Of a stretch of DNA of 64,000 nt, positions 1 through 64,000 are shown piece after piece. The notes under the pieces are model-generated. The model saw only the letters and a list, made by a program, of their open reading frames with translations. It was not told the DNA's origin and did not search any database. The stretch lies in the NCBI GenBank assembly GCA_030295235.1, contig AP026138.1, positions 124,001 through 188,000 of the forward strand, in the 5' to 3' direction. Every line of letters begins with the position of its first letter. Position 1 is the first letter of the stretch. Both the position numbers and the translations under genes were made by a program. The DNA comes from Fistulifera solaris (taxonomy: Eukaryota > Bacillariophyta > Bacillariophyceae > Naviculales > Stauroneidaceae).

Positions 1-1
1 A

Positions 2-1384
2 ACGTCCCGTGATTTGTTGAAACGATGGTGTTATCCCGTGGTACCGGAGAACTTGTTTGAAAAGGAGTTTTATCAAATGCAGCGACATTATTTGTACGTG
101 GAATCGAATGCTCGAATCGCACGGAGTGCTACGATGGAGGGCCCCGGAATGATTGGTACCTGCACGATTGGTGAACATGCCAAGCTCACGCGTTGCACGG
201 TGGGGAACTACTGCGTGATTGCGGCCGATGCTGTTTTGAAAGAGTCACATTTGTGGAGTGCCGTGGAAATTGGTCCGGGAGCAAAAGTGACACAATCGAT
301 TTTGGCCGATGGTGCCGTCATCAAGGCGGGCGCCGTAGTCCATCCCGGATGCGTGATTGGTGCGGGATGCGTCGTGGGTGAAAATGTGGTGTTGCCGCCG
401 TACACACGTCTGTCGCTCAAGGAAGAAAAGGAAGACGATTTTGGTGATGATTGGGATGACGATAGTAGCAACGACAATGAAGAAGCGGAAGATCGAGATC
501 AGCCGTGTCTGGACACTCAATTGGTGGGACTCGATGGGAAGGGTCACATTTGGAAACCCAAACCAGATGACGAAGAATACAATGAAGATGATGAAGGGTA
601 TTTATCGGTCGCGGAAAAGCTGAAGTCAGAAAGTATCGGGTACGACCGTGCCGCACTGGAGGCTCTTCGCAATTCTTATCAGCCAGAACCTTCCGACAAC
701 TTTAGCGAAATCGGAGATGATGAAGGCATGCCGGATTACCTGGATGAATATAGCGGAGCTGTAACATTTAGCACGGACGCCGAACCTTTCGCCGCTAGCA
801 ACAACGATGAAATCATTGGTCGTCAAAAAGGCGTGGATGTCCTTCGCGAACTGAAAAGCATCTGTATGGAATACGAAATGATAAGTCCTATTGAGAACCT
901 GGCGATTGAACTCAATTCGTTCAAATTTAGCCAAAATGCGAGTTATAGTGACTGTGTAACAGCAGCGACGATGGCTATTTTAGAGCGAATGAATATCACC
1001 AAAGATATGAAAGACGTCAAAATGGCAACCGAATTTAAGAAGGCGTTGCAACACTGGGCTCCATTGCTGCAAAAGATGAGTATCACGATGGAGGAAGAGA
1101 AAGCGATTGTACTTGCCTTGGAGCGATGTGCGTGCGAAGAAACCGAAATGGGAACTGTTCTGTCGAGCGGCATGTCGTTTCGCTTTTTACTAACCGTCCT
1201 GGAAGACGAAGAAGTTGTCAGCGACAAAGCCATCTTTGCCTGGGCAGATGAGCGGAAAACGGAAGGAGATACTCCCCGCGGAAGACTATTTCGGTCCAAG
1301 GCAGTTCAGGAGTTTCTGGAATGGCTACGAGAAGAAGAAAGTGACGATGAAGACGAGGAAGACAGTGAAGAAGACAGCGATTAA
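2..1384 (+). CDS. EIF2B5: Translation initiation factor eIF2B epsilon subunit, 3' part
   Basis: Catalytic subunit of the guanine nucleotide exchange factor that recharges eIF2 with GTP in the cytosol. The reading frame is open from base 2, so the 5' end, including the nucleotidyltransferase-like domain, lies outside the window; 460 codons remain. The visible part begins with DLLKRW and YPVVPEN, which in this family lead into the hexapeptide left-handed beta helix (roughly residues 35-135 here, with repeated V/I-G-x-G steps such as VIGAGCVVGENV). An acidic linker follows, then a C-terminal W2/HEAT-like domain whose aromatic and acidic boxes (AIFAWADE, FLEWLREEE) bind eIF2 beta and supply exchange activity. 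It ends in a run of Asp/Glu. No frameshift is seen. The family assignment rests on the helix plus W2 order and is firm. Confidence 0.9.
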   Translation, partial: TSRDLLKRWCYPVVPENLFEKEFYQMQRHYLYVESNARIARSATMEGPGMIGTCTIGEHAKLTRCTVGNYCVIAADAVLKESHLWSAVEIGPGAKVTQSILADGAVIKAGAVVHPGCVIGAGCVVGENVVLPPYTRLSLKEEKEDDFGDDWDDDSSNDNEEAEDRDQPCLDTQLVGLDGKGHIWKPKPDDEEYNEDDEGYLSVAEKLKSESIGYDRAALEALRNSYQPEPSDNFSEIGDDEGMPDYLDEYSGAVTFSTDAEPFAASNNDEIIGRQKGVDVLRELKSICMEYEMISPIENLAIELNSFKFSQNASYSDCVTAATMAILERMNITKDMKDVKMATEFKKALQHWAPLLQKMSITMEEEKAIVLALERCACEETEMGTVLSSGMSFRFLLTVLEDEEVVSDKAIFAWADERKTEGDTPRGRLFRSKAVQEFLEWLREEESDDEDEEDSEEDSD

Positions 1385-1581
1385 TGCATTAATCGAAAAT
1401 TTTTATCATCATAATTACTAGCCTTTATTCAGCCATTCAGCCATTTTCATGCATGTTCCACAAATGATGGTTCTTTGAAAAATTAGCAACGTCGTTTGCG
1501 CTAATCTTTCCTTGTACCTGGATCTGTTGCAATAACAATCCTCGAATCCGATAAAGCATACGCACGAAGAAAAATGCACGC

Positions 1582-2094
1582 TCATTTTGTCGCCGACTCG
1601 ACATCATAACCTAAATCACGACGACGACGAGCATGAGGAGTGAGTTCATCAATGTCATTTGTTGTTTCCTCCTCTTGCAATTCTTTCATCCATAAAGCTC
1701 GATCTTCTTCCGGTATTAATTCCATTCCCGATTGCAAGCAATCGACTAAAACATCCACATCGAAATCGGGATCGTTGTTTCGTAGATCTTCTAAAATATC
1801 CGCAAACGCATCGGTGATCATATTGACATAGGCCACACGAAAGTCTTCTTCATTCACTACTGCCGTAGCTTTTTCGTTTTGTTCATCCTCCGCCATTTTC
1901 GCACTCAATTCGTTCCAGGCATTCATTAATTTTGCGCGAGCCTCATTCAATGACGATAAAATCGTTTCGGGTTGTCGCCACGGACCGTTCGGATCGTTCG
2001 TTTCCCGTTCCGCATACGAGTCAATCAATTGGAAGGCTTCACTGGCCGCTTCTTCGACGGCAGCGGATTCCTCTGCGTAAGTTAATTCTGGCAT
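1582..2094 (-). CDS. Small acidic protein, possibly Rsa3-like
   Basis: Encodes 170 residues with an uninterrupted frame from an ATG at 2094. The protein is acidic and predicted mostly helical. A central stretch (about residues 85-125: FRVAYVNMITDAFADILEDL, then DVLVDCLQSG) resembles the pattern of the ribosome-assembly protein 3 (Rsa3) domain, in which a YxxxxTxxFxxDLexLR helix is followed by a LVxxLxxG helix. The C terminus has an Arg cluster (HARRRRDLG). The Rsa3 link is a weak pattern impression; if right, the protein would act in 60S pre-ribosome assembly in the nucleolus. Otherwise the function is unknown. It converges on eIF2B epsilon, with about 200 bases between the two stops. Confidence 0.6.
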   Translation of the reverse strand: MPELTYAEESAAVEEAASEAFQLIDSYAERETNDPNGPWRQPETILSSLNEARAKLMNAWNELSAKMAEDEQNEKATAVVNEEDFRVAYVNMITDAFADILEDLRNNDPDFDVDVLVDCLQSGMELIPEEDRALWMKELQEEETTNDIDELTPHARRRRDLGYDVESATK

Positions 2095-3069
2095 TCTGTA
2101 ATGTGTTTGATATAAGGTTTTAATGAATTACAGGGTTGTTGTTGTTGAATATTGTTCTTTCCTTATTCGCAATCAACAATCATCCAACCAAAAAATTGAT
2201 CGCATCAAAGGTTCCCATTTTCCAAGGAACAAAAACGGGCGACAAACGGGCGAGCTACGGACGGAGATCTTTACGTTGCGGCGATTGATCTTTTCGTGGT
2301 TATTCGTTTATTCTATTCCGACTAAGATCACAAACACAACTTGAGTTCGACGCCGAAGTCTTTGTGAAGTATTGTTGATAATTTGGATAACAGGTGAATT
2401 GTGAAAACGGAGCTGCTGTCGGAAAGCAACAATGTCGGCCTGGTCCGTGACTGAACTACGGTTAATTCACAAAAAATAACATCTACACTTTTTACTATAG
2501 TGCATATTAGACTACGATGGAAATGGGCGCCTAATGCGTGTTGTTTTAGAGGATTGTTCACAGTGTGAGCATCGATGAAAGCAGAAAATTCGATTCGTCT
2601 GTTTGCGTTGAACAAGTTGAGCTTGATGGTGAAAAAGAGTAATCTGATCAAAAAGTAATGAAAATAAAAAACGTCCGGGACTGATAACTTGTGCATTCAT
2701 GAGTGTAGCGACCAGTCCGTGTTCTGTTCACAACCAGAAAAGCTCTTCGAACACGCTCTTTTCCTATTGCCCAAGGCCCAAGTACTGTAGTATTCAAAAC
2801 GTCAAAGATCGAAGATGCAAACAATGAAAGCACTGCTCCTATCCCCGCAGGCCATTTCCGAATAAAGACCAAAATAATATTTAAGCATCAATGATAGATA
2901 GAATCAAAGTTGGATTATGTTCAGTTAAGAATTTGCAAAGAAATGTAATGCACAAATGTCAGACAAGTTTGATGTATGAAGTATGAATATCGTGCTCAAG
3001 CCGCTACTGCAGCCGATTTTCCGGGTGTCGCGAGGAAGGGGCTACGAACACGAAAGTGCGTGAACTTTT
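2095..3069. other. Intergenic, no supported gene
   Basis: Nearly 1 kb between two minus-strand genes. Only short overlapping open frames occur, none with a convincing start, composition bias or recognisable domain. It should contain the promoter of the small acidic gene and the 3' region of the next gene. Confidence 0.6.
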
Positions 3070-3633
3070 TCACTTCCGCCCGGGCTTTGCTGAGCAAGGA
3101 CGATTTGACCTTTTGCAGTATTCTCGAGCTTCCAGAGCATCGGCAATCGCCAGATTCTGGGCGGCTTCTTGACATTGCGCGGCAGCCGCGTCGAGGTACG
3201 CTTGAGAAATCAGTTCCGGCTTTTTTATTCCGACCAATCGCTGTCTTCGTTGTTCGTCGAGAACGGCCTTGATTCCGTTCAATTTGTTCTCTTGACGAAG
3301 GTTGGCTCCCTTTCGTGTACGATACTCGAGACCACGCGTGGTTTCCTTGTCACTTTCTTCGACGGGCTCATTCTTCATCATCTTGCGAAGAACGGGAATG
3401 ATATCGCTCTTCATCGCGTTGTATTCAGTCTTGTCGTACCATGTTGCCCGAAGGTCTTCAATGCCCATGGAAGCACGGCTGGCAATGGGGAAACTTTCGT
3501 TGAAGGCCAGCGAAATCTTCACCCGAAGTCGGCGTTTCAAGGTAACTGGGGAAGCACGTGGTGAACTGGCAGGAGAACTGGCTTCCGTCATGAGAGTGTG
3601 ACTATCGTCGTCGATCAATTTTTGGAACGTCAT
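3070..3633 (-). CDS. Diatom WYxK/RGLE-family protein, unknown function
   Basis: A 187-residue protein. After a Ser/Pro/Ala-rich leader it has TWYDKTEYNAMKSDI, then TTRGLEYRTRKGA, then a helical NKLNGIKAVLDEQRRQR segment, then ISQAYLDAAAAQCQEAAQNL, and ends in a basic tail. This order (aromatic WYxK motif, RGLE box, Asn/Lys-rich helix with LDEQ, and a Cys-Gln-Glu-Ala helix) matches a large family of predicted proteins that I recall from diatom genomes and for which I know no function. A second, more divergent member is encoded at 41075-42178. The frame is intact. The Met at 3633 is the only start that includes the Ser/Pro leader; a later start is possible. Confidence 0.8.
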   Translation of the reverse strand: MTFQKLIDDDSHTLMTEASSPASSPRASPVTLKRRLRVKISLAFNESFPIASRASMGIEDLRATWYDKTEYNAMKSDIIPVLRKMMKNEPVEESDKETTRGLEYRTRKGANLRQENKLNGIKAVLDEQRRQRLVGIKKPELISQAYLDAAAAQCQEAAQNLAIADALEAREYCKRSNRPCSAKPGRK

Positions 3634-4977
3634 GTTGAGTTCGATGGAACTTTTTGCTTCGAGAGGAGATGTATGTGCTTTACTTCCGTCAAGCGGATGG
3701 AATTATGGCACGCAACAAAAACGAAAAAGGATGAAAGTCAAAAGGCCAACGCCAAAACACAAGTGCCGCACTCAGTGTCTCTTTGAAGGAGAGGAAAGAA
3801 CAGCCAGAAGAATGACCTTTCGATTTCTGAAATTCATCGCTCATATAGTGGTGTAGGTTCAAATGATGTTCATCGCCCTTCTCTTTCGTTCTTTCCTTCG
3901 AACTGCCCAAAAGCGAATACAAAAATTCCCATAAAGCTTTTGAAGTGACTTGAAGGTCCAGCTTTCATCTCGATTGTGTTAGTGCGTACGAAAGGCGCAA
4001 TAAGATATCTTTTTGAATTAGTACACAAAAATGGTAATCGTGGAACACTGGTATTCGTCTCTCTTATTGCCTTAAACTTTCTTTTGGCTTTAGGGATTCT
4101 TCGAAGAAGACAGAAAGTTCATCGTAAAAAAGAAAGCTCAAGAAGGCATAGATTATGTTCTATTGCTTTTGTTCGAGAATGGTCATTCAATAAATACGAA
4201 CATTAGCGCAATTTCTGAGAATTTTTAGAGAGCCTTCTTCAAAACTAGGGTGCACAACGTTTACCGTATAGCCTCACAAACCCGAGTTCGGAATAGTTCG
4301 GATGGGGCTGATAGTTGATAGTCATAAAAATGAAAAAGTGATCGCAATCTGAGAACTACAAATAATTGCCAACGATTTTGAAATTGCCTACTTCGTATTT
4401 CGTACGAATCACGAATCATCGTCAAAGAGTATCATCTCTAAGACTCGCAGGCTTTAAAGGATATTTTTCCTACAAGAAGCGCAGTCTGGGCATTGATGCC
4501 GCAACAGCCCGGTCCTATATTTGACGATTCCAACCGCTTCTGTCAACGATCAATGATCATGGACCGCAGCGTGTCACCAGTTGTGTCTTTTGATTGATCT
4601 CGCACTTTCAAGTGGGGAAGGGCACCCGACACCGTCGGATTGTCGAGGCAATAGCGCAACAATTCACGATAAGAGTTCATCCATTGCATCTCTACAATTT
4701 ATTGTGAGCACCCGTCTTCACAACTCGATCTTCCGATCTCCGATCTTCCTCTCGGACGATACTGAACTCCAGGCAAATAAAATTCATAGCTCTCAATCAA
4801 CTCGTCGGTCTACATTCTACATTCTCATTACCTAACAAAAAATTTATTTCAATAAACGTATCCTTGTTAGTAGAAATGTCTTATTTCTCTCTTTAGCTAG
4901 AGTCTAGGGTTGCACTTGTGTTGGCCTCGGTCCCTAGCTTGAAATAACGATAAACGTGATCGATAATCGATAATCGA
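3634..4977. other. Intergenic, no supported gene
   Basis: About 1.3 kb of moderately AT-rich sequence. It contains open frames of up to 84 codons (for example 3976-4206 and 4581-4835) without domain, repeat or codon-bias support. No tRNA cloverleaf or long repeat was seen. Confidence 0.55.
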
Positions 4978-5355
4978 TCAATCTTTTCGTCGTCTGGCCG
5001 CAGCTACGTTCTTGGGGAAAGAAAGACGATCGTCCGTCGTCCGTCCGCTTCCGACTTCGCGCGCTTTTACACTGACGTTCAGTGTACCGAGGTGGTTCTT
5101 GCTTTTCCCTTGCGGCGCAACGACAAAAAGATATGTTGTGGTGCTCCGCAAGAAGTCGTCGGCTGTTATGTTTTTGGAGGATGAAATCGAGAGCAGCGTC
5201 ACCCAAACTGGAGATGCATTCTCCGCAACCCATAACAGCGAATGCCGTGGGGCGAAACGCTGTGTGTTGGATCTTTTTAGTTGATCCATTGCAATCATCT
5301 TCATTTTCTGGAAGCATTGATATATTCCGATCACAATTATAAGTGTTGCTGTCAT
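4978..5355 (-). CDS. Possible small membrane-anchored protein
   Basis: An open frame of about 125 residues starting at an ATG (MTATLIIVIGIYQCF) whose first 15-17 residues form a plausible membrane segment. It continues with an aliphatic central part (PVWVTLLSIS, TTTYLFVVAPQG) and a basic C terminus ending AAARRRKD. The frame stays open 5' of this ATG to 5400 but without another ATG. It is transcribed divergently from the ISWI gene, about 60 bases away, so the two would share a promoter. No family was recognised. The regular hydrophobic/charged pattern favours a real gene, but an overlapping frame of similar length exists, so support is modest. Confidence 0.4.
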   Translation of the reverse strand: MTATLIIVIGIYQCFQKMKMIAMDQLKRSNTQRFAPRHSLLWVAENASPVWVTLLSISSSKNITADDFLRSTTTYLFVVAPQGKSKNHLGTLNVSVKAREVGSGRTTDDRLSFPKNVAAARRRKD

Positions 5356-5414
5356 TACGAAAGCCTGAATCGTAGCATTTCCGTTGCTGGCATTTTCCAC
5401 GATACAACGGCATC

Positions 5415-8400
5415 ATGGAAGACACGACAGAGGATGCACCAGCACCCGTGAGAAAGATTAAAACGGCTTTTCTTTATTATCAAGGTGATCAGTTGAGCAA
5501 AATACGAGCCGAAATGGGTTTATCGATGGGTGATGCCATGACGCAGGTACGTTGTCACCAGAGAAGTATTCTTAACCGCCATCCTCTCTCACACACACGT
5601 AATTTTGCAGCTGGCCGCACGATGGAGAAACTTATCGGCCGAAGAAAAGCAACCGTACCTGGATCAAGAAGAAGCCGATCGAGAGCGCTTTCGGCGCGAA
5701 TCGGCGGAAGCGGATGCCAAAGCCATGGCGATTCAGGAAGCCCGCCGACAGGCCTTGTCGATCCAGGACGGAGAAGATCACACGAGTCGGGGTGCTCGTC
5801 GTCGCGTCGAGCAAATGCGTGAACTGAAGCAACAGAATCATCGGGAACCGACGTGGTCAGCGGAAGTCCTCGAGCGACGAGCGCAGCAACAAGCGGAAAC
5901 GGCGGCACGACGGGAAGAACGAGCGAGGCAAGAAGAAGAGTTAAAGAAGAAGCACCGGAAATTGGATAAGGAAGAATCGAAGAAGGCAGCGCAACGATTG
6001 GAATACCTGCTGGCGCAGTCGTCCATCTTCTCCAGGCTCCAAGACAAGAGCAAAGCGGAAGGAAAAAATAAGGAAAACGGAAAAGCTCGTCAGCGTGGAG
6101 CTCATCATATTCATGATAAAGATAGCACGGCTTCTGATGAAGAAGTGGAAGACGAGGAAGAGAACGGCTCGAATACGGTTTTTCTTTCGCAGCAGCCATC
6201 CTGTATCAAGTTTGGACAGTTGAAGCCATACCAACTTGAATCGCTCAACTGGATGATTCATTTATCGGAGAAAGGTTTGAACGGAATCTTGGCAGATGGT
6301 AAGTACGAAAAGCTGCTGCGCGTAATGCTTTGCTTTCGAGTGACTTGTTCTGACATGCTATCTTACCGTCATAGAAATGGGTCTCGGAAAAACCTTGCAA
6401 TCAATTTCCATCATGGCATACCACTACGAATATAAACGCAGTCAGGGCCCTCATTTGATTTGTGTTCCTAAATCGACCTTATCGAACTGGATGAAGGAGA
6501 TCCAAAGATGGTGCCCGGCACTTCGAGTTATCAAGTTCCACGGTAGTCGAGAAGACCGCGAGGAGATGGTCGATAACTTTTTCACGAACGAGGCTGCCGC
6601 ACACGACGGCCGTCGACCTGATAAGCAGATTATGAATGGGTCAGGGGAACTGATCGATGATAACACGGATAATCCGCGTGCGTGGGACGTCTGTATTACC
6701 ACGTATGAAATTGCCAATATGGAGCGAAAAACACTACAGAAGTTCACTTGGCAGTATTTGGTCATTGATGAGGCACATCGTTTGAAGAATGATGCAAGTA
6801 TGTTCAGCAAAACGGTCCGATCGTTCCGTACGTCCAATCGGTTGTTGTTGACGGGTACTCCGCTGCAAAACAACCTCCATGAGCTGTGGGCATTGCTCAA
6901 TTTTTGCTGCCCGATATCTTTTCATCTGCTGAGCAATTTGATGAGTGGTTTGACCTTGAAATCGAAGACGAAGAGGCAAAGAAACAAATCATTTCTCAGT
7001 TGCACAAAATTTTAAGACCGTTCATGTTGCGCCGTCTCAAGTCGGATGTGGCCAAGGGTCTTCCGCCAAAAACAGAAACAATCTTGTACGTCGGTATGTC
7101 GAAGATGCAAAAGCAGCTTTACAAGCAGCTGCTAATGCGAGACTTGGACAGTATTACCGGTAACGCTTCTAGCAAGAATCACACAACCATTCTTAACATT
7201 GTGATGCAGCTCAGAAAGTGTTGCGGTCACCCTTATCTGTTCGAAGGAGTCGAAGATCGGTCGCTGGACCCTTTAGGCGAACACCTTGTCGAGAATTGTG
7301 GAAAATTGAGCATGGTCGACAAGCTTCTGAAACGTTTGAAAGAGCGAGGGGATAGAGTTCTTATTTTCACTCAGATGACCCGGGTACTCGATATTCTGGA
7401 GGATTTCATGTTCATGCGGGGATACCAATATTGTCGAATTGACGGAAATACAAACTACGATGACCGAGAAAGTCAAATCGAGGAGTTCAATAGACCAGGA
7501 AGTGAAAAATTTTGCTTCTTGTTGTCGACGCGCGCCGGTGGATTGGGCATTAATCTTCAAACAGCCAATATCTGCATCCTCTACGATTCCGACTGGTAAG
7601 TGATGAATTTGCATTTGTCGTAACCTTCGTTTAGCATGTCGCCAATTTTGCTGACACCACTTTTATGACAGGAACCCACAGCAAGATTTACAAGCACAAG
7701 ACAGATGCCATCGCCTTGGTCAGAAAAAAGCCAGTAACTGTCTTTCGTCTAGTCTCAGAAAATACCATTGAAGAAAAGATAGTGGAACGAGCGCAACAAA
7801 AACTAAAGCTTGACGCTATGGTAGTGCAACAAGGGCGCCTTAAAGACAAAGATAAAGTCACTAAAGAGGAGATTTTGGCTGCGGTCCGTTTCGGAGCAGA
7901 CACAATTTTTCGTTCGGAAGAGTCCACTATCACCGACGAAGATATCGATGTCATCCTTCAGCGCGGAGAGGCAAAGACAAAAGAATTAGCCGAGAGGCTG
8001 CAAAAGGCCGACAAAGGAGATCTTTTAGATTTTAGACTCGATGGAGGGATATCTGCTCAGACGTTCGAGGGAGTTGACTACAGCGACAAGGATCTGCGTG
8101 ATCATTTACGGATGCTGGCGGCGAACTCGGTTGGAAAACGTGAACGAAGACCTCCTCCAAGCAGCTACAATCCCATCATTCAATCCAAAAAGTCCATGAT
8201 TGTGAATAATAAGCGTATCAAATTGCCAAAGCCACTTCGACTTCCTCAGATGGAAGACCACCACTTTTATAACCGAGAACGTTTGCTCGAACTAGGAGAG
8301 CTTGAGTTTGAAAACTACGCGGCGCTGCGCGAAAAGGTCAGCTTCCAGCTAAGGAGGTCATAGAACGAAATCGATCCCTTTTACCTCCTGAGATGGCCCA

Positions 8401-10218
8401 GGAAAAACGTGAACTGATGGAAGAGGGTTTCGGGGAGTGGAGCCGCAGTCAGTATTATCATTTCGTTAAAGCGTGTGCCAAATACGGAAGACATGATATT
8501 GCAAGCATTGCTGCTGATATGGATATGCCCGAAGAAGCAGTTGCTCCGTACAGTGAAGCATTCTGGAAGTACGGCCCTACTGAACTCAAGAATGAATGGG
8601 AGCGCGTTCTGGGTAATATCGAACGCGGAGAGAAGAAGCTGGCAAAACAAAAGAAGCTTAGTGGTTTGCTGACTAAGTTTGTTCAAACCTTTGATAATCC
8701 TCGTCATGAAATGGTGTTTGCTAACAAGGGAACAACTCATTTCGCACTTGAACAAGATCGAGCACTGCTTTGCGCAGTCGAAAAGCATGGCTATGGGAAC
8801 TGGGATTTAGTTCGTGAAGAGATTCGGACGGATAACGCTTTGAAATTTCAGCATTCGGTTCAAGGTATGTCAGTTCAGGCGATCGCCAAGCGCTGCGACT
8901 ACAGAATGCGTCAGATGGAAAAAGAACTCGAAGCTCGCGAGAAGATGATGAAGAGCAGAAAACCCGCCAATGTTCTAGCAGCTCAACGTGCGGTCGAATC
9001 GATTCGGGAAATGGATTTGTGGGATATCCAAGCACGCGAAGCCGAATTGGAAGGAGAAGTTCCGCCACCAATCAGCGGCCTTTCTGAGACGGCCCGATCG
9101 GTTTTGCAGGAGCGATTGACCGACCGCGCAGCACACATAGCACGCTTGCGGGAAATAGAAGTACAAGTACAAAAGTGTGCCCTTATTGCGGAAGAAACCC
9201 GACAGGCTATTCTACGAGGAGATCAGTATGTCAACTATAGCAGTATCACATTGAAGTCCGCCACTGGACCTTCCGGAAAGGACGATACCAAACCAGCTGG
9301 CCCAACGATTCAAGACGGTATTGAAATCGAGCGTTTGATCAATCCTTTGATCCTGAAAATTCCAGCTTGCCGACAGTGCGAAAACTGCAATACGAATACA
9401 AAACTTTGCTACAGACGATTGGAGGAGCGTGAGCGTCTTTTGGCCGAAGAGACCGCGAAAAGATTAGGAAACGACGGCGTAAAGAAAACCAAGAAACGCA
9501 AGCATGGCGATTCGTTGGCTACGTCTTCTCCGAAGAAGGCTGCATCCTCCTCGTATACCGTTAAGCCCCTGGAGCCCCCGAAAAAGAAGAAAAAAGCTGC
9601 TCATGCAAAAGGCGGACGGTCAACTAAAAGTCCGTGTCACTTCCCAAGGCAACAAGCGCATGACCATTCCTGACGAAGTATTTCCCGAATTTGTTCGCCG
9701 TGTCGGCTTGGGTACGGGTGAACGTGTGAGTGTCATCAATCAATTTGTGGAGGATTACCCCACGATTTCCGCGCGTCAAGTGACTCTCAAGTTTCAAGAA
9801 ATTTGTACGAAAGATCGACCGAAGTGTGTGCCGCCGGAACTCACGCCGAAAAAGAAGAAGAAAAATGGGACGGACGTTTATGTTTTATTTGCGGCCTTGT
9901 TTTTACAAGCACTTGGATCCGGAAGTTCGTCCGCCTGGTTGGGAAGCGTATGCTGAAGCCGATGAGATTGAATGGCAGCGCGAGTTGACGGCCAATCCTC
10001 GTCCATCCGACCATGAAGAAGGAAGGTCGCCGGACAAGCTGAGCAGCTCCGGTTCGGTCACTTCCAATTTGAATGACTCGCAAGTGATGGAGGATGTGGA
10101 CCATTCCGTCGACGATGCTTCTGGTACGGGTGAAGAGGGGTCTGGATTCGGAGAAGATGCTTCCGGAACCGGTGATGATCCCATGGATACTGGGGATGAA
10201 ACGGAAGACGAAGAGTAG
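5415..10218 (+). CDS. ISWI: ISWI-type chromatin remodelling ATPase with N-terminal HMG box
   Basis: Nucleosome-sliding SNF2 ATPase of about 1528 residues. Exons are 5415-5546, 5611-6298, 6375-7595 and 7672-10218, all with GT-AG introns. Order of domains: an HMG-like box (FLYYQGDQLSKIRAEMGLS...LAARWRNLSAEEKQPYL); SNF2 N-lobe with Walker A LADEMGLGKT (rebuilt across intron 2), the DEAH box IDEAHRLKN and TGTPLQNNLHELWALLNF; helicase C with ILRPFMLRRLKSDV, LIFTQMTRVLDILEDF and STRAGGLGINL; then HAND, SANT (GEWSRSQYYHFVKACAKYGR) and SLIDE domains; then a Cys cluster CRQCENCNTNTKLC and an extra conserved C-terminal region ending in an acidic tail. Five one-base indels break the frame: losses in the runs at 6901-6905 and 8332-8335, and gains at 7724-7729, 9590-9595 and 9862-9866. 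Correcting each restores ISWI. It is longer than typical ISWI (about 1000-1100 residues). Confidence 0.93.
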
Positions 10219-10285
10219 CAATAGAATGGTTCCTATAAATTTAGTATCTTATACAACATTCTTGTAGGAGCTTGGCAACGAGTGA

Positions 10286-10963
10286 TCACGCCTCCCAATT
10301 CATGGAGTGATCGGTGGTGCTCGTCGGACTCCCCGTGCATCGTCGTTTGGCGGGTTGTTCGGTAACAACGGCGTGCCATGACTGCATTTTGTCCTGTTCC
10401 AAGGTGTTGGTACGTTTCCCACTCGCAGTAACTGTAGTAGGATTCTCCAACAACCCGACCGCATTTCGAGGCCATTCGCATCTCCAATCATTCGGTGCCG
10501 GTCCAATGGGCATGTTCCGAATCGTCCAATGCGGATCGTGTGCCGCATGCTGTTGCGCTACCTGCCGAGCGCCATCTCCGACAAATACATACAAGGAAGT
10601 CGAAGAAGGATGTTCTTCTTGTTGAACACGACGACGCGAATCACCGACCGTTTCATTCCAACACAAAGTGTACGCATCGTACTGATTGTTGGGACTCGAG
10701 TATGATCCGACGACGGCCGCATCGACTTTGCGGATCCAAAACAAGGCTCCAGCAACGGCAAAGCCGTACGTGATGGCGTGGGGCATGGGTACGGTCCGGA
10801 CCGGTTGTTTTATTGTTTCAGCAAAAGCGTGTGCCGATTGGTAGGCAAGAATTTGGGCCGATTCGGGTGTCACCAAGAGACGCTGACAATCGATCGGATC
10901 GAATGTGTGAGGGCCGGAAAACCAACATTTTTGCACTATAAAGAGAGAAATGGTTCGATGCAT
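10286..10963 (-). CDS. Hypothetical protein with one possible membrane segment
   Basis: A 225-residue frame with an ATG in a favourable context (after CAACAACA). There is a hydrophobic stretch at about residues 64-80 (ITYGFAVAGALFWI) followed by a soluble Trp/Pro-containing part (DPHWTIRNMPIG, NDWRCEWPRN). No domain was recognised. It converges on the ISWI gene, with only about 70 bases between the ends. A sequence resembling a 3' splice site (TTTATAG) lies just inside the proposed N terminus, so the true first exon could be further upstream. Its uniform composition and length support coding; identity is unknown. Confidence 0.5.
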   Translation of the reverse strand: MHRTISLFIVQKCWFSGPHTFDPIDCQRLLVTPESAQILAYQSAHAFAETIKQPVRTVPMPHAITYGFAVAGALFWIRKVDAAVVGSYSSPNNQYDAYTLCWNETVGDSRRRVQQEEHPSSTSLYVFVGDGARQVAQQHAAHDPHWTIRNMPIGPAPNDWRCEWPRNAVGLLENPTTVTASGKRTNTLEQDKMQSWHAVVTEQPAKRRCTGSPTSTTDHSMNWEA

Positions 10964-11507
10964 TGTTGTTGCACGAAAGAGAGAGAATGAAGAGTTGATA
11001 CTTGTGTGTATGTGCCGGATGAAGCGAAAGAACTCAGTGTGAATTCTAGCGCATCAAGATCTACGAAAGTCGTCTGATGGGAAGGAACAAAGACAATGAA
11101 TCTCTAATAAGCGATTACTGAATGCTGTAAATGAAAAGGAACGGAAAGTTGTCCTGGATAATAAGGCTTCTGTATTTGAATGCAATCGGTATTTGCCTCG
11201 TCAAGAGAATTATAGGCATCTCGTTTTTGGCGCGCTTATTTTCATTGGCGAAATGGGGCAATTCCACTTCACGACGTATCGGTACTCCATTGTACCAGTA
11301 CGGATCTTACACAGTATTTTTCTACTGTCACACATAATGTAGTCTTTAGCATGAAGACGTCGAAGTCCGTCCGGCCGTTGCCCGTTCATCGCGTTTCATC
11401 ACCACGAAAAGAATGATCACCCCCATTTTTTTTTCGATATTTGCTTTTTCTTTTCACAACACCGCTTTTGCTTTTCGAATTTACATTACAAACAAAACAA
11501 AATCATC
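10964..11507. other. Divergent intergenic/promoter region
   Basis: Separates the minus-strand hypothetical gene from the plus-strand Peter Pan gene and presumably holds both promoters. The last 100 bases before the Peter Pan ATG are pyrimidine-rich (T runs and CTTTT), as expected for a transcription start/5' UTR in compact algal genomes. No coding or RNA gene was seen. Confidence 0.5.
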
Positions 11508-12814
11508 ATGCCCAAAGTAGGAAGAAGAAGAAAAAAGAATCGAACGCACGTCGTTGAAAATGAAGCTCCGCAATCCGCTCTAACGGCCAAGAAGGCGGAA
11601 CTCAAAGTACCCAAATCACTCGTGATGCGTCGGGGGAAAACCGCACCCGAAGTCGGAGAGCTGGTTGCCGATTTACGGCATCTCATGTTGCCGTATACGG
11701 CATTGCATTTTCAGGAAGACCCGAAAAATCGGAAATTGACGTTATCACAGTACGCGACGAATCTCGCGTTGCCCATGGGCATTACCCACATGATGTCGTT
11801 CTCACAAAACGACGAACGTCTCAATATGCGTTTGGCACGAACTCCCGAAGGCCCGACATTGTCGTTTCGGATTCACCAATTCAGTCTCACGAAACATATC
11901 AAGAAATTACAAAAACGACCCGTTGCGTACACGGCATCGCTGAGTTCCAATCCACCCATTGTCGTGACGAACAACTTCGGTGACGCGGCGGCTCCTCCGC
12001 ACGTCAAACTCATGCGCATTACCTTTCAAAATATGTTCCCCGCGACGAATGTTTCGACGGTGCGGTTGAGTGAATGTCGTCGTGTGGTATTGTTTCATTT
12101 ACTGGAAGATGACGATGGACGATCGGTGGTGCAAATGCGTCACTACGCGATCCGCGCGACGCCCGTCGGTGTCAATCGTCGCATTCGACGCATCGTGCAA
12201 GACAAATTGCCCAATTTGAGCAAATGTCAAGACATTGCGGATTATTTAGGTGGTGGTGTCATGTCGGATGGGGCCAGTGATTCCGAGCCGGAAGAAGATT
12301 TAGTTGTGCAATTGCCCGACAAGTACGTTGGCAAGGGCAATGCCAAGTCCCAAAAGTCGGCCTTGAAATTGGTCGAAATCGGTCCGCGGTTGTCGATGGA
12401 ACTGGTCAAAGTGGAAAAGGATTGGGTGCCGGTGATGTCTTGTATCATGCGCACGTGCAGAAATCACCCGAAGAGGCTGCGGCACTCAAGGCGCGCAAAG
12501 AGCGTGAAGCGGAATTGAAAATGCAACGAAAGGCACTACAACAAGCCAATGTCGAACGCAAACGCAACGCGGCGGAAGAAAAGAAGGAAGCCAAGAAGCA
12601 GCGCAAGGCGGAACGCGAAAAAGCTACCTTGGAAGCTTTGCGACAGGGAAAGGCCGTTCCGGAACATGATGATGATGACGACGACGACGACGACGACGAC
12701 GACGAGGAGGAGGAGGAGGAGGAGGAGGAGGAGGAGGAAGAAGAAGAAGAAGAAGAAGAAGAAGAAGAAGAAGAAGAAGAAGAAGAAGAAGAAGAAGAAG
12801 AAGAAAGTGACTAG
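11508..12814 (+). CDS. PPAN: Peter Pan/SSF1 Brix-domain ribosome biogenesis protein
   Basis: Nucleolar 60S assembly factor of about 435 residues that in yeast (Ssf1) and animals (PPAN) works on 27S pre-rRNA processing. It starts MPKVGRRRKKNRTHV, a basic nucleolar-type leader. The Brix domain follows: KVPKSLVMRRGK, LRHLMLPYTALHFQED, LALPMGITHMMSFSQ, GPTLSFRIHQFSLTKHI, then the second half with MRHYAIRATPVGVNRRIRRIV and the closing VEIGPRLSMELVKVEKGLGAG-DVLYH. One base is missing near 12415-12420 (AAAAGG), just before DVLYH; restoring it joins the Brix domain to a basic coiled coil (KARKEREAELKMQRKALQ) and the acidic tail of 12 Asp and 34 Glu (12668-12805). The single frame otherwise has no intron. 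Confidence 0.92.
12668..12805 (+). repeat. Trinucleotide tract encoding poly-Asp/poly-Glu
   Basis: Forty-six consecutive GAN codons at the 3' end of the Peter Pan gene, ordered in four pure blocks: GAT x3, GAC x9, GAG x11, GAA x23. All blocks keep the GA-N phase, so the protein reads D12E34. Pure blocks with sharp borders are what slippage growth produces after rare third-position changes. Length polymorphism is likely. Confidence 0.95.
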
Positions 12815-13892
12815 ATTGAATAGTTGTAGAATCATTTCAAACCACTTGTTTGGATTACTTTCGAAGCTCCGTTATCGTGACGCACGTCGATTGGGCTGGC
12901 CGCTAGAAAGAATTTGTCGATGATTCGGTCGCATAGATTGCTGCTATTATTTATTCCCGTTGATTTTAGCTCAGTTACCGATCACTGACACGAAATTATC
13001 GTCATTACACTTGATCACCTAAGCTTCTGTAAAGTATGATAATCATGGTTTTGCTGGGTGCCTCATGAAATGTATTTTGATTCAATAGTTCGCAGTCCCA
13101 GACGCTGTTTCAAGAAGCATGTGTTACTCGAGGTCGCGGCTTCAATACAGTAGGCTACTAGTAGAGCTATCAGAGGCTATAATGAGCTCGTGACTTCTCT
13201 CTTTTGACGACTAAAGACTCAAGAAATTGACTGACTACGGAGAACTGTAACGAAAAAGACTCCATCTTCTCGCGTTATGAGTCAAAATCCAGTCCTTGGG
13301 ATCTTTCGTACATGTCAGGAGTAAAATCGCTTACAATATCTTCTTTTGCGTTCGACTATTGCAGTGATGATGGACCAAATCGAAGGTCTTCCACCATCTC
13401 TTTGCCAGAAGTGGCTCATTGTCACATCGTGCATGACTGATTCGAAGCCCAATCAAAGTAAGAGAGAACAACAAGTTCAATCACATTTGGCGAGACAATG
13501 GTACATGGCCTATGTGTCGCCGTAGGTACCCATGTCATCAATTGTTGACCGTCAAGAAAACTTTTTACATTTTGTGATTCGGGCCCCAAAGGGCCAATCC
13601 GTGGCCCTACAAATGATACGGAAGGCAGAAACGTCCATCTTTTTCATGGGCTTGGAAGAACCGACAGCTTGAAGCATCCGGTAGAGCTTGACAAATAATT
13701 CGATAGTTTGACTGTGCCTCGAAGCTCGAGGAGCCTTTCCGAAGACGAAAAAGAACTAAGAAACGACAAATCACGCAGTCGGAAAACCTGTTATTGAGAC
13801 TCCATGCTTCGACACAACAGGCCTGCACCTGCACACCTTACATCATTATTAAAATGAAATCATGAACACTTTTTCTGGTCCCTCCAGTATGT
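12815..13892. other. Gene-poor spacer upstream of tRNA-Met
   Basis: About 1.1 kb with no open frame that I can support; a 75-codon minus-strand frame at 13607-13834 has no recognisable feature. No repeat was noticed. It should include the 3' UTR of Peter Pan and the upstream region of the tRNA gene. Confidence 0.5.
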
Positions 13893-13988
13893 GCTCCTAT
13901 AGCTCAGTTGGCAGAGCGTACGTCTCATAATCCTGAACTCTAAGAGTGCGCAAGCGTAAGGCCGGCAGTTCGATCCTGTCTGGGAGCA
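13893..13988 (+). tRNA. Elongator tRNA-Met (CAU) with a 23-nt intron
   Basis: Folds as a complete cloverleaf: acceptor GCTCCTA/TGGGAGC (six standard pairs plus one T-G pair) with discriminator A; D stem GCTC/GAGC; anticodon stem TACGT/GCGTA; loop CTCATAA; variable loop AGGCC; T stem GGCAG/CTGTC with loop TTCGATC. The anticodon CAT is at 13926-13928. A 23-nt insertion (13930-13952) sits one base 3' of the anticodon, the canonical position for an endonuclease-spliced nuclear tRNA intron. The CTCATAATC context around the anticodon is that of elongator rather than initiator tRNA-Met. Internal A and B boxes are present. No CCA is encoded, as in eukaryotic nuclear genes. Confidence 0.92.
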
Positions 13989-13995
13989 TTTTTTT
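13989..13995 (+). terminator. RNA polymerase III terminator
   Basis: A run of seven T on the coding strand begins immediately after the tRNA discriminator base, the usual Pol III stop signal. Confidence 0.85.
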
Positions 13996-14375
13996 GGTTT
14001 TTATGCGCAATGATTTTTACAAGAGGCGTGCTTTTGTATTTTGCAAGTTTTCTCTTGTTTACCAGGTAGTCTTTTTATACTGGACACAATCCTAAACATT
14101 TATTCGTAATTTCCTAAAGTCCGAATGAATTTTCTCATTCGACAGAATCCACTGTTTTTTCCTTTTGTCACAAATATCCCGGTTCCCGGTTCCGATCAGG
14201 GTGCTTGTCGGAAGTCTCTCCGTGACAGAATATGTACACTTAAAGCTTATATGACATGATTTTTACCGATAACGTTGAACTCCTACAGAACTGTATCAAC
14301 AAACATCCGGTTTTTAATCACGTTTTATCTCCTAAATAAAAATTTGGTTCATTCCTATGTAATTATCCTTGTTGG

Positions 14376-14500
14376 CGTAGAGAGAGATTTCTCACTGTAG
14401 AGAGAAATTTCTCACTATAGAGAGAAATTGCTCTCTCAAAAGTGCATTTTTCTCCCTATAGAGAGAAATTGCTCTCTATAAAGAGAAATATCTCTCTAGC
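14376..14500. repeat. Left palindromic GAGAGAAAT array
   Basis: Contains about seven interleaved half-palindromes of the types TAGAGAGAAATTTCTCAC and CTATAGAGAGAAATTGCTCTC. Each unit could form a short hairpin. Confidence 0.8.
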
Positions 14501-15373
14501 TCGATTGAGTAAGTAACGAAACTCAACAGCAATAACACGCTTTTCAATTAAGGTTTTTGCGTTTCAACGGAATCCGACGCAAACTCTCATCGCTCATCGC
14601 TCATCGCGTTCACATAATTCACAACACTCGCAAATCTCACTCGTTCAATCTTTTTATTTAGAAAAAGGCCCATTTAGACTATCCAAACAAGATAATCTTG
14701 AAAAATATCTATTGGGAATTCATAGGCAAATGCTGGTTCATGAAATCAGTGCGAAATGTAGATTGGGTTCTTTGACGGGCTCTCACACCGACGGCTCGTG
14801 GATGCGACCGTGAGTTTTCTATCGACCCAGCATCCAAAGCCAACAGGATAGACCTCTTGTTGGTCCTTTCCTTTCTTCTTTGCAGCAGCGTAACGTTCTT
14901 TCTCCCACTCCTTCGGTCAAAGAATCTTCTGGCTCTAAAGCTGCAATTTTTTCGAGTAAGAATCAAGTATTGCTGCTGATAAACGAAGCAGCCCCGGACC
15001 GCGTAAATTTGCCAGACTTCAGTCAGCATGGAAACAACACGCTTTGTTCAAGATGAGCCTCGGATCAAAAGTGCGCTTGTCACAATAAAACAATGGTGGT
15101 GGTGGTGAAATTGGCTCGTCGTAACCAGCACATGAAGCCAAGAATGGCACTCGGCCTGCAAACGCGCCATCCTTCTTTCCAGAGCTAAGCCCCAACAATC
15201 CTGTTGAAGGAGGTTGATTGATAATAAGTAATTAGAAGTGTTTGTGTAACTCCGAAGCCTTGTTTTTGTGTTGCGGTCGATTGCGGTCGCGATGAGAATT
15301 TTCGGTGATGCTTCATTTTTGGAAAAATCATAACCTTAATTGAAACCACAAGTAAGACACGGTTAAAATTTTG

Positions 15374-15454
15374 AAAGAGAGATTTTTCTCACTATAGAGA
15401 GAAAATGCTCTCTTGAGGGAGCATTTCTCTCTATAGAGAGAAATTTTTCTGTAG
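15374..15454. repeat. Right palindromic GAGAGAAAT array
   Basis: Same units as the left array (CTATAGAGAGAAAATGCTCTC, CTCTCTATAGAGAGAAATT) in a shorter form, with an extra GAGGGAGCATTTCTCTC variant. Confidence 0.8.
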
Positions 15455-15949
15455 CTAATAAAGTACCAACACGTTTTAAGGGCTAAGTAATTTAACCGTT
15501 TCGAACGCTCAAAGTAAACATTTATCGCCGATAGCTATTTTTACTGTTACAATAAATTATATCAATACGACATGAATGCCCTCTATTCTGAAACCGGTCG
15601 GACGTAGCAGTTTCCGCCAAGCTCCCTGGCACTTTGCCGAGTGAGTTCTAGGACTTGAAAGTCCTAGTGCTAGTGGAGGGCAAGTCCAGAACCCGTAGTT
15701 GCTTGTCTAGCTAGAGTTTGAAGCCATTTTTTCGCCGGCCGTGTTCTTTTTTTTTGCTGGCTTCTAGGTCGCTACCAATAGTATTAGGGTTAAGGCTTGG
15801 GGTGTCTGGTGTCTCACCGCGTGTCCTCTCCAAACGTTTTTATTGCAAGCGGTTGTTGCAACCATCCATCTTCAACAACACGAAACGTATCGGCATCCTT
15901 GTGATCTACATTCGATTGTAATTAAATACAACCATTATCAGAAAGAAAA
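15455..15949. other. Upstream region of leuB, no supported gene
   Basis: Contains a 67-codon frame (15718-15921) that ends 28 bases before the leuB start and has no recognised feature. It probably holds the leuB promoter and 5' UTR. Confidence 0.5.
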
Positions 15950-17253
15950 ATGGTTTCTTATCGATTTCTAGAATTTTTAACGGCAAGTCTTCTCGCCAGC
16001 CCCGGCGCGGCCTTTGTGGTTCCTTCTTCCAAGCAATCTTCGTCGTTAAAAGCCGTCGCCAAGAAGGATTCGTATGCGGTGACACTTCTTCCCGGTGACG
16101 GCATCGGTCCCGAAATTACGGCCGCCACCAAGCAAGTCGTGCAAGCACTCGCGACGCGCTGCAACTTTCGTATCGAATGGAAGGAAGCATTGATTGGCGG
16201 AGCCGCCATTGATGCGAAAAATGATCCCTTTCCCCAAGAATCGTTAGAACAGTGCTTGGCTTCGGATTCGGTCTTATTGGCGTGTATTGGTGGCTACAAA
16301 TGGGACAAGAATCCTCGGGAATTGCGTCCCGAAACGGGTCTTTTGAAAATGCGCAAAGAAATGGGTCTCTTTGCCAATTTGCGACCGGCCAAAGTGTTGC
16401 CGCAATTGATCGACGCTTCCACGCTGAAGAGAGAAATTGTTGAAGGTGTCGATGTCATGGTGGTACGAGAATTGACGGGTGATGTGTATTTTGGCACCCC
16501 GAAGGGTATTGATATTGTCAATGGTACGTTCGGAAGGCGTGTGTGTTGCAGACTAGTTGAAGAATACGGTTCGACTGATTCACTTCTCTTTGTTTCCAAA
16601 CAGGTCAACGGGTCGGCTACAACAACATGATTTACTCCGAATCCGAAATTGATCGCATTGCTCGTGTCGCGGGAGATGTCGCCAGCAAACGGGGCGGGAA
16701 ACTCTGCAGTGTCGACAAGGCCAACGTTTTGGATGTCAGTCAATTGTGGCGGGATGTGGTGACCGATGTCATTACGAAAGACTTTCCCGACGTCCAATTG
16801 AGCCACATGTACGTCGACAACGCTGCCATGCAATTGATTCGCTGGCCCAAACAGTTTGATACCATTGTGTGCGGTAACATTTTTGGGGATATCTTGTCGG
16901 ACGAAGCTTCCATGTTGGTCGGTAGTTTGGGCATGTTGCCGTCGGCGTCGATTGGTGAGTCGGGACCAGGAGTCTTTGAACCGTGTCACGGATCGGCACC
17001 CGATATTGCGGGTCAAGACAAGGCCAACCCGTTGGCGATGATTTTGTCGGCGGCCATGATGTTGCAATACGATTTGGATCGTCCGGAGGAAGCGGCCTTG
17101 CTAGAAAAGGCTGTCGAAGCCGCTTTGGATGCCGGAGTTCGTACTCCGGATTTGAAACAAGAAAATGATGGTTGCAAAGTAGTGGGATGTGCCGAAATGG
17201 GCGAGATTGTGGCGAAATTGGTGGCGGAAATTGATGTTGATATTAAGGTTTAA
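15950..17253 (+). CDS. leuB: 3-isopropylmalate dehydrogenase, plastid precursor
   Basis: Oxidative decarboxylation step of leucine synthesis (3-isopropylmalate to 2-oxoisocaproate, NAD-linked). Exons 15950-16523 and 16604-17253 give 407 residues. The N terminus is a signal peptide ending [11 protein letters not shown], i.e. an AF at the cleavage site like the ASAFAP motif of proteins imported into complex plastids, followed by a Ser/Lys-rich transit peptide. The mature enzyme starts about residue 44 with [13 protein letters not shown] and shows [20 protein letters not shown], the active-site [18 protein letters not shown], the metal-binding DNAAMQL and the family signature [12 protein letters not shown]...[10 protein letters not shown]. 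The NAD-site segment [13 protein letters not shown] is intact. The frame has no indel. Length is normal for plastid LeuB. Confidence 0.95.
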
Positions 17254-17546
17254 GGGTATCTGTCTGTCCTTCGTAGGTTTAATTATTGAGCGGATGATGA
17301 GATGATTCATTCGTGTTTGCGTTCTGAGTCCCGACCGTTGGGTTTGTACTTTGTACTTTAGAACCGATATTACAGATTGGAGGGAGTTTTTGCGGTGGAA
17401 AGAGACGAACGAAGAGAGGTCGCCGCCTTTTGTGAGAATAGAAGGACTGGATGGAGACTTATTATGATTGAAAACATCATGCTTCCTAGAAGAGACCGAA
17501 GATTACAAATTAGGTGCTAAAGCGAGGGCGAAGGGGAAAGAAAAGC

Positions 17547-20500
17547 ATGGTAGGACCGGGCACGAAACGCCCACGGGGCGAACGTAGTGCATTTGCCCAT
17601 CGCCTTCTTTCCGTAGTGGGCTTCGATTCATTGCTTCATCGCCAGGATCATCTTTCTAGGCTCTCGGAAAAGTTTCAGTCGCCCGACACAACCTTGGACA
17701 CGTCTTGGGATCAGTCGTTTGAGACACGTCGATCGTATTCTTCTCGAACAAGAAGAAGCAAACAACTTCAGCACCATCATCATCAACAACAACGCACTAC
17801 TTTACAGAAGGAGGATGATGTCATTATACCCCAAATTCAGAGACTTCCTATGCGATTCTTTCCGACTACTACGCCGGCATTAAATAAGCAAAAAGAGAGC
17901 ATCCGTTGATACAAGCAACACGGAAAGGAGGCCCGCCGATATCCAGCAAAAATGACTCGAGCAAGAACGATGAGTCGAATGATACTCTGGATTTCGTACA
18001 TCCATCTCAGCACGAACAAGAATCGATCCTGCACCACATTAATGATGCACACTCCGATTTTACCGGAGCACCCACAGAAATCATTCACAACCGGAATCGT
18101 GACAACATTTTCCGTGATCTCATTCAGCAACCTACCATCCCTTACGATCCGCCACCGCAAAGAGAGGAGGAAGATTCCGCGCATTCTTGGTCTGCTTCCA
18201 CAATACCCGCCACGAAAGCCATTTTTCGTCCCCGCCCTGACAAAAGCGCTTTTCTTCATCCATGGCAACGAAAGGAACTACCTTTGTCGTCATCGAGCTC
18301 ATCGATACGGAATAAATGCAGCACCGAGACACCGGATCCCGTCTTTTGTTCCCATCCAGACTACTCATCGCCATCAACAAGAGGAGATTCGTTTGGTTCC
18401 GATTATGTTTCGACGACTGCCTTTCGCGATGAGCGGAGCAAGGAAGACGAGTCGGCTCACTCCGCACGGACGTTACACCGAAATGGTTCTGACGATGCTG
18501 TTGTAGTGAATTCGCTGGACCAGACAAACAGAGATTTGACCGGAGAAAATGATTTGGTGCCTGTCACACGGGCAGGCTGGAGATGGCCACCGAGTCGAAC
18601 GGCCGATGACCGTGTTTTACCGAAAACGGAGAAATCGAATGAATCATCGTACGGTCGGAGTCAGTCGCTTATGGTTCATAACAAACACATGCATAATAAT
18701 AACAATTTCCAAGCGGCAGAAAGGAAACCTGCAACAAAGAAATGGAATGTGGATCGTGGCAGTGGTATTCCGACTACGAACACACTGTCATCTTTCTTGA
18801 ATAAAGACTCTGCAGAAATAACACCTTTGGGGGTCAAAAGCGTGCGAGCCAAGTTTGAAAATTGGACCAGAGCATCGCAACATGAGATTGACAGCGACGA
18901 TGGAGGAAGTGTCAAAAGCTTGAGAGAATTGTTCGAGAAGGGTATTGATGCTCAGGAAGAAGACGATGATGACGACGATAGTGGAAGTGTTCAAAGCCTC
19001 AAAGAGAAATTTGAAAAGCCTCGCGGTCAGACAGAAATGAAAACCGACGTGAAGAAGCTAGCTGCATTGTTTGAATCGAAACAGAAAAGCCGTGTGAATA
19101 AACGATTTGATGGTGAAAACGTTGCTGTCAAAAAGGCGTATTCCAAGTTTGAAGAGCTGCACGCGAAATCCAAACGGGCTACGGCCAGGTCTTTCGAGAA
19201 AACAATGAAAACATGTACAGAGGAGCCTGTAGAAAAGAAATCGGATTTTGTTGGTTGTCGGCCGAAACCAGAAATCAATGACATTGAAGTGGAAGAGGCG
19301 CGTTTGCCTCGTGTGTCGGTGGCAGATCGGGTTAGAGCATTCAGCAATGCGAATAGTGGAAAAGCCACCTTGAGTCGCGTTCCGGTGAAACGATTCGCTG
19401 CGACAAATTCACACATCGTAGAGAAGTCGAGAATCACTCAGCAAGAGCATAACAACCATACTATCTACGAAAAGTTGGACCGCCAGGCACCGGTGGTAGA
19501 TGACTCGTCAGACTTACGCATTTTGACAGATGTTCATTCCGGAGAGCACAATTCATCAATTACAATGGATGTTATCGGTAAAGACGGCGGTCCGCAAACT
19601 CAGGAGGTACCAGTTCCCGGCACCAGTTTCCCTACGCAGCAATCAGTAGCTCAGTCGCGATCCTTCCGGGCCAATAGGGGAAGTGGCAGCATTTATTCAC
19701 AAACCTTGGGAACTTACACTAGCCCGAAATCGGGCCCGTTAAAATCGGAACCTAGCTTCGATTCTGCAACGTCTCCTTTGAAGGCGAAATCCACAGTTTT
19801 GACAACTCAACACGAACGCTCAAAGGCGCCTGTTCCTCAACCCATTATTGTTAACGACGAAATCAATGGAAATAAGACTTCCGGAGGCTCTCAATTCGCG
19901 AGAAGTCCAGCCAAGGAAACACCTTCCGCCAAATTGGATGCCAAACCTACGAGACAAATCGCTCCGGGCCCCAATAAGCGCACACTTCTGGATCCAGTGA
20001 AGTACACCAAATCTCTTTCCAGTGATCCGCTCCTTATGGTACGACGAATGGTCAAAAGCAAAGGTTCGAGTTTACCTTTCAATACAGTGAAGCGAAATTT
20101 AAAGAGCAGCAACAAAGGATGCGACGACTTCTCGGATGCTGTCACACTTGATGCATCCATTGCGGAATTGTCGAATATAACAGTGTCCTCCGTTTTGGCA
20201 TGTAGTGATGAGCGTGATACCAATGTCAAAGATCGAAGCGGGTCATCAACAGCAGAGAAGCATACATCGACCATCGATCAATCATCGGAGATTTGCACGC
20301 CCTTGCGCAAAAACGCGGAACATGAAAATCAGATTTCGAAAGATAGAGACAGTGGTATTGTTTTAGCTCGGCGTGCGACCCCAACAAGTTATAGTTTTGG
20401 CACCAGCAACGATAGACAAGAAGCACAAAAACATTCTAAGGCAAGCACCGCCATACCCGTCATCACTCCTCGCACCTTTCCGAAGATCAACAATATGTAT

Positions 20501-21217
20501 CCGACTTCAGAGGACAGCAAGGATGATACTATTTGGGATTCCGGGTGGAACCTAGAGCAAATTGTGGCTTCTTTTCCGGACACCAATACCTCCGGCACGG
20601 ATATCTTTGAGTTCGATTCCGAATGGCAATCATCGCCTTCGCGTGAAACAAGCAATCTTGATTGTGACAAATTACTCAGTAGCGAGACTGTGGTGAAACG
20701 AAGTCCAACGCGAATGTTGCAAGAATCGAAGTATGACTCTCTTTGTACCTCAAAAATACAGGCAGATCGAGTTTCGAGGATAGAGCGTTTGCTGGACAAA
20801 GACAAAGAGCTCCAAGGTTGCTTGAGTCAAACAATGCTCACAGAGGTTCCATCTACGACAATCCAGTTTTCTTCGGACCAGAAGAAACATTTACCTGTAT
20901 GGAAACGACGTTTAGGTAATTCGTCACCATCATCCACACGCACCATTCCGGATCGAAGCGGGCTACCTCCTCGGGACAAGGCAACGCCGTCCTCTGACAA
21001 CAATCACAAACAGTTCGACAACTTGATGAGTCGACTGGCAAAATTGAAGCAGACACGGAGAATGCGTGCGGCCTCGGCATATTCGGTCCCAGTAGCTCCT
21101 GCACCTCGGTCTGCAACCATCAACCTCTGCGCTGACCTGGATGATGTGTCCTCCAGCTCCTTTTCTTCCACTCATTTCGGAGGAAGTGCATTTATGGAAG
21201 CACTGGAAGTCGATTGA
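17547..21217 (+). CDS. Large disordered protein, unknown function
   Basis: About 1223 residues, very rich in Ser, Lys, Arg, Asp and Thr and without a globular domain that I recognise. Translation probably starts at the ATG at 17547 (MVGPGTKRPRGERS). One A is missing in the run at 17890-17894; restoring it joins the first 115 codons to the long remainder. Residues about 420-560 hold four or five related modules of the form SV(K/R)xLxxxFE(K/S) (SVRAKFENWTR, SVKSLRELFEKG, SVQSLKEKFEKP, VKKLAALFESK, VKKAYSKFEELH), which look like short helical repeats. The end has a Lys/Arg helix (LMSRLAKLKQTRRMR) and a Ser-rich tail ending FGGSAFMEALEVD. A scaffold or cytoskeleton-linked role would fit but is speculation. 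Confidence 0.8.
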
Positions 21218-21254
21218 ATCCATTCCTCCTCAACAACGCTAAAATAGAAAAAAG

Positions 21255-22064
21255 CTATTGTAGAATACAAACATTCCTAATTACGGTAAGAATTCCGTAT
21301 TTTTTCTCAAACGCCGCCGGGATCGGCGGCGTCAACGGTGCATCCATTTTGGCAAATTCCCCTTCACACCGTTCCACTTCTTCCACGACCGACAATGTCA
21401 CCCACAACACGCGTAAACTTTGCATGATAAGGGCTTTGGGTTGGGTCGGAGCAAAGAATTGCGAGCACGACTCCCAGACTTCCTGTCCCTTCCATTCCGA
21501 AGACCATTGTCGACGCCGGATCAAGACGGGTGCGGCCATTCCAAAGGTTTCCTGTATTTCTGTTGGAAAGGAATGAGGCAAATTCTTGTACTTCAGTGTT
21601 TGTAATGTAATATAGACAATTTGAATCCATTCATTCCGCAATTGTTCTTCTTCGGGCATCAAGGGCCGACCCGCGCCGGGCGTCGTTAGCGCGTTGATTT
21701 CTTGTATAAGTAAAGCCGGCGGGATACCTTGCACATAAGCGGATTGGACGGCCGCAATCATCAATTTGAGGACATCGACATAACCTTCCGCCAATTGCAG
21801 ACAAGCGGGTACGAACGAAAGATCGACCAGTTCGGCTATTTTCGATACAGTCAATTCTGGATTATCGCTGCGTTTCGCATCACTGGCGTCGGGTGATAGG
21901 AAAAGACGGGATGGTAAATGATGCTTTGACGGAGATTGTTGTGAAGTGAAGAGCACGGTTCGTTGCAAGGAAGGTGAATAAAGAGAGAATCCCTGACAGG
22001 ATCCTAGTATTGAGAGCGCCAGGAGACAGCCAGTCACCATGATTCTCGTGTACCGTTCCTTCAT
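21255..22064 (-). CDS. Probable plastid-targeted protein, unknown function
   Basis: A 269-residue precursor starting MKERYTRIMVTG. Residues 9-25 are a hydrophobic signal-peptide core (IMVTGCLLALSILGSC) followed by QGFSLYSPSLQRT. The Phe just after the predicted cleavage site and the Ser/Arg-rich stretch after it fit a diatom bipartite plastid presequence. The mature part is helical: LVDLSFVPACLQLAEGYVDVLKLMIAAVQSAYV, then a conserved-looking LMPEEEQLRNEWIQIVYITL segment, then IQETFGMAAPVLI and WVTLSVVEEVERCEGEF. No known domain was identified. A five-codon upstream ATG extension (22079) exists but would weaken the signal peptide. It converges on the large disordered gene, with under 40 bases between stops. 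Confidence 0.75.
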   Translation of the reverse strand: MKERYTRIMVTGCLLALSILGSCQGFSLYSPSLQRTVLFTSQQSPSKHHLPSRLFLSPDASDAKRSDNPELTVSKIAELVDLSFVPACLQLAEGYVDVLKLMIAAVQSAYVQGIPPALLIQEINALTTPGAGRPLMPEEEQLRNEWIQIVYITLQTLKYKNLPHSFPTEIQETFGMAAPVLIRRRQWSSEWKGQEVWESCSQFFAPTQPKALIMQSLRVLWVTLSVVEEVERCEGEFAKMDAPLTPPIPAAFEKKYGILTVIRNVCILQ

Positions 22065-22380
22065 TTTGCGGGTTATCACAACAATCTCTCTTCTTTACTG
22101 TCTTAGTTGTTGCACTAGGATTTAAAGGCGATAGATGTAATGATGAGCGATGATAATCAAAATGCATTTGCTTCATTTTTTTTTGCTGCGCTGGAGTGTT
22201 GCATCCGTGAATGAATGGTCTCGAGTCGCGAATAAATTGCAGTTCTTGAGTTCTTGAGAGGACTGATGAGCAAGCAAACTTGGTAGCCTAAAAAGACAAA
22301 ATTTATTACGGTTGTTTTTGCCAAAACTAGAAGAAAATCTATAGGATCTAGGTCTCTAGCCATATGAACGCGCCTTTTCG

Positions 22381-23169
22381 CTACAGCAGTAACCCCACCA
22401 AAGTACCGACCCCGTACGCCAAGCCACCGCCGCATCCCGCAATGATCAAATTTTCCATGGCCGCCGTGGCCGCGTCGGTTCGCGTGGCCCACGTTTTGAC
22501 ACATCCAACGATGAGTAAGGCCGCAATCGTCAGTGCAGCTGCCGCAATTAAACCGATTTCGGGTCGATCAGCACTCCAGAAGAAAGGAACGACCGAAGGC
22601 AGTGATCCTGCTAAAAACAATAGACACGACATAATTCCCGCCCGTATCGGAGATCGTTCTTCCGAATCCAAAACACCAAATTCGAGTGCCTTCATAAGTT
22701 GCCACAGTGCCTGGGGATTGTCTCGATAATACTGCTTCACTTGTCGTTTCAGGGTCTCATCTTGTAAACCAATCAGACCCACCAAATCGTCCATCTCGGC
22801 CAACTCCTCATCCAATGCCTCATCAATATGCGTTTTCTCGAGCGCCAGTTCTCCCGCGATGACTTGATTTTGGGACTTGGTGGCCACGTATTCCCCGGCG
22901 CACATACTCACGGCGCCGGCCAAAGCACCGGCCATGGCCGTCAATAATATATCGCGCGAAGACATGCCGCCTCCAGCCACACCAGCCACCAGCAAGAACG
23001 TCGAGACCAAGCCGTCATTGACGCCGAGGATCATGTCTCTCCAATATTGTCGTGAGGCGCCCAAATGATCGATGCGGTGTCTTCTCATGGAGGATTCTGC
23101 AGAGTGTTGTGAAAGTAAAGCAATTGTTTCCTGTTTTTGAAAGGATGTGATATTCATTATTTGTGACAT
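22381..23169 (-). CDS. VIT1/CCC1-family vacuolar iron/manganese transporter
   Basis: A 262-residue membrane protein that in this family moves Fe2+ or Mn2+ from cytosol into the vacuole by H+ exchange. Signature: DMILGVNDGLVSTFLLVAGVAGGG (first membrane helix, with the functional Asp), LLTAMAGALAGAVSMCAGEYVATKSQ (second helix with the AGEY motif), then a charged cytosolic segment rich in Glu (ELALEKTHIDEALDEELAEM), which in plant VIT1 forms the metal-binding domain, and three more hydrophobic helices (GIMSCLLFLAGSLP, IGLIAAAALTIAALLIVGCV, IIAGCGGGLAYGVGTLVGLLL). Five membrane helices is the family number. The start at 23169 (MSQIMNITSF) is preferred; MNITSF is the next option. Frame intact. 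Confidence 0.93.
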   Translation of the reverse strand: MSQIMNITSFQKQETIALLSQHSAESSMRRHRIDHLGASRQYWRDMILGVNDGLVSTFLLVAGVAGGGMSSRDILLTAMAGALAGAVSMCAGEYVATKSQNQVIAGELALEKTHIDEALDEELAEMDDLVGLIGLQDETLKRQVKQYYRDNPQALWQLMKALEFGVLDSEERSPIRAGIMSCLLFLAGSLPSVVPFFWSADRPEIGLIAAAALTIAALLIVGCVKTWATRTDAATAAMENLIIAGCGGGLAYGVGTLVGLLL

Positions 23170-23765
23170 TATGTTACGGATTGGATGTTTCCTTCCTTCA
23201 CGTTGCGCTCGGGGGAAGTACGGTGTCACCACCAAATACTTCGGAGTAATGGAATGGGCTCAAAGCGAACGCTGGAAAATCACTCGGTTCGGTTTCTGTC
23301 CGTGAATGAATTATCCGTGTCTCACACGTCATTCCATCTTTGGGGATGTCGCTCAATGGGAGTATGTAGATTCAATGACATCTCGTCAACAAAATTTGTG
23401 GAAAGAAAGCGAATGAATTTCAAAGAAAATGTTTTGCTGGCCTGGCGGATAAATGCCAATGAGATGGTGAGATGTTCATGAATGTTAGCAATTTCGTTCA
23501 GTCACGCTAGTACACAATCCCTTGATTTGAATTTCCATCTTAAGAACAAGAAAAAGTCAACGGTACTGAACTTTAGAAACGAAATTTCTTCTTTCCTTAA
23601 GTACCCAAATTCTTCCGACCATCATCTGCTAAGTATTCAAACGTGTCGTTATATTTGCTATCACAAGCATTTTTCTACTTAGTTGACAACAAAAGTCCAG
23701 AACATTCGCCTCGTGTTTGGTGCAAAACTCCAACCAAACGCCAGAAAAACACCCGATCGAATGAA
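23170..23765. other. Divergent promoter region
   Basis: About 600 bases between the VIT transporter (minus) and the next plus-strand gene. Short open frames only; no RNA gene or repeat was seen. Confidence 0.5.
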
Positions 23766-25279
23766 ATGATTCTTTCATTGCATCCACCGATCGAACGCGG
23801 CCCCTCTGTGGAGCTTTTATTGCTGATGGAGAAGAGGTGCAGCATGAATCACCGAAGGGAAGCTACCAGACCCCAAGAACCTGGTTTGGTTCTATCTCCG
23901 CCTCCCCATGTTTCGGCAAGTTTCACACGAGGCGCTCCGTCGCAAAGTCGATCCAGAGCGTTCACGCAGAGTTCCTTTCCCCTGTTTCCACACCAGCGTA
24001 TTCAAGATCAACTGCCGGCAGTTGTGTCAGACGACGACGGGGTTCGGAGCGGCACAAGTCTCACCAAACCAAGCCAACCAAACGCGTCGAAACTGTCCTA
24101 TGATTCTGCTTGCAACCGGGAAAGAGAATTGTCTTGCGTTTCCTTTGCCAGTCGTGAACCAGAAAACTCTTCTTTTTGAAATACTTATCTTCTATTCATT
24201 TTCGTCCACGAAACAGTCAGCCAAAATTGTCTTTACAGAGAGGCGCCGACGTTTCCGTCGAAAACAATTATCTTCTCCGTGATCGGCCAGTGAACAAAGC
24301 AGTTCGAAAGACCACTGAAGACGTAACCTTGCTGTCTTTCTTTGAAAATGGGGAAGATGATGATTCTGTCAGGGATTATTACGCTGATGATGGCGATAAT
24401 TTTCAAAGTCTTCTCCATCCAACCTCTGTGGGTCGTAAAAGCAACCACCATTTCAAAAAATGGCTGGGAAAGTATTCCGAAAGCATCTCGTGTATCCTTC
24501 CCAACTTTTCCTCAGTGAGTCCTTCTTCAAGTCCTTCTAATACGCCAGAGCACCGTTCTTTAGAAGAATACCAACCACACTTTCGTGACGATGAGGATGA
24601 AATCGAGGTAACCTTTTACCCGGAACCCTCCGAGAAGACTCTGAATGATTATACAGTTCTACTTCAAGATCCCGCTTATCTTCACGCTCAACAAGCTGGA
24701 TTCCTGTGGCAATCGCTAGTCGGTCAACACGTACGATTTCCTTATCATTGGTGGAAGGGTCTCCGAGGTCCGCCGATGAGTCTAGAAGGCAACGTGTCAA
24801 ATCCATGGTATCATGTTGGAAGCTGTGCGGTACGCAGTCACAAGGCGCTGCAACGAATTGTAAAGAATCGAGCTGCACCGGGCCGATTGCTTCTGCACGT
24901 TCTGGTTCGAGACGCTTTAAGTGGTGACATTATCTGTGACTTGGCGGTGGGTTGCTACCATCCCAACGCCCGCGGAGTTCGACTGACACTGAAACCCGAT
25001 CCATCCAAGGAGACCACCCGCCACGTTTGGATGGCCTTTCGGAATCGGACACGCTGGTCGGTCGCGGTCATCGAGCAGTGGATCCAATCCGAAGTACGGT
25101 GTCGTTCGCCCATCGGCAAAGGTCCTATTACGAATGGCAACATTCTTGTCGTTTACGGGGAGAAACCTCCCTTGGAAACGCTGCTCCTCTCCGAGAATAG
25201 TTTATCAGAACTGCACGGAAGAGCCAACAAACACTATCCCCTTCCGCTAATGCTTTGTGAATCATTTGTGTTCAACTAA
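23766..25279 (+). CDS. Conserved W-rich protein, unknown function
   Basis: About 504 residues. The first half is disordered and rich in Ser, Pro and Arg. One T is missing in the run at 24173-24177; adding it joins the two open frames (EPENSSFLKYLSSIHF). The second half contains a compact domain, about residues 295-450: DYTVLLQDPAYLHAQQAGFL, WQSLVGQHVRFPYHWWKGLR, NPWYHVGSCAV, a PGRLLLHVLVRDALSG strand-rich part, CDLAVGCYHPNARGVRL, and RHVWMAFRNR. I recall this segment order from uncharacterised diatom proteins but know no function. Start choice is uncertain: an in-frame Met at 23826 is also possible, and the 23766 ATG is the most upstream. Confidence 0.75.
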
Positions 25280-25705
25280 GAACACCCTCTGTTGTAAAAT
25301 TAGCATGCAAATAAAATGCAAGTGGGGCCAATCATGATGGGGGTCTACTATCAAGCCATAGCTTACACGCTGTCTCGTCTATTGAATATTAGTTCGTCCC
25401 GCAAAGCAACAAAGAAGCTCCTGAAAGAGCTCGCGTAACGGTTCCCTGGATGCAGTGTTAATTGCAGAACAACATGGTATAGAACATTGGTGTGGGAGAG
25501 GTTATTTGAGCGTTAACGACTACTCACTGCCATCCAAACACCAAAACTCCCTCCATGCGCGCGCAAAGCTTTTGACTTCAAACGTTTTGCCTATCTTTTA
25601 CTTTGAAGTGATAAAAGAAAGTGAGAATAAATTGCTTTTATTTTCATCCTGCTGCCTTTCATTTGTCGTATTCTTTTCGTTGATTGAAAAAGGCATTTCG
25701 TGAGT

Positions 25706-25737
<32 letters not shown>

Positions 25738-25839
25738 AGGGAGGGAGAGATCTTTCGTGAAGCTGCTAATATTTGTCGCCTCAGTCGTTGTTGAAATCAT
25801 CTTCATTATTTTGTTGCACACCATTATTTACCGTTCAGG
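25280..25839. other. Intergenic region with GA-rich promoter tract
   Basis: Between two plus-strand genes. Apart from the simple repeat at 25704-25750, no gene or structure was seen. Confidence 0.5.
25704..25750 (+). repeat. (GA)n followed by (GGGA)n simple repeat
   Basis: About 14 GA dinucleotides run into four or five GGGA/GGGAG units, ending 90 bases upstream of an ATG. Purine tracts here could affect promoter structure; probably polymorphic. Confidence 0.9.
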
Positions 25840-28800
25840 ATGAATCAACGCCTCGACGAAGGACATCGTTTTACCGTCACGGAAGCTCAATTGCGATGGG
25901 CCCAATTTCATCACAAACAAAAAGCTCAACAGACACAACAAATGGTCGAACGACTTATGAGGACGCCGTTGTCTCCTGTAGAAGATGATGATGAAATATC
26001 GCAAGACGATGATTCGAAACAACCCATATCCCGAGGTCGAAAAGCCTATTTGCGGGCTTCCGAGCGCGCGTATAAACAACGGCGTCAACGCATTGCGAAA
26101 GAGGGATTTCGCAGACGAATAATGGATGAAGCAGAAGTCGAAGAAGATGCGTTGGCAACGATTTTTGCGGAACATTGTGTTGTAAAAGAAAGCGACCGCG
26201 TCCTTCCACCCAATTTGATATGGCGTTTCGGGCCCTCTTGTTTTCGTTGGCGGCGGCAGCGGCAGCGCAACAACAAGAACCTCTGGAAGTACCGACGAAA
26301 AAATGGACGCGGCCGGCCGGAAGTTCGTCGGAACCGTGGGGAACAATTCCTTCGCAACAACGCCGACCGTCAGCTCAATTTGGACTAAAACCGATGGATC
26401 AGGGCGCTTCGTGGTTAATGCATCTTCCTGTGACTCGTCGATCGTCTCAGCATCCTTCGCATCAACAACAGCGACACAGTGATGTTCATTCGAATGAAAC
26501 GAATGAAACCATCGAGCCAGGGCGACTAAGTGAACCGACGCACCTTCCAAGTTATCCGTCACACAGAGTCTTCCATGCAGAGCACGAGGAGAAGTCCAGC
26601 AATGATCATGAAGCTATACCATTTCCGGAACCAAGTTTACCCAACGATGCTCGGGGGTTTGTCCGGCAACTCGTCAAGCAAATGGAGACTGCGGCGAACG
26701 AAGAACCACTCGTGACCGCGGATGGGAAATTGCACAAGCCGACGTTTGCCAAGCTAATTTTACGGTATCTGGGGCAAATACAAAGTAAAGAAGTCATGAA
26801 AAGTCCGGTGGTCATGGCTCGTTCTCGTCGTGGAGCGGGGTCGATTGCGAAACGCCGGCAAGGTTCTACACCTTCCACCAGTGAAGCTGACTGGGTTTTG
26901 CCGTACAACATGTCTTCGGGTTTTGTGAAAAACTTTATTGCCCAGATAGAAGCATCGCCAGGTGACGAAGAGCTTTCGATTGTAACAAGGGAGGGAAAAT
27001 TGGATATTGAACTATTTGAACGAATGATTACTGGTTACTTGGCGCGGGCTGCGGATCAGACTCTGATGGAAGCCACGCAGCAGCAATACACAACGCCGAA
27101 GAGGGCTCCAGACCAATCTGCGTTTCTTTCTCCTTTGCCCTCTTCGGATGTACTCGATCAAATGCGCAACGAAACTGTCAAGAAAGAGAAAATGGCGTCT
27201 GCGGTGTGGGAAAGTAAGAAATTGATCTCTTCTGTTACAATGAATAGCGAAGAGAATGGAAATGCAGTCACTACAAAGAACAATTTTGATGAAATAAAAG
27301 GGCACATATATGCTGGTGAATCTATTGATGCGATAACAAACTCCAGTGGTTATGATACTGACGAAGCAAAGGATTTTTCGAAACCACAAGGATTAGTTTC
27401 TCGCATGGCAGGATCCATGCCAGGAAGAGTCGGGGATTTTTTGAAGCGGCTACACGCAGGTGCCGATGATGATAGCATAAGCGAAAAGCGCGCATTAGCA
27501 GCTTTTCGAGAAGCACAACGTGAACGACAGTCTCCTGATGACACTTTGTCACATTCTACTTTTCGCGTAATGCCGACTGGTTTTTTGAATGCTGTAAAGG
27601 GCTTTCAAAGGAATCCGGAAGTAACTCAAGATATGGGAGTTCAGGACCTTCAGAACCATTCGTTCGACGAGTCTTTAGCATCTTCGTTTACGCGTGGTAC
27701 AATTCATAGTGGAATAGAATTTCCCCGGGAATCTTTAAACGAAATCAAAAGTGAACTAAATGGACCTTCGGAAGGAATAGTAAGTGAATCCAATCTACCC
27801 TTTATCGATACCGATGGTAGCGAAGCTAGCTTTCCAGTTCAGGAACGCATGCTTTCGAATCTCCTGCTTTCTCCCACGCTTTTAACGAAGCGACACCAGC
27901 AAGCGATGCGCGCTATAGAAAGTCGTAGCTGGGATCAAGTCAAATACTTGATCAATGCCAATCATTGGCTCGCAGAGATGTCGGACATTAAGTCTGGTCA
28001 GTATTTACTGCATGCTTTGGCTTATTATGGTACGGGAGAAGTCGAAGTCGACCCTGAGACGGAACATGTTGTTGCTATTCGATTTCCTCCGGCACCAGAT
28101 CAAATAAATATTGATTTGGTGAGGATGCATGCATCAGCTGTGCACAAGTTCGACCACGATGGAAATTTGCCTCTGCATATGGCGGCTGCGGCTGGAAATA
28201 TGCCAATGATCAACATTCTTGGAGAACGTTTTCCAAGTGGAGCGTCAGTGAGAAACGAAGACGGAATGTTACCCCTCCATCTTGCTATTTTAGCGTGTGC
28301 AACTATGCCTGGTGCTTATCTTGACGAGGATACTTCGGCGGCTGTTGATATCATTCGTACCGTCGTATCATATTTTCCTGCAGCTGTTGGGGTGACTGAC
28401 AACGATGGGAATTTACCAATCCATACCGGTGCCAGTGTGCTTACTGGAGTCTTGGGAGCCGATATTGTCTTTTTTACTTTTAGATGAAGCAGACAAACAA
28501 CTTGCCGATCCTCAAGGTATTCGGTTTCGAAACAAAATTGTGCTATTAAGCAACGGTGACGAAAACGATGACGAGGACGTGGAATCGACATATTCCTCGC
28601 CGCTTCACGAGGATGATCTCCAGTGCACATTGGTAAAAAAATGACCGGGGCGAAAACCCCTTGGCGGCGGCAATTAAAGCAAAGGCGGGATGGGAGGTAA
28701 TTGAAGCCATCGCTTGTAGTCGGGGCGGTCATGAAGCTTCACTGGAGTGTGACTCTGACAAAAACAACGCACTACATCTCTTAGCAAGCGCTTCATACTA

Positions 28801-30345
28801 CGACCCTGACGCAATATTCTCCATCTTAAAAATTGTACCAGCAGTCGCCTCGTCTAGAAACATTCATGGTGTGCTACCGATCGAGGTAAGATCTTTTCTG
28901 GACACCCTGCCCGTTGTGCTGCCCTACTAATCCTTGATTCTGCAATAGGTCGCATGTATGCAGTCGTTACCGCCAGATGTTCTCGTTGCAATAGTTTTAG
29001 AGGATTTACCCATTGACATTGACCAAACTAGTGAAATCTTGATGGTCAGCAGAAGGGGGGCTAGTTGGTGGTACCTAACATGCGAATGCGGTATGTAGCA
29101 CGGACATTCAGATTTAATTTCGAGCAGGGGAATATTTCTCACCCATTGGTTTTTAAGATGACTTCTTCGCCAATATAGTGGAGGACGTAATCTCATATTG
29201 CTCTGCTGAACAAGTCCGTTCCCTGTGCCTCGTTAAAAACTCGTCGGGTGAAACACTCCTTCAACGCGCATCACCGAAATGCAGGCTCGCCATGGAGGCC
29301 GCACTTAGAGTCGCAGGCCGCTTTGAGTACGACGAAACGAATCCAATCTTCGTTGATAATGTAAGAGGCTTACGTATATACGACGCGTACGATCATGGAG
29401 ATATTGATGACATGGAAGCCGACGGAAAGAAAGTAAGCTTGCGTTTATTCTCTAACTATAAAGCTTTTCAAGAAGAGGTAAGAATTTTCATCCTTGCTGA
29501 TGATCATTGTGGATTGGTCCCTCAATGATCCTACTTTCCATCAAGGTTTCTATCATTCGACAAGATCTAGACTTTTCTGTCGTGGAAGAAATTTTAATGC
29601 TTTCCTTGGACCCTGCCGCTCAAGTGGCGCGTTTCAGTGAGCAACAAAAGCTTTTCGTGGTATCTGTCGAAGAGCCTGCTCTATCGTTGCGCAGTGTAGT
29701 GAAGGGCATGCTAGACAGCGAAGAATGTCAACGAAACACTTCCGTCCGGCAGAGATACGCCATGAAAGTTTTTGCGGTTCTACGAGTAGTTGTTAAAGCG
29801 CTGCGCCATCTTCACTCCATGGGCTTGATTCACGGAAAAGTAAACGCGGAGAACTGTTGTAAGTACGGCGACAGGTGGAAAGTACGCGGTGTGCTTGGGT
29901 CGCAGAAAGCCGGAACGACCTTTAAAGTCTCTAGATTCTCCTCTGCTTCGCCCCCTGAGTGTTTTGAATCCATTGACAGCTCCAAAAAGAGTGCATGGTC
30001 AGCTTCAAGAGTGACTTCATAGCTTCTTATTCGGTAGATTCATGGTCATTCGGAAAGCTGTGTTTTGAGGTATTGGTTGGGCGGCCATTGGTGGAACTGG
30101 ATTCGGAGCAACGATTTGAAGATGATCAACAAGCTATGAGGAGCATTCTTAACTGGAATGCCTCCGATTGTTCATCGGTGCGAGAAGACCTACGTGCGGT
30201 TGGCGTCATTGAAAGTGGCATCAAGCTGGTCGCAAGTTGTCTGGACCCTAATCCCCTAAATCGCCCGACTATGGGCGAACTCATGTCAATGCCCCTATGG
30301 AAAGACTTGAGAGATTTTGCAAATATTCCTCGGAAAGAGGTATAA
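25840..30345 (+). CDS. Ankyrin-repeat protein fused to a pseudokinase domain
   Basis: About 1435 residues in four exons: 25840-28885, 28949-29090, 29158-29477 and 29546-30345. The N-terminal half is largely disordered. It contains two related segments (FVRQLVKQMETA..EEPLVTADGKL and FVKNFIAQIEASPGDEELSI). Ankyrin-type repeats follow (HDGNLPLHMAAAAGN, EDGMLPLHLAILACA, DNDGNLPIH, NDRGENPLAAAIKA, KNNALHLLASA). The C terminus is a protein kinase fold: VSLRLFSNYKAFQEEV in place of VAIK, LIHGKVNAEN in place of HRDxKxxN, no DFG, but YSVDSWSFGKLCFEVLVGR and NPLNRPTMGELM intact. Loss of the beta-3 Lys, catalytic Asp and DFG predicts a pseudokinase. Four one-base indels (26184-26187 loss, 28470-28475 gain, 28635-28641 gain, 29984-29988 loss) need correcting. 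Overall a signalling scaffold is likely. Confidence 0.82.
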
Positions 30346-30406
30346 AAGTAATGTTTTGTTATGAATTTTCTACTGCCTACATTAGTTGCTATCATATGCT
30401 ATCATC

Positions 30407-32839
30407 TTAGCAAGCAATCCCAAGTGTCAATAGATACTGGCGGAGTCCTTCGAATCGATGGTCGCCGTCAGGGCAATGAGCAATAACAATCACCTGTGTC
30501 ATCAGCTCAGCAACAGCCACATCCCATGCGTCGCGCTCTCTTGCTTCCCGTAAAACTTGTGCGCATTCGTCGGTCAGCTTCGGAACATCGTTTGACAACG
30601 AGAAAAGATTATCACTCAGACGTTTACGCTGAGCATACGGCAAAGGAAGAGCGGGGTAGGTGTATGCTCCTTTCGACTCCCCTAGCTTTTGAGTGGGAAA
30701 TCGTCCGAAATTGCTCTGGTCTCAGCTCCATCGGTTCCATGAACAACAAATCGTCCGGATTTTCGCCATCTGCGTTAGCCTGCGAGTACAGCCTCTTTTG
30801 CCTGATCTCTTGTTCCTACTTCCAAACCGAGATGGAGTATTGAACGAAACAGGAGAATGCAGAGCATTCGAACGAAGCGATTCAGGTGTGACTTGAGCTG
30901 ATGGCCCAGCTGGCACGCCCACTCCAAGCGATGCCGGACGAGCAGGAGATGGTTCTTCACCAGAGATCGAATCCTTCAAATCGACAAAGTTGTTCATTTC
31001 CGAAAGCGGAGCCGCGATTACCCCGGGTTCAGTAGAAATAAAGGAGTTCACTACCGGATACACCATGACACCAATACTTCTCGCCAACGACTGCTGATAT
31101 GTGCACCTGTGATTTTGCTTGGGCTGGCCACACAACTTGCATCGATAGCGCATTTTGGGCTGTGAGGTGCCCGTCGAAGCCATATCTGAGTCGGGGTTAT
31201 TAGCCGGCTGGCAGAATTCATCAGTTGCTTCCATATTGTCTCCCATTCCGGAATCCGCCAACGGCTTCCCTTCATCGTCAAACGTATTGGATCGGCTTGT
31301 TTCTTCTTTTGTAACTTCAACATGTGCAGAAATTTCCACCGGAGGATCTTCCTCAAACTCCCACGACAATCGGTTGTCGTTTTCGTAATATCTTCCCGAT
31401 AAAGCTTCTTCATATTTCAAGCGCTCTTGTGACTTTTGTGTGGGTGATGTGACCGATGATGACGGTGTCACGGTCACAGGTTCACCTTCGTCTTTGGATC
31501 GGAAAATGGAGTCCTTATTGCTGGACACGGACGTCGGGCCATTGTCTCGAATGACTTGACCACCAAACGCACAAATGGACGACTCGACTCTGCGGCGTGC
31601 TATCACAATATCTTGAGGTGTTGGGTCGGCATATCGTCCGGCAGGACCGCCGTACATGGTCTGCTCGGTCAAAGAGGAACAATGAGTCTTATGGTCTGAT
31701 GCAATACGTTTAGTCAAAACATTAGAATGACTTACCGATTCCCATTTCGATTCCATCTTGTTGGAATCGGAGGGAGGCTCTAACAGTGCCGCTTTCAATC
31801 CCGGTAGCAAAAACGAACAATCCTTAAAGGCCATTTTGTATTTGCGCAACAATACGTAGAACGAGGGTTCACCGTTGTCGTAATAGGTTTCACCAAATGA
31901 ACGATGCGGTCCACCGAAACTGGCATGCTCCTCTTCGGGACGCATGCCACCACTCAAACTGTACAATACCTGGGTCGGACTGGGAGACCGACCATCCAAG
32001 ACCATCTCGCGTCGCGGAGGAGCATGATTTCCAAACGAATTGACGGGACTGAATCCAATGGTCAACGATCCGGCCGTCAACAATTGTTGTCCCGTCTTTT
32101 TGAGATCGGAATGTTCCATGCCAAACGAATCGGCCTGCAAGGACTCATTGAAGTAGTTGGCGTCACCAAAGCTGTCAAAGGATTGATTGAATAGGACAAA
32201 GGATGGATTCATATCAATGAGTCCCTGTTTTGGACTCTTTTCGAGTAACGGATCCTCGGGTGGTGGTTTGGGACTCTCCTTTTTGGCCGGTGGCTTGGCT
32301 TCGTCAAAGGACGTGGTCGGTGTCCGCAAGGAAAGTAACATTTTGGGAGGACTGTCTCCTTCGCCCTCGGGTCGGCCACGAAACACCGACGCCCGTTGTT
32401 GTTCAATTTTGGGCAAATGAATGGGCGTACTACCACCCAATACCAAACTCATGCGATTCTTGGGAGGAGGATTCCGATCGTACCGATACTCCTGGTAGGG
32501 CGGTGGTGGTTGCCGGGCGTACCGTCGATCGTAATCGTACCGTTGCGGGCGATACCGACGATCTTCTCCTCTATAGGAAGGAGGATAACGACGATACGGA
32601 TCTTCCGAAGGCCAAGCATCCGTTTCGGGCCACCGCGCGTTGGAAGCAAACGCTTGGGCGGCGGCCGCGGCGGCCGCGGCCGCCGACGATGGATTGGGCG
32701 CCTCGGATGGTGGTGGTGGTGGTGGTGGTCGTCCGCCCATGACGGCCGGAGATCGGGAACGGGTACGACCGCCACGACGACTCGTCGTCGTGGTGCGTGC
32801 CGGAGCCGTGGGGCGTCCCGTATTGATGGCGACGGGCAT
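30407..32839 (-). CDS. Tandem paralogue A, Zn-knuckle-like protein of unknown function
   Basis: About 785 residues. The N terminus is Pro/Arg/Tyr-rich with poly-Pro and poly-Ala runs (RYRPQRYDYDRRYARQ), then repeated NxSFDSF-type motifs. The conserved C-terminal half holds FYVLLRKYKMAF, RRRVESSICAFGG, RYYENDNRLSWEFEEDPPV, a CKLCGQPKQNHRC cluster, SLARSIGVMVYPVVNSF and a helical end (AWDVAVAELMTQVIVIAHC, FEGLRQYLLTLGIAC). Exons 31736-32839 and 30407-31660; the 75-nt intron (31661-31735) is in frame and stop-free but occupies the same place as an intron in paralogue B. Two one-base indels (loss in 30796-30799, gain in 30687-30690) must be corrected to reach the end shared with paralogue B. I recall this family from diatoms but not a function. 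Confidence 0.8.
31661..31735 (-). other. Frame-preserving 75-nt intron in paralogue A
   Basis: Begins GTAAGT and ends GAGCAG on the minus strand. Its length is a multiple of three and it has no in-frame stop, so automated annotation would translate it. Its position matches an intron in paralogue B just before the (V)ExxxCAFGG motif, which argues that it is a real intron. Confidence 0.7.
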
Positions 32840-33638
32840 GCTTCTGTCTGTAAGGCCCAATCACGAGTCTCTTTTTCAATGGCGAATGTCTGTTGCGACG
32901 CACAGATATATCCAAGAACACGTCGAATTCTGCCGTCGAACAATGCTCAAGAGGTGCAACCAGAAGATGATATCACGGGAAAGAGTTGTTGTTTGTGTGT
33001 TTCTTTCTTGCTTCGAACAACACGAGTCAATTGACAATGTTTCCTTTTTTGTGTGACAATCGGCAAGCGCGGAGAATGCGATAACAGCAACTCGATTTTA
33101 ATGAAGCAATGCGAAAGCTGCTGTGCTGCGGCTGCTCTCTTTGTTCAAAGGGTTTGTGCTTTCCAAAGAGGCTCTCAAAAATTTTGTTCGGAGGACTTTC
33201 AATGTAACGCCCGTTGGAACCGATGGCGTTGTAACAAGCCGGTTCGAACGGACGAGAGTGAGTGCGTTGGTTGAAGAGGGATGGTGATAGTAGAGTCTTG
33301 TAGTACATATTTAACAGAATTTATTACGAACCAAATTTTATGAGATACCACCCCTCTAGAACCGCGCCGTACCACTACCAGTCACATAGGAAAACCTCTG
33401 TCTAACAAACCGATTGGAACGGCCGAAAATTGGAAGAACTATGGTGCAATCAGTACAAAAAGGACCTATGTATCCAAATCGTTTCATAGTGAAGTGTACA
33501 AAGGGTTTCCGGTGAGTCGTGCGGGCGTGCGGTGAACGGTCCAATGTCCGATGACGTGAGACAGCATGGTGCACCGCTCTCATTCTTTGCCGCACAATTA
33601 GAAATTTCGTAGTGTGCAAATAATAAACTCAAAGAATA
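32840..33638. other. Spacer between tandem paralogues
   Basis: Holds the promoter and 5' UTR of paralogue A and the 3' end of paralogue B. Only short open frames occur; no gene can be supported. A weak 3' splice site (TTACAG) just before the paralogue A ATG could mark a 5' UTR intron. Confidence 0.5.
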
Positions 33639-35026
33639 TTAACAAGAAATTCCCATAGACAACAAATAGCCACGCAAACCTTCCAAACGGGCATCCCCGG
33701 GCGTACAGCACCCGGCAATTACCACTTGGGTCAAGAGCTCGGCGACGCCTTGATCCCAGGCGTTTTCGAGACGGGCCTGTTCGAGTAACACCGCAATGGC
33801 GGGCATTCCTCGCGCCAACAAAAACAGAGAATCACTCCATTGCTGGCGTTCATAACTGGTCAAGGGAATGGGTGGGTACGTATAGTCGCCTTTCGCAGGA
33901 GCCATGGTACGAAATTGTTCGGGATGCAACGTCGCCCACGAAGAATCACTCAAGGCGGATGCGGGAGAATAAAACGACGGATCGGTGGCATCATTGTTCA
34001 TTTCTGTCAAGGCGGGAGCTTTCTGGCCGGGTTCGGCGGCCGCGTAGGCATGGACCGTCGGGTACACCATGACTCCGATGCTCCGTTGCAGGCTGTGTTT
34101 GCTGTCGTCCGAGCCGGGAGATTCCAAACGGAGTCGTTTGGACGGTGTTTCACTGTCCGGAACCGGTGGATTCTCTTCCACATCCCAACTGATGCGACGA
34201 TCATGAATGGTATAGCGTCGGGGCAGTACTTGTTCGTAGTGTTGTCGCGCTGTGTTAACACGTTTTTCACAAAAAATGGATCGTTTGTTGGGAAGTAAAC
34301 TACCTCCAAAGGCACAAACGGCAGCCTCCACGCGACGAGTGCCAATGATAATGTCATGATGATCCTGTTAAATGGTGTCGTGAGAATAAAATGCAATAGA
34401 GCGAAAGAAATGCCCAACAAGAATCACCTACCGTATTGCTCACTGGAGAGTCGTCTTCTCCACCACACGGAAGTAGATATGTGAGAGCGGAGAGCTGCTG
34501 ACGAACCGAGCGGAGGACGCCATACGGATCACAATAAAGCTTGAAATAAGAAGGGTCGCAATCGGGGGCAACGTACGACACTGCTGTCACACTAGATGGA
34601 TGGTTCGTTTCGTGTTTGGTGGGTGACGAGTCGCAGTTGTGTAGCATTTGAACCGGGGAGTCGTGCGAAGAGGCGTCTTCATCATCCGAGAAATGAAGTT
34701 TTGGGATTGTTATATTGGTCAGATTGAAATCGCTATTTTTGGGAAGCGTTGGCGACGCTACAGGATCCGAAAGACTGAATGTTGTGCTGTCCGTCGAAGA
34801 GAAACTTCGCTGTAGATCGGAAAGACTATCAAATGATTCATTTAATAAAGTGTTCGAGTAAGAGTCTGCGTTGTCTTTCGTCGAATCCGGAGAGTCCGCT
34901 TGAACGGCCTTCTATGATTATTATGGTCAGACAAGGCGGCGGAACAAGCACCAAACGGGGAAAACTTACCTTGGATGATTCTTCTTCATCGTTTTTCTTA
35001 CTGATATTCTTCGTAGGAGTATTCAT
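33639..35026 (-). CDS. Tandem paralogue B, unknown function, no Zn cluster
   Basis: Three exons, 34970-35026, 34432-34911 and 33639-34364, give 420 residues with no indel. Introns are 58 and 67 nt with GTAAGT/ATAG and GTAGGT/ACAG borders. It shares with paralogue A the NESFDSL motifs, a RRVEAAVCAFGG box, RRISWDVEENPPVP, SLQRSIGVMVYPTVHAY, ALTEMNN and the helical end (QGVAELLTQVVIAGCC, LEGLRGYLLSMGISC). It lacks the long Pro/Arg-rich N terminus and the CxxC...HxC cluster of paralogue A; in its place is a short basic KRLRLE segment. The head-to-tail arrangement points to local duplication followed by divergence. Starts MNTPTKNISKKN. Confidence 0.85.
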
Positions 35027-36080
35027 GGTGACAAACAAAAGTACAAAACAATGCGAGCGCCTAGTTGGAAGGCGAAAAAATGAAACTGCTTCGGACAACA
35101 TGTTGCTTTCCAACCGATCTCATTTCGCGCCATGTCGATTCTTGTCAATGCAAAAAATGAGCGCGAAACCATTTCTTGGTGGTCCATTCCCCTCCACGTT
35201 ATGTATTTGGAGCGGATTCAAATGTAAAGAGAGGAAATGGAATGTTCTCTTGTGTTCATGCAGAAATCGTGGGTCGAAATCTATCTTGCCGTACTCCTTC
35301 ACTTAGAGCAAAAAATTGTATGTTCTGTTAAGTACTTATTATCGGCTCTGCGACAATGGAGTTCACAAACTCATTTCGTGATTCGTGACTCGTGACTAAC
35401 CAGTATTCAGTGTCCAGTGTCGTCCGGTGTCCAGTCAGTGTCCAGTGTCATCAGTCATCAGTCATCAGCAATCAGTCATTGCTTTTGAAGTACTCTATTA
35501 ATACAGTAAGTCATAAGTCATAATGTCAGTCTACATTCTAAATAGTGTATGTATATAGTATAGTAATTAGTAATATCATTCATTCTACCAGTGACCTATG
35601 ACCTATGACCTATGACTTCAAACTTCAAACATTCTACATTCTACGTGCTACGTGTACGTGGTACGTGCTACTTGCCACAGTACTTGCTACGCACTACGTA
35701 CTTGGTAGTACGTAGTACGGAGTACTACGTAGTTGTTAGTTGTTAGTTGTTACCGGTAAACGGTAAATCTTACAGGTCATAGTCATTCATATTTCAACAC
35801 AAATCTTTCACTCTTTCACTACTGTCACTACTTAATGAAATGACCTTCCATTATACCAGGTACCAGGGGCGGTCATCAGGTCACAAAGAATATGTGACAC
35901 GTGATATCAAAGATCAAAGATAAGAGATAAGCGTCGAGTTTTATAGTGCGGAATGCGGAATAAATGCGGAAGTGGCCAATGCGACTGGTAAACGTTTGAA
36001 CCAGTCAAGGGGAAAACGTTCTTTGCTCTTTGACCGACTCGCAAAGCCAGCATTTGCTCTCTCACAATTAAAATTTAGAA
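35027..36080. other. Intergenic with cryptically repetitive core
   Basis: About 1 kb without a supported gene. The core at about 35380-35770 is made of overlapping short words (see the repeat entry). Confidence 0.55.
35380..35770. repeat. Low-complexity patchwork of short degenerate words
   Basis: Successive small clusters of near-repeats: TCAGTGTCCAGTGTC, TCATCAGTCATCAGTCATC, TGACCTATGACCTATGACC, CTACATTCTACGTGCTACGTG, GTAGTACGTAGTACGGAGTAC and TTAGTTGTTAGTTGTTA. Each word is used two to four times and then drifts into the next, which looks like slippage-driven turnover rather than a single tandem repeat. Confidence 0.7.
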
Positions 36081-36521
36081 ATGAACATGAATCTTCCTGA
36101 TCAACGCTTAGAAATAACAGTGTTACCTTTAGAGGTAATGAAGCTTGTGAGAGAAGCCAACAGCATTACAATTGTTGGCGACAATGCGCGGCGACCGTCA
36201 AGAGAGTATCGGATTACCAAAGTTCGATCGAATTCCACTTCCGACCCACTCAAATTGAAGGAAAAAATATTATCGCACCGTCGTGGTCTAATACGTCACT
36301 CATCGAATGATATTGGTTTCGATCGATGGGCGACGAGGAATCCGGATGAAGTTCCATCGCGCGCACCGCCGCGTCGGTCGGTGTCGGCGGATTTCGCACC
36401 ATCGTTGCCGACACGCCGTTCCTTTGAAAAATTAGAGACCATTGAGCAGCATTCGTCTTTGATGGACGCTCCTCCAGCCCTGTTTCCCAGAAGGAAGCCG
36501 TCGGTGCGAAAAATCGCCTGA
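36081..36521 (+). CDS. Small basic disordered protein
   Basis: A 146-residue frame from ATG 36081 in an A-rich context. The N terminus may fold (QRLEITVLPLEVMKLVREAN, SITIVGDNARR); the rest is Arg/Ser/Pro-rich (RAPPRRSVSADF, LPTRRSFEKLETIEQ) and could carry basophilic phosphorylation sites. No family recognised. Composition, clean start and lack of overlap with another gene support coding, but evidence is limited. Confidence 0.5.
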   Translation: MNMNLPDQRLEITVLPLEVMKLVREANSITIVGDNARRPSREYRITKVRSNSTSDPLKLKEKILSHRRGLIRHSSNDIGFDRWATRNPDEVPSRAPPRRSVSADFAPSLPTRRSFEKLETIEQHSSLMDAPPALFPRRKPSVRKIA

Positions 36522-37017
36522 TACCTTGTCAGTTCCAGGCTGATGTGCTCGCTCCAGTGCAATTTCTGCGTTGAGTGTTCCCGAATACACTACTATTCTT
36601 ATTTATAAATGATAAAGCAATAAAATGGCTGGTCTATTCTTCTATTCTGCCTTTTCTAACATGCAAAACGAACTCTACTTGGAACGTCCACGATGACGGC
36701 AAAATGTTTTCGATCAGTTGGTTGTAACCTTAACCCTAACACAAATGGAATGCATTGTATCCTCTCCTTCCGGGTAACGTACAGACGCTTTTAAATAGTT
36801 ACCGTTGAAACGCAGGCAGCACAAATCGCATTGAATAAATCTAGTTATTTGAAACATTTAGTACCTTGTTGTTTATACTACGATAGATTCCGTTGGTGAT
36901 CTCGGCTCGCGCAACACGAACACCATCAAGCAAAGAAACAGGTACATTCTCACGCCTTCTACTCTTGTGATAGATCATTGCCTTGAAGGAAGCACACAAA
37001 GCTACCCGTCATTCACC
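36522..37017. other. Intergenic, CAP-H promoter region
   Basis: About 500 bases with no open frame worth annotating; includes AT-rich 3' UTR-like sequence after the small basic protein and the upstream region of the condensin gene. Confidence 0.5.
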
Positions 37018-39397
37018 ATGATCGCAATGAGTCAAGACGCCGGTCGATTTCGCCCTCCGCGTCCTTCTACCGTCGGCATTCAACAATCGAACTTTGGTGG
37101 TGGCCGTCACCGCAACCGACGTCGATCTTCGGCTCGATTCTTACAACTCCACAATCGTGGTGGGGCGATTCATGAGGAAGAAACGGAAGAACAGACGGAA
37201 GACAGCAACAACTCTGGAAATTTGCAGGAACTCTACAAGAAGGTGATTCGTATGAATGCGGAGAATAAAATCAATGCGAGTAATAGTTGGTCTCTTCGTC
37301 TTATTGAAAATATTGACACGTTCCTGGAAGAAGACGAAGAGAATGAGTCGAGCGAGGATGAAGAGGAAAAAGAGGAAGATGTTAACAAGGAAAATGCTGG
37401 CACCCTTGTCCCCAAACGTGTCAATTTCACCAAGGCATCGTGCACTTTGGATGCCAGCGTCAAAATCTATTCGTATCGCGTCGATGATGTCCATCTGACC
37501 TCGTACAAGGTGCTCGCAAATCTTCATCGGAACAGCAACAAGGACGACACGGCGCCAGTTTCGTCGAATCGTGACAACCAGGAGGAAGCTACCGGTGATG
37601 AACCGGAAGAAAAAGGACCCGAGAAATCGTCCGGAAACGCACCGACACTGGAGCAAAACATTGGTGCGTTTAAATGTTTTGTTCATGTTGCTTTGTGCGC
37701 TACTCCTTACACCGTCACAATACTGACCTACTCTTTCTCAATTATTTTCAGCCAACATCAACTTGAGCAAGCTCGACTCCGCATTCGATATTGATCCTTT
37801 GTTTTCCAAAATGTCAAAGGCATTTGATGAGGGTGGTGCGAAAGGGCTCTTGTTGGTCAATCTGGGTGTGAGCTCCAATGGTTGCAACATTGTTTTCGAT
37901 AGTAAGGCCGAAGCGGACTTGGATGAAGAGACCGATAACGATCACACTGCGGAAAACGATAAACTGATTGATATTTCTATTCTTATTGACAAGTTGAAAG
38001 AGCAAACCGCGACAGACGATGCGAGAGACATGTTGGCTGCACTTGAAGACTTGCCCCTCGTGCCGCAGCTGTCAGAATTGCGGGCTGAGCACGCTGTTTT
38101 GGAGTCCCAAGGGTTTACCGTCGGTGAAAGTACTGACGATATGGAACGAAAACGTGGTCATTATTTCCAAGTCAGCGAAGAGGAAGAGAAAGAGGCCGAT
38201 CGAAGCATTCACCAAGATGCCTTAGAGCGCAGTCGCGCTAGTCAGGGCCGCCCGTCGTTCTTAGGAAGCGAGGCCGGAGAAGAAATGTCGTACGGTGACG
38301 ACAACGTCTTTGCGGGTGACAATGACGATGATGATGACTTTGGCGGTGATGGCATGTTTCTGAATGTGACGCCGCAGCGCGCGTCATCGTTCTCGGGTAA
38401 CTCTGTCATTGAGACTGATTATGAGACCCGCACTCAAAATCAAGCGACATCGAACTTCCTGGACATGCTTTCGAGCACACATGATTTTTGGTCAACAGAT
38501 AACGATACTCAATTCTTCAATCCCGATCTGTTCGCCTCACAAGGACAGAATCATTGGGCGGGTGTATCCCATTGGAATGCTGGGAAGAAACCAGTTGGAA
38601 ACAAGACGACCGCAACGAAAGAGAAGAATACGAATGCGCCTCGAAGCGAACGAAAGACGCGCAAAAAGCACATGGTCGACTTTTCGAAGCCTCCGAAAGG
38701 TTTCGATTTTGAAGTCGGGCAAGGCTTGACGTGGAGTAGTGCCACTATTGCCAAGCACAGCCGGAACGAGAATGTGCTGCCACTAGATGCTGGTATCTTG
38801 TCGTTGAAGCAACTTCAATCTCTTTTTCTTCGCCCTACACTAACGATCCCATCTAAAGATCAGAATCGGAGTAAGAAAGCTGTGGGTTTTGCCGACACTG
38901 ACGATTGGGATACTGGAGGTGGTTTTGATGACGGGGATGACGACGACGACGGTCCGGGATTCTTCATGTCTTCCAATGATGACGAGGTTGACAAAGAAGA
39001 CGACGACTTTATTCGTGAACTGGAAGGGGTTCGTAAAGTTGAAAAAGTACAAGTGGGCTACGCAACAATTGCAAAGAAAGTCGATGTGAAGAAATTGAAA
39101 ACGGATTTGTGGAAGGAACTCGAGTCGAAGTTTTCTGTCATGAGAAAAGATGACGATGCAATGGATGGCGACGAAAGTGAAGACGAGACCATGGCAGAGC
39201 AGCCTTCTACTGTCCTTTCATTTAAAGAAGCCGTCCAGAACATGGAAGCAAGCAAGTCTCAGTCCGACGTGACGCTACCCTTTTACTTCATTTGCATCCT
39301 TCACTTAGCCAATGAGAAGGGTCTGCGCCTCGTCGACAAGGGACTCGACGAATTTGAGATCATCCACGAGGGGCTCAAGTCATCGTCGAACTTTTGA
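37018..39397 (+). CDS. NCAPH: Condensin subunit 2 (CAP-H/Barren, kleisin)
   Basis: Kleisin that bridges the SMC2-SMC4 heads of condensin I during chromosome compaction. Exons 37018-37663 and 37752-39397 give 763 residues. N-terminal part: LQELYKKVIRMNAENKINASNSWSLRLIEN, the SMC2-neck-binding region. Across the intron is the family core TLEQNIANINLSKLD, SAFDIDPLFSKMSKAFDEGGAKGLLLVNLGV. The middle is acidic and HEAT-subunit-binding, with FSKPPKGFDFE. The end has VDVKKLKTDLWKELES and the winged-helix closing segment LPFYFICILHLANEKGLRLV. The second in-frame ATG (37027) is also possible. No indel. Length is close to the usual 700-800. Confidence 0.93.
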
Positions 39398-39503
39398 AGT
39401 GAGAATGTTGTGTCTATGTTTGAACTAACTAAGCTGATTGCTCATAATTCGCGACTAAAATCGACTAGAGTATCTACTTCTTTTCTCTTTGACTCAATCG
39501 GTT

Positions 39504-40505
39504 TTATATACCCAACGCCTCCTTGAGACTTCCCCCACTCTCTTCTTTGAGTTCCGTCACAATATCCAATCCACCCACCAACTCACCGTCAACATACAAT
39601 TGCGGATACGTGGGCCAATCCGAAAATTTCTTGAGCCCTTCTCGCACTTGGTCATCCTGCAAAATATCAAACGAATCATACGATATGTGTTCTTCGTCGA
39701 GCAGTTGCACGATTTGACGCGAAAAACCACAGCGTGGTGCCGATGGCAATCCTTTCATAAACAGCATGACGCGATGACGTTTCACCAATGCGGCCAATCG
39801 TTCTTGCAATGAGGGAGCAGTCGTCGATGCGAGTTGGAGTTGCTGGCGCAATCCGCCTTCTTCTTGTTTCAGTTCCTTCATGATATCCAATCCACCCATG
39901 AGTTCCCCACGAACGTACAGTTGTGGATAGGTGGGCCAGTCCGAATACGTTTTGAGCTCTTGTCGCACCACTTCGTCCGACAGTATATCAAAGGAACCAA
40001 ACGGAATGTGTTCGTCTTGCAACAATTCCATGGCTTGTCGCGAGAATCCGCACTTGGGAGCCTCCGGCGTACCCTTGATAAAGAGCATGACTTCTGCGGA
40101 TGTAATGAGTCGTTGCAATCGTTGTTTGATTTGTTCTTCCGGTGACAGTTGTTGTATTTGACTCGTAGCGGTGGTGGTTGCTTGAAACAGTCGTTGAACG
40201 CTCTGTGTGATTTTCGCCAGATCGTCTCCGCCTTCTACTTTCTCGACGACTGCTGGACCGTTGCACAAAACAAAGGTCGGAACGAGACTGACTTGGTAAT
40301 GTTGCACAAGTGCGGAGCACTCTTCGGCATTCACACGCCCAAAGAGGACTTCTGTTTCGTCAGCAGTACTCGCGAAAGCCCGCAACACTTGATCCATCGG
40401 GCCTCCTTCTGTCGAAGCTTCATGCCACGGAGCCCAAAACAACAAGACCGCCTTTTGGCCGGTTGCGGGAATGGTAGTTACATCCACTACTTGACTCTTT
40501 GTCAT
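39504..40505 (-). CDS. GLRX3: Monothiol glutaredoxin with Trx and two Grx domains (Grx3/PICOT)
   Basis: Cytosolic/nuclear iron-sulfur trafficking protein; 333 residues. Residues 1-105 are a thioredoxin-like domain in which the active-site CxxC is replaced (FWAPWHEAS), as in other Grx3 proteins. Two glutaredoxin domains follow (about 130-220 and 235-330), each with the monothiol CGFS motif (APKCGFSRQ, APRCGFSRQ), the WPTYPQLYV glutathione-binding strand and the GGLDI motif. These domains bind a bridging [2Fe-2S] cluster with glutathione. The Trx-Grx-Grx order matches animal PICOT (plants have a third Grx). Single exon, frame intact, start at the first Met with a Thr-Lys leader. Confidence 0.95.
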   Translation of the reverse strand: MTKSQVVDVTTIPATGQKAVLLFWAPWHEASTEGGPMDQVLRAFASTADETEVLFGRVNAEECSALVQHYQVSLVPTFVLCNGPAVVEKVEGGDDLAKITQSVQRLFQATTTATSQIQQLSPEEQIKQRLQRLITSAEVMLFIKGTPEAPKCGFSRQAMELLQDEHIPFGSFDILSDEVVRQELKTYSDWPTYPQLYVRGELMGGLDIMKELKQEEGGLRQQLQLASTTAPSLQERLAALVKRHRVMLFMKGLPSAPRCGFSRQIVQLLDEEHISYDSFDILQDDQVREGLKKFSDWPTYPQLYVDGELVGGLDIVTELKEESGGSLKEALGI

Positions 40506-41074
40506 CTTCTGTTGTGAACTGCTGTAGTTGTATTCAATTGAGGGTAATCATAAACTACTAACCGAAATGATGATGTTGTTGCAAAATGGGAACGCGGACG
40601 AAATACGAACCGAGGATTCGGTTTCAATAAAGTCGCACAGGTAACGAAAGATGTCGTCACGGTTTCACGGACACGTTGTTTCAAGTTGTGACCGTGAACC
40701 GGTATTCGTCTTTACTTTATTTTGTGCAGTAATACCAAAGAGGTAACGCCTGTTTTCGATACTACACACAAAACAGTGTTTGACGTTTGACTGGTCATCA
40801 TTTAGTTATTTAGCCGGTTCGTTGTACGGATTGTCAAGCAGTGGATTATTGCCCCACGACTTCTTATTCACAATTATGTACTAAATAACATGACAGACTC
40901 TATATTGTTCGAATTGAACTTTCTGTTCGTTGTGGTCGTAATCGAAGTCAAAGACTTTCACTTTTTTTTTCTCGTCTCTGCTCTGCCCCTTTCAACAAAC
41001 TCCAAACGGATTCATTCATCCAACAATATTCAACACACAACAACCATTGTGTTGTCCATATTTATTCATTCATC
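40506..41074. other. Divergent promoter region
   Basis: About 570 bases between glutaredoxin (minus) and the WYxK/RGLE gene (plus). Pyrimidine-rich stretches and CAAC-rich sequence precede the plus-strand ATG. No gene seen. Confidence 0.5.
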
Positions 41075-42178
41075 ATGATGAAGAATAACCCGAGCGCACG
41101 GCAACCTCGGACCACTCCAGTAGAGGATACTAAATGCCACAATTTGCCATTCTGCGATTACTATTCGTTTCTCAAAGAACGATCCATCGTATTCATCAAT
41201 GATTGGGATGTAAAAATACGAGAAATTGAACATTTTGACAGATACAGCGAGTTTTATAGCCAACTGTGGTATTCGAAACACGACTATACCCTGTTCAGTG
41301 CGCACGATGATCTCATTGTCAAAATTGCCCGGGCGGGAAACTTTTACGAGACCACCGAGCACAGCATTCGGGGTTTGGAAAAGCAACTCAGTGACGACGA
41401 AAACAACAACATCGAAGAGATGGTACTGGAAGCTGTACAGAAAGAGCAACGGAGACAGAGGGAACAAGGCGTTTATGACCCGGACGCGCTCGCTAACATT
41501 TATCGACTCGCGTCGATGAGTTGCAAGCACGAGGCACGTATACGGGGCATTCAGGATGCTCTGCAAGTGCATCAGTCGCCCATGTTGGGATTTTCTGTGG
41601 ATGGGGAACATTATTCTTGTGATGAGACGCCGCGACGACGAAAACCGCGGTCCCAAAGTATGATGCACACATCAGTCGCCGAAAAGGATCCGAGTCATCG
41701 CTCCGTTCGACATTCCGTTCATTCGCATCCCATTTCACGATCCGACCGGAAATCTCGATACGCGTCGCTACACGAGCGAATCATTTACACCGATGTTCCG
41801 AAAACACGACAACCGACGCAAGCACCTCGGCGGAAAGCGCGTTCCTTGAGCTTGTTAGGAAACGTCACAGCCAATTCGTACGCCAATGAAGCTTCTTCGG
41901 AACGACCCCTTTCTCCACAAAAGATAGCACCGAAAAGTGCTTCTATGAACTCTGTCAAGACGAAGCAGGGCGAGTTACTAACGTCAAAATGTGCGTTTCA
42001 AAGGGATGCAGTGACAGAAGAGAGCGAACATTCTTCGACGATCCGCAACAAGATTTCAAGGAAGAGTCTGAACAAGCGTGACGGCAAGAAAGATGTTTCC
42101 ATAAAATCTATATCGGGAAGTCCACGAAAACGCAGATCGTCTCTGGAACTCAATGCGAAGGTGAAGCAAGAACAATGA
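41075..42178 (+). CDS. Second WYxK/RGLE-family protein
   Basis: A 367-residue protein. The conserved part lies at about residues 60-170: SQLWYSKHDYTLFSAHDDL, SIRGLEKQLSDDEN, MVLEAVQKEQRRQREQG, DPDALANIYRLASMSCKHEARIRGIQ. These correspond in order to WYDKTEY, TRGLEYRT, AVLDEQRRQR and AYLDAAAAQCQEAAQNL of the protein at 3070-3633. The C-terminal half is basic and Ser-rich (RRRKPRSQSM, RKARSLSLLG, RKRRSSLELN), with several RxxS sites. Single exon; the first Met pair (MMKNN) is used as start. Function unknown. Confidence 0.8.
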   Translation: MMKNNPSARQPRTTPVEDTKCHNLPFCDYYSFLKERSIVFINDWDVKIREIEHFDRYSEFYSQLWYSKHDYTLFSAHDDLIVKIARAGNFYETTEHSIRGLEKQLSDDENNNIEEMVLEAVQKEQRRQREQGVYDPDALANIYRLASMSCKHEARIRGIQDALQVHQSPMLGFSVDGEHYSCDETPRRRKPRSQSMMHTSVAEKDPSHRSVRHSVHSHPISRSDRKSRYASLHERIIYTDVPKTRQPTQAPRRKARSLSLLGNVTANSYANEASSERPLSPQKIAPKSASMNSVKTKQGELLTSKCAFQRDAVTEESEHSSTIRNKISRKSLNKRDGKKDVSIKSISGSPRKRRSSLELNAKVKQEQ

Positions 42179-42181
42179 CAG

Positions 42182-42509
42182 GACTAGGTCATACTTTGGA
42201 AAACACATTCAATTTCATAATAAAATTTGATCAAATGTTAGTTAGAAACTACAAACATCAACTTCTAGAATCTGGATAACTGTTAGCTCCAAGCTTTTCT
42301 TTCCAAATGGCTACAAGCAAATTAATCGTCGGATCATGAATTCAAGGTCACGGAGAAGGCTCAACTTGAAGTGAGTGTTCTCATACTTTTCTTCGTCCTT
42401 CCAAAAGGAAATTAAGCCTTAAGGAACCAAGCATTCTTTTTTTAATACTTAGTAGGGAATCACATTTTTTTACGTCAACTCTTAGGATTGACGAGATAAC
42501 AATAGAAGA
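42182..42509. other. Short intergenic spacer
   Basis: Just over 300 bases between two plus-strand genes; contains AATAAAA-like 3' UTR sequence near its start and nothing else supportable. Confidence 0.45.
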
Positions 42510-43561
42510 ATGATCACCGTGTTTGGAGTGGATCGCGCCATTGATGTACCCGAGGATGTCTTTCCTTCGGATCCATTAGTGATTGATGAAATCGAGAAAA
42601 AGTGCTCCGATCAGATTAGCATTCATGGGTGGTTTGACTCGTGCTACAAGGGCGTCAAGCTTCATTATCGGAAATGGCTACCTCCAATGAAACCCAAAGC
42701 CATTGTTATTTTTGCTCATGGCATACAGTCTCATAGTGGGAATGGCCATCTTTTGCCCGATGGACGTAGATTGAATGGTGCATTACGAGTCGATGCTTTC
42801 GTGAAATCCGGATATGCCGTCTACAGCCACGATTACTATGGCCATGGCTACAGCGAGGGCACGAGGTGGTGGATTCCAGAAACATGGGAAAACAACCTGA
42901 CCGATTACGAAACTTTTGTTTCCCTTGTGGCGCAAGAAAACGACAACAGAACTCCCATCATTCTCATGGGCGAATCGTACGGCTCCTGTTTGACGTTACA
43001 TCTCGCACGCAAGTTTCAAGAGCAAGGAGGACCATCCAGCTTTGACAGCGTGATTCTCACATCATCTGCCATTGATGCTGATCTTCCACCCTACATTGTG
43101 CAATTCATTCTTCGACATGTCGTTGCTCCTGTCTTTCCGACATGGATACCTTTCTTTATGCCCAATCCAGTCTCACCGGACCGCATTTGGAGAGACCCAG
43201 TGGCTCTCGCGGCCAGTACCGATCCAGAGAAATTGAAATTGCGCATGGATAGTGGTGGTACTCCGATGAGATTGGGCACAGCGGCAAATATCTTAGATGC
43301 GATGATGCGGTTAAAAACATCGGTAATACCAGGCTTTCGGCAGCCGTATTGCCTAATTCATGGGACGCATGATTTTTCTTGCCCCATATCTGGAGCAGAG
43401 TATTTGTGGGAGGAGAGTAGCACACCAGAAAGCGATCGAGAATTTCACAAAATGGAAGGAATGTATCATGATCTTTTTCCGACTCCAAGTCGGAAGAGGT
43501 GATTGACATTGTGCTTGACTGGATAGAGTCACGTCTGCATAAGAGCGTGAATTCCGAATAA
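42510..43561 (+). CDS. Monoacylglycerol-lipase-like alpha/beta hydrolase
   Basis: Serine hydrolase of the monoglyceride lipase/lysophospholipase group (Hydrolase_4), about 350 residues. Features: YRKWLP lead-in, oxyanion region IVIFAHGIQSHSG, DYYGHGYSEGTR, the nucleophile elbow GESYGS (GxSxG), the acid in IHGTHDFSCPI, and the catalytic His in GMYHDLF. One T is missing in the run at 43474-43478; as written, the protein ends seven residues later, but with the base restored it continues with SEEVIDIVLDWIESRL, the normal last helix. It would release glycerol and fatty acid from monoacylglycerol or act on lysophospholipids. No signal peptide. The lid region (PNPVSPDRIWRDP) is of family type. Confidence 0.88.
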
Positions 43562-43776
43562 AGAAAGATGTATCTTTGTCACAGATGATCTTCACAAAGT
43601 CCTTAGCAATCTTCTAACCAGGATGTATGCTTGCCCTCGTCTTCTTTCGTTGCAGAGCCGCATGATATTCATAAATGACTTTAAAATTGTCGACTAGATC
43701 TATCGCTGCCTATTTTCCTCCCATGCATTTGTTTACAAATTTCATTTGTTGATTTTTGTCGCAGGTTTGTGTCGTT

Positions 43777-44373
43777 TTATTTGGAACCGGGGGCACCTCG
43801 TGAAACACTCGATGGTTCATCGTCCTCCATTCGATACTCCGTTTGTTTCCGCACACCATCTTGTAATAACGACAAACTCTTTTCTTCGGTTCGGGATGTT
43901 TGAAAGTTCCATTGATGACGAGTGGGCCGGCATTCTCCTAGAATATCCGGGGGCATGCTAGAACCTTGGTAATATATTTCTTCGAGGCGTCCCGCATTGT
44001 ATTGATCCACAAAACGCGCAAACGCTTGACGTGCTTGTTGCGTATCTTCCATATCCGCAAATGTGGTTTGTTCTTCGCGATACAAATAGACCCAAAAATG
44101 CTGATGATAGGCAAAATAATCTCGTTCCGCGTCCAGCAATCGAGCCGGTGGATGTCCCCGAGGGTCTCCTAAATTCGTCTTCTTGAATGATAGTTTTGTC
44201 TTTTTCTTGACGTCTTTGTGCCTCTTCTTCGACTGTTTTCGACTCGAATCATCTTTTTTGGAGCGTTTGTGCTTTTTCTCTTCCTCCCCGTGCTTTCGTT
44301 TCTTACGATCGTGTTTGGCTAAATATTCTTTCGCTTCCCGCAAGCGTTGCTCGTCTTGGTCCGTCAAATCCAT
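43777..44373 (-). CDS. Lys-rich nuclear-type protein with a YF..FWVYLYRE motif
   Basis: A 198-residue protein starting MDLTDQDEQRLREAKEYL. Residues 15-60 are highly basic (DRKKRKHGEEEKKHKRSKKD), typical of nuclear/nucleolar proteins. Residues about 75-140 form a conserved-looking domain: RDYFAYHQHFWVYLYREEQTTF, then ARQAFARFVDQYNAGRLEEIYY. Similar F-x-W-L...F-x-x-F-V...N-x-G-x-L...YY patterns occur in plant and animal nuclear proteins linked to RNA processing, but I cannot name the family. The upstream in-frame extension to 44469 is hydrophobic and is probably not translated. Confidence 0.72.
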   Translation of the reverse strand: MDLTDQDEQRLREAKEYLAKHDRKKRKHGEEEKKHKRSKKDDSSRKQSKKRHKDVKKKTKLSFKKTNLGDPRGHPPARLLDAERDYFAYHQHFWVYLYREEQTTFADMEDTQQARQAFARFVDQYNAGRLEEIYYQGSSMPPDILGECRPTRHQWNFQTSRTEEKSLSLLQDGVRKQTEYRMEDDEPSSVSRGAPGSK

Positions 44374-44690
44374 TTCTATTGAGGTATAGAGTAATAGAGA
44401 GCGAAAATGAGATAATTCAGAACAAACGATAATGATATTTTGCATCAATGCAAACAAAATGGATCGCAATAAATATTTAGGATCGCATCTGCAATCTGCA
44501 GTCAGTGCCTTTCCTGCAGTTCACAAAATCTAACGCTATCCTTAGCTATAGGCCCTCCACTATCCGCTACGAACTCCTCCATCAAAAATCCCATGAACAC
44601 CAACAGACTTAAGTCTTATAAGCTCGTTAAAATTTCTATAGTATCATCAAATATTAGCATCACGTCATTCCGCTAACACTTGCCTTATTT
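44374..44690. other. Short intergenic spacer
   Basis: About 320 bases between two minus-strand genes; AT-rich, no open frame or structure that I can support. Confidence 0.45.
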
Positions 44691-46100
44691 TTAATCAATT
44701 ACCGAAGCGGCTCCGTAGGCGACGGTGATATCCGGATCAATGTGTGTATTGACCTTACTGTGTAGCAAAGCTTCTTGTACCAGCTGTCGTATTTGCGGCA
44801 TCCGTGTCGTGCCTCCGACCATGACCACTTCATCAATGTCGTGGCTGGTAAGTTGAAAGTCGTGTAGTAATCGATGGATGGGAGCGACGGAGCGGTCCAA
44901 GAGCGGTTGGACGATGTGTGCATACAGGGCGGGCGTCAACTCCAAGGTGATGGGACGCAAGGACGAACAAGCAATATGCTCGACATCGTGTTCCAATCCG
45001 AGGCATTGGGCCTGTACGGAAGTGGCATTGGTAGATAATGAAGAAAGTTGTATTTTGAGTTGTTCCCCCAGGGTATGAAACGAAGAAGCGGTACACAGAG
45101 GATACTCCTGGAGACACGGCAAATCCGAAGGTTCCATGTGTGGCAAATGCCGATGCACGCGCTCCACGACACTCGGATGCTGCTGTAACCAATAGTGCGC
45201 AATGGCCGCATCAAAATCAGCTCCACCCAATTGATCATCTCCATCACTGCCCATAACATCCACAAAACCATCTCCACTGACTTGTAATAAACTCACATCG
45301 AGTGTTCCACCCCCAAAGTCGTACACCAAAATGAAATCGACACCGTCTTTGTGATGCAAGCCGTACGCGAGCGCGGCCGCGGCCGGTTCTTCCAGAATGC
45401 GTTGCACCGCAACACCGGCTTCTCGAAACGCTTGGACGGTGGCTTGTCGTTGTTGGGCATCGAATTTGGCGGGGACACAAATGACGGCCGATTTGACATT
45501 TTCGTGTCCGAGATAGCGGTTCGTCATTTGCAACAAATGTTTCACGACCTTACTTCCCACTTGGACGGGTGTGATGGTTTGATGCTGGTGGTTTCCAACA
45601 TGAAATACGACACCTCCGTCGTCATTCTCACGGAGTACAAACTCGACTTCGTTTTGAAACTGTTGGACGGATGGGTCGGTAAAGGGCCGACCCAATACGC
45701 GTTTGGCTTGATAAATGGTCGAAAGGGGATGTGATTCAATCAATTCTTTGGCGGCTCGTCCTACAATTGTGGACGAAGAAGAAAACGAAACTACTGATGG
45801 CACAATAACGTTGCCAAATTCATCCGGAATGCATTCAATTTTCCCTACACCCTTTTCGAGTTGTTGCACACAAATGACGGAATTGGTCGTTCCTAGATCA
45901 ATTCCAGCGACACTGGCTCGTCCCCGAAATCCCATTTTGGCCATAATGGCACAAATGAGTATAGCAACGCCAATGAAAGAAGGTAAGAGGGCTTCGGGGC
46001 CCGTTTGGTCGGAGGATTTGGGGTTTCGGTGTATGGGACGCCGTGGTGCTTTGTCGCGTTTCCCGCGACGGGGGCGTATTGTTGTAGTGGTGGATGACAT
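44691..46100 (-). CDS. HSPA13: Hsp70 ATPase-domain protein of the HSPA13/STCH type
   Basis: 469 residues starting MSSTTTTIRPRRGKR. After a basic leader there is one membrane/signal-anchor helix (LPSFIGVAILICAIMAKMGF), then a full Hsp70 nucleotide-binding domain: GIDLGTTNSVIC (phosphate 1), SAVICVPAKFD, ILEEPAAAALAYG, VYDFGGGTLDVSLLQ (phosphate 2), DQLGGADFD, and VMVGGTTRMPQIRQLV (adenosine). It stops at AYGAAS, just where the linker and substrate-binding domain would begin. This plan (N-terminal anchor plus ATPase domain only, about 470 residues) is that of STCH/HSPA13, an ER/microsome-associated stress protein. The natural stop and intact frame argue against truncation. An upstream extension to 46253 is probably 5' UTR. 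Confidence 0.9.
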   Translation of the reverse strand: MSSTTTTIRPRRGKRDKAPRRPIHRNPKSSDQTGPEALLPSFIGVAILICAIMAKMGFRGRASVAGIDLGTTNSVICVQQLEKGVGKIECIPDEFGNVIVPSVVSFSSSSTIVGRAAKELIESHPLSTIYQAKRVLGRPFTDPSVQQFQNEVEFVLRENDDGGVVFHVGNHQHQTITPVQVGSKVVKHLLQMTNRYLGHENVKSAVICVPAKFDAQQRQATVQAFREAGVAVQRILEEPAAAALAYGLHHKDGVDFILVYDFGGGTLDVSLLQVSGDGFVDVMGSDGDDQLGGADFDAAIAHYWLQQHPSVVERVHRHLPHMEPSDLPCLQEYPLCTASSFHTLGEQLKIQLSSLSTNATSVQAQCLGLEHDVEHIACSSLRPITLELTPALYAHIVQPLLDRSVAPIHRLLHDFQLTSHDIDEVVMVGGTTRMPQIRQLVQEALLHSKVNTHIDPDITVAYGAASVID

Positions 46101-46556
46101 TGTGCTGATATCCAGAGAAGGGTGTGCTGCGTGTTTTCTTTTATAGGGTGAGAGGGGCAAAGGCGAGTCGTCGATGTTGTGATTGATGTGCGAGAAAAAT
46201 TTTGCGAAGAAACAACGACGAAAAAAATACTTGTGGACGTGGAAGAAACACATCGATCGTCATGTACTTTCGAAAGGACAGTGAACTGTTCATTCATGAC
46301 TCGAAACTCATGATTGACGTACGATGGACGATCCATCACGAGATTTCCGGTACAGTACCAGGTACAGTAGAAGCTAAATAATTAGTACCGGTAAGATGAT
46401 TGAAAGGTACCTTTTGCGGTTGAACTGCAAGCTCCAAAGTACTTACAGTTGCACAGTTCATCCCATCGTCGTCATCACCTTCGTCATCGTCGTGCCTCGC
46501 CGACAAGGGATTGCTTTTTTCATCAACAGCACAAAACACAAGCACAAACAACCACC
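46101..46556. other. Bidirectional promoter between HSPA13-like and Rieske genes
   Basis: About 450 bases between divergent starts. Contains repeated GGTACC-like words (GTACCAGGTACAGTA, AGTACCGGTAAG, GGTACC) and a CAACAGCACAAAAC-type sequence before the Rieske ATG. No gene. Confidence 0.5.
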
Positions 46557-47481
46557 ATGAATGCGTTTCGTCTTGCGAATCGTTTGGTTCCACGAACCAT
46601 GGGCGCTATGCGCTCTTCTTCTCGTATATTAGGAACAACAAGTGAGTATTGAGAGTGAAAGTAAAGAAGAGGAAAATAAAAATTGCATCGCAAGGAAAAT
46701 AATCTTCGCTTTTTGGCGTTGCTGCGGTATTTTTACCGTAGGAAACGTACAGCAGGACGAACCCCCGTTCAAAAATACCTCAATCATCGGCACTTGACAT
46801 CAGGAACACATCGTCTGACTCTTTCTTTCTCTTTTTCTTTCTCTCTCATTTCACTATAATAATTAGACGCTCTTCGTCACTTGTCGGTTCCCGCCACACA
46901 AACCACACAAGCACTCGATCAATTGGGCAGCGTCGATCACGAGTACGAATCGACCCGCGTCGACCGCGTCGCCGAACCGGATCGTCGCGCCTTTACTTAC
47001 CTGATGTTGTCGTCGGTCCAGTTTGTGTACGCATCCGCGGCCCGTCTCCTCGTGGTCAAATTGGTGGCCTCCATGGCACCGTCGGCCGAAGTCTTGGCGT
47101 TGGCGTTTGGGGAATTTGATCTGTCCGCACTCGAAGTCGGCAAGACGATTATGGTCGATTGGCGTGGCAAACCCATTTACATTCGACGCCGATCGGTGGC
47201 GGAGATTGAAAAAAGAATCGCAAGTGCAGTTGGATCATTTGCGAGATCAGGAAGCCGACAGTGATCGTACCATCAAGCCGGAGTTTTTGGTGGTGGTTGG
47301 TATTTGTCCGCATTTGGGATGTGTGCCCTTGCCCAACGCGGGAGACTTTGGTGGATTCTTTTGCCCCTGCCACGGATCGCACTACGATGTCAGTGGACGC
47401 ATCCGTATGGGACCGGCGCCGTTGAACTTGGAAGTTCCGCCGTACAAATTCATTTCGGACACGACAGTTCTAATTGGTTAG
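46557..47481 (+). CDS. UQCRFS1: Rieske iron-sulfur subunit of mitochondrial complex III
   Basis: Transfers electrons from ubiquinol to cytochrome c1. Exons 46557-46641 and 46867-47481 (intron 225 nt), 232 residues. The N terminus is a mitochondrial presequence ([23 protein letters not shown]). The membrane anchor is about residues 65-95 ([29 protein letters not shown]), followed by the flexible hinge and [19 protein letters not shown]. One extra A in the run at 47209-47214 breaks the frame; removing it gives [13 protein letters not shown] and the [2Fe-2S] domain with both ligand boxes, [10 protein letters not shown] and CPCHGSHYD, then [12 protein letters not shown]. Ligand Cys/His pairs and the disulfide Cys are intact. 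Confidence 0.94.
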
Positions 47482-47660
47482 ATGCCATACCAGGTTTTAC
47501 AGGATTGCCGTTCGTAGTCCTAGAATAACTAGTCAAGCAATTCGAATTATCTTTACACATTTGCTTTTTGTATGACGTCACCACAGTACAAATCCTTTAA
47601 AAAGCGTACGTCTTAATTTGGAGCAAAAGAAAAGCTGCTTTATCGCATTAAAATTGTTCT

Positions 47661-48962
47661 TCAATTGGGTCGTTTTGTCATCACTTGACTCAATCGTTTT
47701 CGTGTCATGTGATCGGACTTGGAAAGGGGATCCACGTTGTGTCGTGTGCTGCTGGAAGGAGAAACATGGTCCGAATTCGACAAGCGTTTGCAGACACTCG
47801 CTTTGCGCACCAGAGATGCCATCGGATGACTGGGCGATGGTTTGGTAGTTTTTCGACTAACGACCGATCGCTCGTCGCTGTATCTGTCAGGCTTGGACTT
47901 GCGAGTGGAGCCTGTAGTACTCTCATTGGAGTTCTTCATTTTGTTCTTCAACATGTCGTTCCCCGTCAAACTCTTGGAACGTCGACGAGTTGCTACGGAG
48001 CGGTCATCACACCGTCGACGGGGTGATACAGAGCGGTCGTCGGTGCGTTTCGAGCTCTGAACGGCACGACTTTTGACTGTTGCCGTGTCGTCGTCGACAC
48101 GACTTGTTCTCCTTTGTCGACGAGGAGATTCAATGCCTTCTAGAGTGGTGCGTCGCGGTGATACCGTTCGTCGTCGGGGAGACTCCTCGGGTCGCCGAGA
48201 CGGCTTCTCACTCGAAATTTCTTGCTTTTTCTTCACAGGCCTCTTTTGTAACACCGCTTTTGCAACATCATCTTGTCCCTGAGAGGAAGCGACCACCATC
48301 TTTTTCCCTCTTCTTTTATATTCCGAGGGATCACTCACGAGTTCACCACTGCTGCCTTTGCTTTCTTCCGAGAAATCATGCATCAGATCCAGCGACATTA
48401 CCGACGCTGGACCCTGCGCATCGGGTCGTATTGCCCGCGTTCGTCGACGAGGTGAATTCACGCGACCGAGAGATTTGACGGACATTCGTTGTCGAACTTT
48501 GATCGGCGATGCTACGACTTCGGGCTTCACTTTCTCTTTTGTCGTGCCACCTCTTTCGCCCGTGACTTCGGGGCGGTGTCACGTGGGGGAGGAAGAATAC
48601 CCGATGTGGAAGATGAAACGGAATTGTCATCATCTTCTATCTGTTGTGGTCTTTGCGAAACTAGATCGAGTGTTGCTATGGATTTCGGTTTGTTAAAAAA
48701 GTGTATGCTATCCTGAAATGCCCCAATATCACTTCCGAACAAATCTTCAAACGAGCAATTGAACTTCTCAAATGCTGTTTGACTGCTTTTGGGTTTTCCC
48801 TCTCGTTTCTTTTTTTCGATCGGCCATCGCCCCTTGCAAAAAAGCCGAGAAATTGTCTTTCGAGACGTCGGCTTGATAGAGCAAGTCCTCGATTGCCGCA
48901 GCTACGTCGTCCAGCTTCAGTTGCCCTTTGCCAAAAGTGTGGCGAGTTTCCTGCATTATCAT
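47661..48962 (-). CDS. Basic Ser/Arg-rich protein with helical N-terminal domain
   Basis: About 433 residues after two one-base corrections (gain in 48810-48816, loss in 48537-48540). Start MIMQETRHTFGKG is provisional; similar sequence continues upstream to about 49030 but is interrupted by a TAA, so the true N terminus may be further out or in another exon. Residues 1-80 are helical (LDDVAAAIEDLLYQADVSKDNFSAFLQGAMADRKK, FEKFNCSFEDLFGSD). The rest is basic and disordered with many SPRR, RRRT and SxRR units (EESPRRRTVSPRRT, DRSVSPRRRCDDRSV, HVSPSSSTRH), resembling SR-like or microtubule/chromatin-binding tails. No named domain. The protein ends VMTKRPN. Confidence 0.6.
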
Positions 48963-49848
48963 GTTTGCCTTTTAGGTGAAGTTGGTGTTGCTCTTCAAAT
49001 GGAGCAAAAGGGCGTTTGCCTCATTCGGCCATCTTTCGGTGAGGACGTGACGACATAATAATTCGTGAACCAAACTGTTTTTTTTTTTCCTGTGCCATTT
49101 TCGAATGAGAATGAGCGATTAACTTTTCATGTTTTCTGAGTAATTCTGTACAGAAAGAAGAACTTAGGTTGTAAGATATGACACAATAGCTATACTGTCC
49201 CAGAATCTCAATAAGTCTTTGTTTCCCGATTAGTTCCCAAATCCCGAGGCCCAAGGTCAATAGTCAAGTAGTAATAGAATGAGGGCAATATTAAAGAAGA
49301 CACAGAAAACAGAAAGTGTAAGTTGGCCTCGCAATCCGCTTCAATAATTAACGAATACATAACGCTCTGGGCCGGTTTTTGTTCACGATTACCGATAACT
49401 GTTTTTGTGATCTGTGCACTGTGCACTATGGACTGTCATTCGGTGTGAGATGTGAGGCGTCGTCGCAGCGTCAAGAAGCAAGAAGTGAAAAGTGAAACGC
49501 CGCAAACTCCAAAACCCAAAACAGCCTGTTGTTCTCGATTTAGTTCAAAGTTCAAAAATCATCAACAGCTCTGCAGAAGTACTCGTAGACTGTAGAGAAT
49601 TATAGCCTCGCTTGAGCCTTGATACTAGGTAGCTCGTTCCTCACCACCTGTTCCATCGTCTCCACAAATGGGAGCATCAAACAGTCATTCAAAGAGCCTC
49701 TCTAGCTCAAGAGCTACTGGTACCCTTTATGAAAAGGGTTCGAAGTATTGCCTTAGTCTTAGCTATAGAGCATAAAGTGGTAAAATCTAAAAAGGTTCGG
49801 GAGATGATGTTAACGGGAGTAGAATCTTTCAAAAAACACCCTTGTCAT
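48963..49848. other. Intergenic, possibly with missing 5' exon
   Basis: About 890 bases. The part next to 48963 may encode more of the SR-like protein (a stretch reading NALLLHLKSNTNF in frame, then a stop). The rest, up to the stop of the DUF547 gene, has short open frames only and no repeat or RNA gene that I can support. Confidence 0.45.
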
Positions 49849-52804
49849 CTAGTCTTGATAAGAAACGAATGGCCTGCATTCGAATTGGTAAGGCAAGAAA
49901 CGAACGAGCAATTCAACGGGAGTAGTCTTGCTCGCTTGACGAACGCTTTCGGGCAAACATTCCCGAATCCTTTTCAAAAGATCCTCATCTGATTCTCCAA
50001 AGTCATCGCGATACCATTGGCAGATCCTTGGTAAATGAATCACAAGATCTTTGCTCTTACGAGCCGCGGTCACACACTCGAGATACAAGCGGCTCGCTGC
50101 ATCGAGCTGGCTGTCTAAATCTTTTTCGTTGAAAATGATGATGCTTTCTGGATTGCTCAGTGATCCGCAATTCAAAGCAAAGTTGATACGCCAGTCTTTT
50201 ACATTCAGTGCCAACCGGCCATAGTCAGATTTGGGAATAGCAAAGCGTGATAAAAATTGGGAAGGTGCCGACATCTTGGCTCGGATAATACAGTGTTCCA
50301 GCTCTGTCAGCGAGAAAATATCATCCCCAACTTGGTATGCCACATTGTTGAAGTAATTGATCCACACAAGACCCCAATTCGGCGGACCAAGAACAAGAAA
50401 AGCATGGGATATCATGACATGATATAAGTTCAAAAAGAAGACGAGCTTTCTTTCTTCTGTCAAATTGTTGGTTGTTGTGTCTTTCAGTAAAGCGGCAGCT
50501 TCAAGAAAAGTCCGTGTTGAATCGCCAGCCAGTGCTAGACGAAGCACGCGCGCGACAAGTTCCACGGGATCCTCATTCACGTCCAGCCGATTATGAAACG
50601 AAAAGCGTGCGCAATTCAGCAGTCTTCGATGCTTGCATCGCCACATGGTACTCTTATGCATGAATTCTTCTGCTGGGTTGTCCGAGATCATGTCACTTGA
50701 AACGTCGTCTCTTGCACATGATTGAAGACATCGTAGCCATTCGTCCCGCTGGGCCTCGTTTCGAAACATGAGGTACACAGTTCGACCAGGTGTATCAATG
50801 CTGAGAAAGAAAAACTGGAGTGCATTCGGACAGTCTTCTACAGGCAGACTCTTGACGCCTGTGATTGATGAAACCTGAAAGTGAGCTTTGCTCCGGTCGG
50901 GATGAAAAAATTCAATTCGATCTGGATAAACACGTGCCCATTCCTCGATCCAATGCCGGTCGCTGATAGCGCGAGCGATCAAGCCTTCTGTCAGTAGTTC
51001 AGTTCGTTCTCTGCTGGTTATAGCTGCAAACTTGTAATTTCGCTGTAGAAACAACTCGCCGTAGGTACTAGCCTGAACAGATTTTACTGCCTTGAGTTGA
51101 TTTAGGAGATCAGTTTTAGGATTGACCAGCATTAGTCCCAAAGCGCGCCGAGTCCATTCACTTCCGGATATGCGAGGAGAGAAGTGACTTTCCATTTGTT
51201 TCCGAATCCACTTGTTATTTCGAACAAAATCCTCACAAGCCGAAGCCGGCCACAACGCCCATGGTTCACTTTCGGTTTGAATGGCAAATACTTTGCTGTA
51301 ACCACTCCGACTCGTACACACTTCCAGCCAAAAGGGGCAGGCAACGTCGATTTGTGCCAACAGACCAATTTCGTCGTGCTGCGGAAGATGTACCTGTGCA
51401 GTATCCCGTTCACTTATATCATTTGTCATTTCCTCAGCATCAAAATAGTAATACGCATCTTCCGTACTGTCATCATCAATGGTAAAAACACCGCTTTCTC
51501 GACGTTTCAAATTTTTTTGCGTGGACTGTACCAAAACTTTGGGGCGAGTGGAGCCGGACCATCGGAAAATGTCATTGTCTTCTTCTTCTGGCTGGATTGG
51601 TTCGGTCACCGCTCCCAGATACTTCAACTGCACTCCAAACGCGTACCGCTTGTTGCGTGCAGTATGTTTTTCTTTCGGGGGAGCATCGTAGAAACAGAGA
51701 TTCACGGGAGAATCGCCCCAAAATGTCTGCAATGCCACATCTCCCGATACCGGCAACTGCACCAATTTCCATTGTGCTAAATCAATGTACATGGAAAAGA
51801 ACTCCATCGAGTACGTATCGGTCGTATTCCACGATCCCGTCGACTGTGTTTCTTTTCGAAACTGCATCGATTCCGGGGTTTCCTCCCACATATCCCCCCA
51901 AACGTGGGGGTGTTTGAGACGGTGGCGTCACGATCCATTTTTCCATGGCCGTAAATGCAGGAATGACAATGTGGGCCATTTCCTCGTCGTCGTCCGTCCC
52001 AAACGAGTAATGCACATTCGAATGAAATCGTTGCACTAATTTCAACAAGAGGCGTGCGACACCTTGTGTGACCAATCCCAATCGCATCGGTTGCAACAAT
52101 TCGGCGCCCGCGTACAAGACACCCTGTGGCACTTGGCGGAAGGTGCCTTGAATTTGCCAGACGATGCGTCGTTTCTTTTGGGCAAACAGCCGGGTATGCC
52201 AGTACGGATCTTGGTTCGGTGGAAGCGGTTTGATGACCATGAGACAGTGTCCATCGAACAACTCATTTTGAAAAGGAATGGGTTGTGTGGCATTTAGTGG
52301 AAAAGCAGTATTTGTTGTGTGAGTATTGGTTTGCGGCAGCCAGGTCGCTTGCAGCGAAGGAAGAAGTGATGGTGGACTTTTGTTGTTGCTTGTCTCATCA
52401 ATGCCTGCCAAATATCGCGCTAACGCTCGTCGTCGTTCTGTTTGTGAACAAAACGTTTCGGGTACAAATATAATTTTAGATTGACTGGGCAATCGCAATT
52501 CGGGCAATCTTGTATCGTGCAATTGGATTGTCGTCGTCGAAAGAATCGTTAACTCCGACAACACGGAAATTGCCAAACGACTGGGATGAGGACCTTGGAC
52601 TAGAAACAATGTGACGCCGTTTTCAAAGGATATAATGCAAACAGTGTCGTCAATATCTTCGCGCACAGCATTCGGGAATTGTTGTAACAAATATTGAGCA
52701 TCGTCAGAAAACTGGGGCGTCGAAAGCGTCCACATCTTCGGTGTTTGTTTTGTGTTGGATTCGGCTGCGCCATTCGTATCATTCGAGGAAGATGTATTTC
52801 CCAT
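49849..52804 (-). CDS. N-myristoylated DUF1769-PH-DUF547 protein
   Basis: About 984 residues once one extra G (C on the plus strand, run 51894-51899) is removed; as written it splits into a 340- and a 680-residue frame. Start MGNTSSSNDT is a textbook N-myristoylation signal, so the ATG at 52804 is preferred over 52852. Residues about 185-270 match DUF1769 (FDGHCLMVIKPLPPN, IVWQIQGTFRQVPQGVLYAGAEL). Residues about 610-720 form a PH domain (WIEEWARVYPDRIEFF...YLMFRNEAQRDEWLRCLQSC). The C-terminal 250 residues are a DUF547 domain (RKLVFFLNLYHVMISHAFL, INYFNNVAYQVGDDIFSLTELEH, DWRINFALNCGSLSNP, YLECVTAAR). The lipid anchor plus PH domain suggest membrane association; the biochemical role is unknown. 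Confidence 0.85.
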
Positions 52805-53166
52805 TGTAGTTTCATTAAGTATTATCGTGCAGGTCAAAAAAGACTCAAGCAAATGAATTGTAGGCTTCTCATCATTATGGGAAAATTACGATTTTGTTTG
52901 TTGTCGTGTTGGTTTTAGAAAGCCAGCGACGCGTTTAGCTCCCAGTCACGTTTGGGGAGAACACGCAGGAACATCCCCCGCTGTGACGTCATTGAGAGCT
53001 GGTTGTTTCGCGCGACGATCTGTCCTTCGCTCGTCGGTTCTCACCGAAAAATCCGACACCGATGAAACACATCATCATCATCGCGACGATGCGACAGGCA
53101 AAGACCGCCCTTATTGTTGGCCCTTTCTTGTTGCAATTCTCATTGATAGCACTAATAAGACTCAAG

Positions 53167-54779
53167 ATGTTTCAACGATTCTCCTTCCACATCAGAAGAC
53201 TCCAACCTTCCGCTCAGAAAGCTGCACTGGCGACTGCGACTGCGGCCACTTGTTACTATTCGTTGTCTCGCCACGTTGAGCCCCACCACACCCTTTTTGT
53301 GATTCCAACGAAACTACTACTACTACGTTACTCAATTGGAGTGGCACACATGCTGTCACTACTTCGCACTATTGGGAACCGGAGACCGTCGAACAAGTCG
53401 AAGCCATCGTGCAACACTGTCAACGCCACCGCCAGACCCTTCGTCCTTTGGGTTCGGCCTTGAGTCCGAATGCCATTGGCTTTGCTTCCGAAGGAATGTT
53501 GCAAATGGCCGGATTGGATCGCATTATTCGTGTGGAAGGACAACAAGTGACGGTGCAGGCGGGGGCGCGGGTCTCGCAAGTCATCGAAGCGCTGCGAGAA
53601 CATCAATTGACGTTGCCGAATTTGGCGTCCATTGCCGAACAACAAATGGGAGGATTGATTCAAGTGGGTGCCCACGGGACGGGACGGACGTTGGCGCCGT
53701 TGGATGCATATGTGACACAACTCAAACTCGTGACACCGGCGCATCCTCGCGCTGTCACTATTACTCGGGAAGATCCCTTGTTTCACTTGTGTACCGTGGG
53801 GCTGGGATGTTTGGGTGTGGTGGTGGAAATTACAATGCAATGTGTCCCAGCTCATGAATTGGTGGAGCATACATTTGTCGTGTCACGGAAGGAAGCGATC
53901 GAACGTGTGCAGGAATGGTTGCAAGAACACAAGCATATGCGGTATATGTGGATTCCGTACACGGATTCGGTTGTAGTCGTGACGAACAATCCACGCGAAA
54001 AGTGGTCGGACGGTTCAGTTCCGACACCCACTGTCTTTTCTCGAGAGGAACAATTTCGACCATTATTGGACTTGTTACACGAACTGGATCCGGATGTGGA
54101 TGCTATCGGAATGGGATTTGGCGAATTGCGCGATGCCCTCTTGGCCTTTGATCCACTGAATTTGGAACATGTACAACGGTGCAATCGTGCGGAGGCAGAA
54201 TTTTGGAAAAGAAGTCAAGGATATCGCATTCGACCCAGTGACGAAGTACTGCAATTTGATTGTGGAGGACAGCAGTGGGTGTGGGAAGTATGTTTCCCGA
54301 CGGGTACACAAGAAGCGACGAATGGGAATGATATGGCCTACATGCAAAAGCTATTGCAGGGGATTGAAGAAACGCATCAAATACCAGCACATGCACCGAT
54401 CGAACAACGCTGGTCTGCCTCATCGCCTTCGAAAATGTCACCGGCTCATGGAGATGCGAATGGCTTGCACTCATGGGTCGGAATTATTGCGTATTTGCCT
54501 TCCGAAGATGAGCGTCAACGACGACAGATCACTGACATGTTTACTGGGATCTATTGTGATTGGATGCGTCAAGTGGGACAGCCGTTTCACGCAACGAGTC
54601 ATTGGGCTAAATTAGAACGTCCCGCATCGATGAATCGTCTTATTGATTTGCAATTGTTTTTGCAACAAAGATTTCCCTTACATGAATTCAATGCGTTGCG
54701 AGCCAAACTGGATCCGCACAATATACTGGCAAACCCATTATTGAATCTGATCTTGGGTGATCCTCGTAACCTAGACTGA
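53167..54779 (+). CDS. GLDH: L-galactono-1,4-lactone dehydrogenase, mitochondrial
   Basis: Last step of plant/algal ascorbate synthesis; FAD enzyme that feeds cytochrome c in the inner mitochondrial membrane. About 537 residues from ATG 53167, whose N terminus MFQRFSFHIRRLQPSAQKAAL is a good mitochondrial presequence (another ATG at 53062 is in frame). One T is missing in the run at 53294-53298; adding it joins the leader to NWSGTHAVTTSHYWEPETVEQV, the family start. FAD-binding part: RPLGSALSPNAIGF, VTVQAGARVSQVIEALREH, MGGLIQVGAHGTGR. The usual C-terminal closing segment LRAKLDPHNILANP is present. No Val/Leu-His-covalent-flavin motif is seen, as expected for GLDH rather than gulonolactone oxidase, although exact subtype is less certain than family. 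Confidence 0.9.
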
Positions 54780-54892
54780 ATAAAGAAGGGGTGCTATTAT
54801 ATTTAGTTTTATTCCAAAAATGGGAATCCTTTGCACACAAAAAAGTCTCCGAACACAAAACGTACTAACCCATACAATAGAACGATATACTG

Positions 54893-56161
54893 TTACAATA
54901 TCTTTGGTATCGTCCCAGCTTGCTCGAGCATATCCATCGATGTTCGAAACATTTCAGCGTACATGGAAATATCGGGCCCCTCGGGTGCGATGTCGCCATT
55001 GTCGTCGTTTCTTTGTTTCTCGGAGGCTTTTTCAATTTTGGAAAGCCGTGTCTTCCATTCAAGATCCCTCCACGTCAACTCACTGGTCGAATCATCGCCA
55101 TCTTTAGTTTCTTGTTGTAAAGTTTCCAAGATTAGGCGTTGCAAAATTCGATCCGCGCCATTGTTTTTCCACATTTTCCCGAAAGTGCTACAGTATTCAA
55201 TAGCTTCTTCCAAAGAACTTTGTGGAATGTCATCCGCTTCTTGCAATTCATCCTGATATTCAAATACTTGATCAAAAGTGTCATAAAATGCTAAATAAAA
55301 CGCACCAAACGGATTGTTCCGTATGGCCGCTACCATGCGTGCGTCCGGAGAACGCTGCAATTCGACCGCCAACCAAGCAGCCGAAAAGACCCACCAGACG
55401 TCGTCGGACGGAGGATGCTGTTCCAGAAATTGTTCCGCCTGTGGATAGTCTTCTTGATCCATATACCATTGCAAAATATCACGTGGTGCGGTCGTCCATT
55501 GCACCGCATGCAGTCGTTCCAACGTCATGCATTCTTGCCAATACGGAATGGGACTATTGTTACTACCACCACCCATTTCGACTTGCAAATGACCACATTG
55601 CATCAACGTAGACAGGTACTCCCGCAACACTGACGCCGCGCGTTCTTCTTTTGTTGGCAAGGGCGTTTGTAATAAATTTTGGAGACGCGATTGTTTCGAC
55701 TTATAATCGTCGTGCGCTTTTTGATGAGGACATTGATAACGAGTATCAAAATCGTACACCAAATGAGCCGGACGAGCGGCACCTTTTAGTTGCCATGTTT
55801 CGGGACCCGGCCGAACCCATTTCTTCTTTTTTATGCCTTGTTCTTGCTCTTGTAATAGCAACAATTGCTTCTTTTCCTCTTCTTCTTCTTTACGCTGCAA
55901 TTCGGCTTCCACCACCGGATCCCATTGCATCAATCGTTCTTTCAATTGTTCCCTCATTCGACTCGTCTTCGTAAAATGCAATTTGACTCGTAATTGTTGT
56001 CGTTTGTCGAACGTATCGTGCGTCAACAACGCCGTTCGTTCGTGTCGACGCGTGTGTTTCGCATCCTCGCGTTGTCGTTTCTTCCGTTCGTTGTGTTCGG
56101 CATGATCGGCCGCCGACCAATTGCCTTGTTGTTTCCGTTTCGTTCCTTTGGATTTGGGCAT
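54893..56161 (-). CDS. Unknown protein with basic N terminus and helical repeat-like C terminus
   Basis: 422 residues starting MPKSKGTKRKQQGNWS. Residues 1-140 are basic and coiled-coil-like (ERKKRQREDAKHTRRHER, LQRKEEEEEKKQLLLLQEQEQ), suggesting a nuclear or RNA-associated protein. Residues about 145-200 contain WVRPGPETWQLKGAARPAHL and VYDFDTRYQCPHQKAH. Residues 215-350 are helical with a TPR-like look (ILQWYMDQEDYPQAEQFLEQH, VWWVFSAAWLAVELQ, NNPFGAFYLAFYDTF). I recall the RPAxxVYDFDTRY segment from uncharacterised algal proteins. Single exon, no indel. The 56233 extension is unlikely to be translated. Confidence 0.7.
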   Translation of the reverse strand: MPKSKGTKRKQQGNWSAADHAEHNERKKRQREDAKHTRRHERTALLTHDTFDKRQQLRVKLHFTKTSRMREQLKERLMQWDPVVEAELQRKEEEEEKKQLLLLQEQEQGIKKKKWVRPGPETWQLKGAARPAHLVYDFDTRYQCPHQKAHDDYKSKQSRLQNLLQTPLPTKEERAASVLREYLSTLMQCGHLQVEMGGGSNNSPIPYWQECMTLERLHAVQWTTAPRDILQWYMDQEDYPQAEQFLEQHPPSDDVWWVFSAAWLAVELQRSPDARMVAAIRNNPFGAFYLAFYDTFDQVFEYQDELQEADDIPQSSLEEAIEYCSTFGKMWKNNGADRILQRLILETLQQETKDGDDSTSELTWRDLEWKTRLSKIEKASEKQRNDDNGDIAPEGPDISMYAEMFRTSMDMLEQAGTIPKIL

Positions 56162-56536
56162 ACTATTAGCAGAGAAACAAGACGAGGATTTCCGCTTTGA
56201 TTGAACAAGATAGTCATCGTTATAAGACAACAAATAAAAATGGCGCGATTATTTTCGTGGTTCGTGGTGTTCGTTCGTGACGGGTGACAGACAGGCATTT
56301 ATTGATGACGCAGGATTCGGGACCCTTTGCGTCCCGGCAGCGCAAAGAGGAGCAATAAGGTCTTGCACACTTTTAACTTGCAACCAAGCAATCATCAGCT
56401 TCCATCCAGTACGGGTCTAGTGTGAGAAAATTAAATGTCTTTCTCGCTCTACATTAAATATCTGCATCTGGATATTCTATCGTTAGAACTAAAATGTAAT
56501 CCCTCTCTATCAAGAACTAATATGGCATCGGATGCT
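56162..56536. other. Intergenic spacer
   Basis: About 375 bases between two minus-strand genes; no open frame or structure supported. Confidence 0.45.
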
Positions 56537-57378
56537 TCAAATCACATTTTTGTAATCCGGAGTATCCCGAAACTGGCCAGGCGAATGGATACTGTGAAGA
56601 TTTATGGGATGATTGGAAGCATCATCCAAGTAGCTATCACTCAAGTCCTCATCATCGTGAAATTCCCGATGACGATGATGATGATTCTTCCGAGGGAACC
56701 AGGTACGATTTTGAAACTTGGCCACGGCCCGGCGTGTAAACGCATGGTAGCGCCATCGACGGGATCGACATTTCCGGCGGTACAAAAACATCCCACCCAT
56801 CGCTAATAAAACAAGCAACACCGAAACGACCCACAAAGCCGTTCTTCCAGAAGATGAAACAATGATATCGTCGGGTGCCAAAGATGCTCGAACATCACAA
56901 GAAGGACCCGTCCATCCGGAAGGACATTGACAGAATCGGAGGATCATACCGTGATCGTTTCTCGTCTCTCGACATGTCCCATGATTGTAACATCGAAATC
57001 CTTCGTTGCAATTTTCGTACGGCGTTTCACACAATCGGCCCGTGAAATATCCCATACACCGACAAGTAAATTTGGGTTTGCTTTTGTCGTTACTATCTTG
57101 TGTCGAACGACAAATACCGCCATGTTGACAAGCCAGAGGACAAAAGTGTTCACAGCGCGAGCCAGTGTACCCATCGGCGCAGACGCATTGCAAAAAGGTT
57201 CCTTGCCCTGTTTCTGTATAGCGACAGGTACCTCCGTGGAGACATTGAGCGTTGCTGTTGCAGGTTTGGTGTAATATTGGAGATTCACTCGTAGCGACGG
57301 GTAAAAGAGCGAATATCAGGGCGATCGGTATTCGACGGAACGAATTCTTCGTCGTTTGTTGCGGTCTTTTTCTAACAT
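56537..57378 (-). CDS. Type I membrane protein with three EGF-like repeats
   Basis: About 280 residues if the start is the ATG at 57378 (MLEK...). That frame needs one extra A in the run at 57367-57371. The resulting N terminus, RRIPIALIFALLPVATSE, is a good signal peptide; without the correction the frame is open much further upstream but no ATG sits near the signal peptide. Three EGF-like modules follow, each with six Cys: CNSNAQCLHGGTC..., CPLACQHGGICRS..., CNEGFRCYNHGTC..., with closing CVCADGYTGSRCE, CRCMGYFTGRLCE and CQCPSGWTGPSCD. One membrane helix (TALWVVSVLLVLLAMGGMFLY) precedes a basic cytosolic tail (RRKCRSRRWRYH) and a His/Asp-rich end. Probably a surface receptor or adhesion protein. 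Confidence 0.8.
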
Positions 57379-57914
57379 CTGTTGCACTGTGGAGATTCAC
57401 TGACCCAAAATGGTTGCCATTGTTGTTACTTGTGGCGTTGCTGTGGCAAGGCTGCTTTAGTGGATTGCAACATTCTTCATGGCAATCATCTTCCTTTTTC
57501 TCTCCAACGAATGTCTTTCGGTGGCGGCATTCAACGGATCGATCGCGGCTCGCGGCCCGAGTGAAATGCGGTGAGACGTCCGATTGTACACTCTGTGCAT
57601 GTGTTCGACACACGAAAACCGGACTCGTTCCACAAGAAGCAAGACTCAATCGTCCAAAGAAGAGACCGGATTCGTTTGTACACTCTACTATCAGCATTAT
57701 AATATAATCTGTATGTATGAAAACCGGTATGTCAATCCTATGACTACACTTTTGTATCGACTTTATGCGAGATTGGACAAGAACAAAAACTGGTCTCCAA
57801 CAAGGCGGAGACGCTTGATTTTTTTCCCATTGCACTTCATCACTTTTCTTCTCATAAAAAGAAAAGATCATCATTCTTTTAGTCTATCAACTCATCAAGC
57901 AACGAAACAAAACC
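57379..57914. other. Divergent promoter region
   Basis: About 530 bases between the EGF-repeat gene (minus) and the TALE homeodomain gene (plus). The minus-strand open frame continues here, but only through an apparent 5' leader. No gene on its own. Confidence 0.45.
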
Positions 57915-58998
57915 ATGGCAGGTGACGACTTGGATTTAATGCTCCAACATGAATGCTTCCCCACCATGGTCGAGCTCACGCTCCTGATCCAACAAGGATA
58001 TCAGGCCATCCGCGATCGAACAGGACGGACCTATACATCCCAACAAAAGCTCCCAAAGAGTAGCTTGACCTTGGACGAAACCATGAAGGCCACGCTTCAC
58101 ATGCAACAAAAGCTCCTCTCCAATCCCAAAGTCCCACGAACCGTCGTTCGTCGTCGGCAATATCCCATCACCGATGCCATTATCGATGACTCATTGCGCA
58201 TCCTCCGACGAGAATATGATGACATTCAAAACTATGAACAAGACCCGAAAGCCGCACAATCGGTCCACGAACCATCATTGAAGAAGAAAGGGTCCAAAAG
58301 GAAGCCATCGCCATCAAGTATGCCAAGTGGCAGACCGATATTCTCATGAAGTGGATGGTCGATCACAGTGAAGAACCCTTTCCCGATCAAACCGCGATTG
58401 CCCAACTCATGTCTCAAACAGGTTTATCGCAATCGCAAGTCGTCAATTGGACCACGAATGTGCGAAAGCGCAACAAAAAGGCCACTTGCCAAGGCGGAAA
58501 GAAACCCCATCACTTTATTGACTTTATGTTTCTCGTTCAAGAACGAGAGCAACAACACCAACTGGGACCGCCGCGTCGGAAAAGTTGGCGACACCGGCTT
58601 CCCGCCGTGCGGCGGCCATGGTGTCTCCCTCATCGCAGTGCAGTGCAAACTCGTTTCCTTTGGAAGACGACGATGTCTTGCTCATCGAAGATCCCGAAAC
58701 GGAATTGATGCAAGAATTTGCCAGCACGTGGCTCAAAAATGAACAAGAATCAACGGAACCGTGGTTGGTAGACGAGGACGTACCACTTGGTGATGCCTTT
58801 GAAGAGTTCATGGCCGAAACGTATCAGCCTCCGCACTTGCTACCGAGCGTCACCGATGACAGCACCGAGCAGGACATGGTGGGTCTAAAGCGGTCTCGAT
58901 CCTTCGATATTGATGACAGCGAAGTAGACAGCGACTTTGAGGAATGGGTTCAATCCTTCGATTTGAATGAAATGGATCTGGAGATGGAAATCGCGTAA
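57915..58998 (+). CDS. TALE-type homeodomain transcription factor
   Basis: About 361 residues, starting MAGDDLDLMLQHECF. Two one-base losses (58296-58299 and 58564-58566) split it into three frames; restoring them gives one protein. The homeodomain lies at about residues 125-190: AIKYAKWQTDILMKWMVDH, then the three-residue-extended loop SEEPFPDQ, helix 2 TAIAQLMSQTGLSQSQV, and recognition helix VVNWTTNVRKRN with the invariant W, N and R. Directly after is GGKKPHHFIDFMFLVQERE, a segment I associate with diatom homeodomain proteins. The C-terminal part is acidic (DDSEVDSDFEEWVQSFDLNEMDLEMEI), a possible activation domain. A PIxDAIID segment upstream may be part of a partner-binding region. Confidence 0.88.
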
Positions 58999-59150
58999 TC
59001 TTTGTCTGTGTGTGACAGTGAAAGTATAGAAATAAGTTTTAAATGTTTTTCACAGAAAACGAGGCGTACTCGAGTGCAGCGTAGTACCAGTAGTATGATG
59101 CAATGGGCATTCGGCAACTTGGTCGCTCTCTTCTTTCTCGGTGTCACTTT

Positions 59151-60467
59151 TTATTCTGTATTATTCTTTTTCGTCGTCGGCACCAACGAACTCCAATCTT
59201 TCCCCAAATACACCGTGACCGTCTTGAGACGCGCATTGAGATAATGCTCTTCCCATAAACAAATCCCCCGATATCCCGCCAAAATCGCGGCGTGTCCAAC
59301 ACTTTGTCGTTTCGTATTCCGTGGCACATCGTACAAGACATGGGGTGTCACTGAAGCCGCGAGACGCAACAATTCCACCCCATTGACACAATTGCTATCA
59401 TCAACGGCATGATTGAATTGCGCCCGACGTTCTTGTTTGCGTTGATTCGTCGCAATAAACGAATCAAAGAAATCGTCTTGGACGGTCGTTACATTGGCCC
59501 GTCGCGGACGTTCAATTTTCATTTGGTGCTCGAGATCGTATCCGTGTTTCCCAAACAAGACTTCATAATCCACACCACCCCAGGGTGGATCCATAAAGAT
59601 GGTATCAATGGTTCGCGGCAGCAAATCAATGCCCCCAATTTGGTATCCCTCATACACTTCGGTCGCGACCGGCGGTGGCATGGCTTCCATGAGCGCTTGC
59701 GCTTGTTGAGGACACGCAATGGGTTGATCCAGTATGAATTCTCCATTCTTGTAACAGTATTCCAACAAAAATAAGACATTGCATTCAATAAAGACGAGTC
59801 GGTGTGCCGGAATTCCGTACAGACGGGCGTTGTGGGCGGCTTTCCGCAACTTCTGACGATCCACATCGACCGCCACGACTTGTTCCGCCACCACAGAAGC
59901 AAATTGAATCGCATTTCCACCACATCCACAAAAGGCATCTAGTAAGACGCGGGGAGCATACTGCTGCAAAGTAAATTGCGCGACATGTTGCGCAATTTGT
60001 TCCGGTGTCACCGAAAACCATCCTTCTTCATCCAATTGAATGCCTTGATCGAATTTATGAAACAACCGGTGTCGTTGATTCCAATATTTGGTAATGGCCG
60101 GTAAAGGTGATGGCTTCGTCGTATCCATAACTTGCAATTGCCTCCAAAACGGTGCAGGTGTGGTGGGTGTCGGCGGAATCCGAGCAATGGCAATGGAACC
60201 GGAAGGAATGGAAGACGAAGAAGAAGGATCAAAGGAATACGGTGTCAGCAGAGGAATAGGATGAAGATCCAGTGTCGTAGTAATTTCGTGTGTCGGAACA
60301 AAACCAGAATCATACAAGTCTACACGAGTCACTAATACGGACATGGCGTGTGGTTGATGCGGATGAAACGGAGGTGTTCGAGGAGGCGGCGGAGTGTGAT
60401 GGTGGTTGTGATGATGAGTGTTGTTGTGACGTCCTTTGACATCGTTTCCTCGTGGCGGAGTCGACAT
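59151..60467 (-). CDS. TGS1: Trimethylguanosine synthase (snRNA/snoRNA cap hypermethylase)
   Basis: Methylates m7G caps of snRNA/snoRNA to m2,2,7G in the nucleus; 438 residues. The N-terminal 90 residues are disordered and His/Pro-rich (NNTHHHNHHHTPPPPRT). The catalytic domain begins with KYWNQRHRLFHKFDQGIQLDEEGWFSVTPE, the family entry motif. The SAM site is LLDAFCGCGGNAIQFA, followed by VVAVDVDRQKL. The catalytic box is DTIFMDPPWGG (DPPWGG with the stacking Trp). A short insertion separates strand beta-3 from this box (ATEVYEGYQIGGIDLLP). The end shows VTVYLGKDW. Frame intact, single exon. The minus-strand stop is close to the 3' end of the homeodomain gene (about 150 bases). Confidence 0.94.
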   Translation of the reverse strand: MSTPPRGNDVKGRHNNTHHHNHHHTPPPPRTPPFHPHQPHAMSVLVTRVDLYDSGFVPTHEITTTLDLHPIPLLTPYSFDPSSSSSIPSGSIAIARIPPTPTTPAPFWRQLQVMDTTKPSPLPAITKYWNQRHRLFHKFDQGIQLDEEGWFSVTPEQIAQHVAQFTLQQYAPRVLLDAFCGCGGNAIQFASVVAEQVVAVDVDRQKLRKAAHNARLYGIPAHRLVFIECNVLFLLEYCYKNGEFILDQPIACPQQAQALMEAMPPPVATEVYEGYQIGGIDLLPRTIDTIFMDPPWGGVDYEVLFGKHGYDLEHQMKIERPRRANVTTVQDDFFDSFIATNQRKQERRAQFNHAVDDSNCVNGVELLRLAASVTPHVLYDVPRNTKRQSVGHAAILAGYRGICLWEEHYLNARLKTVTVYLGKDWSSLVPTTKKNNTE

Positions 60468-60736
60468 GGTAGTAATTGAATAATTAGTATTCGAGATTGT
60501 GGGAGGATATTAGATACTAGTCGAGAGAAATGATAATAATGTAATGATTAGCAATGAATCTTTCAATAGTCAATGAAAACAATGCCGCGTCGTCACGCGC
60601 AATCAGCAGCGGCCATTGGATAGCAATGCCGGATGCGATCATGACTGTAAGCGAACAAGTACTAGCAATCAAGATTACTGTCACACCAGTTTTAGTTTAA
60701 GGTGACGCGTCACACGGCGCAGGAATCTAGCTTCTT

Positions 60737-61946
60737 CTACTTTTCATCGCCAACTTGTTGTTGTTGAATTTCCCACGCATCATTGATGACATCCCACAAC
60801 AATTTTAGCAAACAGGTTTGTTCCGTACTCATATCCCGAGGCCACTTGTCGGGATGCAAAAAGAATCGGACATGCTTCATGTTGCTGCGCTTTTGCGGCC
60901 ATGTGTCAAAATAGGCGTGATGTGCCACGAGGGCAAAATTGTGATGCAACGTCGGTAGCAATTGCGACAAATCCCGAAGGCATTGGTAGGCCGGCGGTCG
61001 TAAGGCCCAGTCCCGCGTCACGCGTTCTTTCAATTGGGCCGGTGTCAAGCAGGGCGTTTTCTGTGATGTTGTTGTTGTTTTGAGATCCGGTGGAGCACTG
61101 GAACTTCGATGCAGTGATTGTGCTTTCAAAGGGGGGAGTGGGAAGTGGACTGGGTCGAACGGGTTGCGAGACGGGGGCGCTGTGGATGCGGGTGGCTGGA
61201 ACCGCTGCCGGTCGATGCATCGTCGCCGGGGGCTGCATGGCGGGCGAAGAATACTGAGGCGGGCGATTGTTCCAGGAAGGTTGCGGATAATGTTGAGGAT
61301 AATGATAATGTTGTTGTGGAAATGTTGATTGTTGCGGGTGCGGAAAATTGCGATGTTGAAGATGTTGTGAATGATGAAAATTAGGTGGTGGCTGCTGGTG
61401 ATGCAAGGGACGCTGCTGATGCAAAGGCAGAATCGGTTGCGAGACTCGTGGCATCGGTCTGACAGGGTCATCAAACGAAATCAGATTGTTGTCTTCTGGA
61501 ACTTGTGGAATCGTTGGCGTGGTTGTTGTTTGCAACAATTGCCCCACGAGACGAAGGGTCGAGACCCAATTTCGTGCCGCCTCACGATTTCGTGGACATC
61601 TCAACACAATGTCGTCTTCTGCTGCTGCCAAGCGAATTACAAACCGATGTTCTCCCGCGGACAAAGCATCGTCCTCGTTGAATTCGACCTGCCCCACCGC
61701 TTCGATGGGAAATTGATGCAACGTTTGCCGTGTTTCCGCTCGTTGAATTATGACAATGGGTGATCCCTGTTTCATCAGTGATACGAGAACCGGTTTCCAG
61801 ATACGCGTTAATTTCGAACGACGCAATTGTTCTAAAGTTCCTTGGGCAATGAACTGACTTTCGGGAGGAAAGGTTTGAAAGTAATGTTGCGACGAAGCAG
61901 ATTTTTGTGAAGATGACAACCAGTCGTCGTCATTCCTGTGATTCAT
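60737..61946 (-). CDS. PH domain plus auxilin-type J-domain protein
   Basis: About 402 residues after removing one extra base from the G run at 61131-61136 (C run on the coding strand). Start MNHRNDDDWLSSSQ is preferred; an ATG at 62021 is possible. Residues about 30-140 look like a PH domain (FIAQGTLEQLRRSKLTRIWKPVLVSL, EHRFVIRLAAAEDDIVLRCPRN, ARNWVSTLRLV). The middle is Gln/Pro/His-rich, like clathrin-adaptor linkers. The last 90 residues match an auxilin/GAK J domain: LRDLSQLLPTLH, then MKHVRFFLHPDKWPRDMS with the HPD motif that activates Hsp70, then LLKLLWDVINDAWEIQ. It may recruit Hsc70 to phosphoinositide membranes to uncoat clathrin vesicles, which is inference. Confidence 0.75.
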
Positions 61947-62391
61947 TCTCTCGCTTCTCGAACGAAAAGACTGTTGCGTCTGTTGCTCGAGGAAGAGAGA
62001 AATCAAGGAAGGAACTATCAATGGAATACTTGTAGCTGTTACTACGTATGATTGATGTTGTCGTTTGGTTTATGTTTTTGTTTTGTTTTTCGTCGCAACA
62101 AATAATAGACTATAAATAGAGGGGCGAAACAAGACTGATTTTCCGTTGAAACATCGAGGTACACTCAAGTGCTATAGTCTTATTCCACGTAACCTGAACC
62201 TTACGACCGACAGCTAAAAAAGCGGTGCACTTTTTTTGCGTTGCAGGTTGCAGCACAATTAAACAAAGAAGCATAATCAACAAGGATCCTTTGACATTCA
62301 TAACATTCGTTCGTCTTTCTTCTCATTCTTCTATTATTTCTTGTTCTCCCTGTTTCACTTTTTCCTTCGCGAAGCGAAAAGAGCATTCATC
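61947..62391. other. Divergent promoter region
   Basis: About 450 bases between two divergent genes. AT-rich with a T-rich stretch before the plus-strand ATG. No gene seen. Confidence 0.45.
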
Positions 62392-64000
62392 ATGAGTACG
62401 AACAAGAAGAAACACGATACTATTATGCACCGCAACGAATCCATTTTACGCTGTCAAGAACAGATTCGGACCTTACGACACCAACTGCAACAACACAAAC
62501 GGGCTTGGAAACAGCATTATACTACAACTGCCCTCCGAAGGATCGGAGGAGATGCCTGGCTGGATTTGTCGATGAAAGAACAAATCTCGAAATCGAATTT
62601 GTTGCTTCTCTTGCAGAAAGAAAACGAAGCTTTGCCGTATCCCCTTGGCGGCAGTCACTTTTGGACGCAGCAATTGCCATCGCATTTACAGAGTGATAAA
62701 GAGTTGTGGCTGGCACGCTTGAAACGACCGGAATTGGGTTGTTTGAGCGAAGTGTGTGGCATAACGTTACCCGAGTCGTTGCTGCACGATCGCGATGTGG
62801 TGATCGCGGCCGTTCGGGCGTGTCCCAAATTCTTGCTAGAATGGGAGACTTTGGCTGTAGCAGAATCCTTCTGGGACGATCGGCGCGTGTTTCAGGCCTT
62901 GTTAGAAGCCCAAGGCCGTCGTGATCCTTATGTGCGACTCTTTTCGGTATCTTTGCGCAGTGACGCGGAACTCATGTTAGAGGCGCTGCGGCAGGGCATT
63001 CGTGTGTTTGAAGTCTTGCCGAAAGCCCTGCGGAATTCCAAATCATTTGCGTTGCAAGCTGCGGCTATTTTACAAACGTCGAGTCATAAATCGTACGGAC
63101 TAAAATCTCTCAAGGCTTTTTCGCCGCGCTTAAAGGCCGATTTGGAGGTGGTACGAGCGTTTTGTCAAGCCGATGGTACGTCACTGGCATGTGCATCGTA
63201 TGCGGCACGTCGGAATCTCGACATTGTGCGGACGGCGTGTTTCCAAGAACCGACGGCTTTTGTGTATTGTGTCAAAGGAAGGACACGGACCAAGCTCAAT
63301 CAGCATCCTTCGTTTTGGTTGGAAGTGCTGCAGCGCGCTCAAGTTTTGTGTGAATGTTCCCTGACGGTCGTCAACGGCAAACTTGTTTTGGATCCACGCA
63401 TTGCGTTATGGGATCGATTATGGGAGAATATGCCACAGAACATTCGGACGAACCGCGAAATTGCTCTGCTCCTGCTCGAAAAAGCACCCTCGAGTAGTCG
63501 GTATCGGTCACTCCCGTTATCGGTCTGGTCGGAACCGTCCTTTTGTTGCAAGTCGCCAAAATGGGTCGATTGCATTCATTGCCCGTGGCGGACAATATGG
63601 AACTGGGTCTCATGCCATATCTCCATTTGGATTTTTGTTGTCAGCTGGTGTCGCACGAGTACCTGTGTCCCCATGTCGTCCAAGCGATGATGCACCAGCT
63701 CCCTACGGCGGCATCTCAACGGCGTTTTTGGGAATCTTGGAATCCGAGCCAAATGGAGGAAACCTTGGAATTTATTTGGGAGCAAATGCCCGAAGACATT
63801 CTGAACGATAAAGCCATTATGATGAAATTTGCAAAATGCGACGAAGCGGCGGAGCATTTGGCGCGTATTATTTTATGGGAACCCGAAGATCGAGATATTT
63901 TGGAGCAATTGTTGCGCACGTATCCCGAGGCCCTCGAGGAAGTTCCCAATCACATCCAAGAGCTCTATCCGGATCTAATTGCTCAGTGCATTGCGGATTT
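62392..64000 (+). CDS. DUF4116-like repeat protein, 3' end outside window
   Basis: About 536 codons visible from MSTNKKKHDTIMHRN; the frame runs off the window. It shows irregular helical repeats of the type DRDVVIAAVRACPKFLLEWE, DDRRVFQALLEAQGR, SDAELMLEALRQGIRVFEVLP and RLKADLEVVRAFCQADGTSL, which resemble DUF4116 repeats (D(R/K)EVVLxAVxxxGxAL). The N terminus is basic and coiled-coil-like (ESILRCQEQIRTLRHQLQQHK). One base seems missing near 63517 (TT); correcting it gives LVGTVLLLQVAKMG and carries the frame to the window end (MPYLHLDF...EPEDRDILEQLLRTYPEALEEVP). No catalytic motif was seen. Function unknown. Confidence 0.72.

Follow-up and report, generated by a model that had tools for sequence, protein, structure and literature searches.

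The one-base frame breaks scattered over the genes of this stretch of Fistulifera solaris DNA are almost certainly run-length errors of nanopore sequencing. Artefacts of this kind are known, here in an assembly that has been published, and in the living cell the genes are most likely unbroken. The stretch (hereafter the window) comprises 64,000 nucleotides, C23:124001-188000 of a 51.7 Mb genome in 61 contigs. Base-calling and consensus polishing would have written some homopolymers one base short or one base long, and frame breaks in the sampled contigs number roughly one for every 3 kb of coding sequence; the step responsible was presumably the base-caller, the polisher, or both. Sequencing error had also been preferred in the preliminary description of the window. 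This preference is supported by the ONT assembly, by the plastid copies that it contains, by the even density of breaks, and by the damage found in the partner copy.

The nanopore origin of the assembly follows from its name and from matching published statistics. GCA_030295235.1 is named Fsolaris_ONT_v03reference in the reference list of PMC12159174, where it is one of two F. solaris assemblies cited, and the F. solaris entry of that paper gives 62 sequences, 52 Mbp, an N50 of 1,355,535, and a longest sequence of 2,726,884. F. solaris carries two homoeologous chromosome sets, according to PMC5935921. In agreement with an allodiploid F. solaris, our family searches of the assembly placed partner genes on C23/C24, C27/C29, C1/C2, C3/C4, C15/C16, and C34/C35. 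Genes predicted from this assembly may come out truncated or split, which may also distort any tally of the genes that are fragmented or lost in this allodiploid. The annotation effort in PMC12159174 remarks on unexplained duplicates, and at another point that paper calls Fistulifera allopolyploid.

Frame breaks and the genes that carry them

Twenty-five one-base frame breaks had been listed in the window. Eighteen of them are supported at or beside short homopolymers, and seven (17890, 24173, 28635, 29984, 43474, 53294, and 57367) found no support in any test. The breaks were sought with a coding-frame hidden Markov model that has an intron option and was trained on long open frames of 20 other samples and of the window; in its final form, GAG at the end of an intron was all but disallowed. 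Over the 43.9 kb of coding sequence in the window it yielded 13 direct frame shifts, none of them farther than 51 bases from a listed position and none new. The positions of its breakpoints are uncertain by tens of bases. Its recovery of planted changes was 48 of 60 for deletions and 51 of 60 for insertions, which means that it will overlook some of the true shifts. Two earlier versions were discarded: the first, lacking an intron state, called 17 window shifts, four of which fell where the final model has introns, and the second read 6901 and 8332 as short introns with poor splice sites and miscounted minus-strand introns as shifts.

Each listed site was also submitted to a likelihood test of its own, with the window excluded from training and a threshold of 6 that we chose ourselves. 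At a half-width of 150, 13 of the 25 sites pass, compared with 1 of 500 random coding sites; these are 12 sites called by the frame model and 28470. At a half-width of 90, just 2 of the 25 pass. The model and the per-site test between them support 14 sites: 6901, 8332, 9590, 9862, 12415, 26184, 28470, 47209, 48537, 51894, 58296, 58564, 61131, and 63517. Homology adds four others, namely 7724 and 48810 from the homoeologous contig C24, and 30687 and 30796 from a paralog. Of the 25 listed coordinates, 24 fall in a run of at least 3, though the sites had been selected for runs when they were listed. Against the reading as error, some breaks lie in runs no longer than 3-4, or the 15 bases on either side of the breakpoint given by the model contain no run of 3.

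Matches in Pfam or the PDB show conserved families divided between frames in the clearest cases, namely SNF2, UCR_TM/Rieske, and Duc1. The ISWI-type remodeller gene (5606..10214, plus strand; introns called by the model at 5547-5610, 6299-6374, and 7596-7681) has breaks near 6901, in a T run, and near 7724, 8332, and 9862, in A runs, with a further one at 9590 or in the preceding run at 9581. Its Pfam SNF2 domain is divided over two frames, SLIDE is in another piece, and the pieces match ISWI chains of the PDB in order. The gene of the mitochondrial Rieske protein (46863..47478, plus strand) is broken at 47209, in a six-A run. Pfam places UCR_TM in one frame and the Rieske domain in another, and the pieces match residues 95-192 and 182-272 of a single PDB chain, 8bel_D; a piece in the third frame of this region gave no notable match. 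In the Duc1-PH-DUF547 gene (49852..52885, minus strand), both the frame model and the per-site test place a break near 51894, in a six-C run, and the Duc1 profile is matched from 8 to 147 in one frame and from 164 to 237 in the other.

The gene at 30410..32860 (minus strand) has two opposite breaks, near 30796 and 30687. The reading frame alternates over its three pieces, which match a single paralog (33639-34367) in order, at residues 5-156, 147-159 (13 residues, E 0.002), and 155-242; unlike this match, the frame model read 30682-30819 as an intron. The gene at 47664..48901 (minus strand) is broken near 48537, in an A4 run of the coding strand after which the first frame meets a stop within a few codons, and near 48810, where T7 is written and C24 has T6. 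The first of these breaks is supported by the frame model, the per-site test, and the comparison with C24; at the second, the per-site gain is 4.0, below the threshold of 6, and the comparison with C24 alone calls the break.

The largest per-site likelihood gain, 18.6, belongs to the break near 12415, in an A run of the Brix-domain gene (11562..12809, plus strand; Brix domain in the first frame), which the frame model also called. Model and per-site test agree as well on the breaks near 58296 and 58564 in the Homeobox_KN gene (57858..58995, plus strand), where the domain is confined to the middle piece, and on the one near 61131, in a six-G run of an open frame (60740..62069, minus strand) that matched no Pfam family. 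In the DUF4116-repeat gene (62263..64000, plus strand), the family is strong in the first frame and weak, below its cut-off, in the second; for its break near 63517, a direct shift was called at 63504 and the per-site gain is 5.2, below the threshold of 6. The ankyrin-repeat/kinase-like region (25842..30342, plus strand) contains ankyrin repeats and a partial Pkinase match slightly below cut-off. It retains two of four claimed breaks, 26184 (frame model and per-site test) and 28470 (per-site test alone); 28635 and 29984 are unsupported. The frame model and the per-site test gave no support to the claimed breaks at 17890, at the start of a long open frame (17888..21214, plus strand); at 24173, in an open frame (24158..25276, plus strand) that matched no Pfam family; at 53294, at the start of a D-arabinono-lactone-oxidase-like gene (53280..54776, plus strand); and at 57367, in an EGF-domain gene (56540..57883, minus strand), the family being matched in the last two. 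For 43474, in the Hydrolase_4 gene (42492..43499, plus strand; family matched), a search with the 27-residue piece gave no match, and the per-site test was likewise without support.

The homoeologous copies

The partner of the window on C24 was located by family searches; it had escaped DNA searches that used pieces of the window, despite stretches about 93% identical. The pieces that we compared total 4,778 bases and were mostly chosen at window breaks, which biases the counts, and two of them lie beside the intended sites. They cover the ISWI, Rieske, and Duc1-DUF547 genes, together with portions of one or two further genes. The partner could be read at nine listed sites, and seven of the nine breaks are private to the window, one of them (51894) by inference. 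C24 is unbroken at 6901, 7724, 8332, 9590, 9862, and 48810. Near 51894, C24 also shifts frame within about 20 bases; the C run is longer in the window and the adjoining G run is longer in C24, and these opposite differences point to two private breaks at different runs. C24 has four breaks of its own: one in the ISWI gene opposite about 6981, two in the Duc1-DUF547 gene near 51894, within about 50 bases (one being the break proposed there), and one opposite about 41440. As written, both copies are thus broken in this ISWI gene (other SLIDE genes lie on C27, C29, C1, and C2), in the Duc1-DUF547 gene, and in the Rieske gene.

At the two remaining sites, 47209 and 48537, both homoeologs have the same break in the same run, at a DNA identity of about 93% around the first and about 87% around the second. 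The Rieske pair (window 47209; C24:154850-155550) has a common six-A run and frame break, inside a stretch of about 90 bases that is identical between the copies, and the protein is conserved on either side of the break in both. UCR_TM has two matches in the whole assembly, both with the break, and no third was found. The partner of the break at 48537 lies on C24:156400-156950. Shared breaks at two of nine sites would be rare under independent random errors. This is a counter-point to sequencing error, and it implies that not all breaks are random private errors. At least three private breaks (6901, 9862, and 48810) also have identical or near-identical flanks, so that sequence context alone does not decide the matter of the shared ones. 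The loss of the Rieske protein of complex III means grave trouble for the cell, and with both copies broken, the breaks are not to be taken at face value. The two shared breaks most likely reflect a context-dependent error made in both copies.

The shared breaks, and a Rieske protein that in each copy is conserved before and after its break, are also what would favour real changes of run length, tolerated because full proteins would still be made, either through frequent slippage during transcription or translation or through programmed frameshifting. Genome-wide translational frameshifting occurs in Euplotes ciliates, where, as here, many conserved genes require a change of frame. Unlike the case of Euplotes, however, the F. 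solaris breaks show by eye no fixed slippery codon before a stop, and most of those compared are unshared, only two of nine being common to both copies. Moreover, the plastid copies described below carry the same run-length signature, and 53 shift contexts inspected by eye reveal no fixed motif, although AAAAG turns up repeatedly where a base is missing. As a general account of the breaks, tolerated run-length change is therefore very improbable. We give similarly little credence to a narrower version, in which the written runs would be real at a few sites, chiefly in the Rieske gene, with the protein depending on a conserved frameshift or on slippage at that run.

Run lengths in plastid copies and across contigs

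The assembly contains copies of the plastid genome that can be compared with each other, on contigs C60 (232,645 bases) and C61 (116,223 bases). There are two copies of psbA on C60 and one on C61; psbD has two copies, both on C60, and was not found on C61, which need not be a complete plastid copy. Over 3,882 bases of the psbA locus, the two C60 copies show no substitution between them and 2 gap openings. Each of them differs from C61 by no substitution and by 28 or 26 gap openings, all in A/T runs, and the C61 run is always the shorter. The two C60 copies of the psbD locus differ by no substitution and 7 gap openings, all in runs. All four plastid comparisons thus show copies that differ in run length without substitutions. 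To our knowledge, no biology alters run lengths alone between copies of one organelle genome; consensus error does. The nuclear breaks presumably have the same cause as these plastid differences. The rpoB gene reads as one uninterrupted frame (1170 codons) in the first half of C60, and it is in several pieces, some with stops, in the second half of C60 and on C61.

A contrast in quality between plastid copies that resembles that of rpoB is also visible in the RNA_pol_Rpb1_5 matches. Separately, two open copies of cox1 lie 43 kb apart on C57, and those on C58 and C59 are in pieces, most with stops; the latter two contigs are perhaps further mitochondrial copies of poorer quality.

In 10-kb samples from 20 other contigs, whose coding part amounts to 130.8 kb, the frame model finds 40 shifts (0.31/kb), very close to the 13 in 43.9 kb of the window (0.30/kb). 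The counts are not over-scattered among the 20 samples (dispersion chi2 22.4, 19 df). Of the 53 shifts (13 in the window and 40 elsewhere), 23 have one base extra and 30 one base missing. A run of at least 5 lies within 12 bases of 30% of these shifts, compared with 6% of 10,000 random coding points; for runs of at least 6, the values are 17% and 0.8%. This concentration at runs is what nanopore error is expected to produce. Runs of 6-8 are below the expectation of a Markov model, a result of little weight, since that model had been fitted to the very sequence it was compared with. C12 and C18 share a near-identical repeat, and over 2.2 kb its two copies show 5 substitutions but 12 gap openings, with several gaps outside runs; this pattern is compatible with error but does not fit it cleanly. 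Several of the gaps between these repeats lie beside CG instead of in runs, and we would guess at a methylation-linked base-calling error behind them.

Sequencing error of this kind has a close precedent in the nanopore-only assembly of Drechmeria coniospora. As PMC7500977 describes it, homopolymer indels shifted the frame of conserved genes, with runs both too long and too short, as in F. solaris, and a large share of 305 conserved genes was affected prior to short-read polishing. Polishing there added more insertions than deletions, so the extra bases seen here are not odd. Illumina reads served to fix the errors in D. coniospora, whereas for F. solaris the argument is built on plastid copies and homoeologs of a single assembly.

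The remaining alternative is that one subgenome decays after hybridisation, with the partner homoeolog covering the loss of frame; the preliminary description had left a decaying duplicate genome copy possible. The genome is indeed allodiploid, and C24 lacks seven of the nine compared window breaks (one by inference), but the main expectations of this reading were not borne out. The resemblance to homoeologous gene loss in allopolyploids lies in the two homoeologous sets per nucleus of F. solaris (PMC5935921). The difference is that the breaks of F. solaris are found in both copies, consist for the most part of one base gained or lost at a run, and affect both homoeologs of the same gene. Redundant-copy decay would also be expected to leave more in-frame stops than we found. 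The unbroken frames of the window and the 20 samples (264 kb) hold at most 5 candidate stops, against 53 shifts; one of the five is directly upstream of an open frame, and the other four remain candidates. The test recovered 79 of 80 planted stops and replaced an earlier nonsense test that proved blind (2 of 60 planted stops recovered). The ISWI pair differs synonymously in 57 and nonsynonymously in 13 of 382 codons, a pattern that resembles the one left by purifying selection. With C24 carrying four breaks of its own in the 4,778 bases examined, both copies of the ISWI, Duc1-DUF547, and UCR_TM/Rieske genes broken where a broken and an intact member would be expected, break density even across the 20 samples, few in-frame stops, and chiefly synonymous differences between the ISWI copies, the partner is itself damaged, mostly at other places, so subgenome decay is not the main cause and has hardly any probability left.

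Other features of the window

A repeat of about 1.43 kb lies at 14084-15696, and its copies, at 93-95%, are on C9 (twice), on C19, and partly on C27. It has internal inverted repeats and matched no RNA family. The short-repeat pieces on its flanks (about 100 and about 70 bases) are contiguous elsewhere, for example on C7 and C40, and from its sequence the element looks like an insertion into the short repeat. Close by, at 13892-13989, is a tRNA-Ile (aat) of 98 bases, enough length to contain an intron.
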